From: Flavobacterium sp. N502540
Lineage (GTDB): Bacteria; Bacteroidota; Bacteroidia; Flavobacteriales; Flavobacteriaceae
NCBI RefSeq assembly: GCF_025947365.1
Contig: NZ_CP110012.1
Coordinates: 5,208,001 to 5,272,000 of the forward strand
DNA length: 64,000 nucleotides
Direction: 5' to 3'
Position 1 is the first letter of the stretch. Every line of letters starts with the position of its first letter. The notes beneath the pieces are model-generated. The model did not search any database. It was not told where the DNA came from and was given only the letters and a program-made list of their open reading frames with translations. The translations under genes were made by a program, and so were the position numbers. Positions 1-64,000 of the stretch are shown one piece after another.

Positions 1-1024
<1,024 letters not shown>

Positions 1025-1189
1025 TATTTTTTATATTATATTGCGATGAATATCTATCGGTTCTTTTCGAATCTTACGACTCTATTACTCTTATTCTTTA
1101 GTTTCGATTTTCATCGAAACGGCTGTCAATTCAATATGTCTACGAACGTATTCTTTTTTCTTAATATCGCTTGTTTCTCAAAGCGGGTG

Positions 1190-1220
1190 CAAAAGTAGAA
1201 AACTTATTTCTAATCGGCAA
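1190..1220 (-). promoter_or_regulatory. rrn promoter P1 (Bacteroidota type, proximal)
   Basis: On the minus strand TACTTTTG (1190-1197) matches the Bacteroidota -7 element TAnnTTTG. A TTG (-33 element) lies at 1218-1220, 20 bases upstream, and AT-rich sequence lies beyond it. The box is followed on the transcribed strand by CACCCGC, shared with P3. It lies about 165 bases upstream of the 16S 5' end. This is a match to a known consensus; transcription from it is inferred. Confidence 0.7.
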
Positions 1221-1315
1221 GAGTTTTTTGAAGTTTTTTTTTTAGAAAATTTCTTTTCTTTTTTAACTCCTCTCCTTACCAATCTTTCAATGAACTTCCC
1301 TTGTTTTGCGGGGTG

Positions 1316-1346
1316 CAAACTTAAAACTTTCTTTCTTTACTCACAA
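1316..1346 (-). promoter_or_regulatory. rrn promoter P2 (Bacteroidota type)
   Basis: On the minus strand TAAGTTTG (1316-1323) matches TAnnTTTG, with TTG at 1344-1346 after a 20-base spacer. It is followed by CACCCCGC, almost the same start region as P1 and P3. It lies 126 bases from P1. Confidence 0.65.
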
Positions 1347-1436
1347 GCTTTTTTTAATCTTTTTTGAAAATAAATTTTCATTTTGATTCGTTTTGCTTAT
1401 CAGTATTTCTGTGAACGTTTATCGCTGTTGCGGGTG

Positions 1437-1466
1437 CAAAAGTAGTCACTTTATCCGCTTTCACAA
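1437..1466 (-). promoter_or_regulatory. rrn promoter P3 (Bacteroidota type, distal)
   Basis: On the minus strand TACTTTTG (1437-1444) is identical to the P1 box. TTG lies at 1464-1466 after a 19-base spacer, the consensus length, and CACCCGCAAC follows the box. It is spaced 121 bases from P2, so the three promoters form a regular tandem set. Confidence 0.7.
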
Positions 1467-1765
1467 GCTTTTTCTAAACTTATTTTTAATCTTTTTTAAA
1501 ACTTTTTCTTAACACTCTGACAACACCTCTTTTACAAATTAAACTATTTCTGTATTTGAAAGATTTTTCTTTAATGAATTAGATTCAATACTACACCTGC
1601 CTTTAAAACATTCCTATTTTACTAGTCTCACAAAGATGCAAAGGCGCGAAGTTTTTGCTTTATGACCGATCTTTCCTTTGAAAACCCATGCCCTAGCCCC
1701 GATAGTAGTGGAAATCCTTTTGCTTTTTCCTTTAAAAAGCAAAAGATTGCAGCGGATAGCGGGAT
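1467..1765. other. Gene-free AT-rich spacer
   Basis: This stretch between the distal rrn promoter and the direct repeats holds no convincing gene. A 60-codon minus-strand frame at 1628-1810 is low-complexity, runs into the repeat and has no recognisable family. The part near P3 is rich in A/T runs and may serve as an upstream promoter element. Confidence 0.5.
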
Positions 1766-2062
1766 AAAGCTTCGACTTCGCTCAGCTGGACAAAACTGCT
1801 TTTCTTGCATTTTCGCTTAACTGGACAAAAAAACTACTCTTATATATAGTATAGAATCTCAAATTCCAAATTCCAAACCTAAAGGCTTCGACTTCGCTCA
1901 GCTGGACAAAACTGCTTTTCTTCCATTTTCGCTCAGCTGGACAAAAAAACTACTCTTATATATCGTATAGAATCTCAAATTCCAAATTCAAAACCTGAAA
2001 GCTTCAACTTCACTCAACTGGACAGAAACTACTTTTCTTGCATTTTCGCTTAGCCAAACAGA
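1766..2062. repeat. Three degenerate direct repeats, about 115 bp period
   Basis: Three copies begin near 1766, 1881 and 1997. Each opens with a version of AAGCTTCGACTTCGCTCAGC and continues with CTGGACAAAACT, TTTTCTTGCATTTTCGCT and a second CTGGACAAA. In copies 1 and 2 this is followed by ACTACTCTTATATAT, GTATAGAATCTCAAATTCC and CAAATTC. Copies 1 and 2 are nearly identical; copy 3 is more diverged and cut short. The core resembles dispersed intergenic elements seen in flavobacterial genomes. No coding function is evident. Confidence 0.75.
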
Positions 2063-2086
2063 ATCACTCCTTATATATTAGGTCGT

Positions 2087-2127
2087 AAAAAAAACAAACC
2101 CGACAGGTTCTGAAAACCTGTCGGGTT
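2087..2127 (-). terminator. Rho-independent terminator of the YheT-type hydrolase gene
   Basis: A perfect 13-bp inverted repeat (AACCCGACAGGTT at 2097-2109, AACCTGTCGGGTT at 2115-2127) has a 5-base loop. On the minus strand it is followed by a run of eight T (complement of 2087-2094). It lies about 115 bases past the stop of the hydrolase gene. Confidence 0.8.
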
Positions 2128-2240
2128 GTAAACTATATAGGTACAATAAACAAATCTACTACTATATGTGCTATACTTGATCTTTCTTAAGTGATACACT
2201 AAATGAATTATCGAAACTCAATCAAGATTCATAACAAATA

Positions 2241-3209
2241 CTATGTAAGTGCTCTGCACGACTCAAAAAACTCATAAGCTCTTTTCTCTGCATAGGAATA
2301 CTCCGAGTCACGCAATGGGAAGGCGCAATGCCCACCATATCTTGGTGTTTCCAGATACACATAGGCGCTGTCCTGTGCTATGGCTCTGGGATAACATCTT
2401 TCTCCCAGAAAAGGATCGTCTAATGAGTTAATAATTAAAACGGGGGTGGTAATATTTTGAAGGGAGAATTCAGGAGAAACACGCTGATAATAATCATCAC
2501 GACTTGCAAAGCCATGCAGCGGTGCTGTAAAGTACTGATCAACTTCATCAAACGACGAAATTTTATCTATCTGATCCCGATTTATAAAATCAGGGAACTG
2601 AGCTGCCTTGTATTTCAGCTTTCTTTTGATATCAATTGTAAAGTTCTTTAAGTAAACTCTGTTAAAACCTTGTTTGAGTACAGCCGCACTTGTAGCAATA
2701 TGTGTAGGTACCGAAATTGAAACTGCTGCTTTTATGCGTTTATCAATTTTAGTCCAGCCCAAATAATTCAGAAGCTGCACTCCTCCCATTGAATATCCGA
2801 TCAAATAGACATCTTCGAATTCTTTTTGAAAAACAAAGCGGACTACTTCGTCAAGATCATCAACGGCACCATGATGATAAAGTCTTGGTAGACGATTCAT
2901 CTCGCCTCCACACGTGCGATTGTTCCATGCAAAAACAGAAAAACCTTTTTCACGAAAATAAGCAGCACAACTATTATTATACGTTCTGCGCGAATCACCT
3001 TCTAAACCATGACATAAAATGACCGCTTTTTTAGAGTCGTTTATAACAAAGTCGATGTTTATAAAATCTCCATCACTTAATTCATGCTTTTCTCTTGTAT
3101 ATTCGGGAACTTCATACTTTTTAAACAAAGCAGCATAAATAGTAGAAATATGCCTGTTACGATGCATAATAGAAGGCAGATTATATTCTGATTGCTCAAT
3201 TAATGGCAT
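2241..3209 (-). CDS. YheT-family alpha/beta-hydrolase
   Basis: A 322-residue cytoplasmic alpha/beta-hydrolase of the YheT/COG0429 type. The nucleophile elbow GYSMGG supplies the serine, DDPFLG the acid and GGHCAF near the C-terminus the histidine, so the catalytic triad looks intact. The oxyanion-side motif LCHGLEG and the N-terminal segment HISTIYAALF are also typical of this family. The length is normal. The true substrate of this family is mostly unknown; esterase activity on small acyl esters is the usual assumption. It stands alone, with its own terminator at 2087-2127, and has no evident link to the peptide locus. No signal peptide is seen. Confidence 0.85.
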   Translation of the reverse strand: MPLIEQSEYNLPSIMHRNRHISTIYAALFKKYEVPEYTREKHELSDGDFINIDFVINDSKKAVILCHGLEGDSRRTYNNSCAAYFREKGFSVFAWNNRTCGGEMNRLPRLYHHGAVDDLDEVVRFVFQKEFEDVYLIGYSMGGVQLLNYLGWTKIDKRIKAAVSISVPTHIATSAAVLKQGFNRVYLKNFTIDIKRKLKYKAAQFPDFINRDQIDKISSFDEVDQYFTAPLHGFASRDDYYQRVSPEFSLQNITTPVLIINSLDDPFLGERCYPRAIAQDSAYVYLETPRYGGHCAFPLRDSEYSYAEKRAYEFFESCRALT

Positions 3210-3467
3210 GATTAAATAGTTTTATGGTGCTATACAAATCTAAGAAATCATTCAATATCAAATTTAATCCTCTCTCTTTTATTTTGTTTTTAAAAATAAC
3301 GAAACAACTCCACTCAACAAATTAACAGGAAACTAAAGGGAGGAATACCTCTAATAATAATCCTTACTTATAGACACAATACGTACCGTTTACAAGTAAG
3401 ATTAGCTATTTAAACCTGGCGGACTCTTTCTCCCTTTAATTCCTATCAAACTAAATATGAAACACTT

Positions 3468-4430
3468 TTAAAAATTTTGCACAATAAGAAAATAAAGAGG
3501 CAATCCAATGGTTATATTTATCGGAAAAGTAACAGCCAGAGCCATTGGCAGAAACAATCCAGGGTTTGCCTGAGGAACTGTAATCTTCATTGCTGCCGGA
3601 ACTGCAATATAAGAAGCACTTGCAGCCAATATCGCAAAGATGAAACGATTGGTTATATCTGTCGTTACAAACGAACTCAATACTGCAAAAACGCATCCGT
3701 TAAGCAAAGGAATGAAAATCGCGAAAAGGAAAGGAAACCATCCAAAAGAGAAGAAGGACTTCATTTTTTGCCCGCTTGTTATTCCCATATCCAGTAAAAA
3801 TATGGCTAAGAATCCTTTAAATAAATCATTGGTAAAGGGTTCTATTCCCTGTGCCTGTTTTTCACTTGCGAGATAACCTATAACTAAACTTCCCAAAATA
3901 AGAAGTACACTCCCATTGGTTAAAGAATGTTTTAGTGCGGAACGTTTTTGAATAGGGCTTGTTTTGTCTTTATTGAAAAAGGAGATCAAAACCAATCCTA
4001 CTATGATCGCTGGAGATTCCATTAAAGCCATAATAGCAACCATGTGTCCGTGCAATGCCAATTGTTGACTTTCCAGAAACGAAACGGCCGTAACAAAAGT
4101 AACAGCACTGACGGAACCGTAAGCCGCAGCGATTGCACCGGCATCATGAACATTTAATTTTCTCTTGAGGATGAAAAAGGTATAAACCGGAATTATTCCC
4201 GAAATGAAAATCCCGAATAGCATTGACCAGACAATCTGACTTGTAAAAGCTTCATGGGACAGCTCTTGCCCTCCTTTAAAACCAATAGCAAATAATAAAT
4301 AGAGCGAAATAAACTTCGAAGAGTTTTTAGGAATTTCGAGATCACTCTTTAAATAGACAGCTATAATTCCTAAGACAAAAAAAAGCAGCGCAGGATTGGT
4401 TAGGTTTTCAAGCAATAAATTAAGATTCAT
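3468..4430 (-). CDS. sbtA: SbtA-type sodium-dependent bicarbonate transporter
   Basis: A 320-residue inner-membrane protein with about ten hydrophobic segments spread over its whole length. It matches the SbtA (former DUF897) family by its opening NLTNPALLFFVLGI, the segment KGGQELS near residue 55 and the region AAAYGSVSAVTFVTA. In cyanobacteria SbtA imports bicarbonate with sodium; in heterotrophs the likely role is supplying bicarbonate to carboxylases. Length and composition are normal. A LysR regulator lies about 1.8 kb away, with the TsaC-type gene and two small genes between. Substrate is inferred from the family only. Confidence 0.85.
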   Translation of the reverse strand: MNLNLLLENLTNPALLFFVLGIIAVYLKSDLEIPKNSSKFISLYLLFAIGFKGGQELSHEAFTSQIVWSMLFGIFISGIIPVYTFFILKRKLNVHDAGAIAAAYGSVSAVTFVTAVSFLESQQLALHGHMVAIMALMESPAIIVGLVLISFFNKDKTSPIQKRSALKHSLTNGSVLLILGSLVIGYLASEKQAQGIEPFTNDLFKGFLAIFLLDMGITSGQKMKSFFSFGWFPFLFAIFIPLLNGCVFAVLSSFVTTDITNRFIFAILAASASYIAVPAAMKITVPQANPGLFLPMALAVTFPINITIGLPLYFLIVQNF

Positions 4431-4540
4431 ATGTTTAGACTTTTATATTTTTTACTGTAATTATTGCCTCTCTCTCAGAAAAAGCGGTACTGTTATCTGA
4501 GTTACATTCAAGAGGCATCTTTCATTAAAAATTGTTTTAT

Positions 4541-5494
4541 TTATTGTTTTGAGGCTCTTTCAAGACGATCGTTAATAGTTCGACCGAGATCATGATCCGG
4601 AAAACGCTCTGCAATTATAATATCTACTGTCATAGCATCTAATTCATGAAGTGCAGCATACAGCTTTGAAGCAGCCTCTTTCAGGTTACCACTAGGAGAA
4701 AGAACGACCTGATGTTTAATATTCTGCTCTTCCCTGTGCTGCATGAACATTAACAATCCTATTTTTCTATCTGAAAATCTGCCAATACACTCCGAAAGAT
4801 TATCGGTTACATATAAAGTGGACTGAGGAGCATAATGTTTTGACAGCATACCAGGAGCTTCAGGAGTATTCTCTTCTTTATTAAACAGGATTGCCGGTCC
4901 TGTAACTTTCTCTATTTCTTCTTTAGAAAGTGCTCCAAGACGATAGATCACTACGCTTTCTCCTTTAAATCCGACAATAGTTGATTCTATTCCGGCTTTA
5001 CAGACATCTCCATCTAATACCATTGGAAGTTTCTCCTTAAAGTAAGCCTCAACATGCCCGGGCGTAGTTGGACTAATGGCCCCAAATGGATTAGCACTGG
5101 GAGCTGCTAAGGGAAAATCTAATTGTTGCAGCAACGCTAATGCTACAGGATGATTCGGAATTCTAACAGCAACTGTCTGATGCCCTGCTGTAATGAGTTC
5201 TGAAACATTGGGATGCTTTTTTAACAATAGTGTCAGAGGTCCAGGCCAGAATTTCTGTGCCAGAATCTTCGCAATCGCCGGAATTTCAATGGCGATCTGA
5301 TCTAAATCTCCGATTGCTTTGATATGTACAATTAGCGGATTGTGCAATGGTCTTTGCTTGATATGATATATTTTGTTAACTGCCTTCGTACTGTAAATGT
5401 TTCCGGCTAAACCATAAACGGTTTCGGTTGGAAAACCAATTACACCTTCATTTTTTACTATTTCGGCTGCGAGTTCAATATCGTTGCTTATCAT
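4541..5494 (-). CDS. L-threonylcarbamoyladenylate synthase (Sua5/TsaC2 type)
   Basis: A 317-residue protein with an N-terminal YrdC/Sua5 domain (residues about 5-190) and a C-terminal Sua5-type extension (about 200-315). The YrdC domain carries GFPTETVYGLAG, IKQRPLHNPL, FWPGPLTL and the SANPFGAISPTT segment that lines the nucleotide pocket. It makes threonylcarbamoyl-AMP from threonine, bicarbonate and ATP, the first step of t6A37 modification of ANN-decoding tRNAs. The length matches the long Sua5 form rather than short TsaC. It is a housekeeping gene; bicarbonate being its substrate and SbtA its neighbour may be coincidence. Confidence 0.93.
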   Translation of the reverse strand: MISNDIELAAEIVKNEGVIGFPTETVYGLAGNIYSTKAVNKIYHIKQRPLHNPLIVHIKAIGDLDQIAIEIPAIAKILAQKFWPGPLTLLLKKHPNVSELITAGHQTVAVRIPNHPVALALLQQLDFPLAAPSANPFGAISPTTPGHVEAYFKEKLPMVLDGDVCKAGIESTIVGFKGESVVIYRLGALSKEEIEKVTGPAILFNKEENTPEAPGMLSKHYAPQSTLYVTDNLSECIGRFSDRKIGLLMFMQHREEQNIKHQVVLSPSGNLKEAASKLYAALHELDAMTVDIIIAERFPDHDLGRTINDRLERASKQ

Positions 5495-5524
5495 ATTTTG
5501 TCTGTTCTGTTCCGGTTGTCGTGC

Positions 5525-5824
5525 TTAATTTTCGTTTATTGTGTACGGAACTTCAACCGTTAAAAAGATGTCGCTTTCTACTTTTATTTTTAGATTCTCC
5601 CTTGTTGCGTGATTTATTATTTCGGAAATTACCTCTTGACTTTCTGTAAGTTCGGTTATTCTCTTTAAACTAATTTCGTCTTGTTTTCCGGAACGTTCAT
5701 CATCACTAAAGTTTTTAAGGTTGTGAAAATTAATCTTAGCATTGATCAGGTTGAGTAAAATTTCTTTGGCTTCTTCGTTTGTGAAGTCTCCTTTAATTAA
5801 TTGAATTTTTTGTGTGTTTTTCAT
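5525..5824 (-). CDS. Small conserved-looking protein, function unknown
   Basis: A 99-residue soluble, charged protein with no signal peptide and no family I recognise. It has an N-terminal segment resembling flavobacterial orphan proteins (KIQLIKGDFTNEEAKEILLNLINAKINFH cut into shorter pieces: KIQLIKGDF, EEAKEILLNLI). The start lies 32 bases inside the end of the upstream small membrane-protein gene, which suggests translational coupling. It ends 30 bases before the TsaC-type gene start, so the three may form one transcript. Real-gene status is supported by the tight packing and non-shadow position. Confidence 0.65.
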   Translation of the reverse strand: MKNTQKIQLIKGDFTNEEAKEILLNLINAKINFHNLKNFSDDERSGKQDEISLKRITELTESQEVISEIINHATRENLKIKVESDIFLTVEVPYTINEN

Positions 5825-6011
5825 GGGTAAGGATTAAATTTATAATGTTGTTACTGGTTAATAATCGAATAAGATTTAATAATGCTAAAATGATTATGGC
5901 ATCTGAAAGTCTTCTTAATAGTAGATTTTCAAAAAATACAGCTCCCATAATTGCAGTAATGAGACTGACTGAACAAAGCAGGATCTTAAAAACAGCTAAT
6001 TTTTTCTTCAT
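5793..6011 (-). CDS. Small membrane protein, function unknown
   Basis: A 72-residue protein with two predicted membrane segments: one at about residues 8-28 after a MKKK start, and one at about 36-52 (DAIIILALLNLIRLL). The short tail is hydrophilic. No family is recognised. It overlaps the next gene by 32 bases on the same strand. The opposite-strand frame over the same region lacks any such organised hydrophobic pattern. Confidence 0.5.
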   Translation of the reverse strand: MKKKLAVFKILLCSVSLITAIMGAVFFENLLLRRLSDAIIILALLNLIRLLTSNNIINLILTHEKHTKNSIN

Positions 6012-6153
6012 TTTTCTATATTAGTTAATGTTACTTTTTTCTTTTTTAGACTTTTTTAATGTTATACAATTCTCGATGCTTCTCTTTCATTCATAAAAAC
6101 TCTGGTTCTTAAACGCTGGCAAAGTTGATTATTTATACTTATAAATTTTTATT

Positions 6154-6161
6154 TATATTTG
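6154..6161 (+). promoter_or_regulatory. Probable -7 element of the LysR gene
   Basis: TATATTTG is a perfect match to the Bacteroidota -7 consensus TAnnTTTG, 24 bases before the ATG at 6186. A clear TTG at the expected -33 distance is missing; the nearest is at 6125-6127. The direct evidence is only the single box and its position. Confidence 0.45.
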
Positions 6162-6185
6162 TAATGATTTGCATTAAATATTTTT

Positions 6186-7109
6186 ATGAACTATACTTTA
6201 CATCAGCTTCAGATTTTTCTAAAAGTGGTACAGACACAAAGTGTTACCAAAGCGGCAGAAGAACTTCATTTGACACAGCCTGCGGTTTCTATTCAGCTCA
6301 AAAATCTTCAGGATCAGTTTGATATTCCTTTGACAGAGGTGGTGAGCCGAAGATTGTGCATTACCGATTTTGGAAGGGAGATTGCAGAGATTGCGGAGAA
6401 AATAGTAAGTCAGGTAGAGGCTATTAACTTCAAAACAATGGCTTACAAAGGACAGTTGACGGGAAAGTTAAAAATTTCTGTTGTGTCAACGGGTAAATAT
6501 GTTATGCCTTATTTTTTGACCGATTTCATGAAGGAACATCCGGGAATTGAACTGCAGATGGATGTGACAAATAAAAGTAAAGTGATTAGCAGTTTAGAAA
6601 AAAACGAAGTGGATTTTGCTTTGGTGTCTATTCTTCCTTCTAACTTAAATATCGAAAAATTAGATTTACTGCAAAACAATCTCTATTTGGTAAGTAACAC
6701 TAAAACGAAGTTCAAGAACAATAAAAACGCACAGGAGATATTCAAAAATATGTCGCTTATTTTTAGGGAAAAAGGATCGGGTACGCGTCAAACGATGGAG
6801 CGTTTTATTGAGCGAAATGCTATTGTTGTTGAGAAGAAAATGGAGCTCACCTCTAATGAAGCGGTTAAACAGGCCGTAATTGCGGGCTTGGGCTGTTCGA
6901 TTATGCCTTTAATTGGAATCAAAAATGAATTACATAATCAGGAACTGCAGATTATTCCGTTTAAAGGACTGCCGATTAAAACAACATGGAGCTTAATATG
7001 GTTGAAGGGGAAAAGACATTCTCCTGTTTCTGCCTCGCTTCTGGAATATATGAAACAGGATAAAGATAGGATTGTGAAGGATAAATTTGGCTGGTATGAA
7101 GGATCGTAA
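6186..7109 (+). CDS. LysR-family transcriptional regulator (CmpR/CbbR-like)
   Basis: A 307-residue LysR-type regulator, the only clear plus-strand gene in the window. The N-terminal winged helix-turn-helix covers about residues 1-60 (LHQLQIFLKVVQTQSVTKAA, then LHLTQPAVSIQLKNL). The effector-binding domain covers about 88-295. The sequence resembles the CbbR/CmpR branch, which controls carbon fixation and bicarbonate uptake genes. That makes control of the nearby sbtA-type gene plausible, but it is separated from it by the TsaC-type gene and two small genes, so this is an inference. Confidence 0.85.
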   Translation: MNYTLHQLQIFLKVVQTQSVTKAAEELHLTQPAVSIQLKNLQDQFDIPLTEVVSRRLCITDFGREIAEIAEKIVSQVEAINFKTMAYKGQLTGKLKISVVSTGKYVMPYFLTDFMKEHPGIELQMDVTNKSKVISSLEKNEVDFALVSILPSNLNIEKLDLLQNNLYLVSNTKTKFKNNKNAQEIFKNMSLIFREKGSGTRQTMERFIERNAIVVEKKMELTSNEAVKQAVIAGLGCSIMPLIGIKNELHNQELQIIPFKGLPIKTTWSLIWLKGKRHSPVSASLLEYMKQDKDRIVKDKFGWYEGS

Positions 7110-7170
7110 ACAGGAACGCAAGTACTAATCGCTATTCTACTAAAAAAATTACTTTGAGTACATAATCTAA

Positions 7171-7220
7171 AAAAGGGAGATTGTCAAATGTTATCTGACA
7201 ACCTCCCTTTTTTTTTTTTT
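7171..7220 (+). terminator. Terminator after the LysR gene
   Basis: The arms AAAGGGAGATTGTCA and TGACAACCTCCCTTT pair with one mismatch around a 9-base loop and are followed by a run of about 15 T on the plus strand. The A-run on the other side means it could also act on minus-strand transcripts from the peptide locus. Confidence 0.8.
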
Positions 7221-7224
7221 CACA

Positions 7225-7267
7225 CAGATTCAGCAGATAATAGAGCAAAAAAAATCTGCTGAATCTG
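7225..7267. repeat. Inverted repeat past the end of the peptide locus
   Basis: CAGATTCAGCAGAT (7225-7238) and its exact complement ATCTGCTGAATCTG (7254-7267) flank a 15-base A-rich loop. It sits between the terminator and the last minus-strand gene of the peptide locus. Similar sequences recur between genes in flavobacterial genomes; a role in ending the long minus-strand transcript is possible. Confidence 0.6.
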
Positions 7268-7299
7268 CAAAATCTGCCTGAAACTTTAAGCTCTTTTTT

Positions 7300-9237
7300 T
7301 TAAAACAGAAATCCCCAATACTGGAAGTAAATACCTACTAGTAGCAATGAAAACAGAATTGTTGCCATAACTCCCGTATTTGAAATGGACTTAAGTTTAA
7401 GAACAAAATAAAGTATCGAAATCAGGGTAAACACCATAAAGATCCATTGTAGTATAAAAAGGTAATTAAACTGATTTGGTATTCCGAAAGCTAGTATATA
7501 AAAGTTGTTTTCGGCTGTGCTGTTTATTGCTAAGACGAAACCAACAAATGTAAACAACCCTAACAAAGAGGTAATTATAATTAAAGCCCTCAAAACTTTA
7601 TTGGGTGTTTTCTCTTCTCTTTTTCTAATTAATACATATGCAAAAATAAAAATAGAGAGCAAGACGATAATTAAAGCGGTAAAAAAAGGCGCAAAAAAGA
7701 GTAAATTGAATTCGTTTAGACTATTGGCAAAATTTGAAATCCCTCCACTGATTTTTATATTGGTAACGAAATGAACTTTATTGTCGGAGTCTAATTCCTT
7801 GGTATTAGGTCTTCGAAGCGGATTTTTTATAAATTCTTCGGCAATTTGGACTCCTACCAATGAAAAACCCGGTGTATGGCCTGAAATTGGGGCATTTACC
7901 AAAAATGCATTTTTAAACCTGTCAACTGTAATTTTACCATTTAGGGCAGGTGTTATCGGATCAAACGCTCCTGCAAATACTAATACGGGGATGGTTAATT
8001 TAGACAGGTTGGATAAATTAACCAAGGTTGGCTGTTTATTTACTCCCAGATTCCATTTATCGCAAACCACGAAATCTGATTTGTAAAAGGAAAGTCCACC
8101 TTTTAGTTCTTTATAATTGCGGGCTCCTTTATTAAACTCTGAAATCGAATTGTTCGGGACAGCTTCATTACAGCTCACACAATAGTATTGTCCGTAATCT
8201 AAGCCTAAAGCTCCTGAAAAAGCTGCTACTAAAGAGCTTAAAGTACTTTTGTTTCCTTTATTAAATTCGGTAATTAGTAATGGAATTACTTCTATCAGTC
8301 TTTTTTGATAAAGTGACTGTTGAATTGCAATTTTAAAATCTTCTGCATTATAGGTAAATCTTCCACTCGGAATTATTCTTTGATCCACCTTAACAGTAAC
8401 AGGCTTTTTCTCCAGTCTTTCAATGGTTTCATAATAAGCGGCTTGCAGATTAGGGTATTGCTGGTTGCAGTTAGGATCATTTTCGCAGGCATTAAAAACC
8501 TTTTTAAGACTGCTCATATAATTCTCCGTATTGCGATTGTAATATTGGGAAATATCTGAAATGGAAGAATCCAGCGTTAATGACTTAATGTCCTGAGGAA
8601 AAGCATTGGCATAAACCTGAGCGGTATAAGTACCGTACGAAACCCCGTAAACATTCCATTTGTCATATTTAAGAGCATTCTTTAAGGCATTTAAATCCTT
8701 CACTATAGAATTACTGTTATAAGCGGTTATATCAATATTTCTGTTCAGTAAATCTTGTTTGCACTCTAATGAAGCTATCGTTTTTTGCTGCTCGTCTTGC
8801 GTACTGTTTTGATTTTTTGCTAGTATTTCTAAGAATTTTTTTCCCAGATCCGGGCAGAATTTTGGCAGGGAGCGCCCTGTTCCCCTCACATCGAACAAGA
8901 CAATATCACTGTTTTTTCTTAAGGGATGATTCAGCCATGGCCATACTCCCGAAAGTCCGCCTGATCCCGGTCCGCCATCGATGTACACCACCGGATTTGA
9001 ATCCCCATTTTTTGAAATACTTTTTAAAACAGCCACCGCAATTTTAACCGTTTTGCCTGTCGGTTTATCCCAGTTTTCAGGAACCGTTAAAAACCCCCAT
9101 TCTATATTTTCCTTAGAGAGATTTTGATCTTCGGGAAAAAAGGTCTTTACTTTCTCTAACGTAAAGACTTTTGTTTGAGCAAATGCAAAGTTTGGTACAA
9201 TCAATAGTAATAAAAACAGACTTATTATTTTTTTCAT
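7300..9237 (-). CDS. Secreted alpha/beta-hydrolase (TAP/prolyl-aminopeptidase-like) with C-terminal membrane domain
   Basis: A 645-residue protein with a signal peptide (residues 1-20, cleavage near AFAQ). It has an alpha/beta-hydrolase fold of peptidase family S33 (DGGPGSGG oxyanion loop, GVSYGTYTAQ nucleophile elbow) and a TAP-like C-terminal lid part with the acid in FAGAFDPITP and the histidine in ISGHTPG. After about residue 500 come four or so membrane segments, an unusual extension. The catalytic part probably faces the periplasm. It starts 24 bases after the phosphopantetheinyl transferase gene, so it may belong to the peptide operon. A role in trimming, export-side maturation or self-protection is a guess; it could be an unrelated housekeeping peptidase. 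Confidence 0.75.
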   Translation of the reverse strand: MKKIISLFLLLLIVPNFAFAQTKVFTLEKVKTFFPEDQNLSKENIEWGFLTVPENWDKPTGKTVKIAVAVLKSISKNGDSNPVVYIDGGPGSGGLSGVWPWLNHPLRKNSDIVLFDVRGTGRSLPKFCPDLGKKFLEILAKNQNSTQDEQQKTIASLECKQDLLNRNIDITAYNSNSIVKDLNALKNALKYDKWNVYGVSYGTYTAQVYANAFPQDIKSLTLDSSISDISQYYNRNTENYMSSLKKVFNACENDPNCNQQYPNLQAAYYETIERLEKKPVTVKVDQRIIPSGRFTYNAEDFKIAIQQSLYQKRLIEVIPLLITEFNKGNKSTLSSLVAAFSGALGLDYGQYYCVSCNEAVPNNSISEFNKGARNYKELKGGLSFYKSDFVVCDKWNLGVNKQPTLVNLSNLSKLTIPVLVFAGAFDPITPALNGKITVDRFKNAFLVNAPISGHTPGFSLVGVQIAEEFIKNPLRRPNTKELDSDNKVHFVTNIKISGGISNFANSLNEFNLLFFAPFFTALIIVLLSIFIFAYVLIRKREEKTPNKVLRALIIITSLLGLFTFVGFVLAINSTAENNFYILAFGIPNQFNYLFILQWIFMVFTLISILYFVLKLKSISNTGVMATILFSLLLVGIYFQYWGFLF

Positions 9238-9261
9238 TTTGGTTGAGTTAAATTGTTAGGT

Positions 9262-9900
9262 TTATAGTATGATTCTTTTCAGGTAAATTTTACTGGCATC
9301 CGTTTTTAACGAGATGTGGCATTTGTAGTTTTTATCTATTTTTACTTCGCTTAAATAATATTTCTCTCCGTTGATTTCGGTTGTATTGTCTAATACTTCA
9401 AATGATTTCAACGGAACTATCAGTCCATGTCCCTGAGCTTTTAGAACGGCTTCTTTCTGTGTCCAATACTCAAAAAACGCTTCTTTTTTATTGTCGGACA
9501 GAACGATCTTATTCCATTCAATTTCTGTCATTTGCGATTTAAAATCGGCTGTTTCAATATCGGTAATGATCTCAACATCGATCCCCACTTCATACTGATC
9601 GCTTAAGGCGCAAACCACAATATCTCCTGAATGCGAAATATTAAAAAGAACCGGATTATCTTCAAAATAGGGTTTATTATAAAAGGTTTGCATGATCTCT
9701 TTCGTATTAGGCTTCTGCTTATAGGTTTCTTCGATTCCTTTAAACAAGAGTATCCGTCCTAAAAGCGATAACTGTGCATCTTGCCATCTTCGATAACGCT
9801 TAATTTTATCCTGATAATCGGCCGGAAATTTCGGTAAATCATTCTGCAGCAAACTCTGATGTTTTTCTTCAGACAGGTAGGAGTAATAAATATGTATCAA
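9262..9900 (-). CDS. 4'-phosphopantetheinyl transferase (Sfp type)
   Basis: A 212-residue transferase that moves the phosphopantetheine arm of CoA onto the carrier-domain serine of NRPS and PKS proteins. It shows the family signatures GIDVE (residues 106-110, metal-binding Asp and Glu) and WTQKEAVLKAQGHGL (from 146, with catalytic Glu/Lys), plus RYRRWQDAQLSLLGRILL near the N-terminus as in Sfp. The length is typical of the Sfp class. It lies 30 bases after the Gly NRPS gene and before the hydrolase, and very likely activates the many carrier domains of this locus. Confidence 0.93.
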   Translation of the reverse strand: MIHIYYSYLSEEKHQSLLQNDLPKFPADYQDKIKRYRRWQDAQLSLLGRILLFKGIEETYKQKPNTKEIMQTFYNKPYFEDNPVLFNISHSGDIVVCALSDQYEVGIDVEIITDIETADFKSQMTEIEWNKIVLSDNKKEAFFEYWTQKEAVLKAQGHGLIVPLKSFEVLDNTTEINGEKYYLSEVKIDKNYKCHISLKTDASKIYLKRIIL

Positions 9901-9930
9901 GAGTATTCGGATTTTAGTAGTTAAAAACGC

Positions 9931-12900
9931 TTAAAAATTAAAGTCAAAATCGGTTTCCTGAAGTTTTGCTGTATTTGCTAAAGGATTTTCAATTTCTGAT
10001 ACTTTAATCAAAGGGTTTTCTATTATTTGAGACCATAAATTTTTGAAAGTCACCAGAAGAAACTGTATCGTGATTTCTTCATACTTATTCTTATCGTATG
10101 AAATGCTGACTTTTAGAGTATTGCTGCTTTCAAAAAAATTAAACAATAAAGGAAATCTGCTGTAATTGGTGTCGGAAGTCACGTATTTCAATTCGGCAAG
10201 ATCCATTTTGATTGTTTCCTGAAAAGAAAAATCGGGATTCTGATAGCTTATTAAAACGTCAAAAAGGGTTTCATTTTTCAGTTGTGGTGGAAAATCCTGA
10301 TGTGTATTTATTAAGAGAACGTCTTCCTGAACTTGTTTTAAGAGCTCTAAAAAACTCCTATTTTCATCTAGCTGAATACGGAGTGGCAGTGTTTTTACGA
10401 ACATTCCTATCATTGTCGCAATATCAGCTTTGTTTCTTCCTGAATTAACGGTTCCAATTACAATGTCTTTGTGATCGTTAATTTTATAAATCAGCACATT
10501 TAAAAGCGAAATAATCGTATTATAAAGCGTACTTTTTTGTTCCTGCGCGAATTTTTTAAACGATGTTGTATCCTCAATGGTAAACTCATCATAATAATGC
10601 GCTCCGTTTTGCAGTTGATCATTTCGATTAAAATCGGTATTGATGGTTTCTTTGATCGTGTACCCATCTAAATATTTTCTCCAAAAATCGAAAGTAGTTT
10701 TGTCGTCTTTCTCACAATCTAACCATGCTGTATAGTCTTTAAACTGAATACCTGAGTTTTTAATTGAGGAATTAGGATGATTGTATTTTTGAATAAACTC
10801 TTTGGTAAAAAATTCTAATGAAACTCCATCCATAATAATATGATGGGTGCAAAAAACCAACGATGATGTTGTCTCGCCCGTTTGTACGAGCAGCATTCTT
10901 ACCAATAAATCATGTTCTAAATCAAATGGTGTTTCTATATACCGCTGAATAGTCTGCTTTTTTTGTTCGTTATCAATCTGTAGCTGAGTGATTTTAAAAG
11001 CGATATCCTCTTGTTTCCCTATTTTTTGAAAAACGGTTCCTTTACTTTCCACAAAATTGGTGCGGAGAATTTCATTTTCAAAAATTAACTGTGACATGGC
11101 ATTATTAATTTTATCCGGAAATACGGTCCCGTTAATCTCAAAAACGGCTACCATGTTATAAGCAATCGATTTTTGCTGATCCTGACAAGCTACCCATAAT
11201 TCTTGTTGTGAAGGTGTTATTGTGAAATTTGTTTTTAGGGTTGTAAATGGTATACCCGGTTTGTCATTGGGTTTTAAAGTCGCTAAATGATCCGCCATTA
11301 ATTTGATCGTTGGATAATCAAAAACCGTTTTCAGGCTAACGTCGTACCAAAGATTTTTTGCTATTGACCCTGCAAGTTTAACTGCATTTAGAGAATGTCC
11401 TCCAAGTGCGAAAAAATTGTCATTGATACTGATTTCTTTTTTATTGTTTAAAATTTCTTTCCAATATCCGGCTAACTTTTTTTCCAGATCAGATTCAGGT
11501 GCTATAAAATCATCGTCTATTGTATGATACTCAATGGCTCTTTGCGCTAAGCTTTTACGGTCTATCTTTTGATTTGGTGTTAGCGGAAACTCTTCTAAAA
11601 GAACAATTGTACTTGGAATCATATAATACGGAAGGTTTATTTTTAATGTGGCTACAATTTCTCTTGTATCCGCTATTTCTTCCGTTTTTACTACATACGC
11701 TACTAAAAAGGCTTCCTGCTGATTCCCTTTTTTTGCAATTACAACCGATTCTTTTATTCCGGAAATCTGATTCAAATGCGATTCGATATCTCCCAATTCA
11801 ATTCGATATCCTCTAATTTTAACCTGATTATCGTTTCGTCCTAAAAATTCGATTTCTCCTTTGTCATTCCATCGACCTACATCTCCGGTTTCGTATAATA
11901 AACCATTCGTCTGAAACGGATTTTTTATAAATTTTTCCTGAGTTAATGTACTATTTTTATAATATCCTTTCGCTAATCCATCGCCGGCAATGTAAATTGC
12001 TCCGGGAGTTCCGATTGGCTTCGGGCTTAAAAATGAATCCAGTATGTAAATTTGTGTGTTGTGTATTGGTTTCCCAATGTTTGACGCCTCTTTTGCATGT
12101 TCCAGTTTTTTTAAACTTGACCAAATGGTGGTTTCCGTCGGGCCGTACATGTTCCAAACTTCTAAACTATGACTGATTAACTTTTCGGCTAATGCTTCAC
12201 TTAACAAATCACCTCCACAAAGTACTTTCAAACGTTTGTCTCCGTTCCAATCGGCATTGAAGAGCATTTGATAGAAACTTGGTGTTGCCTGAATTATTGT
12301 GGGTTGGATTTCCTCCATTTTTTTGATAATAACTGCCGGATCAGCTAAAATTACCTGATTTGCCATATATAAAGCAGCTCCTGACAATAACGGTACAAAG
12401 AATTCTAAAATTGAAATATCAAAAGAGTAAGTTGTAACCGAAAATAACACATCATTCGATCTCACACCCGGCTCCTGCTGCATACTGCTGAGGAAATTCA
12501 ACAGGGACTGATGCCCTATTTCAACACCTTTCGGATTACCTGTTGAACCTGACGTGTAAAGGATATAAGCGGTGTCATGAGGAGAAACTGTCAGGGATGG
12601 TTTTCCCTCTAATTCGAATGCATTTTCTAAGATTGTCTCTAAAGATAGTACCTCTACCTTATTGCTTGTATTCAGCACATAGCCTTTTTCATTGATAAGC
12701 AGTTTAACCTGACTGTTTTCGATAATGTAATTCAATCGGTCTTCGGGGAATGACGGATCTAGCGGAATATATGCCCTACCTGCTTTGAGTATTCCCAGTA
12801 ACACAATGACAATATTTGTCGAACGTCCTAATAAAACGGCTATTGGTGATTTGTCCTCTTGTCCATAATTGATGATTAAGTATTCCGCTATTTGACCTGA

Positions 12901-14361
12901 TAATTGATCCAGTTCGGCATAGGTATAACTTTTGTAATCGTCTTTTAGGGCTTCTTTTGTACTAAACTTTATAACCTGATCCTGAAACACATCCAGAATT
13001 GTATTCTCTTTTTGATAGTCAACTTTTGTAGTATTGAATGTTTCGATAACTTGGCGCTTTTCGTCTTCTCCCAGATAGTTTAATTCTTTTAGAACTTGAT
13101 CAGGAGCATCTAAAATGGCGTGAACTAAGTTTTCGAAGTGATGAACGACCTGTGTGATTTGTCCCTCTGTAAAATAATTCAAGTTGTAGTCGAAGTCAAT
13201 TTTTACATCCTCATCTTCATCAAATTCTCTGATGTAAATGGCCAAAGCTACCCGTTCAGATTTATGTGTGAGCGGAATTACCTGTGTGTGCGTATGAAGA
13301 AAATCATTAGAATAGTTCTGTTTTTCATAAGAAAGTGTAATATTAAATAGTCTCTCTTTTTCACTAAAAACCTGAAGTTCCTGAATTAATTTGCCTAACG
13401 GGAACCGCTGGTGACGATAATCATGTCTTAGGGTCGTTTTTATTTCTGTAATTAAATTCTCGAAAGTGGTGTTAAAATCAATCGAAATCCTTAATGGAGA
13501 AACGCCCATAAAAAGACCAACTGTTTTTTTATAACTGGCCTTACTTCTGTTTAAAACCGGTAGTCCAATGGCAAAATCATTGTTCTGGTGTTTTCTTCCA
13601 AAATAAGCATACAGAATAGCCAGAATGACGTTGAAAGTAGAACACTTATAACGTACTGCTAACGAATTTAACTGATTGTACACTTCTCTTTTGACAATTA
13701 GTTCCCTGCGATCGCTTTCATTGACCTGAATGTTGTCTTCTAATTTATCAAACAGATTTTGTGGTAAGGATTCAAACTTTTTCGTCCAGTAAATTTTATC
13801 CTGATGGTACGATTCTGATTGCTGATAGGCAGCATCATCAGCTGCAAAATCTTTGTAACTAAACGGATACACAGTTTGAATTTCACCATGTTCGAGAATC
13901 TCATTGTAATTCTGCACCAATCTCTGGAACATTAAAGAAGTACCCCAGCCATCGGTTATGATATGATGATAAACAGAAAATAAATAATGAAAATTTTCCT
14001 GAACTTTAACAAGGGTAAAAACATGCAAAAGATGCTCTCCAAACAAATCAAAAGGTTTTGCAAACTCTTCCTGCATGTATAAATTTGCCGCCTCAAAAGG
14101 TTCTGCAGATTGAGAAAAATCAACAAATCCCAGAGCTGAGTTATGATCTTCTACAATTTTAATCCGAACATTCTCGTGTTTGCTGGTAACTATACTTCTA
14201 TACGAATCATGCTGATCGATTAAGGCAATATATGCTTTTTGAAATACATCATGGTTTATTTGGCCTTTAATTTTAATCTTAGCCCCAATGTTATAGATGG
14301 GCTCATTGGGATATAATAACTGCTCGAAATAAACATCTTGCTGAGGAAGGGTAAGTTTCAT
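9931..14361 (-). CDS. NRPS, C-A(Gly)-T-C
   Basis: A 1476-residue synthetase. Condensation domain at about 1-430 (HHIITDG at 132-138); adenylation domain at about 450-960; carrier at about 985-1050 (LGGHSLN); and a second condensation domain at about 1065-1460 (HHIIMDG), with no carrier or thioesterase after it. The pocket residues read D-I-L-Q-L-G-M-I-W, the well-known glycine code. The terminal C domain must act in trans, either on another carrier or for release onto a small amine or hydroxyl; its partner is not visible. The N-terminus starts directly with the C domain, without the docking hairpin seen on other proteins here. It lies downstream of the thioesterase-bearing NRPS, so it breaks simple gene-order colinearity. 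The Gly call is fairly firm; the position in the peptide is unknown. Confidence 0.9.
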   Translation of the reverse strand: MKLTLPQQDVYFEQLLYPNEPIYNIGAKIKIKGQINHDVFQKAYIALIDQHDSYRSIVTSKHENVRIKIVEDHNSALGFVDFSQSAEPFEAANLYMQEEFAKPFDLFGEHLLHVFTLVKVQENFHYLFSVYHHIITDGWGTSLMFQRLVQNYNEILEHGEIQTVYPFSYKDFAADDAAYQQSESYHQDKIYWTKKFESLPQNLFDKLEDNIQVNESDRRELIVKREVYNQLNSLAVRYKCSTFNVILAILYAYFGRKHQNNDFAIGLPVLNRSKASYKKTVGLFMGVSPLRISIDFNTTFENLITEIKTTLRHDYRHQRFPLGKLIQELQVFSEKERLFNITLSYEKQNYSNDFLHTHTQVIPLTHKSERVALAIYIREFDEDEDVKIDFDYNLNYFTEGQITQVVHHFENLVHAILDAPDQVLKELNYLGEDEKRQVIETFNTTKVDYQKENTILDVFQDQVIKFSTKEALKDDYKSYTYAELDQLSGQIAEYLIINYGQEDKSPIAVLLGRSTNIVIVLLGILKAGRAYIPLDPSFPEDRLNYIIENSQVKLLINEKGYVLNTSNKVEVLSLETILENAFELEGKPSLTVSPHDTAYILYTSGSTGNPKGVEIGHQSLLNFLSSMQQEPGVRSNDVLFSVTTYSFDISILEFFVPLLSGAALYMANQVILADPAVIIKKMEEIQPTIIQATPSFYQMLFNADWNGDKRLKVLCGGDLLSEALAEKLISHSLEVWNMYGPTETTIWSSLKKLEHAKEASNIGKPIHNTQIYILDSFLSPKPIGTPGAIYIAGDGLAKGYYKNSTLTQEKFIKNPFQTNGLLYETGDVGRWNDKGEIEFLGRNDNQVKIRGYRIELGDIESHLNQISGIKESVVIAKKGNQQEAFLVAYVVKTEEIADTREIVATLKINLPYYMIPSTIVLLEEFPLTPNQKIDRKSLAQRAIEYHTIDDDFIAPESDLEKKLAGYWKEILNNKKEISINDNFFALGGHSLNAVKLAGSIAKNLWYDVSLKTVFDYPTIKLMADHLATLKPNDKPGIPFTTLKTNFTITPSQQELWVACQDQQKSIAYNMVAVFEINGTVFPDKINNAMSQLIFENEILRTNFVESKGTVFQKIGKQEDIAFKITQLQIDNEQKKQTIQRYIETPFDLEHDLLVRMLLVQTGETTSSLVFCTHHIIMDGVSLEFFTKEFIQKYNHPNSSIKNSGIQFKDYTAWLDCEKDDKTTFDFWRKYLDGYTIKETINTDFNRNDQLQNGAHYYDEFTIEDTTSFKKFAQEQKSTLYNTIISLLNVLIYKINDHKDIVIGTVNSGRNKADIATMIGMFVKTLPLRIQLDENRSFLELLKQVQEDVLLINTHQDFPPQLKNETLFDVLISYQNPDFSFQETIKMDLAELKYVTSDTNYSRFPLLFNFFESSNTLKVSISYDKNKYEEITIQFLLVTFKNLWSQIIENPLIKVSEIENPLANTAKLQETDFDFNF

Positions 14362-14565
14362 TTTAAAATATTTTTACGCAATTAGAACTAAATGATATCT
14401 TGTTTCGTTTAATTTTTGAAGAATTAAACAAATTGATTTTTCCAATCCGGAACTTAAAAAAAGAAGAATTATTTAACCTGGGTTTGGTGTAAGGAAATGC
14501 ATTGTACATTTTTATTCAGAATTCTATAAAACACTGTTTATGAATAAAATATAACAATACAAATG
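14362..14565. other. Gene-free leader of the Gly NRPS gene
   Basis: Together with the repeat array this gives a 600-base gene-free gap, the largest inside the peptide locus. A promoter for the Gly NRPS gene is likely here, but I find no full TAnnTTTG match on the minus strand; TCAATTTG near 14433-14440 is one base off. Confidence 0.35.
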
Positions 14566-14856
14566 TTTCGCTCCTTTGGGTGCTATAGATATTTCGCTCC
14601 TTTGGAGCTTGTTTATAGGATCGGATAATTTTTTTCTACAAATATTTCGCTCCCTTGGATGCTATAGATATTTCGCTCCTTTGGATGCTATAGATATTTC
14701 GCTCCTTTGGAGCTTGTTTATAGGATCGCATAATCTTAATCCGAATATTTTTTATAGATATTTTGCTTCTTTGGACGCTATAGATATTTCGCTCCTTTGG
14801 AGCTTGTTTATAGCATCGGATATTTTTTTTCTATAGATGTTTTGCTCCTTTGGAGC
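14566..14856. repeat. Tandem array of short palindromic units
   Basis: About eight units match TTTCGCTCCTTTGGAGC, starting near 14566, 14591, 14644, 14670, 14697, 14761, 14787 and 14840. The best copies contain the palindrome GCTCC-TTT-GGAGC, able to form a small hairpin. Many units are joined by GCTATAGATA, and three are followed by TTGTTTATAG(G/C)ATCG. Spacing is uneven (25-64 bp), unlike a CRISPR. The array lies between the exporter gene and the Gly NRPS gene. The plus-strand frame across it is repeat-derived, not a gene. Confidence 0.85.
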
Positions 14857-14965
14857 TTTATTCTAAATCCTTTTCTCAAGAAAATGAAACTATAAAAATC
14901 CGCGTCGATCGGCGTTTTCGCTTTAGCGAATCTGTTTCATCCGTGTGCCAGGTTTGCACACCTTG

Positions 14966-16600
14966 TTATGCCCAGAAAAGTTCTTTACTGTATTCTTTTG
15001 ATTTATCGACTTTTACCTCAGCCTCTATTTTACCGTAATTAAATTTTATAATTCGGTCTGCCAAATGAAAATAGGCATCATCGTGTGTTACCGCAATGAT
15101 TGTTTTGCCTTCTGCTTTTAACTTCGGAATAAGTTCTTCGTAGAAAAACTTTCTGAAATAAGGATCCTGATCAGCAGCCCATTCGTCTAAAACTAAAATT
15201 GGTTTTTTCTCCATTAAGGCAAAAATCAAGGACATTCTTTTACTTTGTCCTTTGGAAAATTTTCTTCTTGCTGAGCTTTCTTTATCGTCTAAAATGACTT
15301 TGTCCAGCTTCATCATTTCCAATAATTCTCTGTATTCAGGATTGTTTTCAACGGTATATTCTTCATAATTATGAGAGAATATATGATCGTCTGTGAATAC
15401 GGCTGCTATTAAATCCTGATTTTCCTGACCGGACTCTGTTTCTTTTCCATTTAAAAGTATTTCTCCTTTAGAAGGTGCGTATAATCCGGTGAAGGTATTA
15501 ATGAAGGTACTTTTTCCCGAACCGTTTCCGCCTACAATAAAGATGGTCTCTCCTTCATTTACGGTTAAGTTTATAGGGCCTAACGCAAAAGCACTGTCAT
15601 TGGAATCGCTATTGTATGAAAAATGTATGTCCTTGAATTCGATACTTTCAAAAGAGGTATCGCTTATCTGCGCTTGTTTTTTTACATCTTCATGTACTTC
15701 AAAGTCTTTTAAGAAATCCTTGATTCTTTTATTGGCTACGATAAAACGTGTATAGGTTTGTTGTAAGTTTATCAGGTTATTTATAGGCCCTGAGATGAAT
15801 AAAACAATTACCACATACGCTATCACATCAGACTGGCTTAACAATCCCCATGACGGTAAGACAAACAAAATGGTTGCGATTATGGCATATAAACCATATT
15901 GACTAATAAGATTAATGGACAGAAAGATATAACTGATTTTAAAGTCTAATTCTCCTGCCTGATCCCTATTCGGAATTAAAAATCTATTCATTAGATTTTC
16001 AGCTCTGAAAAAACTCAGTTTTAGTTTTTTAAATCCTTTCATAACATCATCCACATACTTGTAATAATCGTCGTTGTACTCTCTCAGACTGGTTACTTTT
16101 TTAGACATAGAGTTAATAACCATCAAATAAGAGGCTGCAACGGCTATAATTAGTACTACCACAATAAGGGCAGAACTTACCGAAATGGTAAACATGTAGA
16201 TCAAGCAAAGTACTAACATCAGTACAGAATTTACGGTATGTGTTACGGTATATGGCAAAAGTCCAAATACCCGTAAATCTTCAACAACGGTAAAAAAACG
16301 CTGAGAACCTAAGTTTTCTAATTTTATCAGTGAGGTCTGAAGTATTTTTGAGAATATTTTTTTTTCATTATCGTATAACATTTTAAAAGAAAACTCATTG
16401 AGTCCTTTCTGAAAAATGATGTTTAACAAGTAGGTATATACAACAATTGCAAAAAAAACCATTCCGGTATAATCCGTTATAAACGTCTTGTTGCCTGACA
16501 AAGTATTGTTTATAATGTACACTATCCCGAAACTAAGAATTGTATTTGGCAACGCATACGCCGCCAGAAGAATTGAATTTTTTAGTGATATTTTAAACAT
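14966..16600 (-). CDS. Cyclic-peptide export ABC transporter (SyrD/PvdE type)
   Basis: A 544-residue fused exporter: a six-helix membrane domain at about residues 1-290 and an ATPase at about 315-540. Walker A is GGNGSGKST (358-366), the ABC signature is the variant FSKGQSKR, and Walker B leads into LDEWAADQDP, a hallmark of the SyrD/PvdE group, followed by the switch histidine in AVTHDD. Members of this family move NRPS products or precursors across the inner membrane. It sits between the TonB-type receptor gene and the Gly NRPS gene, fitting export of the peptide made by this locus. It probably works as a homodimer. The C-terminus ends in the segment KELFWA. Confidence 0.92.
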   Translation of the reverse strand: MFKISLKNSILLAAYALPNTILSFGIVYIINNTLSGNKTFITDYTGMVFFAIVVYTYLLNIIFQKGLNEFSFKMLYDNEKKIFSKILQTSLIKLENLGSQRFFTVVEDLRVFGLLPYTVTHTVNSVLMLVLCLIYMFTISVSSALIVVVLIIAVAASYLMVINSMSKKVTSLREYNDDYYKYVDDVMKGFKKLKLSFFRAENLMNRFLIPNRDQAGELDFKISYIFLSINLISQYGLYAIIATILFVLPSWGLLSQSDVIAYVVIVLFISGPINNLINLQQTYTRFIVANKRIKDFLKDFEVHEDVKKQAQISDTSFESIEFKDIHFSYNSDSNDSAFALGPINLTVNEGETIFIVGGNGSGKSTFINTFTGLYAPSKGEILLNGKETESGQENQDLIAAVFTDDHIFSHNYEEYTVENNPEYRELLEMMKLDKVILDDKESSARRKFSKGQSKRMSLIFALMEKKPILVLDEWAADQDPYFRKFFYEELIPKLKAEGKTIIAVTHDDAYFHLADRIIKFNYGKIEAEVKVDKSKEYSKELFWA

Positions 16601-16748
16601 CTTAAAAGTTTTTATTGTGGTTGATAAAGTCTTAAAGAGATTGTATCCTCTTTTTTAAAGTCCGGATTCTGAAATTATCGTGAAAATCCAATTCTGTTTT
16701 TAGATCTTAAAGAAGAATTAGCAACCAGAACAGGTAAAAGATTCCGAA

Positions 16749-19235
16749 TTACTTGATTCTGTTCTTTTCGTTATCGATACTGTTATTTTCTCTCTCTTTA
16801 GTAGTCATTTTGTCTCCAAAATTATACGTAAACGATAGTCGGACCTGTCTGGTATTCCATAATGTCTTGTAATCAGCAGTTGCATTAACAAGATTATTAA
16901 TCTGTCCTTTGTTAATATAAGTTCTGAAAATATCCATCCCTATCAACTTGATTGAACTTCTGTTAGACATTTTTTTACTGACGGTGACATCCAGAAACCA
17001 GTAAGGATCTGTGGTAAATTGAGCTACATATGCTTTACCTACGTACCTTCCAAAAAGTTCGACATTATAATCATTTTTCAATTTTACCTGCAATACGGGA
17101 TCGATTCTTAAATTATAACCGTAGGTATGCAATTTTCCTCCAAAGAAGTTACTTTTAGTATCGGTATAGGATAATTGTGCGTTTCCGTTAAAAGTTAACC
17201 ATGAGGTAATATTAAATGTTGAACTAAGACTAAGATTGGTTACCTGAGTATTTCCGATGTTTCCGGGCATACTATAGTACACATTATTGATTATCTCTAT
17301 GGTTTCCATAATCTGATCGTCAATTTTACTATAGGCAAGAGTAAGATTCAACAAACTTTTATGAGCAAAGGAAGCTTCAACGGAATTTGTAATTGAAGGC
17401 TGCAGATAGGGATTTCCCTTATAAAATGTTAGCTTATCAACCTGAATTACTACCGGGTTAAGGTCCTGATAAAATGGTCTGTCAATTCTTTTTCCGTAAT
17501 TGATTCCTACCGTGTTATTGGCTAAAGAGTCCAGTTTATAAGATAGGTACAACGTCGGAAATAAATTGTCGTACTTGGTGGTGTTTTTTGTTTTGGGCTT
17601 TATTTCGTTTCCTAACTGATCTCCCACAACTTTCACATTTTCATATCGAAGTCCTAACTGCATAGAAAGTCTGTTTAAAGTTGTATTGGAACTCACATAT
17701 AAAGCCGTTATTTTTTCATTGTATAAAAACTTATTATTCTGATTTAAGTTTGGAGTCGAAACATCATTCACGATATCAAAGTACTCGCTCTTATTATTGG
17801 TTTTGATGTTACTGTATTTGAATCCGGTCTGCAGGTTTGTTTTTTTGGTCACCTGATTGGAATAATCTAGTTTTCCTGAATAAATATTAACCTTAGAAGC
17901 CGCTCCTCCTACCAGCATATCGGAATAATTTTTACTTGGATCCGGAAAAATGATCGAATTTCTAAATTGCTGATAGGGAAAGGAATCGTATAGTAAATAA
18001 TCTAAGTTGGCGCTAACATCGCTCTTTTCATTGAGCTTATGGTTGATGTTCAGGTTTATTCCGCTATTTACAAATTTATTATCTGCGTCGCCTAATGTTT
18101 TTACAATTGAATCTGTAGTTTGGTTTCTGTTGTAAAGGTAATTTAAACTATTATCGATGTCATTTCCATTCCAGATTAAGCCATCTGCAGATACTCCGAT
18201 CACCGTATTTTTTGACAAATTATAGTCGGCCCCAAATCTCAGATTCGTTAATATCGCATCTCCTACGTTATTGTTTTCCTGTTTGCTGTAACTGCCTGTA
18301 TCGGTATAATTTCTACTGATATAAAGATCCTGAAAGCGTTTTTTGTAAGCAACGTTTCCGTTCAGAAAGATATTATAATTCTCTTTTTTCTTATTTAGAT
18401 TAAAAACGGCATTGTACTCTGTAAATTTATGCTGTCTTAAACCCAAAACAACGCTTCCGTTTTCTCCTTCTTTTTTACTCTTTTTTAGCTTGATGTTGAT
18501 CACTCCTCCATTTCCTGCTGCTTCATATTTGGCAGGCGGATTGGTCATTATTTCAATTTTATCTATGTTGTCTGATGACAATCCGCTTAAGTAACTTTCA
18601 AGCTGTGCTCCTGACAGGTAAGTTGGTCGGTCATCAACAAAAATAGTAGCGTTTGCTTTTCCATTCAGACTTACAACTCCCTGTTCGCTTATACTGGTTC
18701 CCGGAGCTTTCTTTAACAATTCTAAAGCGGTAATTCCCGTGTTAGATTCTAAAGCGTCTACATTTAAAATGGTGCGGTCAATTTTAGTCTCAACGAGTTT
18801 TTTCTTTTTAAGTATTACGACTTCTTTTAAGCTCTCTTTTTTGGCGATTTTGAGCAGCTCTATAGGCAGTACTTCTTTTTGATTGTCTGATTTAATGGTT
18901 ATAATTCCTGTACTAAACGTTTTGTAGTCGTCATGGGTAATTTTAATCTTATAGCTCCCATTTTTCAGGTTTTTAAAATTAAACTCTCCTTTCGTTTCAG
19001 ACAATTCGCTTTTTACTAATATTTCCTGCTCCTCATTCAACAAAAGAATGGTTGCAAAAATGATAGGCTCTTTATTTTCAGCATCTATAATGGTTCCTGA
19101 GATGGATGCTGTTGATACTTGTTTGTATATTTCATTATTCGCTGCTTTCGAACTTTGCCCGTACACTGAATTACCCAGAAAAACAAACACGCATAGTAAA
19201 GCGATATATTTGAAATGCATATAATTATACTTCAT
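16749..19235 (-). CDS. TonB-type outer-membrane beta-barrel receptor
   Basis: An outer-membrane protein of 828 residues from the preferred start. I chose the ATG at 19235 rather than 19292 because it places a proper signal peptide (MHFKYIALLCVFVFLG, cleavage near VYGQ) at the N-terminus. After it come a carboxypeptidase-regulatory-like beta-sandwich (about 30-115 from this start), a plug domain (about 130-250, with VSLNGKANATIFVDDRP and GGVINIKLKK) and a large barrel of the OMP_b-brl_3 kind that ends in RLSFTYNFGDK plus a short tail. Sitting in the peptide locus beside the exporter, it may carry the product or a metal complex across the outer membrane, or serve in immunity; this is inference. 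Confidence 0.85.
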   Translation of the reverse strand: MKYNYMHFKYIALLCVFVFLGNSVYGQSSKAANNEIYKQVSTASISGTIIDAENKEPIIFATILLLNEEQEILVKSELSETKGEFNFKNLKNGSYKIKITHDDYKTFSTGIITIKSDNQKEVLPIELLKIAKKESLKEVVILKKKKLVETKIDRTILNVDALESNTGITALELLKKAPGTSISEQGVVSLNGKANATIFVDDRPTYLSGAQLESYLSGLSSDNIDKIEIMTNPPAKYEAAGNGGVINIKLKKSKKEGENGSVVLGLRQHKFTEYNAVFNLNKKKENYNIFLNGNVAYKKRFQDLYISRNYTDTGSYSKQENNNVGDAILTNLRFGADYNLSKNTVIGVSADGLIWNGNDIDNSLNYLYNRNQTTDSIVKTLGDADNKFVNSGINLNINHKLNEKSDVSANLDYLLYDSFPYQQFRNSIIFPDPSKNYSDMLVGGAASKVNIYSGKLDYSNQVTKKTNLQTGFKYSNIKTNNKSEYFDIVNDVSTPNLNQNNKFLYNEKITALYVSSNTTLNRLSMQLGLRYENVKVVGDQLGNEIKPKTKNTTKYDNLFPTLYLSYKLDSLANNTVGINYGKRIDRPFYQDLNPVVIQVDKLTFYKGNPYLQPSITNSVEASFAHKSLLNLTLAYSKIDDQIMETIEIINNVYYSMPGNIGNTQVTNLSLSSTFNITSWLTFNGNAQLSYTDTKSNFFGGKLHTYGYNLRIDPVLQVKLKNDYNVELFGRYVGKAYVAQFTTDPYWFLDVTVSKKMSNRSSIKLIGMDIFRTYINKGQINNLVNATADYKTLWNTRQVRLSFTYNFGDKMTTKERENNSIDNEKNRIK

Positions 19236-19422
19236 TATTTTTTTAATGTATTTAATAAGATTGCCTGTGAGGGATACAATGTGTAAACTCAAGCTCTTTT
19301 GAATTGATAAAATTTAAGGAATTTAAATGATCACAAAATTTCAAGAATAGGATAATCATTTTCAATTGTAAAATCAGAGAGTATGCTAAAAAAGAAAACT
19401 CAGCTAGTGGTAAAGACCTCTT

Positions 19423-19788
19423 TTACTTTACCTTGTAGTTTTTGCAAATGTTCCAATTCGTATTGTTTCCGATATACTTATTTTTATATCTCAATTGTAC
19501 TGCCGGTTCCTGCTTCACTCCGTTTATTATAAACTCCTTACTATTAAGTATGTAAGACAGCTTATTCGTGTTTTCGGTGACCAGTTTCTCTTTTACAATT
19601 TGGTTACTGATGGTTGCAATTAGTTTTTCGGCATTATTTACGTCAGAAGATTCTTTTATAGATTGTCCAGTGATTCCTGTAATTGTCAGTTGCTTTTCTA
19701 CCTGCTCTTTTTTCTTATTTTGTGCCACACTGCTAATTGAGATTAATATTATCATAGCAGTGGTAATAAGGGTCTTGGTTGTTTTCAT
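19423..19788 (-). CDS. Small secreted protein, function unknown
   Basis: A 121-residue protein with a clear signal peptide (MKTTKTLITTAMIILISISS, cleavage near VAQN). The mature part is polar and lysine-rich, with no family I recognise and no lipobox cysteine; one cysteine remains in the C-terminal NWNICKNYK. It starts 21 bases after the type II thioesterase gene and precedes the receptor gene by about 190 bases, so it may be part of the operon. No role can be assigned. Confidence 0.6.
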   Translation of the reverse strand: MKTTKTLITTAMIILISISSVAQNKKKEQVEKQLTITGITGQSIKESSDVNNAEKLIATISNQIVKEKLVTENTNKLSYILNSKEFIINGVKQEPAVQLRYKNKYIGNNTNWNICKNYKVK

Positions 19789-19809
19789 AATTGATTTGTT
19801 TTTGCAATG

Positions 19810-20610
19810 CTATTGTACATTATTATAATTAAGACTCGTACATTCGGCAAAACTAATATCAAAAATTTCTTTCAATTTATCACCATGATTGAGTATAAAA
19901 AAATGATTCCCTCTTAATATGTAGGAGTTAAAACCGGAAAATGTGTGCTTTCTCCAATTGTTTATCTGGTCTACATATTTCTCTGAGTTCCCCATTATGG
20001 CTACAATTGGGGCTTTTACAATCGTATTTTCAATGAAAAAATCTTCTTCTACTATTTTAAAATCGGCCTTAAGGATCGGCAATACAAAATCGAGCAGCTC
20101 CTTACTTTTTAATAATTCATCCGGTATACCTCCTAATTCGGTAAGCATACTGATAAAATCGTCACGTTCCAGATCGGATCTCTTTTTTTCTGTTGTAATT
20201 CCGGGTCCTGCATTACCGCTTACGATCAGACATTGAGGCGGAGTATTATTTTTCTCCAGTAAATCGGTTACTCCCAGGCCCAGAGACGAACCTAAACTGT
20301 GCCCGTAAACGATAAAAGGGTTCCCGTTAAGTTTATCTGTTATTTGCGAAAACAGATCCTTAACCGCTTCCGGATAGGAAGTCAATAGTTTTTCTTTGAT
20401 TCTTTTTCCTCTTCCGGGTAATTCCAGCGGTATCATTTCAAAATCGGTGCATAATGATCTCAGAAACTCGAATGAGTATATGCTGCCACCGGCGAAGTGT
20501 AATAAGAATAGTTGCTTTTTTTTCATCTGCTTTTTAATATTTGGTTCATGAGAATCTTCTTTAAAAAAATCAAAAGAAGGTTTCACATTGGTTATTCTGT
20601 TATGTCTCAA
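19810..20610 (-). CDS. Type II thioesterase (editing)
   Basis: A 266-residue stand-alone thioesterase of the GrsT/SrfD type that removes wrong or stalled groups from carrier domains. It has the family opening LFLLHFAGGS, the segment PLELPGRGKR, the nucleophile elbow GHSLG and the catalytic histidine in GNHFFI; the acid is probably in the MGNSEKYVD region. The first 28 residues before MKKKQLFLL are longer than usual, so the ATG at 20526 is an alternative start; I kept 20610 because it lies only 7 bases past the upstream stop, as expected in this operon. Confidence 0.92.
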   Translation of the reverse strand: MRHNRITNVKPSFDFFKEDSHEPNIKKQMKKKQLFLLHFAGGSIYSFEFLRSLCTDFEMIPLELPGRGKRIKEKLLTSYPEAVKDLFSQITDKLNGNPFIVYGHSLGSSLGLGVTDLLEKNNTPPQCLIVSGNAGPGITTEKKRSDLERDDFISMLTELGGIPDELLKSKELLDFVLPILKADFKIVEEDFFIENTIVKAPIVAIMGNSEKYVDQINNWRKHTFSGFNSYILRGNHFFILNHGDKLKEIFDISFAECTSLNYNNVQ

Positions 20611-20617
20611 TTTGAAA

Positions 20618-22246
20618 TTAGCTGGTCACTAATTCATTTTTTAATTCATAATCGTATAACAATTCTTTTTCTCCAAATAATCTTTCTGCGATAATTCCTT
20701 TATCTGCACAGTGGTTTATCAATCGGTTTGATTCAATAATGGCAAGGGATTCTTCGGTGTATTTGATACTGCTGATAAATTCTAACCAAGGCTCCATTCC
20801 CATTGCGTACACATAGGCTTCCTTAGGATTAAAAATATCAACTAACGATAAACCTCTTTCGCTGTCGCAACCCGCCAAACGTCTGGACTGATCGTCGTCT
20901 CTGTTAATAACTTCTGTCATTAAACAGCCGTAAAGCCAGCTTAACGGTGCTCCGGCACATTCCATTCCTAAAAACAATACATCTACGTCGCCTTTAACCC
21001 TATGGATATGTTCGTATAATTTAGGTTCCATTACTCTGGAATCGGCAACAAACAAAAAGCTTAGTTCATTGATCGCGACATGGAAACATGATTTTGCTCT
21101 AATATTTAAGTCACTATGTTCCCCTGTAAACGGAAGTCCGGTAATGGTACAATTTTCAAATTTTATTTCTTCCAGTTCATCAATTTCTATGACATTTTTA
21201 AAACCCATACTTTGAAATGCCAACTTGATACTTGGATCCTGAAGTGCTCCACTGGTGGTTACAGGAACTATTAAATTTTTAATTTTATGTCTTAGCGGCA
21301 ATAAAGTTTCTAGTACAATATGATCCTGATGATTGTGTGTAATCAATACATAATCAATAACATCCGGAAGGTCAATATCCGAAAAATGTTCAACTGTAGA
21401 TTCATACCCGTAATAACTGATCAAAGGATCTACAAGGATACTCACATCTTTGGTTTCAATTAAAATACAGGCATGTCCCAGATAACGCATTCTGGCTTTG
21501 TCTCCTGTATATTTTTGATAGGCCGGATGCTCTTTCCTGGTGAAGAAAGTTTTAAACAATTCCATCTGATCTTCACGAACGCCCAGTTCTTCGGCAACAG
21601 TTTCAATAGATCCCGGATTTCTCTTCATTCTGCTTAAAGTATCAATTCCTTTATGATCAAACGGAATATCCAACTGTAATACTTTAGGGTCTTCTAATTG
21701 CGGGGTACTTAAACAAAAAGGACGCTCATCATTTAGTGTTTCCCATAAAGAAATAGATTGAGAGTGTTTAGAATAGAAAGGGCTGTTGTACAACAAGGAT
21801 TCAAAGAAACGATAGGACGGATGATTGTTTAAATCGTAAACCAGTTCTACATATCCTTTTAATATTTCGGGAACTTCTTTGTATAAAGGCTCTAAAGAAG
21901 CTCCTTTGGCTTTGGCTTTAAGGAGTTTATCCAATTCCTTTATCGCGTCTGATAATTGTATTGCGTTTGCCTGTTTTTCCAGAATTTCAGCTTTAAGTTC
22001 TTTCACTTCCTCTACTCTTCTGGTTTCATAATCCATAAAAGGTCCTCCTAACATTTTAGGATTTTTTACGGCTGCCTCGTGAATCGCAGGAGCCTGAATA
22101 TAGGAGTTCATTATTTTTAGATGCCTTTCGACAATGTTCATTGCTGCAGTTGCAGGAGAAATTAAATGTGTCCATGCATACCATTTATCTACTAATGGTC
22201 CAATAATTACATTGGGTTTAAAATAGTACTTTTCTGTGTTTTCCAT
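20618..22246 (-). CDS. CmlA-type diiron beta-hydroxylase with metallo-beta-lactamase fold (copy 2)
   Basis: A 542-residue protein with an N-terminal helical domain (about 1-245) and a metallo-beta-lactamase-fold domain (about 250-540). Metal-site motifs are HNHQDH (304-309), GEHSD (Glu 376) and ADS (Asp 402). Their spacing equals that recalled for chloramphenicol-pathway CmlA (His305, Glu377, Asp403), and the total length is close to CmlA's 532 residues. CmlA and the related FrsH use a diiron centre to beta-hydroxylate an amino acid held on an NRPS carrier domain. It lies 27 bases after the TE-bearing NRPS, so one of that protein's residues, or a Hpg, is a candidate substrate. A hydrolase function is the alternative, but the long N-terminal domain argues against it. 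Confidence 0.82.
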   Translation of the reverse strand: MENTEKYYFKPNVIIGPLVDKWYAWTHLISPATAAMNIVERHLKIMNSYIQAPAIHEAAVKNPKMLGGPFMDYETRRVEEVKELKAEILEKQANAIQLSDAIKELDKLLKAKAKGASLEPLYKEVPEILKGYVELVYDLNNHPSYRFFESLLYNSPFYSKHSQSISLWETLNDERPFCLSTPQLEDPKVLQLDIPFDHKGIDTLSRMKRNPGSIETVAEELGVREDQMELFKTFFTRKEHPAYQKYTGDKARMRYLGHACILIETKDVSILVDPLISYYGYESTVEHFSDIDLPDVIDYVLITHNHQDHIVLETLLPLRHKIKNLIVPVTTSGALQDPSIKLAFQSMGFKNVIEIDELEEIKFENCTITGLPFTGEHSDLNIRAKSCFHVAINELSFLFVADSRVMEPKLYEHIHRVKGDVDVLFLGMECAGAPLSWLYGCLMTEVINRDDDQSRRLAGCDSERGLSLVDIFNPKEAYVYAMGMEPWLEFISSIKYTEESLAIIESNRLINHCADKGIIAERLFGEKELLYDYELKNELVTS

Positions 22247-22273
22247 TCTGTTTTATTATTTAGTTTGACAGTT

Positions 22274-25200
22274 TTAGTTGGTTTCTTTATTTGTTTTTTG
22301 AATGATACTTTTAAAAATTTCTATGTACTTGTCAAAATTTTTCTCGTTGAAAGCTTCCCAGTGTGTCCCTGACAAATAGTGGTGCAGCAACTCTCGATCG
22401 GTATGATTCTGCCAATTCATCATATCACTTCTTAAATCATTCTCAGCGGATTCAAGAACATGTATCGTACTGGAGATTTTCCCTTGAAGTTTGTATTGAT
22501 TGTCAAGGTGCAAATTGTTTTTTATAAAAGACAAAACACTTTCTTTTTGGTCTTTACTTAAATCAACTGCTTTTTCATATTCATGGAGCAGCCAATTTGC
22601 CTGTTCGTCAATATTCTCTGTGTCCGCGTTAATTCCTGTTAGAGATGTTGGTCTGTCCACCAAAACCAATTCAATGGCATCATAGTGTTTTTCAAGTTCT
22701 TTGACTACTTCAAAGGCAATCGAAGCCCCCATTGAATATCCCAAAATCAGAAACGGCTGATTACTCTGACGTTTTTTAATTTCTTTGCTGAAGTGGTCCG
22801 CCATTTCTTCAATAGACTGGCAAAGTTCTTCATCAGGTTCTAATCCTTTGTATTGTAAACCAATTGAATTGAACTGATTGCCTAATACTTTTGCCAACGG
22901 ATGATACAATATGGAATTACCCAAAATTGGCGGTATGAAATAAATCGTATTTTCAAGATTACCTGCCTGTAAATTAATCGCTGCAGAGGCAGATGCTTTT
23001 TTACCCAGAGCCAATTCTCGAATTGTTGGGGCATTATAAAGGTCTTTAATCGAAATATCAAGGCCAAGTTTTCTTCTTAACATTCCCTTTAATTTAATGG
23101 CCTTCAAGCTATATCCACCAATTTCAAAGAAATTATCCACTACACTGATTTCCTTTTTTTCTAAAATTTCCTGCCAGATCTGAAGAATTGTATTTTCGGT
23201 TTCATTTTCAGGAGAAACGATCGTTTTAAGAATATCTGTTCCGTGTATTTCTATGGATAATAGTTTGTTTCGGTCTACTTTTCTGCTTTTTGTCAGCGGA
23301 ATTTCTTCTACCGGAACATAATAGGATGGGATCATGAAATAAGGCAGCACACTTTTCAATTGGGTTCTGATGTTTTTTGCATCAAATTTTTCATCAGCAA
23401 CCAAATAAGCTACGATTTCTTTCTCTCCTACCTTATTTTCTTTTGCCAGTACTGCAACAGAAGTTGTTATTTTTTGCTGAAGAAATGCATTTTCAATTTC
23501 TCCCAATTCAATCCTGTAGCCTCTAATTTTTACCTGATCGTCGACTCTGCCAAAAAACTGAATATTCCCGTCCGGTAACCAGTAGCACAAATCTCCTGTT
23601 CTATATAAGATTTCATTATCAGCAAAAGGATTGGTAACAAAACGTTCTTTGGTAAGTGCTTCCTGATTGATATATCCTCTGGAAACTCCTATTCCTCCAA
23701 TATACATTTCACCCACAACTCCGGTTTTTGCGATTTGAAAAGCATTATCTACAATATAAATCGTAGTGTTTTCAATCGGTTTTCCGATTGGCAGACGGCT
23801 TAAGTCTTTATCATTCTCTTTGTCATAAGCATATATTGTCGAAGATACAGTCGTCTCAGTTGGTCCATAAGAGTTGTAGAATTCGGTGTGAGCTACCCAT
23901 TTCCTGGCTAGATTTAATGAGCACTCTTCACCTCCAACCACAACTCTGTTTAAATGGTATTTATTAGGTGTTACATTTTCCAGATAAGTTGGTGTGGCAT
24001 CGATATGGGTGATTTTCTTTTCCATCAAAAGCATTTCAAATTTTTCACCATCCAGTAAATCCTCTTTATCACATATCACTAAAGTTGAACCGCTTGCCAA
24101 TGCAATAAAAATTTGTTCTACCGAAGCGTCAAATACATAATTTGAGAAGGCTAAAATTTTCTCTTCTTTTTGTATTTTATATCTTTTTATTAATGCTTTC
24201 GCCAGGTTTACAACGCCTTTGTGTTCAATATAAACCCCTTTCGGTTTTCCGGTTGTTCCGGAAGTGTAGATACTGTATATCAAGGAATTTGACGTAAGAT
24301 TATTGGTTACTCCCTCTGTACTTTCTTTTGAAATCAAATGCCAATCCTTATCTATTACTATTGTTTTTGGAAAGAACTCTTCTGAAAAGTTTTCCAAAAG
24401 AGACTGTTTTGAAATTATGGCTTTGGCTGCTGTATCTTTTAAAATAAAATCAATTCTCTGCTGTGGATAATCTTCATCCAGCGGGACATAGGCCGCTCCT
24501 GCTTTTAGTATTCCAAAAATTGAAATAAGCATTTCTACAGAACGATCCAATACTATTGCAACAAAATCTTCATTACCTATACCCTGCTTTTTAAGATAAT
24601 GCCCTAACTGATTTGACTTTTCATCTAACTCGGCATAACTCATGTTTACTCCATTATGGTGTAAAGCGGGATAATTCGGGTTCGATACAACTTGCTCGTT
24701 AAACAAATCTAATACGGTTTGTTCTTTATTTTCGATTACCGAATCGTTTTCCTTTTTGTTCAAATAGAGCTCCTTTTCCTCATTGGATAAATAATCTAAT
24801 TCTTTTAATGATGATTCCGGATGATCTACAAGCTGCTGGAAAACCTTTTTGTAAACCGACTCTATTTCAGACAATTCGATTCCATTAACAAGCTGTCTGG
24901 ACTGAGCAAAATCAAATGATGGAAAATTATTAGTGTTGTTAACCGTAAAATCAAGATAGGTATTGGTAACTCCTTTTCCTTTTAGTGATAGTTCCTGATT
25001 CTCGAGATACGATTCTTTTTCGTCATTAAGTTGTTCTTCTAATGCATCATAAGAGTAAAAGTCAACATAATTGAAAATGATATCAAAGAAAGGATTGTTT
25101 ATTCCTTTAATTTCATTGTTAACAGAAGCGATACTGGCTAAACTCATATCCGAAAAATTACTTACTTCGATGAGTTTCTGTTTTACTAATCTGAGTAACT

Positions 25201-28200
25201 CTTCACCACTTAATGATCTGTCCACCTCAAGTCTTAAAGGTATTGTATTTAGAAAACAGCCCAACATTCCATCGGCATCCGGCAAGGCAGGTCTTGTATT
25301 CACAACCAATCCTATTGTGATGTCATTGCTGTACGTGTATAACTTTAAAGTGTATACAAAGGCACTCAGAGCAAGTTCTTTTAACCTGATGCCGTAAGCG
25401 GTTTTTAAAGTTTCAATTTTGGATAACTCTTCTTTCTCAAAGCGAAATAATTTAGAATCGTCTGCTTCTTTTTCTGTAAATAAATCAAGTCTGTGGTAAT
25501 CGTTCAATTCTTTAGACCAAAATGCTGCAGTCTCTTCTTTTCTTTTATCCTGCAACTGATACAGCATATAATCTTTATGACTCGATTTTAATTTTGTAGG
25601 TTTAAATGAAGGAGTCTCCAGTAATTTAAGATACACATTATTGATTTCAGTCAATAACAACGAATCGCTCCAACCATCTATAATGGCATGATGACATTGA
25701 GAAATGAACACAATAGTATCATTACCTACATTAAAAGCGGCCATTCGAAACAGTGGTGCCTGAGCTACATCAAACGAATTTAACAGCTCTGACTGAAGAA
25801 ATGCTGAAATAACTTTTTCCTGTTCTTTAAACGATTCCAGTTGAGATAAATCTTCGTATACAACTGGTATTTCGGCTTGTTTATAAACAATCTGAACTTC
25901 CTGATCGTAATCTTGTAAATTAAATCCTGTTCTTAGAATTTCATGCTTTTCGGTTATTAATTGCATTGCTTTTCTGAAAACCGAAATATCAAAATTCGGA
26001 AATTGTCGGTGATTAATCATCTGATCGTGATAGATGCTTGCCCCTTCATATTTCAATGATTCGTAAATCATTCCTTTTTGAATATCACTCATTGGGTAAA
26101 CGTCTTCCACATTATCAGCATTATTTCCGCTTAAAGCTTCTAAAACACTGTTTTTCAAAACTTCAACGGATTGCTTTGCCTGATTTTCAGCTCCCTCAAC
26201 TGCTGCTTTTTTAACTTCAAGTGACGCTCTGTTGCCTGCTATGAAATCTGATAACTGCGAGATACAATCATGAGTATAGATATCCGAAATCGTAATATCT
26301 AACTGCATTTCGTTGTAAATACCGTTCACAATTTTCAATACTTTAATAGAATCACCTCCTAAGTCAAAAAATCGATCATTTACACCAATTTTTTCCTTGT
26401 CCAAAACGGTTTCCCATATATTTACTAAGGCTATTTCTTCTTCTGTTCCCGGAGCTACATATTCTTCTCCTCTTCCAGCTTCTGAACCGCCAATTTCAAG
26501 TAATGCCTTGGTATCTATTTTTCCGTTTGGTGTTAACGGAAATGCCTCCAAAGTAATAAAATGAGCAGGTACGGCATAGCTCGGCAACAAATCTTTTAAA
26601 TGGTGTTTTAACTCTGAAGTGTTTACTGTTTCTTTTGCTAACAAATAAGCATACAATTCGTTATCACCAGATTTGTTTTCTTTGGTTAAAATAACAGCCG
26701 CTTCTACAAGGCTGTACTGTTCAACAGCATATTGTATTTCGCCCAGTTCGATACGATATCCTCTAACTTTTACCTGATTGTCTTTTCTGCCTAAAAACTC
26801 GATTTCACCAGCCGAGTTCCATCTGCCTAAGTCACCTGTTTTATACATTAGACCTGCTTCACTAAAACGATCTTTGACAAACTTTTGAGCAGTTAATTCC
26901 GGATTGTTTAAATAGCCATTGGTCACGCCGTTACCTCCAATGTGCAACTCACCAATTACGCCAAGCGGAACCAAATCTTCTTTTTCGTTTAAGATGTAAA
27001 TACGGGTGTTGGCAATCGGTTTACCTATAGTGGCTGTGACCGGTTTACCTTCTTCATATTTATGAACACTACTCCAAACGGAACATTCTGTTGGGCCATA
27101 TTCATTAAATAAATCACAGCCTGATTGCCCTATTTGGCTTTTAAAATGATCTTCGATTAAACTTATAGGGCAAGTTTCTCCGGCTACCGTAACCTGTTCA
27201 ATAGAAGAATCTTTATCTGACAATGCACTCAAAAGCAACTTATAATACGAAGGCACTGTTAACAAATGACTTACTTTTTGATTTACTATAAGATTGGCAA
27301 TGAAATTTACATCTCCAATATCCGAACTGCCAGTGATGCATAATGTTCCTCCGGTAGTCAGCGTACTGAATATCCCCGCAACTGAACTATCAAAAGCAAC
27401 TGAAGACAGTAACAAGAAGCATTTTATTGGGGAGTAAGTATTGCCTCGTGGTGCTAAAGAATGTAGTAAGTTTCCATGAGTTACCATAACACCTTTAGGA
27501 TTACCTGTAGATCCGGACGTATAAATGATGTAAATCAAATGATCCTGTGAAACCGTTATTTCCGGAGCTGTTATTGGATTTGTTAAACTCTCCAACTGTA
27601 CATCCATTGCGAATATTCCGCCCTCATAATATGATAAATCAAACATATAATCGGATTGTGTGAGTAGGGCCTTTACGTTGGTATCTTTCAGGATATACTC
27701 TTTTCTGGAAACAGGATAATCAGGGTCTATAGGAACATAAGCTGCCCCTGCTTTTAAAATTCCTAAAATACCAATGAAAATCGATTCTGAACGATCAAGC
27801 ATAATCCCGACAAAATCATTAGGCTCCAGCTGATATTCTTCTAATAAAAAATGAGCCAATTGACTGGAACGCTTGTCTAATTCAAGGTAGCTTAATTGAT
27901 TTCCTTCAAAAGATACTGCTATGGCTTCCGGATTTTTTTCTACTTGTTCTCGGATCATTTCTAAGACGTTCTTAGATTTGTCGTAATCAAATGTTTCTGC
28001 ATTGAAATCAAGTAAATGCTGTTGTTCTTCTTTTGGTAACCATTTCAACTCCAGTATCGGCAGTTCTGCATTTTGCAATAAAGCAGTTAATAACTGTTCC
28101 AGATGATTTCCAAATTGCGCTATGCGTTCTGAGTCAAATACATCACTGTTGTAAATGATATTTGTGGCTAAACCATTTTCTGAATCAACAAAACTAAAAA

Positions 28201-31200
28201 CCAAATCAAACACGCTGGAGTGTGGCAAGTCGCCTTTATACGGACTAACCGACAGGTTGTTTAATTCTGTACTGGCACCATTCTGATTGTTCTGAACAAT
28301 AACCTGTACATCAAATAATGGATTTCTACTCATATCCCTCGGGATATTTAAAGAGGAAACCAGCTCATCAAAAGGATACAGTTGATGTTCGTGAGCTCCC
28401 AAAACAACTTCTTTTACTTTAGATAAAACATTTTTAAAATGATCTTCTTTTGAAAATTGGGTTCTTAATGCTAATGTGTTCACATAAAACCCGATCTGAT
28501 TTTCTAAATCAATATGATCTCTGCCTGCAATCGGACTTCCAATTGTAATGTCTGACTGATTGGTATAATGGTAGAACAATACATTAACGGCACTTAACAA
28601 TCCCATAAACAAAGTACTTTCTTCTGCTTTAAGGAATTCTGTGAGTTTGCCGCTTAGTTCTCCAGAGATTATTTTATTATAAACACCTCCATTATATGTT
28701 TTTGTAAGAGGACGCTGTTTTCCTCCGGATAAATCTAAAACGGGTAAATCTCCTTTAAACTGATTGATCCAGTATCCTTTGTGAAATTCTAATCTAGAAT
28801 CACTTAACTCCTCAAGCTGCCATGAGGAATAGTCTTTGTATTGAACGTTTAGCGGTGTTAATACTAATGGTTCTCCGGTTACAAGTGTATTGTACAGGTA
28901 CAATAATTCGTTTACAATGATTTCTAAAGACCAGCCATCGCTAATGATGTGGTGAATTACGTTACTAAAAACCCAACGATTCTCTGATAATTTATATATA
29001 CTTGCTTTTAATAATTGCCCCGAAGATAAATCAAATGGAGCCATTAAATCTTCTGACAGGTATTGGTCAAGTATTGATTTCTCTTCTCTGCTTAAATCAA
29101 TATTTTTTATTGCAAAAGAAATGTTTTCGGGATCCGTAACGTACTGCAGGATTTCTCTGTTGGCATCTTCTTTAAAACTGGTTCGCAAAATTTCATGACG
29201 CTTAATCAATTGTATAAACGCTTCTTCTAAAATGCCAACTTCTAAGATTCCTTCAAATACATAAGCGCCGGACATATTATAAGCAATATTCGCTGCCTGA
29301 TGCTGACTTAAGATCCATAAACGGCGTTGCATTAGCGATAGCGGATAACCATCTTGTTTCGCTAATACCGGAATCCTGTTGTAACCTGAATGCTGTCCTT
29401 CGGCTATTAGTTTGCACTGAGACTGCAGAGTGGCATGAACAAACAGATCTTTCAATTTGAGTTTTACCTGAAACTCTTTATGCACCTTACTGATTAATTT
29501 AGTCGCTTTTAAACTATGACCTCCTATATCAAAAAAGTTATCTTCGAGGCCTACTTTTGAAATACCTAAAACATCTTCCCATAATTTAGCCAAAGATTTT
29601 TCCAATTCAGTAGAAGGTTCTTTGTATGCTGCTCTTCCTTCGATAACCATTGATTCCGGCAACGGCAATTTTGACCGGTCTACTTTTCCGTTTACATTCA
29701 GTGGAAAAACATCCAATATTTCAAAATAGTTAGGAACCATATAATAAGGCAAACGCTGAGACAGCCATTGTTTTAGATCGGAAACAGCTATTGGAGCATT
29801 TACGGTAATATAGGCAACTAGTACCTTTTCTTTTTTATTGTCTTCCTGAACCATTGCCAAGGAAGAATTGATCAATTCGTGCTGTGCTAATACACTTTCT
29901 ATTTCTCCTAATTCGATTCGGTAACCGCGTAATTTTACTTGATTGTCTTTTCTGCCCAAAAACTCTACTGTACCGTCTTTCAGCCATCTCCCCAGGTCTC
30001 CGGTTTTGTACAAACGCTGATTTGGTTTGAAAGGATTTGGTACGAATTTTTCAAGACTTAACTCTGGCTGGTTAAGATATCCTCTGGACAATCCTGTACC
30101 TCCCAAACAAATTTCACCCACTGCTCCCTTGGGAATCAAATTATAGTTTTTGTCCAGTATATAGACCGTACTATTGGTTATTGGTTTTCCGATAGGTATA
30201 TTATTGTTCTCTAAGACTTCGATTTTATGAGTCAGCGAAAAAGTAGTATTTTCAGTTGGCCCGTATCCATTTATTATTTCTAAATGCGGATAATGCTTTT
30301 GCAATCTGGAAATATGTGCATAAGATAATTTATCTCCTCCGGCTAATATGGTTTGTAATCCTTCAAACAGTTCTATATTATCCTCTACGATCTGATTTAA
30401 TAACCCTGCCGTAAACCACATGATGCTGATCGATTCTTCTTTTATTATTTTTGATAAATCAGTAGAAGACAGTAAGGTGTTTTCGTCGCACAGAACTAAT
30501 TTCCCACCATTGAGCAGCATACTCCAATATTCAAATGTTACGGCGTCAAAAGAAAATGAACCTGTAGACAGCAGTGCTTCTTTTCCCGTTAGCGGAACAT
30601 AATTGCTCTCTTTTACCAAACGAATTACACCTCCATGTTCTATTAAAGCTCCTTTAGGTACTCCTGTAGAACCCGAAGTATACATGATATAAGCCAGACT
30701 GGACGGACTTAGCGGACTAATTGTTTTACTTTCAGAATATTGAGACTGAGCACTCAGAAAGTCTGCAATTTCTTTTTCTGATACTACTAATTTGCATTTG
30801 GTATCTTCTAAAATAAAGCGAATTCTACTTTCCGGATAATCTGAGGCTATTGGTACATAAGCACATCCAGCTTTTAAAATGGCCAAAATGCTTATGATCT
30901 GCCATTCGCTTTTGGGTAATAAAATGGCAATTAAGTCTTCCTTTTCCAGAAGATATTGCTTTTCTAAAAAATGAGCTAACTGATTGGAAACAGCATCTAA
31001 TTCTGAATAGGTAAAAGACTTATCCTGATAAACTAAGGCAGTATTTTGTGGGTTTCTTTCCACTTGTTCTGCAAAAAAACTTACGATAGAACCTGTCTCG
31101 GGATATTGTTTTTCTGTGTTATTGAAACTTACCAAAAGTTCATATTGTTCCTCACTATCCAGACCACTAATCAATTTAATTTCTTCTGCAGGATTTTTAA

Positions 31201-32677
31201 GCAATTGAGACAGTAGATTTTCTAAATGGTATAAAAGTGTCGTTGCCGTTTCTTTAGAAAAAATATCTCTGTTGTACTCCAATTCAACTGTTAATGAATC
31301 TGGTTTTTCAATAAATGTAAAGGTCAAATCATACTTACTAACTCTTCTGTCAAGAAGCTCATTATAAGATAAATCTTCTGCTTGTTGATTGGGCTGACTG
31401 TCATTTTGTACCGAAATCATTACGTCGAATAACGGACTACGGCTTAGATCTCTTTTTACATTCAGATTATCCAATAATTCATCAAAAGGATAATTCTGAT
31501 TTTCTATAGCATGCAGGGTAACTCTTTTATTCTGCTGAAAAACGTCTTCAAAAGAATTAGCTGCTCCAAATTGGGTTCTAAGTGCCAATGTGTTTACATA
31601 AAACCCGATTTGATCGGCCATATCTTTATGTGTTCTTCCGGACACCGGACTTCCTATTATAAAATCTTCTTGTTCCGTATATTTATGCAGCAGTACGTTT
31701 AGAATACTAAGACAGCCCATAAACAAAGTCCCTTCGTGTTTCTGGCAAAAGGCTCTCAATTGCTGAATTAAAAGAGCATCCATACTGCGTTTTACAACGC
31801 TTCCATTGTAACTCATAATAGCCGGACGTGAATAGTCTCCAAAATGAGAAAGTGTTGGTAAATCACCTGCCAGATGGGTTAGCCAATAATTTCTTTCTTT
31901 ATTGAATACTTCGTCTGACAATTGTTTTTGCTGCCATACTGCGTAATCTTTGTAATGAATTTGCAAAGGATTACTCAGAACGGTTTCTCCATTTTTTCTG
32001 ATCGTATAATTCTTAAGCAGTTCATTGATCATGATACCAATTGACCATCCATCGCTAATGATATGGTGCATGTTATATGCAAAAACAAATTTAGTATTGC
32101 TAACCCTTACAAGAGCTCCCTTAAACAATGGTCCCTTTTCAAGATCGAACAGCGTATTATGAACTCCTGTTAATATTTCATTTAGTTTTTCTTCATCGCC
32201 ATCAACATCTATTTGCTGAAAAGGAAATTCAAAATCTTCCGGAGCTATAATAAACTGTCTTACTTCTTCATTTTCTGCAGACTTGAAAACGGTTCTTAAT
32301 ACCTCGTGGCGGTCTATCAAATCACGAATAGCCATGATAAATGCATTCGCATCCAATGCTTCATCAATAACCTGAACTCCGGGAATATTATAGGAGAAGT
32401 TTGCATTATCAATCTGACTCAGAACCCACAATCTTCTTTGGGATGACGATAATGGATAGTGTTCACTTTTTGGGGCAACGGGAATAGAATAATTTTCAGT
32501 AAGCTGATCTTTTGCATATTTAGTAACCAGGTGAATTAACTCTTCCTTTTTTGATTTAATTTCATTTAAAATTTCTTCATTTAAAACACCTTTGGGAGCC
32601 TTAATATCAAGATTATTGTCTATTACTTTTACAGTAACTTTAAGTTTTTTCAGCTTTGTAAATAAATCGTAGCCCAT
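22274..32677 (-). CDS. Trimodular NRPS with thioesterase: C-A(Val)-T-C-A(aromatic?)-T-C-A(Lys?)-T-TE
   Basis: A 3467-residue synthetase. Order: TubC-like docking hairpin (1-60); C1 (70-500); A1 (515-1010); T1 (about 1070); C2 (1115-1550); A2 (1565-2065); T2 (about 2125, LGGDS); C3 (2190-2620); A3 (2640-3140); T3 (about 3195); TE (3240-3467). Pocket codes: A1 D-A-F-W-L-G-G-T-F (Val); A2 D-S-A-L-T-A-E-V-W (no exact match recalled; shares TAEV with Tyr codes); A3 D-A-E-D-V-G-S-V-S (two acids in the pocket, fits Lys or another basic residue). The TE has Ser 3315 in GYSMG and His 3439 in GTHW, so this protein probably releases the peptide, perhaps by cyclisation. T2 has the GGDS form common before epimerases, yet no epimerase follows. 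It lies directly downstream of the Hpg cassette. Confidence 0.95.
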   Translation of the reverse strand: MGYDLFTKLKKLKVTVKVIDNNLDIKAPKGVLNEEILNEIKSKKEELIHLVTKYAKDQLTENYSIPVAPKSEHYPLSSSQRRLWVLSQIDNANFSYNIPGVQVIDEALDANAFIMAIRDLIDRHEVLRTVFKSAENEEVRQFIIAPEDFEFPFQQIDVDGDEEKLNEILTGVHNTLFDLEKGPLFKGALVRVSNTKFVFAYNMHHIISDGWSIGIMINELLKNYTIRKNGETVLSNPLQIHYKDYAVWQQKQLSDEVFNKERNYWLTHLAGDLPTLSHFGDYSRPAIMSYNGSVVKRSMDALLIQQLRAFCQKHEGTLFMGCLSILNVLLHKYTEQEDFIIGSPVSGRTHKDMADQIGFYVNTLALRTQFGAANSFEDVFQQNKRVTLHAIENQNYPFDELLDNLNVKRDLSRSPLFDVMISVQNDSQPNQQAEDLSYNELLDRRVSKYDLTFTFIEKPDSLTVELEYNRDIFSKETATTLLYHLENLLSQLLKNPAEEIKLISGLDSEEQYELLVSFNNTEKQYPETGSIVSFFAEQVERNPQNTALVYQDKSFTYSELDAVSNQLAHFLEKQYLLEKEDLIAILLPKSEWQIISILAILKAGCAYVPIASDYPESRIRFILEDTKCKLVVSEKEIADFLSAQSQYSESKTISPLSPSSLAYIMYTSGSTGVPKGALIEHGGVIRLVKESNYVPLTGKEALLSTGSFSFDAVTFEYWSMLLNGGKLVLCDENTLLSSTDLSKIIKEESISIMWFTAGLLNQIVEDNIELFEGLQTILAGGDKLSYAHISRLQKHYPHLEIINGYGPTENTTFSLTHKIEVLENNNIPIGKPITNSTVYILDKNYNLIPKGAVGEICLGGTGLSRGYLNQPELSLEKFVPNPFKPNQRLYKTGDLGRWLKDGTVEFLGRKDNQVKLRGYRIELGEIESVLAQHELINSSLAMVQEDNKKEKVLVAYITVNAPIAVSDLKQWLSQRLPYYMVPNYFEILDVFPLNVNGKVDRSKLPLPESMVIEGRAAYKEPSTELEKSLAKLWEDVLGISKVGLEDNFFDIGGHSLKATKLISKVHKEFQVKLKLKDLFVHATLQSQCKLIAEGQHSGYNRIPVLAKQDGYPLSLMQRRLWILSQHQAANIAYNMSGAYVFEGILEVGILEEAFIQLIKRHEILRTSFKEDANREILQYVTDPENISFAIKNIDLSREEKSILDQYLSEDLMAPFDLSSGQLLKASIYKLSENRWVFSNVIHHIISDGWSLEIIVNELLYLYNTLVTGEPLVLTPLNVQYKDYSSWQLEELSDSRLEFHKGYWINQFKGDLPVLDLSGGKQRPLTKTYNGGVYNKIISGELSGKLTEFLKAEESTLFMGLLSAVNVLFYHYTNQSDITIGSPIAGRDHIDLENQIGFYVNTLALRTQFSKEDHFKNVLSKVKEVVLGAHEHQLYPFDELVSSLNIPRDMSRNPLFDVQVIVQNNQNGASTELNNLSVSPYKGDLPHSSVFDLVFSFVDSENGLATNIIYNSDVFDSERIAQFGNHLEQLLTALLQNAELPILELKWLPKEEQQHLLDFNAETFDYDKSKNVLEMIREQVEKNPEAIAVSFEGNQLSYLELDKRSSQLAHFLLEEYQLEPNDFVGIMLDRSESIFIGILGILKAGAAYVPIDPDYPVSRKEYILKDTNVKALLTQSDYMFDLSYYEGGIFAMDVQLESLTNPITAPEITVSQDHLIYIIYTSGSTGNPKGVMVTHGNLLHSLAPRGNTYSPIKCFLLLSSVAFDSSVAGIFSTLTTGGTLCITGSSDIGDVNFIANLIVNQKVSHLLTVPSYYKLLLSALSDKDSSIEQVTVAGETCPISLIEDHFKSQIGQSGCDLFNEYGPTECSVWSSVHKYEEGKPVTATIGKPIANTRIYILNEKEDLVPLGVIGELHIGGNGVTNGYLNNPELTAQKFVKDRFSEAGLMYKTGDLGRWNSAGEIEFLGRKDNQVKVRGYRIELGEIQYAVEQYSLVEAAVILTKENKSGDNELYAYLLAKETVNTSELKHHLKDLLPSYAVPAHFITLEAFPLTPNGKIDTKALLEIGGSEAGRGEEYVAPGTEEEIALVNIWETVLDKEKIGVNDRFFDLGGDSIKVLKIVNGIYNEMQLDITISDIYTHDCISQLSDFIAGNRASLEVKKAAVEGAENQAKQSVEVLKNSVLEALSGNNADNVEDVYPMSDIQKGMIYESLKYEGASIYHDQMINHRQFPNFDISVFRKAMQLITEKHEILRTGFNLQDYDQEVQIVYKQAEIPVVYEDLSQLESFKEQEKVISAFLQSELLNSFDVAQAPLFRMAAFNVGNDTIVFISQCHHAIIDGWSDSLLLTEINNVYLKLLETPSFKPTKLKSSHKDYMLYQLQDKRKEETAAFWSKELNDYHRLDLFTEKEADDSKLFRFEKEELSKIETLKTAYGIRLKELALSAFVYTLKLYTYSNDITIGLVVNTRPALPDADGMLGCFLNTIPLRLEVDRSLSGEELLRLVKQKLIEVSNFSDMSLASIASVNNEIKGINNPFFDIIFNYVDFYSYDALEEQLNDEKESYLENQELSLKGKGVTNTYLDFTVNNTNNFPSFDFAQSRQLVNGIELSEIESVYKKVFQQLVDHPESSLKELDYLSNEEKELYLNKKENDSVIENKEQTVLDLFNEQVVSNPNYPALHHNGVNMSYAELDEKSNQLGHYLKKQGIGNEDFVAIVLDRSVEMLISIFGILKAGAAYVPLDEDYPQQRIDFILKDTAAKAIISKQSLLENFSEEFFPKTIVIDKDWHLISKESTEGVTNNLTSNSLIYSIYTSGTTGKPKGVYIEHKGVVNLAKALIKRYKIQKEEKILAFSNYVFDASVEQIFIALASGSTLVICDKEDLLDGEKFEMLLMEKKITHIDATPTYLENVTPNKYHLNRVVVGGEECSLNLARKWVAHTEFYNSYGPTETTVSSTIYAYDKENDKDLSRLPIGKPIENTTIYIVDNAFQIAKTGVVGEMYIGGIGVSRGYINQEALTKERFVTNPFADNEILYRTGDLCYWLPDGNIQFFGRVDDQVKIRGYRIELGEIENAFLQQKITTSVAVLAKENKVGEKEIVAYLVADEKFDAKNIRTQLKSVLPYFMIPSYYVPVEEIPLTKSRKVDRNKLLSIEIHGTDILKTIVSPENETENTILQIWQEILEKKEISVVDNFFEIGGYSLKAIKLKGMLRRKLGLDISIKDLYNAPTIRELALGKKASASAAINLQAGNLENTIYFIPPILGNSILYHPLAKVLGNQFNSIGLQYKGLEPDEELCQSIEEMADHFSKEIKKRQSNQPFLILGYSMGASIAFEVVKELEKHYDAIELVLVDRPTSLTGINADTENIDEQANWLLHEYEKAVDLSKDQKESVLSFIKNNLHLDNQYKLQGKISSTIHVLESAENDLRSDMMNWQNHTDRELLHHYLSGTHWEAFNEKNFDKYIEIFKSIIQKTNKETN

Positions 32678-32741
32678 AGTAATATTTTTTCGTTTAACTA
32701 AATTGTATTGCGTGTTAGATAAATGGTCCTGTATAAATATT

Positions 32742-34118
32742 TTAATTTATTATTCTGTTTTTATCAAATAATGTTCTGATGCTGTTCATTATATTGATCT
32801 GATGGTCGGTCATAGCATCTCCTAAATAGGGAAGGTTTATTTTACCAACTCCATGTTCGCCTGAAATGGTGCCTCCAAATTCCAGTGCTTTCAAAAAGAT
32901 CGCTTTTACCCAAATCGCCAAATTATCTTCCCATTGTTTTTTGGTGCTTTGTTTGTCCTGAAAAATATTGACATGAAAATTTCCATTTCCCACATGTCCA
33001 AAAACTGTGTATTCGAAATCATATTTTTGGGCTATCAGCGAAATTGATTTATACATTTTATCAATTTTAGAACGGGGCACCACAATGTCAATATCTCTGA
33101 AAAACACATGATGTATAACCGCTTCTCCAATTTTAGAACGCATTTCCCATAGCGTTTTAACTTCGTTTTGGGTATCCGCTATACTAATTTCTTCTTTTGT
33201 ATAAGTGCTGATAAACTCACTGATTTCAAAAGCTTGCTGCATCAGTTTTTCTGAATCTGTCCCTTCAAGTTCTATCCATAAAATGCCTTCAATTGCTTTT
33301 TGATGCCATTGCTTTTTATTTAAGAATTTCGAAGCCAGCTCTACTCCTTTCCGGTCAATAAATTCAATGCTTGAAGCATCGTATCCTTTTACAAAAAACT
33401 GCTGTACGCCTTCAAACAGCTCTTCTATTTTGGTAAAAGGAATCATGAGGAGCAGTTCTTTTACAGGGGGAACTAATTTTAATACGACTTTGGTAATGAT
33501 GCCCAGCGTTCCTTCGCTTCCTGCAAACAATTGGGTCAGATTATAACCGGTTGCATTTTTAGTTACATTTTTTCCGGTCCAAATGATACTGCCATCAGGC
33601 AAAACAATTTCTAAGTTGATGACATAATCTTTTGTGGTACCATATTTTAATGATTTTGGACTGCCGCTGGATACTGCTATATTTCCACCAATAAAACAAG
33701 CATTTGCGCTACTGATATTTTGCGGAAAATTTAAACCTTCTTCTAACACCGCATTGCGCAAATCCTGAGTGATTACTCCCGACTCTGTGGTAACAATTCT
33801 GTCTATTTTATTAATCTCAATGATTTTATTCAGCCGTTCCAGCGAAAGTATCAGACCGTTTGTATGAGATAATGCTCCCCTGCTGACTCCCGTACCACCA
33901 CCTCTCACGGTGATACTGGTCTTGGTTTCATTACAGATTTTAAGAATTTTCGAAATCTCTATTTCATCTTTTGGTAAGATTACTGCCGAAGGTATATTCT
34001 CTTCATCAGAAGTGCAGTCTCTTGAATAATTGTATAGCAGTTCAGCATTGGTTAGTACAAAATCAGCTCCCACTATTTCAATTATAGCATTAATAATATC
34101 AGTCTTGCAGCCTGTCAT
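32742..34118 (-). CDS. FAD-linked (GlcD/VAO-type) oxidase, probable 4-hydroxymandelate oxidase
   Basis: A 458-residue flavoprotein of the glycolate-oxidase GlcD / D-lactate dehydrogenase group. The FAD-binding PCMH domain covers about residues 35-215 (RGGGTGVSRG at 72-81, SGSPKSLKYG, ATGYNLTQLFAGSEG). The C-terminal domain carries the substrate and metal residues in GHVGNGNFHV and the closing motif SGEHGVG. It starts 5 bases after the hydroxymandelate-synthase gene, so translation is probably coupled. By context it should oxidise 4-hydroxymandelate to 4-hydroxyphenylglyoxylate. Known actinobacterial Hpg clusters use an unrelated FMN-type Hmo enzyme, so this would be a replacement. The fold is certain; the substrate is inferred. 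Confidence 0.85.
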   Translation of the reverse strand: MTGCKTDIINAIIEIVGADFVLTNAELLYNYSRDCTSDEENIPSAVILPKDEIEISKILKICNETKTSITVRGGGTGVSRGALSHTNGLILSLERLNKIIEINKIDRIVTTESGVITQDLRNAVLEEGLNFPQNISSANACFIGGNIAVSSGSPKSLKYGTTKDYVINLEIVLPDGSIIWTGKNVTKNATGYNLTQLFAGSEGTLGIITKVVLKLVPPVKELLLMIPFTKIEELFEGVQQFFVKGYDASSIEFIDRKGVELASKFLNKKQWHQKAIEGILWIELEGTDSEKLMQQAFEISEFISTYTKEEISIADTQNEVKTLWEMRSKIGEAVIHHVFFRDIDIVVPRSKIDKMYKSISLIAQKYDFEYTVFGHVGNGNFHVNIFQDKQSTKKQWEDNLAIWVKAIFLKALEFGGTISGEHGVGKINLPYLGDAMTDHQINIMNSIRTLFDKNRIIN

Positions 34119-34123
34119 CCGGA

Positions 34124-35242
34124 TTATATTTTATTGGAAAGTGTTAGTTCTTCCTCCATTGCTTCAAACAGAGCATAGATATTATCTAAACCAAATCCTT
34201 GATAATCATTTACTCTTTGTACTATTTCGTAGAAAAATGTAGCTCTGTCTCCAATTGGAGTTGTGAAGATTTGAAAGAGTAAGGCTCCTTCTAAAACATC
34301 ACATAATATCCCGTGTTTTTTTAGAGGTTCTACATCTAATTCAGGGTATTTGGTGGCTAATTTTTCATAATATGAATCCGGATATCTGGTAAATTTCACA
34401 CCCGAATCTCTCAATGCCTTTACTGATTTAATGATATTATTTGATTCAAAAGCAATATGCTGTATTCCGGTTCCGTAGTTTTGATCGATAAACAATTGAA
34501 CCTGGTTTTTTACTCCATGTTCCGGTTCAACCAAAACGTTATTGATGTTTTTATTACCGGATTGAAGCACTTTCAATAACATCCCGATTTTCTTTTCGCC
34601 TTTCACTTTTCTTTCGTCAAATTCGACTACCGTTTTAGAAAGGAAGATGTTGTTAAAATACTTTTCCCATAAATTGATTTCGTTAAGTCTTAAAGCGCAG
34701 GCTACGTGGTCAATTTTTTGCAGACCTGTATCTTCTCCTTCAAAGTTCCATTCGCTCTGTACATTTTTATATCCCGGAAGAAAGTCTCCATTGTAATTAT
34801 CATAATTGATAAGTACGATTTCGTTATCGTCAAACATTTTTAAAGATGCCTGTTCTACAAATCCATTTTCATCTGATGTTAAATGTGGATGTTCTACCGG
34901 AATTGCGCCATTTTTCATAGCTCTTTCGAAGAAATCCTTAACATTGTCAACGTTTATGGCCAGTCTTTTAATACCATTTCCATGAAGATCTACGAAAGAA
35001 ACTATTTTGTACGAACTAGGCTGTGATGCTGAGGTGATAACCAGTTTTATATCATTTTTCACGATGTAATACGAGCATCTGTCTAAAACACCTGTTTCCG
35101 GTCCGGCGTACGCTATCACTTCAAAACCTAGTGCTTTAACGTGCCAGAATACCACCATCTTGGCCATACCCACATAATACTCGACAAAATCGTACTCCAT
35201 ATTAAAAAAATCAGATACGATTATTTCATTGTTGTTTTCCAT
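34124..35242 (-). CDS. 4-hydroxymandelate synthase (HmaS), HPPD superfamily
   Basis: A 372-residue Fe(II) dioxygenase with the HPPD fold. Iron ligands are His179 (IDHVA), His262 (IQHIA) and Glu339 (FFYEI). It converts 4-hydroxyphenylpyruvate either to homogentisate (HPPD) or to 4-hydroxymandelate (HmaS). HmaS is favoured by three points. The C-terminal GNF of HPPDs is DNI here (Ile355), and Ile at this place is the recognised HmaS signature. The HPPD segment PINEP reads VLVEP (236-240), losing the Pro and Asn that HmaS also lacks. It also sits between an aminotransferase and an FAD oxidase inside an NRPS operon with two Hpg-type A domains. One oddity is Leu in the region where both enzymes usually keep a substrate-binding Ser (MLLKVLQS, 221-228), by my alignment. 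Confidence 0.87.
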   Translation of the reverse strand: MENNNEIIVSDFFNMEYDFVEYYVGMAKMVVFWHVKALGFEVIAYAGPETGVLDRCSYYIVKNDIKLVITSASQPSSYKIVSFVDLHGNGIKRLAINVDNVKDFFERAMKNGAIPVEHPHLTSDENGFVEQASLKMFDDNEIVLINYDNYNGDFLPGYKNVQSEWNFEGEDTGLQKIDHVACALRLNEINLWEKYFNNIFLSKTVVEFDERKVKGEKKIGMLLKVLQSGNKNINNVLVEPEHGVKNQVQLFIDQNYGTGIQHIAFESNNIIKSVKALRDSGVKFTRYPDSYYEKLATKYPELDVEPLKKHGILCDVLEGALLFQIFTTPIGDRATFFYEIVQRVNDYQGFGLDNIYALFEAMEEELTLSNKI

Positions 35243-35253
35243 TTTTATAGTTT

Positions 35254-36573
35254 TTATTGGTTTCTTACTTTTGATTTTATAAACTCAGACAATCTTTCAA
35301 TTCCGTTTTTTATTTCTTCTGAAGTGACATTACTAAACGCCAGTCTCAATTCATTTTCGCCTCCTTTGTCCATGTAGAAAAATGACATGGGAGTAAAAAT
35401 CACTTTATTGACTTCTGCACATCTTATGACATCTTCCTTAGTAATTTCGAAAGGGACTTTAACGATCAGAAAAAAACCTCCTGCAGGCGAATTCCAGCTA
35501 ATACTTTCTGCCCACGATTGTGTTTGTTTATTAAAAAAGTGATTCAGACTTTCGAGAAGCTGATCTCTTTTTTCTTTCATTCCCGCTCTTTTTTCTGCAT
35601 TTAAGGATTCGAGTGAGAATTCATTCTTCAATAATAAACCGCCAAACATGGCTTGCATAATAGACGGGGTATTTACGGTTACATATCCTTTTGTTTTGGC
35701 CATTAAATCACTTAAGGCAAATATTTTACCCTGTACATTCACTTTCTGTGTGACCACCATCAGACACAAGCGCAAAGACGGATATATGGTTTTTGAAAGA
35801 GATCGCAAATAGATTACATTGTGGTTTTGATCCAGCGATTTTAACGTGGGCATTTTATCCTTTTCATAATAAAAATCACCATAAGCATTGTCTTCGAATA
35901 TTACAAAATCATACAAACGGGCTAATGCCAAAAGCTGGCGTCGGTTTGCCAAAGACATGCTGTTTCCTGTCGGGTTCTGAAAATCGGGAATAACATAAAC
36001 CACTTTTACTTTTTTTCCTTTTTTCTGATGCTCCAGAATTTTCTCTTCGATTGCTTTTATGGAAGATTCATCTGCTATAACCGGAATACTTTCGATTTTG
36101 TAATCGTTGATTTTAGCAAAATGTGTAATTCCAATGTAAGCGGGATCTTCAACCAGAATAACATCATTTTCCCGATCGCATAGTGTTGTAATCCCAATAG
36201 AAATAGCTTCTTGCGCACCTACTGTGATAAGGATATCTTCAGGAGCTGCTTTTATAGATTCATCAAGGAGCAAGTATTTTGAAACTTCTTCATTTATGAT
36301 TCCTTTAGTCCTGTTGTACTGACCGAGATTTTCTAAAACTATATTTTCTTCAAGTCCTTTTTCACGAGCACTATTTTTCACAAAATAATCCAGACATTCA
36401 GAGAATTGTTCGATTTTGAAATATTTAGCGTCCGGTCTGCCTGATGCAAACGAAATTGCATTCGGATATTGCAACTGAACTTCATTTAAAAATCCCATCA
36501 CATCTTCTCCCATAGAGAACAACAAGGGATTGACAACATCGGCTGACGGTTGCGAAATTATTTTTTCAATCAT
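35254..36573 (-). CDS. PLP aminotransferase (HpgT-like)
   Basis: A 439-residue class-I fold aminotransferase of the ARO8/MocR-C-terminal kind, without the DNA-binding domain of MocR regulators. Lys261 in SLSKTIYPSLR binds PLP; IPDFQNPTGNSMS and FEDNAYGDF hold the cofactor contacts, and a final Arg in ELRLAFSN binds the carboxylate. HpgT of glycopeptide clusters is of this family; it makes Hpg from 4-hydroxyphenylglyoxylate, using tyrosine as amino donor, which regenerates 4-hydroxyphenylpyruvate for HmaS. It lies 11 bases before the HmaS gene start and 56 bases after the LLM-NRPS gene. A general aromatic aminotransferase is the alternative. Confidence 0.85.
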   Translation of the reverse strand: MIEKIISQPSADVVNPLLFSMGEDVMGFLNEVQLQYPNAISFASGRPDAKYFKIEQFSECLDYFVKNSAREKGLEENIVLENLGQYNRTKGIINEEVSKYLLLDESIKAAPEDILITVGAQEAISIGITTLCDRENDVILVEDPAYIGITHFAKINDYKIESIPVIADESSIKAIEEKILEHQKKGKKVKVVYVIPDFQNPTGNSMSLANRRQLLALARLYDFVIFEDNAYGDFYYEKDKMPTLKSLDQNHNVIYLRSLSKTIYPSLRLCLMVVTQKVNVQGKIFALSDLMAKTKGYVTVNTPSIMQAMFGGLLLKNEFSLESLNAEKRAGMKEKRDQLLESLNHFFNKQTQSWAESISWNSPAGGFFLIVKVPFEITKEDVIRCAEVNKVIFTPMSFFYMDKGGENELRLAFSNVTSEEIKNGIERLSEFIKSKVRNQ

Positions 36574-36629
36574 TTCTGAATCTTTTAAAGGGTTATTTGA
36601 TTTTAATTTTAGAAAAGGAAAAGGATGTT

Positions 36630-39600
36630 TTAAATATTAAATTTTTCGTACTCCACTTCATCAACCTCATCCATCTGTTTGACTAATTTTTCTACCTCAA
36701 TCGAAAAAGAAGCTATCGTAAGCTGATGCAATAAAGTCAGAGACACTGGCGGTATACCGAATTTTTTGTAGATTTCATTTTTCATTTTTGCAAGCTTTAA
36801 ACTGCTTCCCCCCAGAAAAAAGAAATTATCGTTTACACTTATTTCTTCTAATTTTAACAGCTCTTTCCAAATCTCCGTTAACTGCTTTTCGGTCTCATTC
36901 CTCGCCAATACAAAAGTGTTTTGACCGCTTATTTTATCATTTTTAAGAAGACGTAATTTTTTAATATCGGCTTTTCCGTTTACCGTCACCGGAATCTTCT
37001 TTATGGTCATAAATTTTTCAGGAATCATATAGTCCGGTAAATAGCTTTTCAGGAACGTTCTTAGGGTTACATAATCTATTTTTTCATCACTATTCAGATA
37101 GGCTGTCAATTCTTTTTCACCATTTTCAGCTTCATTCAATAACAGTATTGCTTTTTTTACGGACAGATATCTTTCCAGAACATTTTCGATTTCTTTTAAA
37201 TCGATACGATAGCCTCTAATTTTTATCTGACTATTTTTTCGTCCCATATATTTTAAAGTCCCATCCGGTAGCCATTTTACTAAATCACCCGTTTTGTATA
37301 ACAAATCGCCCATTTCCGGATCAACAGTATTAGGAACAAACGCTTGGGATGAAAGTACTTTATCATTAAAATAGCCTAACGCAAGTCCGCTTCCTGCAAT
37401 GTAAAGCTCTCCGACGGCGCCCTGAGGCATTAGCATTTTTTCTTCAGACAAAACATACAATCCTGTATTAGCAATTGGTTTTCCAATGTTTACAATATCA
37501 TCTTGTTCTAAGAATTGTAAACTGGAGATGATTGCCGTTTCTGTTGGCCCATAAAGATTCCAGATACCGGTAGCGGTTAATTCAACCAATTTATTTTTCA
37601 GTTGTTGGTCCAGATCTTCTCCTGCTGCCATAACAACCAGGTTTTCTGTATTTTTCCAGCCTGCATCCAGAAGCATTTTCCATCTTGTAGGCGTTGTAAG
37701 CATGTGACTTACTGTATTTTCCTTTAAAAATTTATTCAAATGGTAAATGTCCTTTCCTTGCTCTTCGCTGGTCATTACAACCTGTCCGCCAGTGGCTAAA
37801 GGAAGGAAAATTTCCAAGAGTGAAATATCAAATATGAGAGGGGTAACCGCTACAAATTTTATGGTTTGATCTAATGCCAGTTTCTGAATTAAGGAAACCG
37901 TTACATTTTCAAGCGAATGATGACTGATCATTACTCCTTTTGGCTTTCCTGTTGACCCTGAAGTAAAAATAACATACGCTAAATCACTTGGATCTATTTC
38001 TACAGCTTCAAAAATACCTTCAGTGACATTGGGAACTTTATGAATATCAATTTTTACTATTTCGGAAGAAAAAAGACTCATATTTTCTTTCTGAGCTACC
38101 AGCAATTCTGGATTTACTTCGTCTATAATCTGAGTAATTCTTCGGTTTGGAAAACTGGAATCAATTGGTAAAAAAGCAGCTCCGGTTAACAAAATACCCA
38201 AAATACCTACTAATTGATCAACAGAACGGTTGATGCACAATGGAATAATCATTCCTTTTTTGGCTCCCTTAGATTGTAAGTAACGGGCAAGATCTTCTGA
38301 TTTTTGGTAAAGCGCTTCATAGGTTAGAGATGAAACAGCGTCAGAAACAGCAGTTTTACCCGGATGCAGCAGGTATTGTTCTTTAAAAAGCTTTATTACA
38401 GAATTCTGAGTATTCTTTCTGATGTTATGCTTTTTAATTCCGCCAACCTCTTTTTGTACAGCGTTAAAAGAATCTTTTAATTTTGTAATTTGAGGTAATC
38501 CTTCCAGAACGCTTGTTTTATCAATACCAAAATCAATTAAGCAGGCAATTTCATTTACTCCTGATTTTGCGGCTTTATCCAGTATCGGCAGACTGCTTTC
38601 TAAATTCCCGATAAGACAACTTTCTTTAAAATATTTGCTAACCGAAAAGTCCAGTAATTCTTCAATCGATTTTTCTGTTATGTTTTGAAGTAACGGATCG
38701 TTCTCATTTTCCAAAACCTCTTTTCCACTCATTTCGATCGACTTTAGCAGGTATTTTTTCATGGATGGTCTTGCCTTTTCCTGAGCTTTCTCTACCGTTT
38801 CATCTAGATAAGTGTGCAGCATGAGTACTACTCTGTCACCGCCTTTTTTGTGGTTATTCTCTTTGTACGCCTTTCTGTACACCGCAATTTTTTCCTCCAG
38901 CTCTGCAAAAGTGATGTTTAATAATCCAGTCAAAATTCCTGCTCCTATTTCACCTGCTTTTTGATAGGTTTCTACATTTCCTGCGCAGGCAATCCAAACC
39001 GGAAGTTCTTTCTGAACAGGCTTTGGCAATATTTTAAAAGATTTTTCTATAGCATCAACTCCTTTAAAATTTACCGAATTTCCTGCCCAAAGAGAATGAA
39101 CTTCTTCTATCGTATGGAATAAAACATTCTTTCTGTCTTTAAAATTTTCAGGGTAAAAAACGAAGTCATTACTATTCCATCCTGAGGCAAAACAGATCCC
39201 CACTCTTCCACCTGAAATATTATCGATTACTGACCATTCTTCGGCTATTCTGATGGGATGATGAAGTCCTGCAACTACGCTTCCTGACCTGATTCCTATA
39301 TTTTTGGTTCTTGCTGCAATTGCTGCCCCTAAAACACTTGGATTTGGAAAAGGTCCGCCAAACTCATTAAAATGTCGTTCGGGTGTCCAGATTGCACTAA
39401 AACCATTAAGATCTGCATAAGCCGCTCCTACCATTACGATTTCATACTGATTGTCTTCTGTTCCTGTATTTCCAAAATAATAAAGACCAAAATCTAACGT
39501 TGCACGGCTATCAGTAACTTTTTTCTCCGTTAGAACCACACTTGATTCATTCCTGCTCCATGCTGTGATTCTTTCTCGTTCAACAGGGTCAATACTTTCC

Positions 39601-41150
39601 AGAACATTTACAGCAACACTATCGTTTGCGATGGTTTCCGTCATTAAATATTCTAAATGATCGGTCATACGCTTTATCGTTTCCTCACGATAGATTCCTA
39701 AGTTAAACTCGATTTCATAAAAAAGATCTCCCTCTTTTGACTCCGAAAAATTAAAGGTAAGATCATAAGCAGAATACCCTTCCTTAATCTCTGCAAATTC
39801 AACCACTTTTAGTCCTCCGGGAAGAAAATCATCTTCTAAAGAATCGGTGCTAAAGTTTTGTAATACGACGAATACATCAAATATGGTATTTCTGCTCGGA
39901 TCTCTTTCTACCTGAAGCTGATTTACGATTTCTTCAAAAGGATATTCTCTGTTTTCATAAGCGCTGAAGGCATTCGTATTGACAATATGAAACAATTCCT
40001 TAAAGGTATTGTGTCCTTCAAAACGGGTTCGCAAAGCAATTGTATCTGCATAAAAACCAATCTGATCATCCAATTCAGAAAAATCTCTGCCGTATACCGG
40101 AAATCCTAAAATAATATCTTTCTGTTCGCTAAACTTATAAAACAGTAAATTAAACAACGTCATCAATCCGGTAAACAAGGTTCCGCCTTCATTTCGGCAA
40201 TAAGCCTTAAACGGTTTTACTAAATCGGAATTAATAATACGTCTCTGCATACCAACTTCAGAATTTCTTACGGTTGGCCGGGCATGGTCTTCAGGTAATT
40301 GCAGCAAAGGCAATTCTCCGCCCAATTGATTGATCCAATATTCTTTTTCTTTACTTAAATCTATATCCTCAAAACGTTTGCTTTTCCATACGGCCACATC
40401 TTTGTATTGCAATCTGAGCTCCGGTAATAAATCATCTGTTTGCAGTACTTCGGCTTTATAAAAAAAGAATAAATCCCTCATTAAAATGTTCAAAGATCTG
40501 CTGTCGCAAATGATATGGTGTATAATGATATAAAACAACCATCTGTCTTCTTCTAAACGAATTACAAAAATTTTAAGCAAAGGGCCGGTTTGCAGATCAA
40601 AGGGTATTTTTCTTTCCTCTTTAATGAGCTCTCCTAATCTTTCTTCGGAGGTATCTTCACCTCTGAAATCAATCTGACTGATCTTAAAATTTATTGCTTC
40701 GGTACTTTTGATCCACTGGCATATTTCGCCGCTTTCATTTTCGGCAAAAACCGTTCTAAGACTTTCGTGTCTGGAAATCAATTTCTGACAGGCTTTTTCA
40801 AGTGCCGGAATGTCTAATTCTCCTTCAAACTGAAAGCTTTTAGACATGTTGTAGGCATAATTGTCTCCCCAGTTATGGCTTACAATCCACGACCTGGTCT
40901 GGGAAGGTGTTAACGGATAATACAAAAGATCCGCTGATGCCAAAGGTATGCTTGCTTCAGTTCTGGTTTCCTGCTGCTGCTGCTGTTTTAAAAAGTCTAC
41001 AAGTTCAGATTTGCGTACTTTTATTTCCTCCATAACGGCCTCTGAAATTTCTTCCCTTGTATAAGAAATTTTAAGATTATCCTCAGATAGTTGGACGCTA
41101 ATATTTTCTTCCGTTAAATAATTCAAAAACTGTAGTGTATTCATAATCAA
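36630..41150 (-). CDS. NRPS with embedded flavin monooxygenase: C-LLM-A-T
   Basis: A 1506-residue synthetase. It starts with a TubC-like docking hairpin (1-58), then a C domain (70-500) whose HHxxxDG motif reads HHIICDS (211-217). Next is a luciferase-like monooxygenase domain (about 535-870, with LDFGLYYFGN, IWTPERHFNEFGG and HPIRIAEEWSVIDNISGGRVG), then an A domain (900-1390) and a carrier (LGGSSLK). The monooxygenase belongs to the flavin-dependent type found inside some NRPS and PKS proteins and could hydroxylate or oxidatively modify the bound intermediate. Pocket residues read D-I-L-L-M-A-L-I-I, which I cannot assign. The A domain is complete, with the invariant Lys in VNGKADI. Gene order places it after the ketosynthase protein. 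The start could be at residue 1 or 3 (MIMN). Confidence 0.92.
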   Translation of the reverse strand: MIMNTLQFLNYLTEENISVQLSEDNLKISYTREEISEAVMEEIKVRKSELVDFLKQQQQQETRTEASIPLASADLLYYPLTPSQTRSWIVSHNWGDNYAYNMSKSFQFEGELDIPALEKACQKLISRHESLRTVFAENESGEICQWIKSTEAINFKISQIDFRGEDTSEERLGELIKEERKIPFDLQTGPLLKIFVIRLEEDRWLFYIIIHHIICDSRSLNILMRDLFFFYKAEVLQTDDLLPELRLQYKDVAVWKSKRFEDIDLSKEKEYWINQLGGELPLLQLPEDHARPTVRNSEVGMQRRIINSDLVKPFKAYCRNEGGTLFTGLMTLFNLLFYKFSEQKDIILGFPVYGRDFSELDDQIGFYADTIALRTRFEGHNTFKELFHIVNTNAFSAYENREYPFEEIVNQLQVERDPSRNTIFDVFVVLQNFSTDSLEDDFLPGGLKVVEFAEIKEGYSAYDLTFNFSESKEGDLFYEIEFNLGIYREETIKRMTDHLEYLMTETIANDSVAVNVLESIDPVERERITAWSRNESSVVLTEKKVTDSRATLDFGLYYFGNTGTEDNQYEIVMVGAAYADLNGFSAIWTPERHFNEFGGPFPNPSVLGAAIAARTKNIGIRSGSVVAGLHHPIRIAEEWSVIDNISGGRVGICFASGWNSNDFVFYPENFKDRKNVLFHTIEEVHSLWAGNSVNFKGVDAIEKSFKILPKPVQKELPVWIACAGNVETYQKAGEIGAGILTGLLNITFAELEEKIAVYRKAYKENNHKKGGDRVVLMLHTYLDETVEKAQEKARPSMKKYLLKSIEMSGKEVLENENDPLLQNITEKSIEELLDFSVSKYFKESCLIGNLESSLPILDKAAKSGVNEIACLIDFGIDKTSVLEGLPQITKLKDSFNAVQKEVGGIKKHNIRKNTQNSVIKLFKEQYLLHPGKTAVSDAVSSLTYEALYQKSEDLARYLQSKGAKKGMIIPLCINRSVDQLVGILGILLTGAAFLPIDSSFPNRRITQIIDEVNPELLVAQKENMSLFSSEIVKIDIHKVPNVTEGIFEAVEIDPSDLAYVIFTSGSTGKPKGVMISHHSLENVTVSLIQKLALDQTIKFVAVTPLIFDISLLEIFLPLATGGQVVMTSEEQGKDIYHLNKFLKENTVSHMLTTPTRWKMLLDAGWKNTENLVVMAAGEDLDQQLKNKLVELTATGIWNLYGPTETAIISSLQFLEQDDIVNIGKPIANTGLYVLSEEKMLMPQGAVGELYIAGSGLALGYFNDKVLSSQAFVPNTVDPEMGDLLYKTGDLVKWLPDGTLKYMGRKNSQIKIRGYRIDLKEIENVLERYLSVKKAILLLNEAENGEKELTAYLNSDEKIDYVTLRTFLKSYLPDYMIPEKFMTIKKIPVTVNGKADIKKLRLLKNDKISGQNTFVLARNETEKQLTEIWKELLKLEEISVNDNFFFLGGSSLKLAKMKNEIYKKFGIPPVSLTLLHQLTIASFSIEVEKLVKQMDEVDEVEYEKFNI

Positions 41151-41270
41151 TTCGATTTAAGTAGATAGAATAAGGTGCCCTAAGAATATTTTACAATTCT
41201 TTTGGTTTAGATTTATGGGACTAAAGGGTTCAATGCTATTTTTTATGCTATTCTGGCATTGCCATTTGGG

Positions 41271-43982
41271 CTAAATGGTAATCGTTTTTACTTCCTGATT
41301 TTGTTTGTTGGTAATGCCTTCGACAGTTTCGATTATTTCTCTCACGGAGCTATGTTCCATAAAATCCATCAGAGATAATTCGACCTGCAATTCATTTTTA
41401 ATTTTGTTCAGAATTAACATCCCTTTCAGAGAGTCACAACCGATTTCAAAAAGGTCTTTATCCACATCTACTTTTTCTTCTCCAAGAAATTCAACAAACA
41501 CTGCATGAACAATTTCTGAAGTAGTTTCCTTTTTCTTCTGTGGAATATTCGCTTTCACTTCAACCTTGATTTTTTCCTCTTTTTGAGTAAAAAAATTAAA
41601 GTTATCGGGTGTGAGACTGACCACATGCGGATATTCATTTTTCTCGAATTCATAAACCGGCAGTGATGCTTTTGCAGGGTGATTGTTCCCGTAAGTTTCT
41701 TTCCAATCTATATTTTCGCCCGACAGCCATAATTTTTTTAATGTATCTTTTAAGATGTCATTTGCATTAACGGCTTTGTCAGTTTGGGATAACGAAATAG
41801 AGAAATGGTTCTTTTCTTCAAAATTTTCAGCCGAAATGGTATTTAAAAACTGTGTCAGTTTTGTGCTGTCTCCCATTTCCAAAAGAACAGATGAATTGTT
41901 TTGCACAATATCAGTGAAGGATTGCAACGCGTTAACTTCCAGACTTCTGCCATTCACCCAATATTTTGCAGGAGTTAAAATTCCTTCTTTTATAATGATG
42001 TCTTTGGCCGCTTGCACAAAAGGAATCTGAGCCGGTTCTATGCTTAACTCCTTTTCATCATACAGTATCATCCCAATTACTTCTTTCAGTTGTAATATTC
42101 CGGAAACACAGGCTGCAGTATATTCTCCTATTCCAACACCTGAAGTAAAATTGATACGTATTCCGTATGCTTTCAGTAAATTGGCTAACGTATAACCTGA
42201 TAACAGTACAAACACTTTCGCGAGTACTTTATCTGCCGATTTGTTACTAACTGTTGTTTCATTCATCCATTTTTTAAGATCATGACTGCCTAACTCCAGT
42301 GTCGCAATACTTTGATCTATTTCAGCTCTAAAACCTTCATTTTCTTTGTAGAGGTTGCTGTAAAACCGGATATCATTATCATTTATATGAGGAAAAAATA
42401 GGAGTATCGTCTTTTTCTTTTCGTCAACCTTCCCTATATTTTCTTCATTTCCTAAAATATCAGCTTGTAGCAATAACTCCTTTTTGCTTTTACAGCTTAT
42501 CGCGGCTCTGTAATCAAAATGTTTCTTTCCGGTTTGCAGGGTATAGGCTACTTCCTCCAGAGCAATGTCTCCTTCATTTTTTAGAAATTCCTTAAATTTT
42601 AAAAGATAGTTTTGAAGTGAACTTTTCGATTTGGCCGAAAAAAGGAAAAGATTGGATGTTTGTTTTACTGCATTTTTATCTTTTTGCGGGGCTTCTTCTA
42701 AAACGACATGCACGTTTGTTCCTCCTATTCCAAAAGAACTTACTCCGGCTCTAAGTGGTGCATTGTCTACCGATTCCCATTTTTGGAGCTCTTTTTGGAC
42801 ATGAAAAGGCCCTTCATTAAAATTGATTTTCGGGTTTGGATTGCTGTAATTTATGGTTCCCGGTATCTGGCGGTATTTTAAACTAAGTGCTGTTTTTATT
42901 AAACCTACAACCCCTGCTGCAGTATCGGTGTGTCCAATATTGTTTTTTACCGAACCCAGTACACAGTTATGTTCTTTATTATTTTCAAAAGCCATATTAA
43001 GTGCTTCCACCTCAATCGGATCACCCAATGTTGTACCCGTTCCGTGTGCTTCTACATAACTCACACTATCAGAAGATATTCCGGCCATTTTATGGGCTAA
43101 TCTTATGCATTCCATTTCTCCTTCAACACTTGGAGCTGTATATCCTACTTTTCTGTTTCCGTCGTTATTGGCGGCACTTCCTTTAATTACGGCATAAATA
43201 TTGTCTTTATCTTCTATGGCCTCTTCCAGTCGTTTAAGCACCACAATCCCAACGCCTTCACTACCTATGGTTCCGCTGGCTTCTTTATCAAATGCTCTGC
43301 AGTGTCCGTCTTTCGAATAAATAGCTCCTTCTTTGTATTCGTAACCTGCTCGGGGCTCCAACATTAAAGAAATTCCTCCGGCCAAAGCTACTTTTGCTTC
43401 TCCGAATAAGAGTCCGCGACAAGCCAAATGAACCGCTGAAAGTGAAGTAGAACAAGCGGTGTTGATTGAAAATGAAGGGCCTTTTAAATTTAATTTATAG
43501 GATGTTAAAGTGGGCAAATGATCTTTGTTTGTTATAAAATCAAGCGTAAGACCATCTAATTTACTGCTATCACTATTCAAAGTAACATGAGCCTTCCAGG
43601 GTGTATGATCACCGCTACCCACATAAATACTAATTGCCGATTCAGACAGACATCCGGCATCTTCCAAAGCTTCCCAAGCCGATTGCAAAAACATACGATG
43701 CACCGGATTCATCAGGGATGCTTCATAAGGTGTAAAACCAAAAAATGCAGCATCAAAATTTCCTTTGTTTCCTACTTCTGCTATAACCGGAATGTGCAAA
43801 TTATTCCCGGTTTCCTTTTTAATAAAGCCTCTTTTGAGAAGTTCTTCTTCTGATAAGGTATCAACGGACTCTTCTCCTTTCGAAATATTATTCCAAAACG
43901 TTCTCCAGTCATCTGCTCCCGGCACGTGACATGACATTCCTATTATCGCAATTTCTAAACCTGTGTTATCGTTTGTTGCCAT
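41271..43982 (-). CDS. PKS module with degenerate acyltransferase: KS-AT(remnant)-ACP
   Basis: A 903-residue type I polyketide synthase protein. The KS (8-430) has Cys177 (TACSTS), His313 (EAHGTGT) and His351 (KNNIGH), so it should be active. From about 440 to 765 follows an AT-like region in which the nucleophile elbow GHSxG reads GVGIG: the serine is Gly617, encoded at 42132-42134. The part that normally carries the catalytic His is largely missing; the weak ending YWVNGRSLEV / LEMGDS is all that remains. The ACP has its serine at 851 (GCDSL). There are no KR, DH or ER domains, so one keto-ketide unit would be added. A trans-acting acyltransferase must load the ACP; none is seen in the window. 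The C-terminal tail VKTITI resembles tails of other proteins here. Confidence 0.93.
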   Translation of the reverse strand: MATNDNTGLEIAIIGMSCHVPGADDWRTFWNNISKGEESVDTLSEEELLKRGFIKKETGNNLHIPVIAEVGNKGNFDAAFFGFTPYEASLMNPVHRMFLQSAWEALEDAGCLSESAISIYVGSGDHTPWKAHVTLNSDSSKLDGLTLDFITNKDHLPTLTSYKLNLKGPSFSINTACSTSLSAVHLACRGLLFGEAKVALAGGISLMLEPRAGYEYKEGAIYSKDGHCRAFDKEASGTIGSEGVGIVVLKRLEEAIEDKDNIYAVIKGSAANNDGNRKVGYTAPSVEGEMECIRLAHKMAGISSDSVSYVEAHGTGTTLGDPIEVEALNMAFENNKEHNCVLGSVKNNIGHTDTAAGVVGLIKTALSLKYRQIPGTINYSNPNPKINFNEGPFHVQKELQKWESVDNAPLRAGVSSFGIGGTNVHVVLEEAPQKDKNAVKQTSNLFLFSAKSKSSLQNYLLKFKEFLKNEGDIALEEVAYTLQTGKKHFDYRAAISCKSKKELLLQADILGNEENIGKVDEKKKTILLFFPHINDNDIRFYSNLYKENEGFRAEIDQSIATLELGSHDLKKWMNETTVSNKSADKVLAKVFVLLSGYTLANLLKAYGIRINFTSGVGIGEYTAACVSGILQLKEVIGMILYDEKELSIEPAQIPFVQAAKDIIIKEGILTPAKYWVNGRSLEVNALQSFTDIVQNNSSVLLEMGDSTKLTQFLNTISAENFEEKNHFSISLSQTDKAVNANDILKDTLKKLWLSGENIDWKETYGNNHPAKASLPVYEFEKNEYPHVVSLTPDNFNFFTQKEEKIKVEVKANIPQKKKETTSEIVHAVFVEFLGEEKVDVDKDLFEIGCDSLKGMLILNKIKNELQVELSLMDFMEHSSVREIIETVEGITNKQNQEVKTITI

Positions 43983-44008
43983 TTGAATTTACTTTATTGA
44001 GATACTTC

Positions 44009-47000
44009 TTAATTTATTTGCTCCTTCTTTTTTAATATTGACATGGTCTGATTTACTATGCTCACAGACTTTGAATTCTTCTCGTCTACTTTTTCAAGAT
44101 TGGGTTCTACATCTTGTGTGATATGATTGGTAAGTGCTTCTATATTGCTAAACTTAAATGCGTTGAGTACTTTTAAGTCTATATCCAATTCTTTATTGAT
44201 TACCCGAACCATTTTCATAAGAGAAATGGAATTACCTCCAATTTCAAAAAAATTATCCTGTATGCCTATATTTTCATTGCCCAGGATTGTTTTCCAGATG
44301 TTCAGTATTTTTGCTTCCAACTCGGTTTTAGGCAAAGTATACTGTTCGCTTTTGGTGGTTTGCTGACCTAAACGCAATAGCGCTTTGGCATTTGTTTTTC
44401 CATTGATCAGGATCGGAAATTCGTCTACCCAAATTATTTTTGAAGGAATCATGTACAAAGGCAATTTTTGCTGCAGGTATTTTCTTAATTCCCTTTCCTC
44501 CAGTTTTTCAGCTCCTGTATAAAAAGCAAGTATTCTTTTTTGATCTTCATTTTGATTGTCCGCTAAAACTATGGCCTTTTTAATTGTTTCATGTTCCTGA
44601 AGCGCCATTTCGATTTCACCAAGCTCTATACGATATCCGTTTAATTTAATCTGACTGTCTTTTCGGCCTATGAATTCAATAACTCCATCAAAATTCCAGC
44701 GCGCTAAATCACCCGTTTTATAAAGTTTCTTTCTTGAAAAGAAATCAGTCATAAAAACTTCTCTTCCTCCGCCTTCATTATTTAAATATCCGTTCGCCAC
44801 TTGTTCTCCCGCAATACAAATTTCTCCGGGAACTCCTATTGGCACCAGATTATTTGCTGTATCCAGGAGGTATATTTTCGAGCCTTTATTAGGTATTCCT
44901 ATCAGTTGCGGATTGTAACTTTTCTGTTTCTTCAAATAAGTTTGTCCGGTTATAAAAATGGTTCCCTCAGTAGGTCCGTAAAGTACATGAATAGAAGCAT
45001 TAGGAAATATCTTAAATAAATCTTCCAAAGTTTCGTTGGAAGAAGCTTCTCCTCCCATAAATACTTTTGCAACATGTGAAAAACGATCTGCAATGTCAAA
45101 ATCAATAATATAATCCAGCAATTGCCTCATTAAAACCGGTACGGCATGAAAGGCATTGATCTTTTCAATTTCTTTGTTCAAAAGTGCAAGATCTTGTATC
45201 GTCTCAGAACTTAATACCGTGATGGTACCGCCTATGGCTAAAGGATAAAAAACTTCGAAGAAAAAAATATCAAAGGAGTTTGAGGCTAAAACCGGAAAAT
45301 GTGCCTTGCTATCTGTGCCGAATTTTTTTCTGCAATTGGCCAAAAGAACACTAAAATTCTGATGCGTAACCATAACTCCTTTCGGCTTTCCTGTAGACCC
45401 TGAGGTATAGATGGTGTACGCTATTTGAGAAGGTTTTATTTCTATGTTTATCGCATCATTATGCTGAGAAGAGTTTTCAAATTCTTTGATCGTATCTTCA
45501 TGAACTACCAGCACACACTGACTGCTTTCTACTATGATTTTTTTTCTTTCTTCCGGAAAATGAATGTCAATTGGAACATAAACAGCACCCAATTTAAAAA
45601 TGGCCAAAATGGTTACGATTAACATTTCTGATCTCTCTAATGCTACTGCAACAAAATCATTCTCTTTTATGCCACAATTCTGAATGAGGTAATGCCCAAG
45701 TTTATTGCTTTTTTCATCTAATTCCTGATAACTAAGGGATTCTCCATTATACTTTACAGCCGTTTTATTTGGATGTTTTAAGACCTGTTTGGAAAAATAA
45801 CAGATGATGTTATTATTGGCTGTAATCTCAAAAGTCTCTCTGTTGAAATCAAAGAATAATCTGTTTCTTTCTTCTCCTGCTACTAAATCAATTTCAGAAA
45901 ACAAACTGTCCGGATTTTCGAGAACCTGAAGGTAAATATGCTCAAAACATTTTTTTAAGTTTTCTATAAACTCACGACTGTATTTTTGTGCATTATAGGT
46001 AAACCTTAATACGGTATCGATCCCCGGAACTATAGCCAGCGAAAAATTATAATTCGTTTTTTCGAATGCTTCTACAGCTGCTACTTGTAAAGTGTCCTGA
46101 GCCGAATTAACCAGCTCGTCTTCTTCGTATTCCTGCGACGGGTAATTTTCATAAACAACCAAAGTATCGAACAACTGTTGTCCTAAATTACTCTTGGATT
46201 GTATTTCTGCCAGTTGGATATAATGATTCGGAATACTTTTTATAGCGTCTTTTTGAGTATCAATCAAGATATTCTTTATTGTTTCTTCTGACTTAAATTT
46301 TATCCTTACCGGAATCGTATTAATAAAAAGCCCCAACATTTCTTCTATTCGCTCTACTTCTGAAGGTCGGCCCGAAACTACACTCCCAAAAACAACATCA
46401 TCCGTATCATTATATTTGGCAAGGAGTATTCCCCAAATGGTCTGAATAAAAATATTCTCCGTAATCCCTAGTTTTCGGCAGAGTGCTGTAACCGAATCTT
46501 TATTTTTTCCAGCCAGGGTATAAAATATTTTACCTTCCTCTTCCTGGCTGTTTTGATTTCCGGGGTTAAAGAATGGAATTCCGGTATTGGTTTCAAATCC
46601 GGAAAGATATTCTTCCCAATAAGCCGCTATACCTTTTTTATCCAATTGCATTAGCCACTTGCTGTATGCTGAATAACTTGGCGGTGGCGGTAACTTGATC
46701 CCCTGACCTGCCAATAAACATTTGTAGACGTAAAAAAAATCCTTTATTAGGAGCTCTATACTCCAGCCATCTAAAATAATGTGATGGTAACTCCAGATAA
46801 ACTCAAATACATTTTCCTTCAGCTTGATAACTGTGAGTCTTATTTGTGAGCCTTTGTGAAGATTAAATCCTTTTTTTTGATCTGATTTTTTGAAATTTTC
46901 CAGAGAAAAATTTTCATTGGTACTCTCATCCAGATAATAAAAACCGGAAGGAACACTATCCAATACCACTTGTAAAATATCGTTTACGGTAGTGTTGTTA

Positions 47001-47185
47001 AAACAAGTTCTTAGTGCATCGTGCCTTGACACTAAAAAATCAAATGTTTGTTGTAATAATTCAACCTCAACTTTCCCATAAATGTGATAGCAGGATTGTT
47101 CAAAATACTCATTTTCTGAAACATGCCAGCGGAAAAAAATTCCTTCCTGTAATGGGTTCAGTGCATATATTTCTTTAATTTTCAT
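44009..47185 (-). CDS. NRPS, C-A(Hpg)-T
   Basis: A 1058-residue single module: C domain (1-430, HHIILDG), A domain (450-940), carrier (IGGNSIS near 1000). Pocket residues read D-I-F-H-F-G-L-I-F, differing from the classic Hpg code D-I-F-H-L-G-L-L-C only by conservative or outer changes. With the Hpg cassette about 8 kb downstream, activation of 4-hydroxyphenylglycine is strongly suggested. The N-terminus MKIKEIYALNPLQEGI resembles DCL-type C domains and COM-type acceptor ends, and is almost the same as that of the next protein to the right. It ends 26 bases before the PKS gene. No epimerase is present. Confidence 0.93.
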   Translation of the reverse strand: MKIKEIYALNPLQEGIFFRWHVSENEYFEQSCYHIYGKVEVELLQQTFDFLVSRHDALRTCFNNTTVNDILQVVLDSVPSGFYYLDESTNENFSLENFKKSDQKKGFNLHKGSQIRLTVIKLKENVFEFIWSYHHIILDGWSIELLIKDFFYVYKCLLAGQGIKLPPPPSYSAYSKWLMQLDKKGIAAYWEEYLSGFETNTGIPFFNPGNQNSQEEEGKIFYTLAGKNKDSVTALCRKLGITENIFIQTIWGILLAKYNDTDDVVFGSVVSGRPSEVERIEEMLGLFINTIPVRIKFKSEETIKNILIDTQKDAIKSIPNHYIQLAEIQSKSNLGQQLFDTLVVYENYPSQEYEEDELVNSAQDTLQVAAVEAFEKTNYNFSLAIVPGIDTVLRFTYNAQKYSREFIENLKKCFEHIYLQVLENPDSLFSEIDLVAGEERNRLFFDFNRETFEITANNNIICYFSKQVLKHPNKTAVKYNGESLSYQELDEKSNKLGHYLIQNCGIKENDFVAVALERSEMLIVTILAIFKLGAVYVPIDIHFPEERKKIIVESSQCVLVVHEDTIKEFENSSQHNDAINIEIKPSQIAYTIYTSGSTGKPKGVMVTHQNFSVLLANCRKKFGTDSKAHFPVLASNSFDIFFFEVFYPLAIGGTITVLSSETIQDLALLNKEIEKINAFHAVPVLMRQLLDYIIDFDIADRFSHVAKVFMGGEASSNETLEDLFKIFPNASIHVLYGPTEGTIFITGQTYLKKQKSYNPQLIGIPNKGSKIYLLDTANNLVPIGVPGEICIAGEQVANGYLNNEGGGREVFMTDFFSRKKLYKTGDLARWNFDGVIEFIGRKDSQIKLNGYRIELGEIEMALQEHETIKKAIVLADNQNEDQKRILAFYTGAEKLEERELRKYLQQKLPLYMIPSKIIWVDEFPILINGKTNAKALLRLGQQTTKSEQYTLPKTELEAKILNIWKTILGNENIGIQDNFFEIGGNSISLMKMVRVINKELDIDLKVLNAFKFSNIEALTNHITQDVEPNLEKVDEKNSKSVSIVNQTMSILKKKEQIN

Positions 47186-47338
47186 AGATTAGATAAGGGG
47201 CTTTATGTATCGTATTGAAATTTGCAGCAATGACAGGACTGCACAAAGGGCACGAATTTTAAAACGAAGAAAAAATCTGTGACAATCCGGCCAATCGCTA
47301 TGCGCTGCAGCTTATTTATTTTAAGATTTTATGTTTCA

Positions 47339-50300
47339 TCAAATTGTGATATTCTCATTTTCAACATCTTCAAGTTCTTCGTTATTGACCCAAATCACAT
47401 TGTCAATTTCATTCGCTAAACTCTCTACAGTTGGATTGTTGAACAAATCGGATATTGCAAGTTTCACCTCAAATTCATTATTGATAAGGTTAAACATTTT
47501 TACAGCTTTTAAACTGTGTCCGCCTAAATCAAAGAAGTTATCTCTTAGTCCTATTTTTTCTATTTCTAAAACATCTTCCCATATTTTAACCAGTGTTTTT
47601 TCGGTAGTGGTATCAGGAGCAACATACTCTTCACGTTCTGTTTCCAAGCTGGTAATTTCCGGAAGTTTAGCTCTGTCTATCTTTCCATTGATGTTTAACG
47701 GAAATTCCTGTAAAAAGACAAAATGATTCGGAATCATGTATTTTGGCAACTGGGTTCTAAGCCAGTTTTTTAAAGAGTTACTTTCTAAATCATCATCTGT
47801 AATGACATAGGCAATTAATTTTTTTTCAGCTGCCGTGCCGTCTGTTATAACAACCAATGAAGAAAATATGGATTGGTGCGTGCATAAGATATTTTCGATT
47901 TCTCCGAGTTCTATTCGGTACCCTCTTAATTTTACCTGATTGTCTTTTCTTCCAATAAATTCTATTGTATTGTTATTAGTCCATCTTCCTAAATCACCCG
48001 TTTTGTAGAGTCTTTCCGCTGTTTTGTAAGGGTTTTTTATGAATTTTGAATGGGTTAGTTCGGCATTGTTCAGATAACCTCTCGCGAGACCATCACCTCC
48101 TACGCATATTTCACCAATGGCTCCTTTAGGTACCAGCTGATGGTTTTTATCCATAATGTAAACCGTACTATTACTTATCGGAACACCTATGGGAACGGAG
48201 GTTTTGATCGGTAAGTCAATGGTATGGGTTATCGAAAATGTTGTGTTTTCCGTAGGCCCATAACCATTGACGACTACTAATTCAGGATAAGTACTTTTGA
48301 GTTTCGTAATATGGTGGGGAGACAAAACATCTCCTCCGCATACTATTGTTTTTAAGTTTTTGAATAAGATGAGGTTTTCGTCTACCAACTGATGTAACCA
48401 GCCGGCGGTAAACCACATTATAGTAACTTTTTCATTTGCAACGACTTCGTTCATCCCTCTTACTGATAATAGGGTGTTTTCGTCGCAAATAACCAGAGTG
48501 CCTCCATTTAAAAGCATTCCCCAATACTCGAAAGTACTGGCATCAAACGAAAAAGCTCCTGTAGCCAGTAATACTTCTTCTCCGGTTAGGTTTATAAAAT
48601 TGGTATTTTTAACCAGTCGAACAACGCTTTGCTGTTCTATTAAAACTCCTTTTGGTTCTCCGGTAGAACCTGAGGTGTACATGACATAAGCCAGATCATT
48701 TGCTTTCGCGTAGGTACTTTCAAACTTAGAAGAATAATCCGTTTGTGATTTTACAAAATCTTCTATCAGATCTGCTGCAATCAAACATTCGGCATTAGCA
48801 TCTTTAATGATGTAACTGATTCGTTCCTGAGGATAATCAGTCGAAATAGGTACATAAGCACAACCCAATTTTAACAGGGCCAAAATACTTATGATCTGCC
48901 ACTCGTTCTTTGGCAGATAAATGGCTGCCAGATCTCTTTTTATTTTGTAATTCTCTTCTAAATAATTGGCCAACTGATTGGCAACATTATTAAGTTCCTG
49001 ATAAGTGTATCTCTGTTTTTTGTATACGAGAGCTGTTTTTTCGGGTGTCAGGGCAGCCTGCTTTTCAAACAATTCTATAATCGATGCTTCCTTCGGGTAA
49101 TCGGTTTGATGACCGTTTATTTCTTCCAGTAAATGTTGCTTTTCGGCCTGTGTCAGACAATCGATAGCGCTTATCTTTTGGCCTCCGTTTAGGGTAACCT
49201 GTACTAGTATTTGCTCTAAATGATTAAGCAATGAAGTGATTTTTTCTGAAGAGAATATATCGGTGTTGTATTGTAAGCTTAGCGTAAGTTTAGATTCCGT
49301 TATTAAAAAATCAAACGTTAAATCAAATTTGGCACTTACCCCGTTTCCAACCACATCAATAATAGTATCATAAGTTGCTGCATCTGAAGGCTCATTATTT
49401 TCTTCTCTGGCCGTAACTACGATGTCAAACAAAGGGTTTCTGCTGGCATCATACTTAATATTCAGGAGCTTAATTAACTCATCGAGTGGAAATTTTTGGT
49501 ATTCTTTGGCGTTGATTACATTTTCTTTTATTTGTTTTAAAGTTTCTGTAAACGAAGCGTTTTCATCTAAATGAGTTCGCAATGGAATTGTATTGGCATA
49601 AAATCCAATCTGATCAAACAATTCGGGATAATCACGGTTTACAATCGGGCTTCCTGTAATGATATCCTGATCGCCGGTATTTTTATAGATAAGAATATTG
49701 GTTACGGCTAAAAAGACCATGAAGAGCGAAACTTCTTCGTTTTCACACAACGTATTTAAATCTTTTAAAATATTGCCTTTTAAAACTTTTGAAATCACTC
49801 CGCCATTATGGGTTTTAATATTGGGTCTTTTTTGATCTCCCAATTCACTCAGGATTGGCAAATTGCCTTCAAATTGTTTCAACCAGTAATTTTTATCCGC
49901 TTCAATGGCATCGCTTTTAATCATGCTTTGCTCCCACACAGCATAATCCTTAAACTGTATGGCTAATGGCGGTAAAATAATGTCTCTTTTTTCGTTGTAC
50001 TTTTCATATAAGGCGTACAGCTCTTTTACAAAAACATCTGTTGACCATCCGTCAAAAATGATATGGTGAAAAATGATGCCGATGATCCATTTGTCGTCTT
50101 TAACGCTTATCAATGCCGCTTTCATCAAAGGAGGTGTTTCTAAATTAAAAGAGACATCGCCAGTTTCTATAAGTGCTTTTTGCAAATCTTTTTCTAAGGT
50201 TTCGCTATTGCGCAAATCCAAATACTGGATTTTTAACGGTTCGATTTTTTGGATCGGAATGATAATTTGTCTTGGTTCACCACTTTCATTTGTAATAAAA

Positions 50301-53300
50301 GCAGTTCTTAAAACTTCATGTCGTTCTAATAAGCTGTTCAATGCCTTAGTAAAAGATTCTACGTTTACAGGTTTATTTTTAACGTCTATTATCCTGATAT
50401 TGTAAGCCTTATTAGCCTGAGTATCTATAGAACATATATTGTACATTCTGTATTGAGAAGACGATAAAGGGTAACTCTCTGCTATTTCTGCATTAGGGAT
50501 CGATAACGTATAACCGTTTTTAGCACTATCAATAAATACAGCCTGCTGCTCTATGGTAGGATGAATGTAAATTTCCTTGATATTGAGATGCATGCCAAAA
50601 TTCACAAAAATCTGATTGGACAGTTTAATCATTTTCAGACTGTGTCCGCCTAAATGGAAAAAATTGTCCTGAATTCCGATTACTTTGCGATCCAGAATAC
50701 GCTGCCATATTTCTGTTAGTTTTATTTCGGTATCCGTTACGGCCTGAACGTATTCTACTTCTCTTATTGCATTGGCATCTAACGGATTTGGCAGTTTTTT
50801 CGCATCTAGTTTTCCGTTTACAGTTAGCGGAATCTCATCTAATTGGATGTAGTAATCCGGAATCATAAAGGAAGGCAGTATACCTTTCAGAAATTGAATC
50901 AGCTCTTGCGTATCCATTGGTTTTGTGGCCTTTAAGTAGGCTACAATTTCTTTTTCATCACCTGAAACTGTGATTGTTTTCACAACAGCAAAATCTACCT
51001 GTTCATTCGACAATAGAGCATTTTCTATTTCTTCCAACTCTATTCGATATCCTCTAACTTTAACCTGATTGTCTTTTCTGCCTACAAATTCTATTTTACC
51101 ATTTGCAAGTCTTTTAACCATATCGCCTGTTCTATAAAGCTTTTCATCAGCCTTAAAAGGGTTTACGATAAATTTTTCGGCCGTAATTTCTTCTTTATTC
51201 AAATAACCTCTTGTTACCTGATTTCCTGAAATACATAATTCTCCTATGCTGTAAAACGGACATAGTTTTAAATGATCGTCCAATACATAAGTTGCGTTAT
51301 AGGCATTACTTTGTCCTATTACCGCATTTGGAAATTGCTTTACGCTTGGCAAATAACTTTCGGACGTGATAAAAATCGATCCTTCAGTTGGTCCGTACAG
51401 CACGTTTATGACAGCATTGACAAATACTTCTCTTATTTCTTCGAGAATTCCGACAGGTATTTTGTCTCCTCCAATAAAAATCGATTCTATATGATGGTAG
51501 GATTGCTGGCTTTTGTTTGTTTTTATATGATCGATAACCGCTCTCATTAGCGTTGGTACGGCATGAAAACTATTTGTTTGTCTGAGAATTTTGGAGAGAT
51601 CCTCCATGTCTTTTATTTCCTCGTTGGGTACCATCACTACTTTTCCTCCTGCTAATAGGGGATAAAACAATTCGAAAAGAAAAATATCAAACGAATTGGA
51701 TGCCAGCAAAGGCATTACGGGTTTTTGAGAAATAACAAAACGGTTTTTTGTATTGACTAGTAAAGCACTGATACTTCTATGCTCTACAAGTACTCCTTTC
51801 GGTTTTCCTGTTGACCCCGAAGTATAGATAAGATAGGCTAAATCGGATGGGGAAATGATCGCTTTTGATACCGTCAAATTGGCCTTTGGATATTCTCTGA
51901 AACGATCGATAAAATCCTCATTAATAATAATCGAACTGTTGGTATCTTCCAAAATATAATCTACCCTGTCCTGTGGCAAATTAATATGCAGAGGAACGTA
52001 TACAGCACCGGCTTTTAAAGTTCCTAATAAGGCAACAATAAGCCAGTCGCTTCGGTCCAGCTGCAATGCAATAAAATCTCCGGACTGTACTTTATGTTCT
52101 GATATTAGAAAAGCGGCAAACTGATCTGCCAGTACATTTAATGCTCCAAAGCTGTACTGTGCTTCCCCATACACTAAAGCAATATGATCCTGATTTTCCT
52201 TCACAACATTTTCAAACAGTTCGACCAAAGTATATTCGGGAGAAATCTCTTTCAACATATCGTGACCGGATAAAGACAACACTGCTTCTTTTTCTGATTC
52301 TTTTAGAAGTTCTACTTCCGAAATCGCAATATCAAAGTTTTCTACTACAGTGTTTATGACTTGTTCGAAATGAGCCTTAAGCGCTATAATAGCCTCTTCT
52401 TTATATTTTTCGGCATTAAAAGTAAAACGGATACTGATTTCTTCTCCGGGAATAATTGCGAGTGAAAAATCATAGTTCTCTCCTTCGTATAATTCCGTTT
52501 CCAGCAGTTTAATATTTGTTTTTTCGTTGTCGGCCAGTTCATTGGCTACAACTTCGGCAGTCATATAGTTTTCAAAAACAATGATGTGATCAAACAAAGA
52601 CTGATTGTTGTTTACGCTTCTTTGTGTATCACTAATCGCCTGGTAATGATAAGGTAAACTTTTTATGGCCTGCTCCTGTGTCTGCAATAAGATTTGTTTT
52701 ACCGTAGTCTGACGGTCAAATGAAATCCTTACCGGAATTGTATTTATAAAAAGTCCTATAATATTGGCCACGTCATAAATCTCAGCAGGTCTGCCCGATA
52801 CTACTCCGCCAAAAACCACATCATTTGTATTGTTGTACTTCGCCAGTAAAATTCCCCAAATCGTCTGAAAAAAGACATTTTCGGTAATACTATTCTCCTG
52901 ACAGAAAACGGCCAGTTTTTCTCTTAAACTTCCGCCAATGGTATAGAATATTTCTCCCGGTGTAAAAGTTTCCGTATTTTGTTTTGGAAAGGGTAACGTA
53001 TTTAAGCCCTGAAACCCCTCCAGATAACCGTTCCAATATTGCAATGATTTTTCTTTGTCATTCTTCATCAGCCATTTTACATAGTCTGAATACGGGGTTG
53101 CTTTAGGTAAAATGTTCTTTTTTCCCTGAAGCAAGCCTTCATAAAGTGCAAAAAACTCACCAATTAAAATGCTTATACACCAACCGTCCATAATAATGTG
53201 ATGATGGCTCCAAATTAGTTCATACTGGTTTCCACTCGTTTTTAAAACGGTCAGCCGCATCTGTGAACCTGTAGCAAGGTCAAAGCCTTTTGCAATATCC

Positions 53301-53602
53301 TGCTCTTTTACAGCTGCAATCGTTTCAGTTGTATTTCCGGTGATGTCCAGATACGTAAAATTTGAAGGTACTTCGTTTTGAACAATCTGTAAAAGATCTT
53401 CGCCCACATTATCCCGAAAACAAGTTCTGAGCACATCATGTCTTGCAATCAGCTGATCGTAACTTTCCTTAAGATAGTTGATATCCAATTCAGCTTGTAT
53501 TTTATAAGATGACTGTTCAAAATACATTGATTTAGAAAGTTTCCAATGGAAATAAATTCCTTCCTGCAATGGCGTTAACGGGTATATATCTTTAATTTTC
53601 AT
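47339..53602 (-). CDS. Bimodular NRPS: C-A(Hpg)-T-C-A(Val)-T
   Basis: A 2087-residue synthetase. C1 (1-430, HHHIIMDG), A1 (450-950), T1 (about 1000, LGGHSLK), C2 (1050-1480, HHIIFDG), A2 (1500-1990), T2 (about 2045, LGGHSLK). A1 reads D-I-F-H-F-G-L-I-F, the same Hpg-like code as in the neighbouring single module. A2 reads D-A-F-W-V-G-G-T-F, a Val-type code. C1 opens with MKIKDIYPLTPLQEGI, a DCL-type start that fits the D-Thr made by the preceding protein, whose C-terminal tail looks like the matching COM donor. The acidic C-terminus ends ENENITI. The gene lies 19 bases from the preceding NRPS gene. Confidence 0.94.
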   Translation of the reverse strand: MKIKDIYPLTPLQEGIYFHWKLSKSMYFEQSSYKIQAELDINYLKESYDQLIARHDVLRTCFRDNVGEDLLQIVQNEVPSNFTYLDITGNTTETIAAVKEQDIAKGFDLATGSQMRLTVLKTSGNQYELIWSHHHIIMDGWCISILIGEFFALYEGLLQGKKNILPKATPYSDYVKWLMKNDKEKSLQYWNGYLEGFQGLNTLPFPKQNTETFTPGEIFYTIGGSLREKLAVFCQENSITENVFFQTIWGILLAKYNNTNDVVFGGVVSGRPAEIYDVANIIGLFINTIPVRISFDRQTTVKQILLQTQEQAIKSLPYHYQAISDTQRSVNNNQSLFDHIIVFENYMTAEVVANELADNEKTNIKLLETELYEGENYDFSLAIIPGEEISIRFTFNAEKYKEEAIIALKAHFEQVINTVVENFDIAISEVELLKESEKEAVLSLSGHDMLKEISPEYTLVELFENVVKENQDHIALVYGEAQYSFGALNVLADQFAAFLISEHKVQSGDFIALQLDRSDWLIVALLGTLKAGAVYVPLHINLPQDRVDYILEDTNSSIIINEDFIDRFREYPKANLTVSKAIISPSDLAYLIYTSGSTGKPKGVLVEHRSISALLVNTKNRFVISQKPVMPLLASNSFDIFLFELFYPLLAGGKVVMVPNEEIKDMEDLSKILRQTNSFHAVPTLMRAVIDHIKTNKSQQSYHHIESIFIGGDKIPVGILEEIREVFVNAVINVLYGPTEGSIFITSESYLPSVKQFPNAVIGQSNAYNATYVLDDHLKLCPFYSIGELCISGNQVTRGYLNKEEITAEKFIVNPFKADEKLYRTGDMVKRLANGKIEFVGRKDNQVKVRGYRIELEEIENALLSNEQVDFAVVKTITVSGDEKEIVAYLKATKPMDTQELIQFLKGILPSFMIPDYYIQLDEIPLTVNGKLDAKKLPNPLDANAIREVEYVQAVTDTEIKLTEIWQRILDRKVIGIQDNFFHLGGHSLKMIKLSNQIFVNFGMHLNIKEIYIHPTIEQQAVFIDSAKNGYTLSIPNAEIAESYPLSSSQYRMYNICSIDTQANKAYNIRIIDVKNKPVNVESFTKALNSLLERHEVLRTAFITNESGEPRQIIIPIQKIEPLKIQYLDLRNSETLEKDLQKALIETGDVSFNLETPPLMKAALISVKDDKWIIGIIFHHIIFDGWSTDVFVKELYALYEKYNEKRDIILPPLAIQFKDYAVWEQSMIKSDAIEADKNYWLKQFEGNLPILSELGDQKRPNIKTHNGGVISKVLKGNILKDLNTLCENEEVSLFMVFLAVTNILIYKNTGDQDIITGSPIVNRDYPELFDQIGFYANTIPLRTHLDENASFTETLKQIKENVINAKEYQKFPLDELIKLLNIKYDASRNPLFDIVVTAREENNEPSDAATYDTIIDVVGNGVSAKFDLTFDFLITESKLTLSLQYNTDIFSSEKITSLLNHLEQILVQVTLNGGQKISAIDCLTQAEKQHLLEEINGHQTDYPKEASIIELFEKQAALTPEKTALVYKKQRYTYQELNNVANQLANYLEENYKIKRDLAAIYLPKNEWQIISILALLKLGCAYVPISTDYPQERISYIIKDANAECLIAADLIEDFVKSQTDYSSKFESTYAKANDLAYVMYTSGSTGEPKGVLIEQQSVVRLVKNTNFINLTGEEVLLATGAFSFDASTFEYWGMLLNGGTLVICDENTLLSVRGMNEVVANEKVTIMWFTAGWLHQLVDENLILFKNLKTIVCGGDVLSPHHITKLKSTYPELVVVNGYGPTENTTFSITHTIDLPIKTSVPIGVPISNSTVYIMDKNHQLVPKGAIGEICVGGDGLARGYLNNAELTHSKFIKNPYKTAERLYKTGDLGRWTNNNTIEFIGRKDNQVKLRGYRIELGEIENILCTHQSIFSSLVVITDGTAAEKKLIAYVITDDDLESNSLKNWLRTQLPKYMIPNHFVFLQEFPLNINGKIDRAKLPEITSLETEREEYVAPDTTTEKTLVKIWEDVLEIEKIGLRDNFFDLGGHSLKAVKMFNLINNEFEVKLAISDLFNNPTVESLANEIDNVIWVNNEELEDVENENITI

Positions 53603-53621
53603 AGCTTTTTTACTAATACGG

Positions 53622-56600
53622 TTACAGCATTTTATTTAATTCTTCCAGACTGCTCAGGTCTAAACCTTTATAGGTAAAATCAACAGGGGTTAGATGGGTT
53701 TCTTTTTCTTCGGAAAGGCTTGAAATCAAAGATTCCAATTCGTATTTATAGGCTTCTTTTAAAGTTTCTATGGTTTCATTTCTGAAATAGTTCGTATTAA
53801 ACGAAAGCATGATCTGAAGCTGGCCATTAATTAAAATTCCCGATACATCCAGTGTTCCTGTTCTTTCCGTATTAGCTGCTATTTCTTTTCCTTTAGGGAC
53901 ATCTGTAAATTGAAAGATTTGATCTTCTTTGTTCGATTGTCCTAAATCAAAATCACCCAAATAGTTAAAGGACACATCCGCATTTATAGTTAAGTCGCAA
54001 TCCTTTAAGTATTTTAGAATGCCAAATCCAATGCCTTTGTTCGGAATTCGATGCAATGTTTCTTTTACTTCTATTAATTGACCGATGTTATCCTGTTTCT
54101 TTTTAAGAGTAATTAATACGGGATAAATGGTGGTAAACCAGCCTACCGTTCTGGTGATGTCTATTTCTGAGTTAATATCTTCTCTTCCGTGACCTTCCAG
54201 CTGAATTGCTACCTTATCGATATCAAAATTTTTACCGATTGCCAGTGATAAACCTGCAATTAAAACATCGTTTATATTGGTTTTATAGGCTTTGTGTGCT
54301 TCAGTCAACAATTTTTCAGTAAAACTTTGATCGAGTTGAAATACTTTTGTTTCAAAATCTTTGTAGAAATTATTTCCCTGATAATCAAAGTCCTTCGGGA
54401 GCTCAGAAGTACTGAATTGTGTGGCTTCGTTTATAGAAGACCAATACACTTCTTCTTCCATCATGGTCATTGAATTGGCATATTCCAGCTGTTTTTCCTG
54501 CCAGTATTTTAAGGAATGTGTTTTTAGTGGTAATTCTAATGCTGTTCCCGCCTCGTACTGCGCATATAAAGTCATTAAATCTTCTAAAATAATTCTCCAG
54601 GATACACCGTCAATCACCAGGTGATGAGAAAGCAGCAACAAGTAATCGGCCTCTTCTTTCTTTAATAAAACCACTTTAAACAACGGTCCTTTTTCTAAAT
54701 CGAAGGAAGATTGATAAACATCACAAATGGTTTCAAATTCAGAAGCTGTAACGTTGGAGTGAACATGCAGTTGGAATTCGAATTCCTCATTTTTGATTTC
54801 CTGAATCCAGTCGTTCTCTTCCTCTTTAAATACCGCCCTTAAAGCATCATGCTGTGCCGTTAGCTTTTGAAAGATCTGTGTTAATCCTTCTTCAGACAAT
54901 GACTTCGACGATTTTAACAAGATCGATTGGTTGAAATGGTTTTTAGACTGTGAAGTCACTTCAAAGAAATATTTCTGAATTGGGGTAAGCGGAATGGTTC
55001 CTTCAACTGCATTTTGGTCTATTACCTGCTTTGCCAGTTTTACATGGAGGGCCAATTCCTGTATGGCCGTATATTGCATAACGTCCTGTACCGTTAATAC
55101 AAAACCAAGTTGTTTTAATTTGGAGATAATTTGTATGGCTTTTATAGAGTCTCCTCCCAGAGCAAAAAAATCATCTTTTACACCCACACTCTCTTTTTTT
55201 AGTACGTCGCAAAATACCTGTGCCAGTTTAGTCTCTATCTCATTTGATGGAGCCGTGTACTCATTATCATTTATAAGATTTTCATCTGTTAATAAAACTA
55301 TTTTTTTCTTATCCACTTTTCCATTTATCGTTAAAGGAAAAGTTTTAAGTTGTACATAATAAGCCGGAATCATGTAATTAGGTAATTTCCCGGATAACGA
55401 ATAACGTAAATCGATTACTTTTTCTTTTTTATCAGAAATAATATACGCCACCAGCTCAGTATCTCCTTTTTGATCTGATTTGGCCAAAACAAGTGCCTGA
55501 CTGATTCCTGGAAGCGCTTCTAAATTTGCTTCAATTTCTCCTAATTCTATTCGATATCCTCTTACTTTAACCTGCTCATCAATACGTCCTAAATATTCTA
55601 ACTCTCCCTCAAAAGTCCATTTTGCCAGATCTCCTGTTTTGTACAATCTTGAAGCACCGCCTTCAAAAGGATTGGCGATAAAACGTTCATTCGTTAATTC
55701 GGGACGATTCAGATATCCTCTGGTAACACCATCTCCTGAAACGTAGAGTTCTCCCTTTACCCCTATTGGTATCAGATTCATTTTATCGTCTAAAACATAA
55801 CAGCCCAATGTTGGTATAGGTTTTCCTATTATGTTTAGATTATTTTCAATTTCTTTATCCGTTACCACTTTAAAGGTCACGTGAACTGTTGTTTCGGTAA
55901 TACCATACATATTTACCAGAACACAATTTTCATATCGTTCCTTCCATTGTTTCAAACCATTTGGCTGTAGCGATTCGCCCCCGAATATGGTGTATCGTAA
56001 TTTTAAATGCTGATTATTACTGATGGCTTCTCGTTCCAAAATCTGAAAAGACGATGGAGTACTATTCAAAACAGTTACTTTTTCTTCTTCTAATAATTTT
56101 GCGAACAGCCTTAAATCGGCTCTCATTTCGTTTGGAACGATGATTAATTTCCCTCCAAAAAGCAATGCTCCAAATATTTCCCAAACCGAAAAATCAAAAC
56201 AAAAAGAGTGAAACATGGTCCATATATCCGTAGATCCAAAATCAAACAGCTCTTCTGAAGCTTTAAACAAGCTAACCACATTTTGATGTTCTACCAGAGC
56301 ACCTTTTGGTTTTCCGGTTGTTCCGGAAGTATATATTACATAAGCTAACTGATTCGATTTTATAGTAACAGACGGATTGTTTACAGCCACTGACTGATCG
56401 TCGAAAGTATCTAAACAGATGAGTTCTATAGGGCCAAAAAATGCTGCATGCGATTCTGTCGTGATTAATAATCTCGAAGAGGTATCCTCAATAATATAAT
56501 CAATACGCTCTTTTGGAAAAGTTGGATCAATAGGAACATAAACCGCTCCGGCTTTAAGAACGCCAATGATACCAATAATCATTTCTAAAGATCTGTCTAA

Positions 56601-58376
56601 ACATATTGGGATTAATTCTTCACTTTTTACATTACGGGCAATTAAATAGTTGGCCAGTCGATTTGATCTCTCGTTTAATTCTTTATAGGATAAAGTTTCG
56701 TCCTTAAAGGCAACTGCTATTGAATCCGGATTCTGATTCACCTGATTGTCAAACAGGTCTAAAATATTTTGTTCTTTATCAAAATCAAATGCACTTCTTC
56801 TGGATAATTCTAAAATTTGATTTTTACCTGCCTCGTCGATATACTCTAATTTTGCAATTTCTTCCGTAGGGTTGTTTACGATTGAAGCTATTAGGATCGA
56901 CGTATAATCTGAAATTTTAGAAATTAAAGCTTCTGAGAATAAATCGGTATTGTACTGAATGTTTAAAACTAAACTGTCTTCTTTTTTATGAAAGGCAAAA
57001 ACGACATCAAAACGACTGGTTTTAGCTTCTTCCTCTAATTCATAAGCCTGAACCTGGAGTCCTTCTAAGCCTATATTTTTTTTGCGGTCATCATTTTCTC
57101 CGTAAATCACCTGAACGTCAAAAAGAGGATTTCTGCTCGGGTCTCTTTTTAAATTTAGCTCTTTAACCAATGACGCAAAAGGAAACATTTGGTGCTCATA
57201 AGCGTTAAGAATCTGCTTTTTGGTATACTCTAATAATTCCAAAAAGCTATTTTCTTTTTGAAACTGCATTCGCATGGCTAATGTATTGCCGTAGTAGCCT
57301 ATTTGATTTTGTAAATCAGCATCTTCTCTTCCGGAAACTGGTGTTCCAATTACAATATCTTCCTGAGTCGATAATTTGTATAAAAGAGTATTGATTACAG
57401 CCGTTAGTCCCATAAACATGGTTGCTCCGTTTTCTCTTATCAGTTTTTCAATAGCCGCAGATCCTTTTGCATCTATCTTTTTCTCTACAGTATTTCCGTT
57501 AAATGTTTGAAGAATAGGTCTTTTTTTATCTACAGGCAGAGTAAGAACCGGCAATTCTCCACTGAATTGGTCAAGCCAGTACTCTTTGAGATCGTCGTAT
57601 TTTTTTCCGCTAAGCTGTTGATTTTCCCATACCGCATAATCCTTATATTGTATTCTTAATGCATTTAGATTACTGGTTCTGTTTTGTTTTTTGGAATTGT
57701 ACAGCTCCAAAATTTCTGAAATAAATATATTCATAGACCAGGCATCTATAATAATATGATGGATGGTATAAGTAAAAACCCATTTATTTGCTGCTAGTTG
57801 GTATAATTTAGTTCTGAAAAGAGGACCTTTTGACAGATTAAAAGGAGTTGAAACATCTGCAGAGATATATTTCCTTAAGGTTTCATCGCTATTAGCAGTA
57901 TGTTGCAGATCCTGCCGTTCAATTGAAAAATCAAGAGCCGAAACCTCTTTAATAACCTGACTTACTACTGATTCATTATCCTCTTCAAAAATCGTCCTTA
58001 AACTTTCATGCCTCAAGACAACTTGTTTTAAAGCATCATTTAATAAATCAAAATCTAATGTTCCTTCAAAAATATATCCTTCAACCGAATTGTAAGCGGC
58101 ATTTCCTTTTTCGGACTGACTTAAAATCCAAAGTCGTAACTGAGACGAAGACAGCTCATATTTAGCATTAGGGCTTATGGCAGCTTGCGGAATGGCAGCA
58201 GCTTTGTCGTATTTGTACTGATTGATAAAACTAATTAATTCGGCTTTGTTTCTTTTTATTTCATCAATAATATCCGGAGTCAATGCACCTGCAGGAGCCT
58301 TAATGTCAAGATTATTGTCTTTTACGTCAATGTGAATGTTTTGTTCTTTTAGTTTTAAATATAAATCTGATGCCAT
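53622..58376 (-). CDS. NRPS with epimerase: C-A(Thr)-T-E
   Basis: A 1584-residue module: TubC-like docking hairpin (1-60), C (70-500, motif variant HHIIIDA), A (520-1010), T (about 1065, LGGDS), E (1110-1555, with HHLVIDGVSWR, EGHGRE, RTVGWFT and NYLG). The pocket residues D-F-W-N-I-G-M-V-H are exactly the threonine code, so the unit should deliver D-Thr (D-allo-Thr). The LGGDS form is the expected carrier type before an epimerase. The tail FTYKGLDLSSLEELNKML looks like a COM donor helix for the next protein's C domain. A Thr hydroxyl could serve as the closing point of a depsipeptide ring, which is speculation. Confidence 0.95.
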   Translation of the reverse strand: MASDLYLKLKEQNIHIDVKDNNLDIKAPAGALTPDIIDEIKRNKAELISFINQYKYDKAAAIPQAAISPNAKYELSSSQLRLWILSQSEKGNAAYNSVEGYIFEGTLDFDLLNDALKQVVLRHESLRTIFEEDNESVVSQVIKEVSALDFSIERQDLQHTANSDETLRKYISADVSTPFNLSKGPLFRTKLYQLAANKWVFTYTIHHIIIDAWSMNIFISEILELYNSKKQNRTSNLNALRIQYKDYAVWENQQLSGKKYDDLKEYWLDQFSGELPVLTLPVDKKRPILQTFNGNTVEKKIDAKGSAAIEKLIRENGATMFMGLTAVINTLLYKLSTQEDIVIGTPVSGREDADLQNQIGYYGNTLAMRMQFQKENSFLELLEYTKKQILNAYEHQMFPFASLVKELNLKRDPSRNPLFDVQVIYGENDDRKKNIGLEGLQVQAYELEEEAKTSRFDVVFAFHKKEDSLVLNIQYNTDLFSEALISKISDYTSILIASIVNNPTEEIAKLEYIDEAGKNQILELSRRSAFDFDKEQNILDLFDNQVNQNPDSIAVAFKDETLSYKELNERSNRLANYLIARNVKSEELIPICLDRSLEMIIGIIGVLKAGAVYVPIDPTFPKERIDYIIEDTSSRLLITTESHAAFFGPIELICLDTFDDQSVAVNNPSVTIKSNQLAYVIYTSGTTGKPKGALVEHQNVVSLFKASEELFDFGSTDIWTMFHSFCFDFSVWEIFGALLFGGKLIIVPNEMRADLRLFAKLLEEEKVTVLNSTPSSFQILEREAISNNQHLKLRYTIFGGESLQPNGLKQWKERYENCVLVNMYGITETTVHVTFKVVTDKEIENNLNIIGKPIPTLGCYVLDDKMNLIPIGVKGELYVSGDGVTRGYLNRPELTNERFIANPFEGGASRLYKTGDLAKWTFEGELEYLGRIDEQVKVRGYRIELGEIEANLEALPGISQALVLAKSDQKGDTELVAYIISDKKEKVIDLRYSLSGKLPNYMIPAYYVQLKTFPLTINGKVDKKKIVLLTDENLINDNEYTAPSNEIETKLAQVFCDVLKKESVGVKDDFFALGGDSIKAIQIISKLKQLGFVLTVQDVMQYTAIQELALHVKLAKQVIDQNAVEGTIPLTPIQKYFFEVTSQSKNHFNQSILLKSSKSLSEEGLTQIFQKLTAQHDALRAVFKEEENDWIQEIKNEEFEFQLHVHSNVTASEFETICDVYQSSFDLEKGPLFKVVLLKKEEADYLLLLSHHLVIDGVSWRIILEDLMTLYAQYEAGTALELPLKTHSLKYWQEKQLEYANSMTMMEEEVYWSSINEATQFSTSELPKDFDYQGNNFYKDFETKVFQLDQSFTEKLLTEAHKAYKTNINDVLIAGLSLAIGKNFDIDKVAIQLEGHGREDINSEIDITRTVGWFTTIYPVLITLKKKQDNIGQLIEVKETLHRIPNKGIGFGILKYLKDCDLTINADVSFNYLGDFDLGQSNKEDQIFQFTDVPKGKEIAANTERTGTLDVSGILINGQLQIMLSFNTNYFRNETIETLKEAYKYELESLISSLSEEKETHLTPVDFTYKGLDLSSLEELNKML

Positions 58377-58438
58377 AAGATGAATTATTTAAGGAAATAA
58401 ATGGATAGTAGTTTTTGTTTCGGGCAGGTTCAATGGAG

Positions 58439-60055
58439 TTAGTACAACAGTACGCCTTGTTTAAACAGTTCTTTTTCGGCAAATAGTCTTTCTGCGACTA
58501 TACCTCTGTTTCTGCAGTCTTCGATTAACATGTTCGATTGCACAATTGGATTGGATTCGTCTGTATATTCAACATCCAAAATATGTCGCACCCACGGTTC
58601 TTCTCCCATGGCATACACATAAACTTCTTTGACATTAAAGCAGTTTACCATTTTGATTCCTTCGTCGTAATTACTGCCTCTTCCTCTTCGGCTGAAATCT
58701 TTTTCACGTTCCTGTTTGGTGGTAAAAATGGGGCCGTACACCCAGGAAGCCGGTGCTCCGTCGCATTCCATTCCCATGAACAGCACGTCTACATCACCAA
58801 TAATTTCATGAATGTGTTCGTACAATTCCGGCGACTGGTTACAGGAATCTGCTACGGCCAATAAAGAATAACCGTCTAATTCAACGTGATACGAAAGTTT
58901 ACTGTTGATGTGAATGTCATGATGCTCCCCGATAAATGGAATTCCTGTAATTTTAATACCGTCGATAGCCGAAATGGTTTGCAATTCTTCTAATTCTATA
59001 ATATTCTCAAATCCCAGATTTCTTAGTAGTAAATTCAATGACGGGTCCTGAATGGCACCGCCTATGCTTTTACCAACGACTATATTTTTGACTTTGTGTC
59101 GTATTTGCAGCATCGTTTCCATCAATATGTGGTCGTGATGCCCGTGAGTGATCAGTACATAATCTATTTCGTCCGGCAAATCATCATAGGTAAATCGGGA
59201 CACATCGGATTCGTAGGTATAACTTAAAACCGGATCGAGCACGATGGAGTGTTCTTTGGTTTCAATCAGGATGCAAGCGTGTCCGAAGTATCGGATGCGC
59301 ATACTGTCTCCGGTATATTTTTCATACTTTTTAGGCTCTTCTGTAGTAAATAGATCTTTAAAAAGTGCCTCATCGTTTTGATCAATATTCAAAAGTTCTG
59401 TGATGTATTCAAAAGTTTGAGGCTCGCGTTTCATCTTGAACAACTCGTCGATTTGTTTCGATTTAAAAGGCAATTTTAATTCCAATGCTGCTTCCAGATT
59501 AGACAATCTTGGCGTTGAGAAGATAAAAGGTCGATCAGCATCCTTATTAATTAAAGACAGCTTCACCGTCTGAAAATCCTCTACATAATAAGGACTGGCA
59601 TAAATAAGAGGCTCATAAAATCTGAAATCAGGCCTGTGATGTCTGTCATAATACAATTCGACATAACCTCTGATTGCCGATGGAACTTCTTTGTACAACG
59701 GCTGCATCAAATGTCCGGTTGCTTTTTTCTTAAGCAATTTGTCCAGTTCTTTTACAGCATCTGTAAACTCAAAAAGCGGAGCTGCCATTTTTTTTGTATT
59801 TTCCAGCAAAGCTGCTACTTCATCGACATGTTTTTTGTCTAAATCGATAAAAGGACCTCCTCTAAAAGCAGGATCTTTTACGGCAGTCTCATGTATGCTT
59901 GGATCGTTAACATACGATTCCATAATCGGAATGTATCGGTTTACCACATTAAATCCCGTTAGAATTGGCGGGATAATGTGATGCCATGCATACCAGTTTG
60001 AAATTAACGGTTCTACTTGTACGTTATTTTTCAGATATATTTTTTGAGTAGCCAT
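58439..60055 (-). CDS. CmlA-type diiron beta-hydroxylase with metallo-beta-lactamase fold (copy 1)
   Basis: A 538-residue paralogue of the protein at 20618-22246. N-terminal domain about 1-245; MBL-fold domain with HGHHDH (304-309), GEHHD (Glu 377) and ADS (Asp 403). These are the positions expected for the diiron ligands of CmlA, by my recollection of its numbering. It lies 38 bases after the Tyr-module NRPS and 62 bases before the Thr module, so carrier-bound Tyr giving beta-hydroxytyrosine is the best substrate guess; Thr is less likely because it is already hydroxylated. Two paralogues with matching length suggest two separate hydroxylations on different carriers. Confidence 0.82.
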   Translation of the reverse strand: MATQKIYLKNNVQVEPLISNWYAWHHIIPPILTGFNVVNRYIPIMESYVNDPSIHETAVKDPAFRGGPFIDLDKKHVDEVAALLENTKKMAAPLFEFTDAVKELDKLLKKKATGHLMQPLYKEVPSAIRGYVELYYDRHHRPDFRFYEPLIYASPYYVEDFQTVKLSLINKDADRPFIFSTPRLSNLEAALELKLPFKSKQIDELFKMKREPQTFEYITELLNIDQNDEALFKDLFTTEEPKKYEKYTGDSMRIRYFGHACILIETKEHSIVLDPVLSYTYESDVSRFTYDDLPDEIDYVLITHGHHDHILMETMLQIRHKVKNIVVGKSIGGAIQDPSLNLLLRNLGFENIIELEELQTISAIDGIKITGIPFIGEHHDIHINSKLSYHVELDGYSLLAVADSCNQSPELYEHIHEIIGDVDVLFMGMECDGAPASWVYGPIFTTKQEREKDFSRRGRGSNYDEGIKMVNCFNVKEVYVYAMGEEPWVRHILDVEYTDESNPIVQSNMLIEDCRNRGIVAERLFAEKELFKQGVLLY

Positions 60056-60093
60056 TTAGATCTATTTTATAGTTTTAAAAAAATGTGGTTAGG

Positions 60094-63000
60094 TTATAGG
60101 GAGATATTTTCAAAATCATCTGTAATCACGACTTCCGCATTCACGAGCTGTGCCTTTTTTATTTCGGCTGCCATTTCTTCTAAAATGGCATTATTGAAAA
60201 TCGAAATCAGGTCGAGTTTTGTGTTAAACTCCGCTTTTATTCTCGTGATTAAATAAGTGGCTTTTAAACTGTGACCTCCAATTTTAAAAAAGTCATCCAG
60301 TACTCCCACTTTATCTATTTCCAGCACTTCTTCCCACAATGCAGCAAGTTTACTTTCTGTTTCGTCCCGGGGTGCCAGATAGTTTCGGGAAACATTTTCA
60401 GTTAAAGATTTGTTCTGCAACAGTTTCTTTTTGTCTGTTTTTCCATTTAAGGTCAGCGGAAATTCGTTTAAACTTATAAAGTGAGACGGAATCATATATT
60501 CCGGCAGTTTGTCTTCTAAGAATTCTTTAATATCATCGTTATCTGAAACCGAATCGGTTTTTAGCACAAAAAAGGCAACCGTTTCTTTAATTCCTAAACT
60601 GTCTTCTTTCACCACTACTACGGCATCTTCGATTGCTTCGTGTTCTTTGATAACAGTTTCTATTTCGCCCAGTTCGATTCTAAATCCTCTCACTTTTACC
60701 TGATCGTCATTTCGTCCGGCATATTCGATCGTACCGTTAGGGAGCCATTTTCCTAAATCACCCGTTTTGTATAATTTTTCGCCTTCAGCAAATGGATTAT
60801 CGATAAACTTCTGACTCGTCAATTCTGGCTTGTTCAAATACCCTTCGGCTAAACCGGCTCCGCTTACATAAATTTCACCAATGGCTCCAAGAGGAAGTAG
60901 TTTTTCATTGGTTCCGAGGATGTAAATTTTGGTGTTGGCGATTGGAAATCCGATCGGAACATTAGAAAGTTCCTGTAGCTGATTTTCATTCACTTTATAA
61001 ATTGTAGCACAAATACTGGTTTCTGTAGGACCATAAGCATTAAAACAGGTACCGCCATAAGTCAGGTATTTTTTTACTTCTTCGGTAGGAGCTGCTTCTC
61101 CTGCAGTTACCAGCTTTTTTAAACTTTTAATTTTATCCAGCTGCAATAATTTTAGGTACGAAGGAGAAATGGTTGCGAAATGAATTGCGTGTTCTCCGAT
61201 GTAATTTTCCAGTTCTTCGGTGTCTTTTTTTACCTCATCGGTTATGATGTGTAGTTCTCCGCCCGAAGCCAAAACCGTAAAGATTTCTGAAATCGAGGCA
61301 TCAAATGAAAACGAAGCCAACTGAAGGGCTTTTTCTTTGTTTTCATTCCCAAAAATTTCGATCTGAGATAAAATCGTATTCGAAATGGCTGCCTGTTTTA
61401 TCGAAACTCCTTTAGGAAGACCGGTTGAACCGGAAGTATAAATCAGATATGCCAGGTCATCGGCACTGCTATTCGATTGCTCCATAACACTGCTGTAGAG
61501 CTTTTCCATCGATCTGAAATCATAAATTTCATCTGAATCGATAACCAGTTTACAATCGCTGTTTTCAATGATGTAATCGATTCGCTCTTCCGGATAAGCA
61601 ATGTCAATGGGTACATAAACTCCTCCGCTTTTTAGAACCCCAAGCAATGAAATAACATTCCACTCGCTTCGGTCTAATTTAACACCAACAAATTCATTTG
61701 CCTTTATGCCGTATTTTTTCTTTAAATAATTTCCCAGTTTGTTGGATACCTCATCCAATTCCTGATACGTTATTTTTTTATCTTCAAAAACCAGTGCGGT
61801 CTGCTCCGGTGTTTCTAATACCTGCTTTTGAAACAGACCAATTAAGGTGTCGGGCTGTGCGCTATAATCTCTTGCCGTATCATTAAAGACATTAAGTATT
61901 AAATTTTCTTCCTCAGCATTTAGAAATGATAATCCTGATAAACTTTGATCTGAGTTTACTAATACCTCATGCAGCAGTACTTTTAAGTTTGAGATTAACC
62001 GTACAATGGTCTCCCGAACGTATAATCCTGATTTGTACTCGATTTTACCTTCTAACTGTCCCTCGCTTTCTATGAAGTTGAATACTAAATCGAACAGGCA
62101 TTTTTTCAGAGTTACATCATCGTATTCTGCGATTTGCAGATGATCTATTTCGAGTGCTTGTTTATCGGCTTCTATCGAATTGTCTCTCAGTACAAACCAA
62201 ACGTCAAACAATGGATGTCGGTTACGGCTCAACTGAAGATCTAAATTGAGAACGAGTTCATCAAAAGCGACCATTTGATTTTCCTGTGCATCGATAACAC
62301 TTTGTTCTACCTGATGCAATAAGCTTACAAAATCATGATTTTCATTGAATACCGTTCGCAAAGGAACAGTGTTGATGTAAAGCCCGATCTGGTCTTCTAA
62401 ATCGGTATGTATTCTGCCTCCGATAGGTGTTCCAACGGTAATATCCTGTTGGTGGGTATATTTGTATAATAAAGTTTTAACCAATGATAAAAGTCCAGTA
62501 AAAACGGTAATCGAGTGGCTCTCACAAAAGTTTTTAAATTTTGAAAAAGTCTCTCTTTCAATGGTAAAATCAACAGAATCTCCATCATACGCATTGATTG
62601 CCGCTCTTGATTTATCTGTTGGAAAGTCTAATACCGGAACTTCTCCCTCAAACTTTTTTAACCAATGCTGCAGCTGATTTTTATATTCCTCCGACTGAAA
62701 CTGCTCGGTTTGCCATTGCGCATAATCTTTATACTGAATTTTTAGATCAGAAGCTGTAATTGCTTTTCCTTGGGATAGATTTTGATAATTCGAAACAAAT
62801 TCTTTTGTCAAAATATTCATAGACAATCCATCACTGATGATATGATGCATTACAAAAGAAAACATCCACTGATCGTCTTTGATCTGATACAATTTCAATC
62901 GCAGCAAAGAATCTTCTTCCAGATTAAAAGGTTTGTCAATTTCCTGATTGATTTTGGCATCAATAACCTCCTGAGAATATTGATTTGGTCTGAAATCTTC

Positions 63001-64000
63001 AATCGTTAAATTCAGTAAACTGTCATTAAAGGCTTTAATGTATTGCTTCACGATACCATTTTCGTCCAGTCTGAATACCGTTCGCAGACTTTCGTGTCTT
63101 TTCAGAATGGCCAAAAAAGCTGCTGCAAATACCGAAATGTCGAGTACACCGGTGAACGTAAAGGTCTTGTACATGTTGAGCGCTATACTTGCATCGTCCA
63201 GATGCGACAACAGCCATAATCTTCTTTGCCCTGACGAAAGCAGGTAACTGGTGCTTTCCGGAGCTTTTTTAATTTCCTGATAAACAGTCGTATTCGACCC
63301 GGCTATTTTTTTGGCCAGACTTTGAATGTTTCTGTTTTCAAAAACATCTCTCAGATTGATTTTTACATTGAATTCTCTGTTGATGCTATTCGCTAAATGT
63401 GTAGCACTCAAACTGTGACCGCCCAGTGTAAAAAAATCTTCGAGTATCCCAATCTTGGTCTGATTTAATATTCCTTCCCAAATTACTACCAGTTTTTGCT
63501 CCAGTTCACTTTGTGCGGCAACATAAGCAACAGTTGTTTTTAGACTTAGTCCGTTGCTGTGACGCAGTTTATTTCGGTCTGCTTTACCGCTATTAGTTAA
63601 CGGAATTTCGTCTACTACGATAAAATTAGACGGAATCATATAAGTAGGAAGTTTAGTTCCCAGCCATAAGTTGAGTTCTTCCTTCACCAATTCACCATTT
63701 GCTACAATATACCCTGTCAGATATTTATCTGCGCTGTTTTCATTGGTATGGTCTAAAACCACAGCCGTTTGTATTTGTGGATGTTGGTTTAATGCCTCTT
63801 CTATTTCTTCCAGCTCTATTCTGAATCCTCTGATTTTTACCTGAAAATCTTTTCTTCCTAAATATTCTACATTCCCATCAGGCGACCACATGCCCAGATC
63901 TCCGGTTCGGTACATTTTCGCTCCTGGTTGAAACGGATTCGGTACAAACTTCTGATGAGTCAACTCCGGATTGTTTAGATAACCAAGGGCCAGTCCTTTT
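60094..64000 (-). CDS. NRPS, 5' end missing: (A)-T-C-A(Tyr)-T
   Basis: The reading frame is open to the right edge, so the gene continues beyond 64000; the TTG at 63961-63963 is not its start, because the codons before it still spell adenylation-domain sequence (GLALGYLNNPELT). Visible: C-terminal piece of an A domain (about 140 residues), T (LGGHSLSA), C (HHIISDG), A, T (IGGHSLKA). The complete A domain reads D-A-S-T-V-A-A-I-C, next to the tyrosine code D-A-S-T-V-A-A-V-C, so Tyr or a close aromatic is activated. The acidic C-terminus ends DDFENISL, which may dock to the TubC-like N-terminus of the Thr module. The earlier modules and the start of the pathway are not in this window. Confidence 0.94.
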   Translation of the reverse strand, partial: KGLALGYLNNPELTHQKFVPNPFQPGAKMYRTGDLGMWSPDGNVEYLGRKDFQVKIRGFRIELEEIEEALNQHPQIQTAVVLDHTNENSADKYLTGYIVANGELVKEELNLWLGTKLPTYMIPSNFIVVDEIPLTNSGKADRNKLRHSNGLSLKTTVAYVAAQSELEQKLVVIWEGILNQTKIGILEDFFTLGGHSLSATHLANSINREFNVKINLRDVFENRNIQSLAKKIAGSNTTVYQEIKKAPESTSYLLSSGQRRLWLLSHLDDASIALNMYKTFTFTGVLDISVFAAAFLAILKRHESLRTVFRLDENGIVKQYIKAFNDSLLNLTIEDFRPNQYSQEVIDAKINQEIDKPFNLEEDSLLRLKLYQIKDDQWMFSFVMHHIISDGLSMNILTKEFVSNYQNLSQGKAITASDLKIQYKDYAQWQTEQFQSEEYKNQLQHWLKKFEGEVPVLDFPTDKSRAAINAYDGDSVDFTIERETFSKFKNFCESHSITVFTGLLSLVKTLLYKYTHQQDITVGTPIGGRIHTDLEDQIGLYINTVPLRTVFNENHDFVSLLHQVEQSVIDAQENQMVAFDELVLNLDLQLSRNRHPLFDVWFVLRDNSIEADKQALEIDHLQIAEYDDVTLKKCLFDLVFNFIESEGQLEGKIEYKSGLYVRETIVRLISNLKVLLHEVLVNSDQSLSGLSFLNAEEENLILNVFNDTARDYSAQPDTLIGLFQKQVLETPEQTALVFEDKKITYQELDEVSNKLGNYLKKKYGIKANEFVGVKLDRSEWNVISLLGVLKSGGVYVPIDIAYPEERIDYIIENSDCKLVIDSDEIYDFRSMEKLYSSVMEQSNSSADDLAYLIYTSGSTGLPKGVSIKQAAISNTILSQIEIFGNENKEKALQLASFSFDASISEIFTVLASGGELHIITDEVKKDTEELENYIGEHAIHFATISPSYLKLLQLDKIKSLKKLVTAGEAAPTEEVKKYLTYGGTCFNAYGPTETSICATIYKVNENQLQELSNVPIGFPIANTKIYILGTNEKLLPLGAIGEIYVSGAGLAEGYLNKPELTSQKFIDNPFAEGEKLYKTGDLGKWLPNGTIEYAGRNDDQVKVRGFRIELGEIETVIKEHEAIEDAVVVVKEDSLGIKETVAFFVLKTDSVSDNDDIKEFLEDKLPEYMIPSHFISLNEFPLTLNGKTDKKKLLQNKSLTENVSRNYLAPRDETESKLAALWEEVLEIDKVGVLDDFFKIGGHSLKATYLITRIKAEFNTKLDLISIFNNAILEEMAAEIKKAQLVNAEVVITDDFENISL

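Follow-up and report, generated by a model that had tools for sequence, protein, structure and literature searches.

A putative arylglycine cassette, most likely for Hpg, within an NRPS cluster of Flavobacterium

An NRPS cluster of Flavobacterium sp. N502540 very probably carries its own pathway to an arylglycine, most likely 4-hydroxyphenylglycine (Hpg) or else phenylglycine (Phg), as judged from gene content and diagnostic residues, and very likely loads the product at two of its modules. The cluster lies in the window, by which we mean the whole stretch of 64,000 nucleotides analysed here. Vancomycin-class, ramoplanin-type and nocardicin-type antibiotics contain Hpg as a key residue. To our knowledge the biosynthesis of this amino acid is known from Actinobacteria, where it proceeds from 4-hydroxyphenylpyruvate via HmaS, Hmo and HpgT, and the cassette reported here differs from that set. 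The preliminary description knew of no such system in Bacteroidota, and among matches in the open-access literature we likewise recognised no report of Hpg biosynthesis in this phylum; yet the locus is no one-off, as detailed below. The Hpg residue itself may already have been seen there, since formadicins, which we take to be nocardicin-like and to contain Hpg, were presumably isolated from Flexibacter.

The cassette consists of a PLP aminotransferase of HpgT type as its first gene (35254..36573; PF00155, Aminotran_1_2), an HmaS-like Fe(II) oxygenase of the HPPD superfamily (34124..35242) and an FAD oxidase of the GlcD/D-lactate-dehydrogenase type, the proposed 4-hydroxymandelate oxidase (32742..34118). 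The first and second genes are separated by 11 bases and the second and third by 5, while NRPS genes flank the unit at distances of 56 bases (36630-41150) and 64 bases (22274-32677), all on the minus strand. These distances, together with family assignment by profile, bear out the earlier claim of a tight three-gene unit between NRPS genes. The accompanying claim of an HmaS, Hmo and HpgT set held for the HmaS-type residues and the HpgT-type aminotransferase, but an FAD oxidase takes the place of Hmo and the synthase falls outside the actinobacterial clan.

The remainder of the cluster, also on the minus strand, includes at its upper end the 3' part of a larger NRPS gene (60094..63963; DVWHISLID, DASTVAAIC) which extends beyond the window and whose complete ORF spans 94-6606 on locus L009. 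It is followed by a CmlA-type diiron beta-hydroxylase (58439..60055; PF18456) and a TubC_N-C-A-T NRPS (53622..58376; DFWNIGMVH) with an additional condensation-family domain, read by eye as epimerization. A C-A-T-C-A-T gene (47339..53602) encodes a first A domain (approximately 51197-52216) reading DIFHFGLIF and a second reading DAFWVGGTF; the adjacent C-A-T gene (44009..47185; AMP-binding region approximately 44783-45796) again reads DIFHFGLIF. Between these and the cassette lie a KS-carrier protein (41271..43982), for which no acyltransferase profile matched at E 1e-5, and a TubC_N-C-LLM-A-T NRPS (36630..41150; DILLMALII) with an embedded MupA-family luciferase-like monooxygenase. On the far side are a TubC_N-(C-A-T)x3-TE NRPS (22274..32677; DAFWLGGTF, DSALTAEVW, DAEDVGSVS), a second CmlA-type diiron beta-hydroxylase (20618..22246; PF18456), a stand-alone (type II) thioesterase (19810..20610; PF00975), an ABC transporter of the cyclic-peptide-export type (14966..16600; TIGR01194, above cut-off) and a further C-A-T-C NRPS (9931..14361; DILQLGMIW).

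Assignment of the HmaS-like gene draws on profile score, residues and phylogeny. Its product, a member of the glyoxalase/HPPD superfamily, scores 275.6 bits against TIGR01263, a near miss just below the equivalog cut-off of 277, retains the iron ligands H179, H262 and E339, and in our alignment carries V238, I355, A181, F265 and L223 at diagnostic sites, the last of these corresponding to Ser201 of AoHmaS. Val238 and Ile355 align with Asn241 and Phe364 of human HPPD, positions which are N and F in all 24 HPPD rows aligned, I/L/V and I/V in 12 actinobacterial HmaS rows, and V and I/V in 24 cassette-clan rows. L073, a wrong ORF, was left out; in further residue tables L211 and L233 are likewise wrong ORFs and L204 gave no row. 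According to an excerpt of PMC6750108, the HPPD reaction requires a Ser-Asn-Gln-Gln network. The window synthase has Leu, Val, Gln and Gln at these positions and Ile for the C-terminal Phe; the Ile of hydroxymandelate synthase is present. The synthase tree, which is unrooted and has long branches, resolves three deep clans (support 100/100, 100/100 and 96/87) and places the window synthase in the third, outside the actinobacterial HmaS clan; in overall similarity it is closer to HPPD than to actinobacterial HmaS. Twelve Bacteroidota matches at 389-430 bits, considered as candidate relatives, proved by their residues to be HPPDs, and by eye the next gene resembles homogentisate dioxygenase in two of the three such loci with neighbours (L190, L192).

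The aminotransferase is, by sequence comparison, an HpgT homologue: it is 38% identical over 410 aa (271 bits) to the HpgT candidate beside hmaS-hmo in Streptomyces angustmyceticus, and 33-38% identical to the aminotransferases beside hmaS in eight Streptomyces loci. The oxidase combines FAD_binding_4 (PF01565) with FAD-oxidase_C (PF02913) and carries H-x-G-x-G-N-x-H and EHG motifs. LctD (7qh2) is its closest solved chain, and its solved relatives include, going by molecule names, D-lactate and D-2-hydroxyglutarate dehydrogenases. It shares both domains and the active-site motifs with these enzymes and with GlcD, but its GlcD equivalog score of 321.6 is far below the cut-off of 567.9, and it is sited in an NRPS cassette. 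The reference Hmo belongs to PF01070 (FMN_dh) by profile search, and a profile search of the three-gene unit found no Hmo of this kind.

A-domain codes were read by alignment to 1AMU PheA (own reading DAWTIAAIC). Position 278 was misaligned (V/A/T/S) when only DIFH domains were aligned and read H once diverse A domains were included, at a site which by eye lies three residues before the Pro in most other domains of the diverse set. Codes were consequently taken from diverse alignment sets and Streptomyces codes from small sets were not relied on, that of L091 reading DAFLLGLLC in a small set and DAFHLGLLC in a diverse one. Domains were located by a motif pattern which may miss some: five of 74 had no end motif, and the pattern yielded no domain for L106 among 20 loci, nor for L139, L140, L164 and L182, three of which by eye are not DIF-type.

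Read in this manner, DIFHFGLIF was recovered in the A domain of 44009-47185 and the first of 47339-53602, as previously described. Fifteen A domains were read in the cluster and 22 in the genome's two other NRPS regions; two of the former and none of the latter have this code, a distribution we do not attribute to chance. We take the Hpg code to be D-I-F-H-L-G-L-L-C, with which DIFHFGLIF agrees at six of nine positions (299, 330 and 331 differ); the other A domains read in the cluster match at four positions at most. Of the earlier proposal that the locus makes its own Hpg and builds it in twice, a self-made arylglycine is supported and its loading by the two DIFH modules is very likely, with both Hpg and Phg as candidates by code. 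The three code differences and the bulkier residues of the A-domain pocket count against Hpg.

The near form of the synthase is found in 16 Bacteroidota genomes, 11 of which also have a DIFH-type A domain; members of Flavobacterium, Kordia, Chitinophaga and Hymenobacter are among the genomes with the cassette. The DIFH-type codes follow the pattern DIFH[FY]G[LF][IVL][FV]; in three of the 16 (G302, G311, G314) no DIF-type domain occurred among the top A-domain matches read. Among 101 genomes of the genus, HmaS occurs in three and DIFH A domains in the same three, although the cut-off of 1e-90 was tight (the DIFH domains of L146 and L153 scored just 307 bits) so that DIFH domains of lower similarity in the other 98 genomes could have escaped it. 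The aminotransferase adjoins HmaS in all 17 near-clan rows, window included, and the order aminotransferase, HmaS, oxidase is kept in 13. No oxidase was found in the cassettes of L044-L046. In L055 and L056 a synthase gene and an oxidase gene are present, but the short sequences examined contain neither an aminotransferase nor an NRPS gene.

We consider it probable that the cassette is dedicated to an arylglycine, most likely Hpg, formed probably via (R)-hydroxymandelate and loaded by the two DIFHFGLIF domains. The HmaS-like enzyme would decarboxylate 4-hydroxyphenylpyruvate and hydroxylate its benzylic position with O2, giving 4-hydroxymandelate, probably the (R) form, which the FAD oxidase would convert to 4-hydroxyphenylglyoxylate. 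HpgT uses tyrosine as amino donor; the HpgT-type aminotransferase would aminate the glyoxylate, probably likewise from tyrosine, and so regenerate 4-hydroxyphenylpyruvate. Gene order and its conservation, family membership, diagnostic residues and co-occurrence with the A-domain type were observed directly, whereas the individual substrates, the (R) configuration, the amino donor and the loading step are inferred.

Should the HPPD-like gene instead encode an ordinary catabolic HPPD, its product would be homogentisate. With HPPD it shares superfamily, iron ligands and substrate class, its identity to Bacteroidota HPPDs is approximately 35-40%, and it misses the TIGR01263 cut-off narrowly. It lacks, however, equivalents of Ser226, Asn241 and Phe364 and does not adjoin a homogentisate dioxygenase, whereas a separate HPPD gene of the same genome (locus L038) lies near one; the HpgT homologue beside every near-clan synthase also speaks against it. 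On the residues and the separate HPPD we ruled this identity out, and attach very little probability to it. Slightly less remote, but still very unlikely, is that an arylglycine is made while the DIFH domains load something else. Codes are correlative, and in L041/L042 a DIFH domain is also present in the LLM module, whose window counterpart reads DILLMALII; against this stand the co-occurrence of HmaS and DIFH domains within the genus and the poor match of the cluster's remaining A domains to the Hpg code. Production of L-phenylglycine from phenylpyruvate deserves more weight, though we think it unlikely. It would suit the Leu at the Ser201 site, as docking in an excerpt of PMC3720870 places Ser221 of S. 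coelicolor Hms, the equivalent residue in our own alignment reading, near the substrate para position; in an excerpt of PMC7225752, SyHMAS S204V gave 3.1-fold higher mandelate titres. The DIFH domains also have Phe/Tyr and Phe/Val at positions 299 and 331, rather than Leu and Cys. Yet hydroxymandelate was still a product of S204V in the same excerpt, six of nine Hpg-code positions are matched, and an Asn which in AtHPPD contacts the para-OH (PMC6750108) is retained, although so it is in all properly aligned rows.

The (R) hand was proposed from Leu223, from the inversion of SyHMAS by S204V, which makes >99.9% (R)-hydroxymandelate (excerpt of PMC7225752), and from a trend linking FAD oxidases to non-Ser synthases. 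Of the FAD-oxidase loci, many of which are closely related, 23 of 23 have a residue other than Ser at the Ser201 site; where an FMN oxidase adjoins the synthase, six of eight loci have Ser. The exceptions, two gammaproteobacterial loci (L219, Ile; L220, Val), indicate that the residue at this site does not strictly follow the class of oxidase. Only two independent pairs were available (sign test p 0.5, on a tree predating L219 and L220), and Ser is likewise absent from five loci in which no oxidase was detected next to the synthase (L044-L046 and L048, Leu; L075, Thr). The structure 3zgj, which we take to bear S221M, V223F and Y359A, was left out of the count for its non-wild-type residues at the sites used, as were 2r5v and 7yvv, whose neighbours were not read. 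Acidobacteriota loci L221/L222 (L241/L242), having Ser, an HpgT-like gene and NRPS with no oxidase match, were not counted.

The same product could alternatively arise via (S)-4-hydroxymandelate, as in Actinobacteria, with the FAD oxidase accepting that form. The S. coelicolor enzyme and wild-type SyHMAS are (S)-selective (excerpts of PMC3720870 and PMC7225752, respectively), and in L219 and L220 a non-Ser synthase accompanies an FMN oxidase from the family to which (S)-specific Hmo belongs. Since replacing this one Ser by Val suffices to invert SyHMAS, all 23 FAD-oxidase loci are non-Ser, and the oxidase's relatives act, by name, on D-hydroxyacids, we find the (S) route rather doubtful, if the most credible of the alternatives. 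Returning to the (R) route, we tentatively suggest, as a possibility somewhat short of even, a mirror-image pathway: the third-clan synthase would make (R)-4-hydroxymandelate, a D-specific GlcD-type FAD oxidase would replace the (S)-specific FMN Hmo, the Hpg-like code would have arisen independently of the actinobacterial one, and oxidase class and stereo-determining residue would have switched together at least twice, in the Bacteroidota clan and in a Streptomyces subclade.

Relative to the actinobacterial pathway (HmaS, Hmo, HpgT/Pgat), the cassette shares synthase superfamily and proposed reaction, a homologous aminotransferase, NRPS clustering and an Hpg-like code. It differs in its FAD GlcD-type rather than FMN oxidase, in the separate deep clan of its synthase with Leu at the Ser201 site, and in its A domain, whose identity to a Streptomyces DAFHLGLLC domain is just 31%. 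The codes DAFHLGLLC and DAYHLGLLC were read in two HmaS-Hmo-HpgT loci of Streptomyces; in the other six Streptomyces HmaS loci, three of them with an FAD oxidase, no A domain with at least five Hpg-code matches was found in the stretches examined. Streptomyces plasmid loci L064, L065 and L078 resemble the window in combining HmaS, HpgT and an FAD oxidase with non-Ser at the Ser201 site. Their synthases nevertheless belong to the actinobacterial clan (an AU test rejects a clade with the window synthase, p 1.5e-7), their oxidases are 27-29% identical to the window's and group with LctD and housekeeping GlcDs, and no Hpg-like code was seen in the stretches examined.

If correct, a Bacteroidota route would open a Gram-negative source of arylglycine-bearing peptides. 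A single residue underlies the stereochemical prediction; were this prediction borne out, the synthase would be a natural (R)-hydroxymandelate synthase, of which the papers found describe only a mutant form. Genome mining would gain the DIFH-type code pattern and the three-gene marker.

The aminotransferase (35254-36573), the HPPD-superfamily enzyme (34124-35242) and the FAD oxidase (32742-34118; FAD_binding_4 and FAD-oxidase_C), all on the minus strand, are separated by gaps of 11 and 5 bases and lie amid NRPS genes, forming the tight unit claimed in the preliminary description. The host genome is one contig of 5.41 Mb, of which the window is a part, and the NRPS genes extend beyond the window's edge to about genome position 5,287,379. 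In transcription order, the A-domain codes read DLYNNALTY (twice), DGFFLGVTF, DAFWLGGTF, DVWHISLID, DASTVAAIC, DFWNIGMVH, DIFHFGLIF, DAFWVGGTF and DIFHFGLIF, a series which includes both of the DIFHFGLIF domains noted earlier. A KS-carrier protein (41271-43982) with no acyltransferase profile match then follows in mid-line, succeeded by a DILLMALII module with an embedded luciferase-like monooxygenase (36630-41150). 3' of the cassette are DAFWLGGTF, DSALTAEVW, DAEDVGSVS and a thioesterase, with DILQLGMIW further downstream. Alongside the NRPS genes are two for CmlA-type hydroxylases, one for a stand-alone thioesterase and one for a cyclic-peptide-type exporter. In two related Flavobacterium loci (L041, L042) the module equivalent to that holding the monooxygenase has a DIFHYGLIF A domain, and arylglycine may thus be loaded there as well.

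By overall similarity the synthase is closer to HPPD (176 bits to that of S. avermitilis, versus 140 bits to A. orientalis HmaS, AoHmaS). Its diagnostic residues are not those of an HPPD, and the HmaS marks initially ascribed to it were borne out. In a joint alignment, window positions 238, 236, 223 and 355 are Asn, Pro, Ser and Phe in every one of the 24 HPPD rows and Val, Val, Leu and Ile in the window synthase; the 12 actinobacterial HmaS rows have Ile, Leu or Val at 238, Thr at 236 and Ile or Val at 355, gene calls in high-GC loci being approximate. Exchange of the C-terminal-region Phe at the 355 site for Ile is reportedly the HPPD-to-HmaS switch of O'Hare et al. in 2006. Ala181 is common to every HmaS row (12/12) and every row of the window's clan (24/24), while Phe265 is present in 10 and 23 of these, respectively, and in one HPPD row (L074). 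Window residues 223, 236, 238, 265 and 355 align with AoHmaS Ser201, Thr214, Ile216, Phe244 and Ile335. AtHPPD, according to PMC6750108, requires a Ser-Asn-Gln-Gln network, with N282A about 160-fold less efficient; in the alignment the window synthase has lost the Ser and Asn and kept both Gln and the C-terminal Asn. The same genome encodes an ordinary HPPD, 37% identical to the window synthase (C1:1371548-1372708), with a single small ORF between it and the gene for a homogentisate dioxygenase. A 60-row IQ-TREE phylogeny separated three clans, namely the window type (24 rows, 100/100), actinobacterial HmaS (12 rows, 100/100) and HPPD (24 rows, 96/87); unrooted and long-branched, it is compatible with either a single or a double origin of the HmaS reaction.

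Over 410 residues, the aminotransferase shares 38% identity with that of the Streptomyces angustmyceticus hmaS-hmo-aminotransferase locus; it is 33-37% identical to hmaS-adjacent ones in seven further Streptomyces plasmid loci. Hmo in S. angustmyceticus and in L077, a Streptomyces HmaS-Hmo-HpgT locus, belongs to FMN_dh (PF01070). The window oxidase is of a different family and hence not an Hmo, and FMN_dh is absent from the unit. Among proteins of solved structure it is closest to LctD, glycolate oxidase, a putative oxidoreductase, D-2-hydroxyglutarate dehydrogenase and D-lactate dehydrogenase, and the window's genome holds only partial matches, with no second full-length homologue. On the oxidase tree it falls in one group (100/99) with the four further cassette oxidases from Flavobacterium that the tree contains, while the branching order among Bacteroidota cassette oxidases and housekeeping GlcDs is ambiguous. 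The three Streptomyces oxidases join LctD and four housekeeping GlcDs (97/97, flagged for long branches), and FAD oxidases were thus likely recruited separately in Streptomyces and Bacteroidota cassettes.

The cassette would work like the actinobacterial Hpg pathway, all of its functional steps being predictions. However, it is not a member of that pathway, since the unit lacks Hmo and the synthase falls outside the HmaS clan; the HpgT-type aminotransferase and the HmaS residues are shared with it. We found no account of such a route in Bacteroidota among the open-access papers listed, in line with the earlier remark on the phylum. The formadicins of Flexibacter are nocardicin-like and hence Hpg-bearing.

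Of the 16 cassette genomes, 11 carry DIFH-type A domains (codes like DIFHFGLIF). Two Hymenobacter genomes have a similar-looking domain with the code DIFDFGMVF, in which Asp replaces His at 278, and three drafts (G302, G311, G314) gave none among the top matches read. Across 101 genomes of the genus, a DIFH-domain profile (cut-off E 1e-90, below which more distant DIFH domains could fall) picked out the very three genomes that carry HmaS, at 488-562 bits, and reached at most 334 bits in five others, where no DIF-type domain was seen among the matches read. None of the 22 A domains read in the two other NRPS regions of the window's genome is DIFH-type. DIFHLGLLC is the Hpg code, and at least six positions matched it in 21 of 164 distinct A domains, all 21 from HmaS-bearing genomes or records, towards which the sample is biased. 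Two Streptomyces HmaS-Hmo-HpgT loci supplied the reference codes DAFHLGLLC (L091) and DAYHLGLLC (L077). No A domain with at least five matches occurred in the stretches examined of six other Streptomyces HmaS loci, which may therefore make or use another product. The window's DIFH domain is 31% identical to that of L091 and as much as 40% identical to A domains from Bacteroidota that have different codes, which points to separate acquisition of the code. An Acidobacteriota genome with an HmaS-like gene (L143, G299) has a DIFHTGDVM domain in a very large NRPS.

Positions 299, 330 and 331 in the pocket of the window domain depart from the Hpg code, as might be expected if the cassette made phenylglycine instead. 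Phenylpyruvate is described as accepted by S. coelicolor Hms (PMC3720870), and mandelate titres as rising 3.1-fold with S204V, at the Ser201 site (PMC7225752). We consider phenylglycine a real but less likely alternative and Hpg the probable product.

The hand of the hydroxymandelate may depend on this same site. Hmo is named L-4-hydroxymandelate oxidase in PMC11376024. In Streptomyces yokosukanensis HMAS, S204V inverted the product to >99.9% (R)-hydroxymandelate (Robinson et al., PMC7225752; restated in PMC12822336). The three residues that Robinson et al. chose, 204, 219 and 338, equal AoHmaS 201, 216 and 335 plus three, in agreement with our alignment, and are probably equivalent to them. 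The window has Leu at the Ser201 site. FAD-oxidase loci lack Ser there in 23/23 rows (Leu, Met, Ile or Thr; many close kin), whereas six of eight FMN-oxidase loci have it, the exceptions being two gammaproteobacterial loci (Ile and Val); within Streptomyces, Ser occurs in 5/5 FMN and 0/3 FAD loci. An AU test rejected joining the Streptomyces FAD rows with Bacteroidota-type rows (p 1.5e-7), and the non-Ser/FAD pairing therefore arose twice on that tree, from which the gammaproteobacterial exceptions are absent, two independent pairs being too few for a statistical test. The inversion, the window's Leu and this trend together lead us to favour an (R)-hydroxymandelate route with moderate confidence. 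The Streptomyces FAD loci (L064, L065, L078) are plasmid-borne and carry HmaS and HpgT with the FAD oxidase replacing Hmo; an aspartate/glutamate-racemase-family gene is annotated next to two of them. In the two gammaproteobacterial loci (L219/L244, L220/L245), where an FMN oxidase adjoins an HmaS-like gene that is non-Ser at the site, no NRPS lies within 16-20 kb.

The cassette is rare. Scanning the genome collection yielded 23 loci; the synthase was found in 3/299 family genomes by identity (65-100%), 3/101 genus genomes at E 1e-100 and 2/395 phylum genomes, where 12 further matches were set aside as HPPDs. The near clan has 17 rows, the window among them, from 16 genomes. These belong to Flavobacterium, Kordia (of which one genome has two cassettes), Hymenobacter and Chitinophaga or are unplaced Bacteroidota MAGs. 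The aminotransferase-HmaS-oxidase order is shared by 13 of the 17 rows; L044-L046 have aminotransferase and HmaS followed by an NRPS gene, and L048 runs into a contig edge. The Hymenobacter loci L045, L046, L131 and L133 come from genomes whose cassettes lack the oxidase and which have two GlcD homologues elsewhere (39-42% identity). In Microscillaceae and Acidobacteriota MAGs, an HmaS-like gene and FAD oxidase (L055, 8710-11170; L056, 1745-4251) occur in short stretches near contig ends, within which neither an HpgT homologue nor an NRPS was present, perhaps reflecting another use of 4-hydroxyphenylglyoxylate. A second, divergent aminotransferase-HmaS-FAD oxidase set (L058-L061; Flavobacteriales, Bacteroidota and Saprospira MAGs) is 25-27%, 39-41% and 27-28% identical to the respective window proteins. 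A phosphopantetheinyl transferase (PF01648) and an NRPS (DLFNHAWTY) come next in L058, and all four loci have Met at the Ser201 site.
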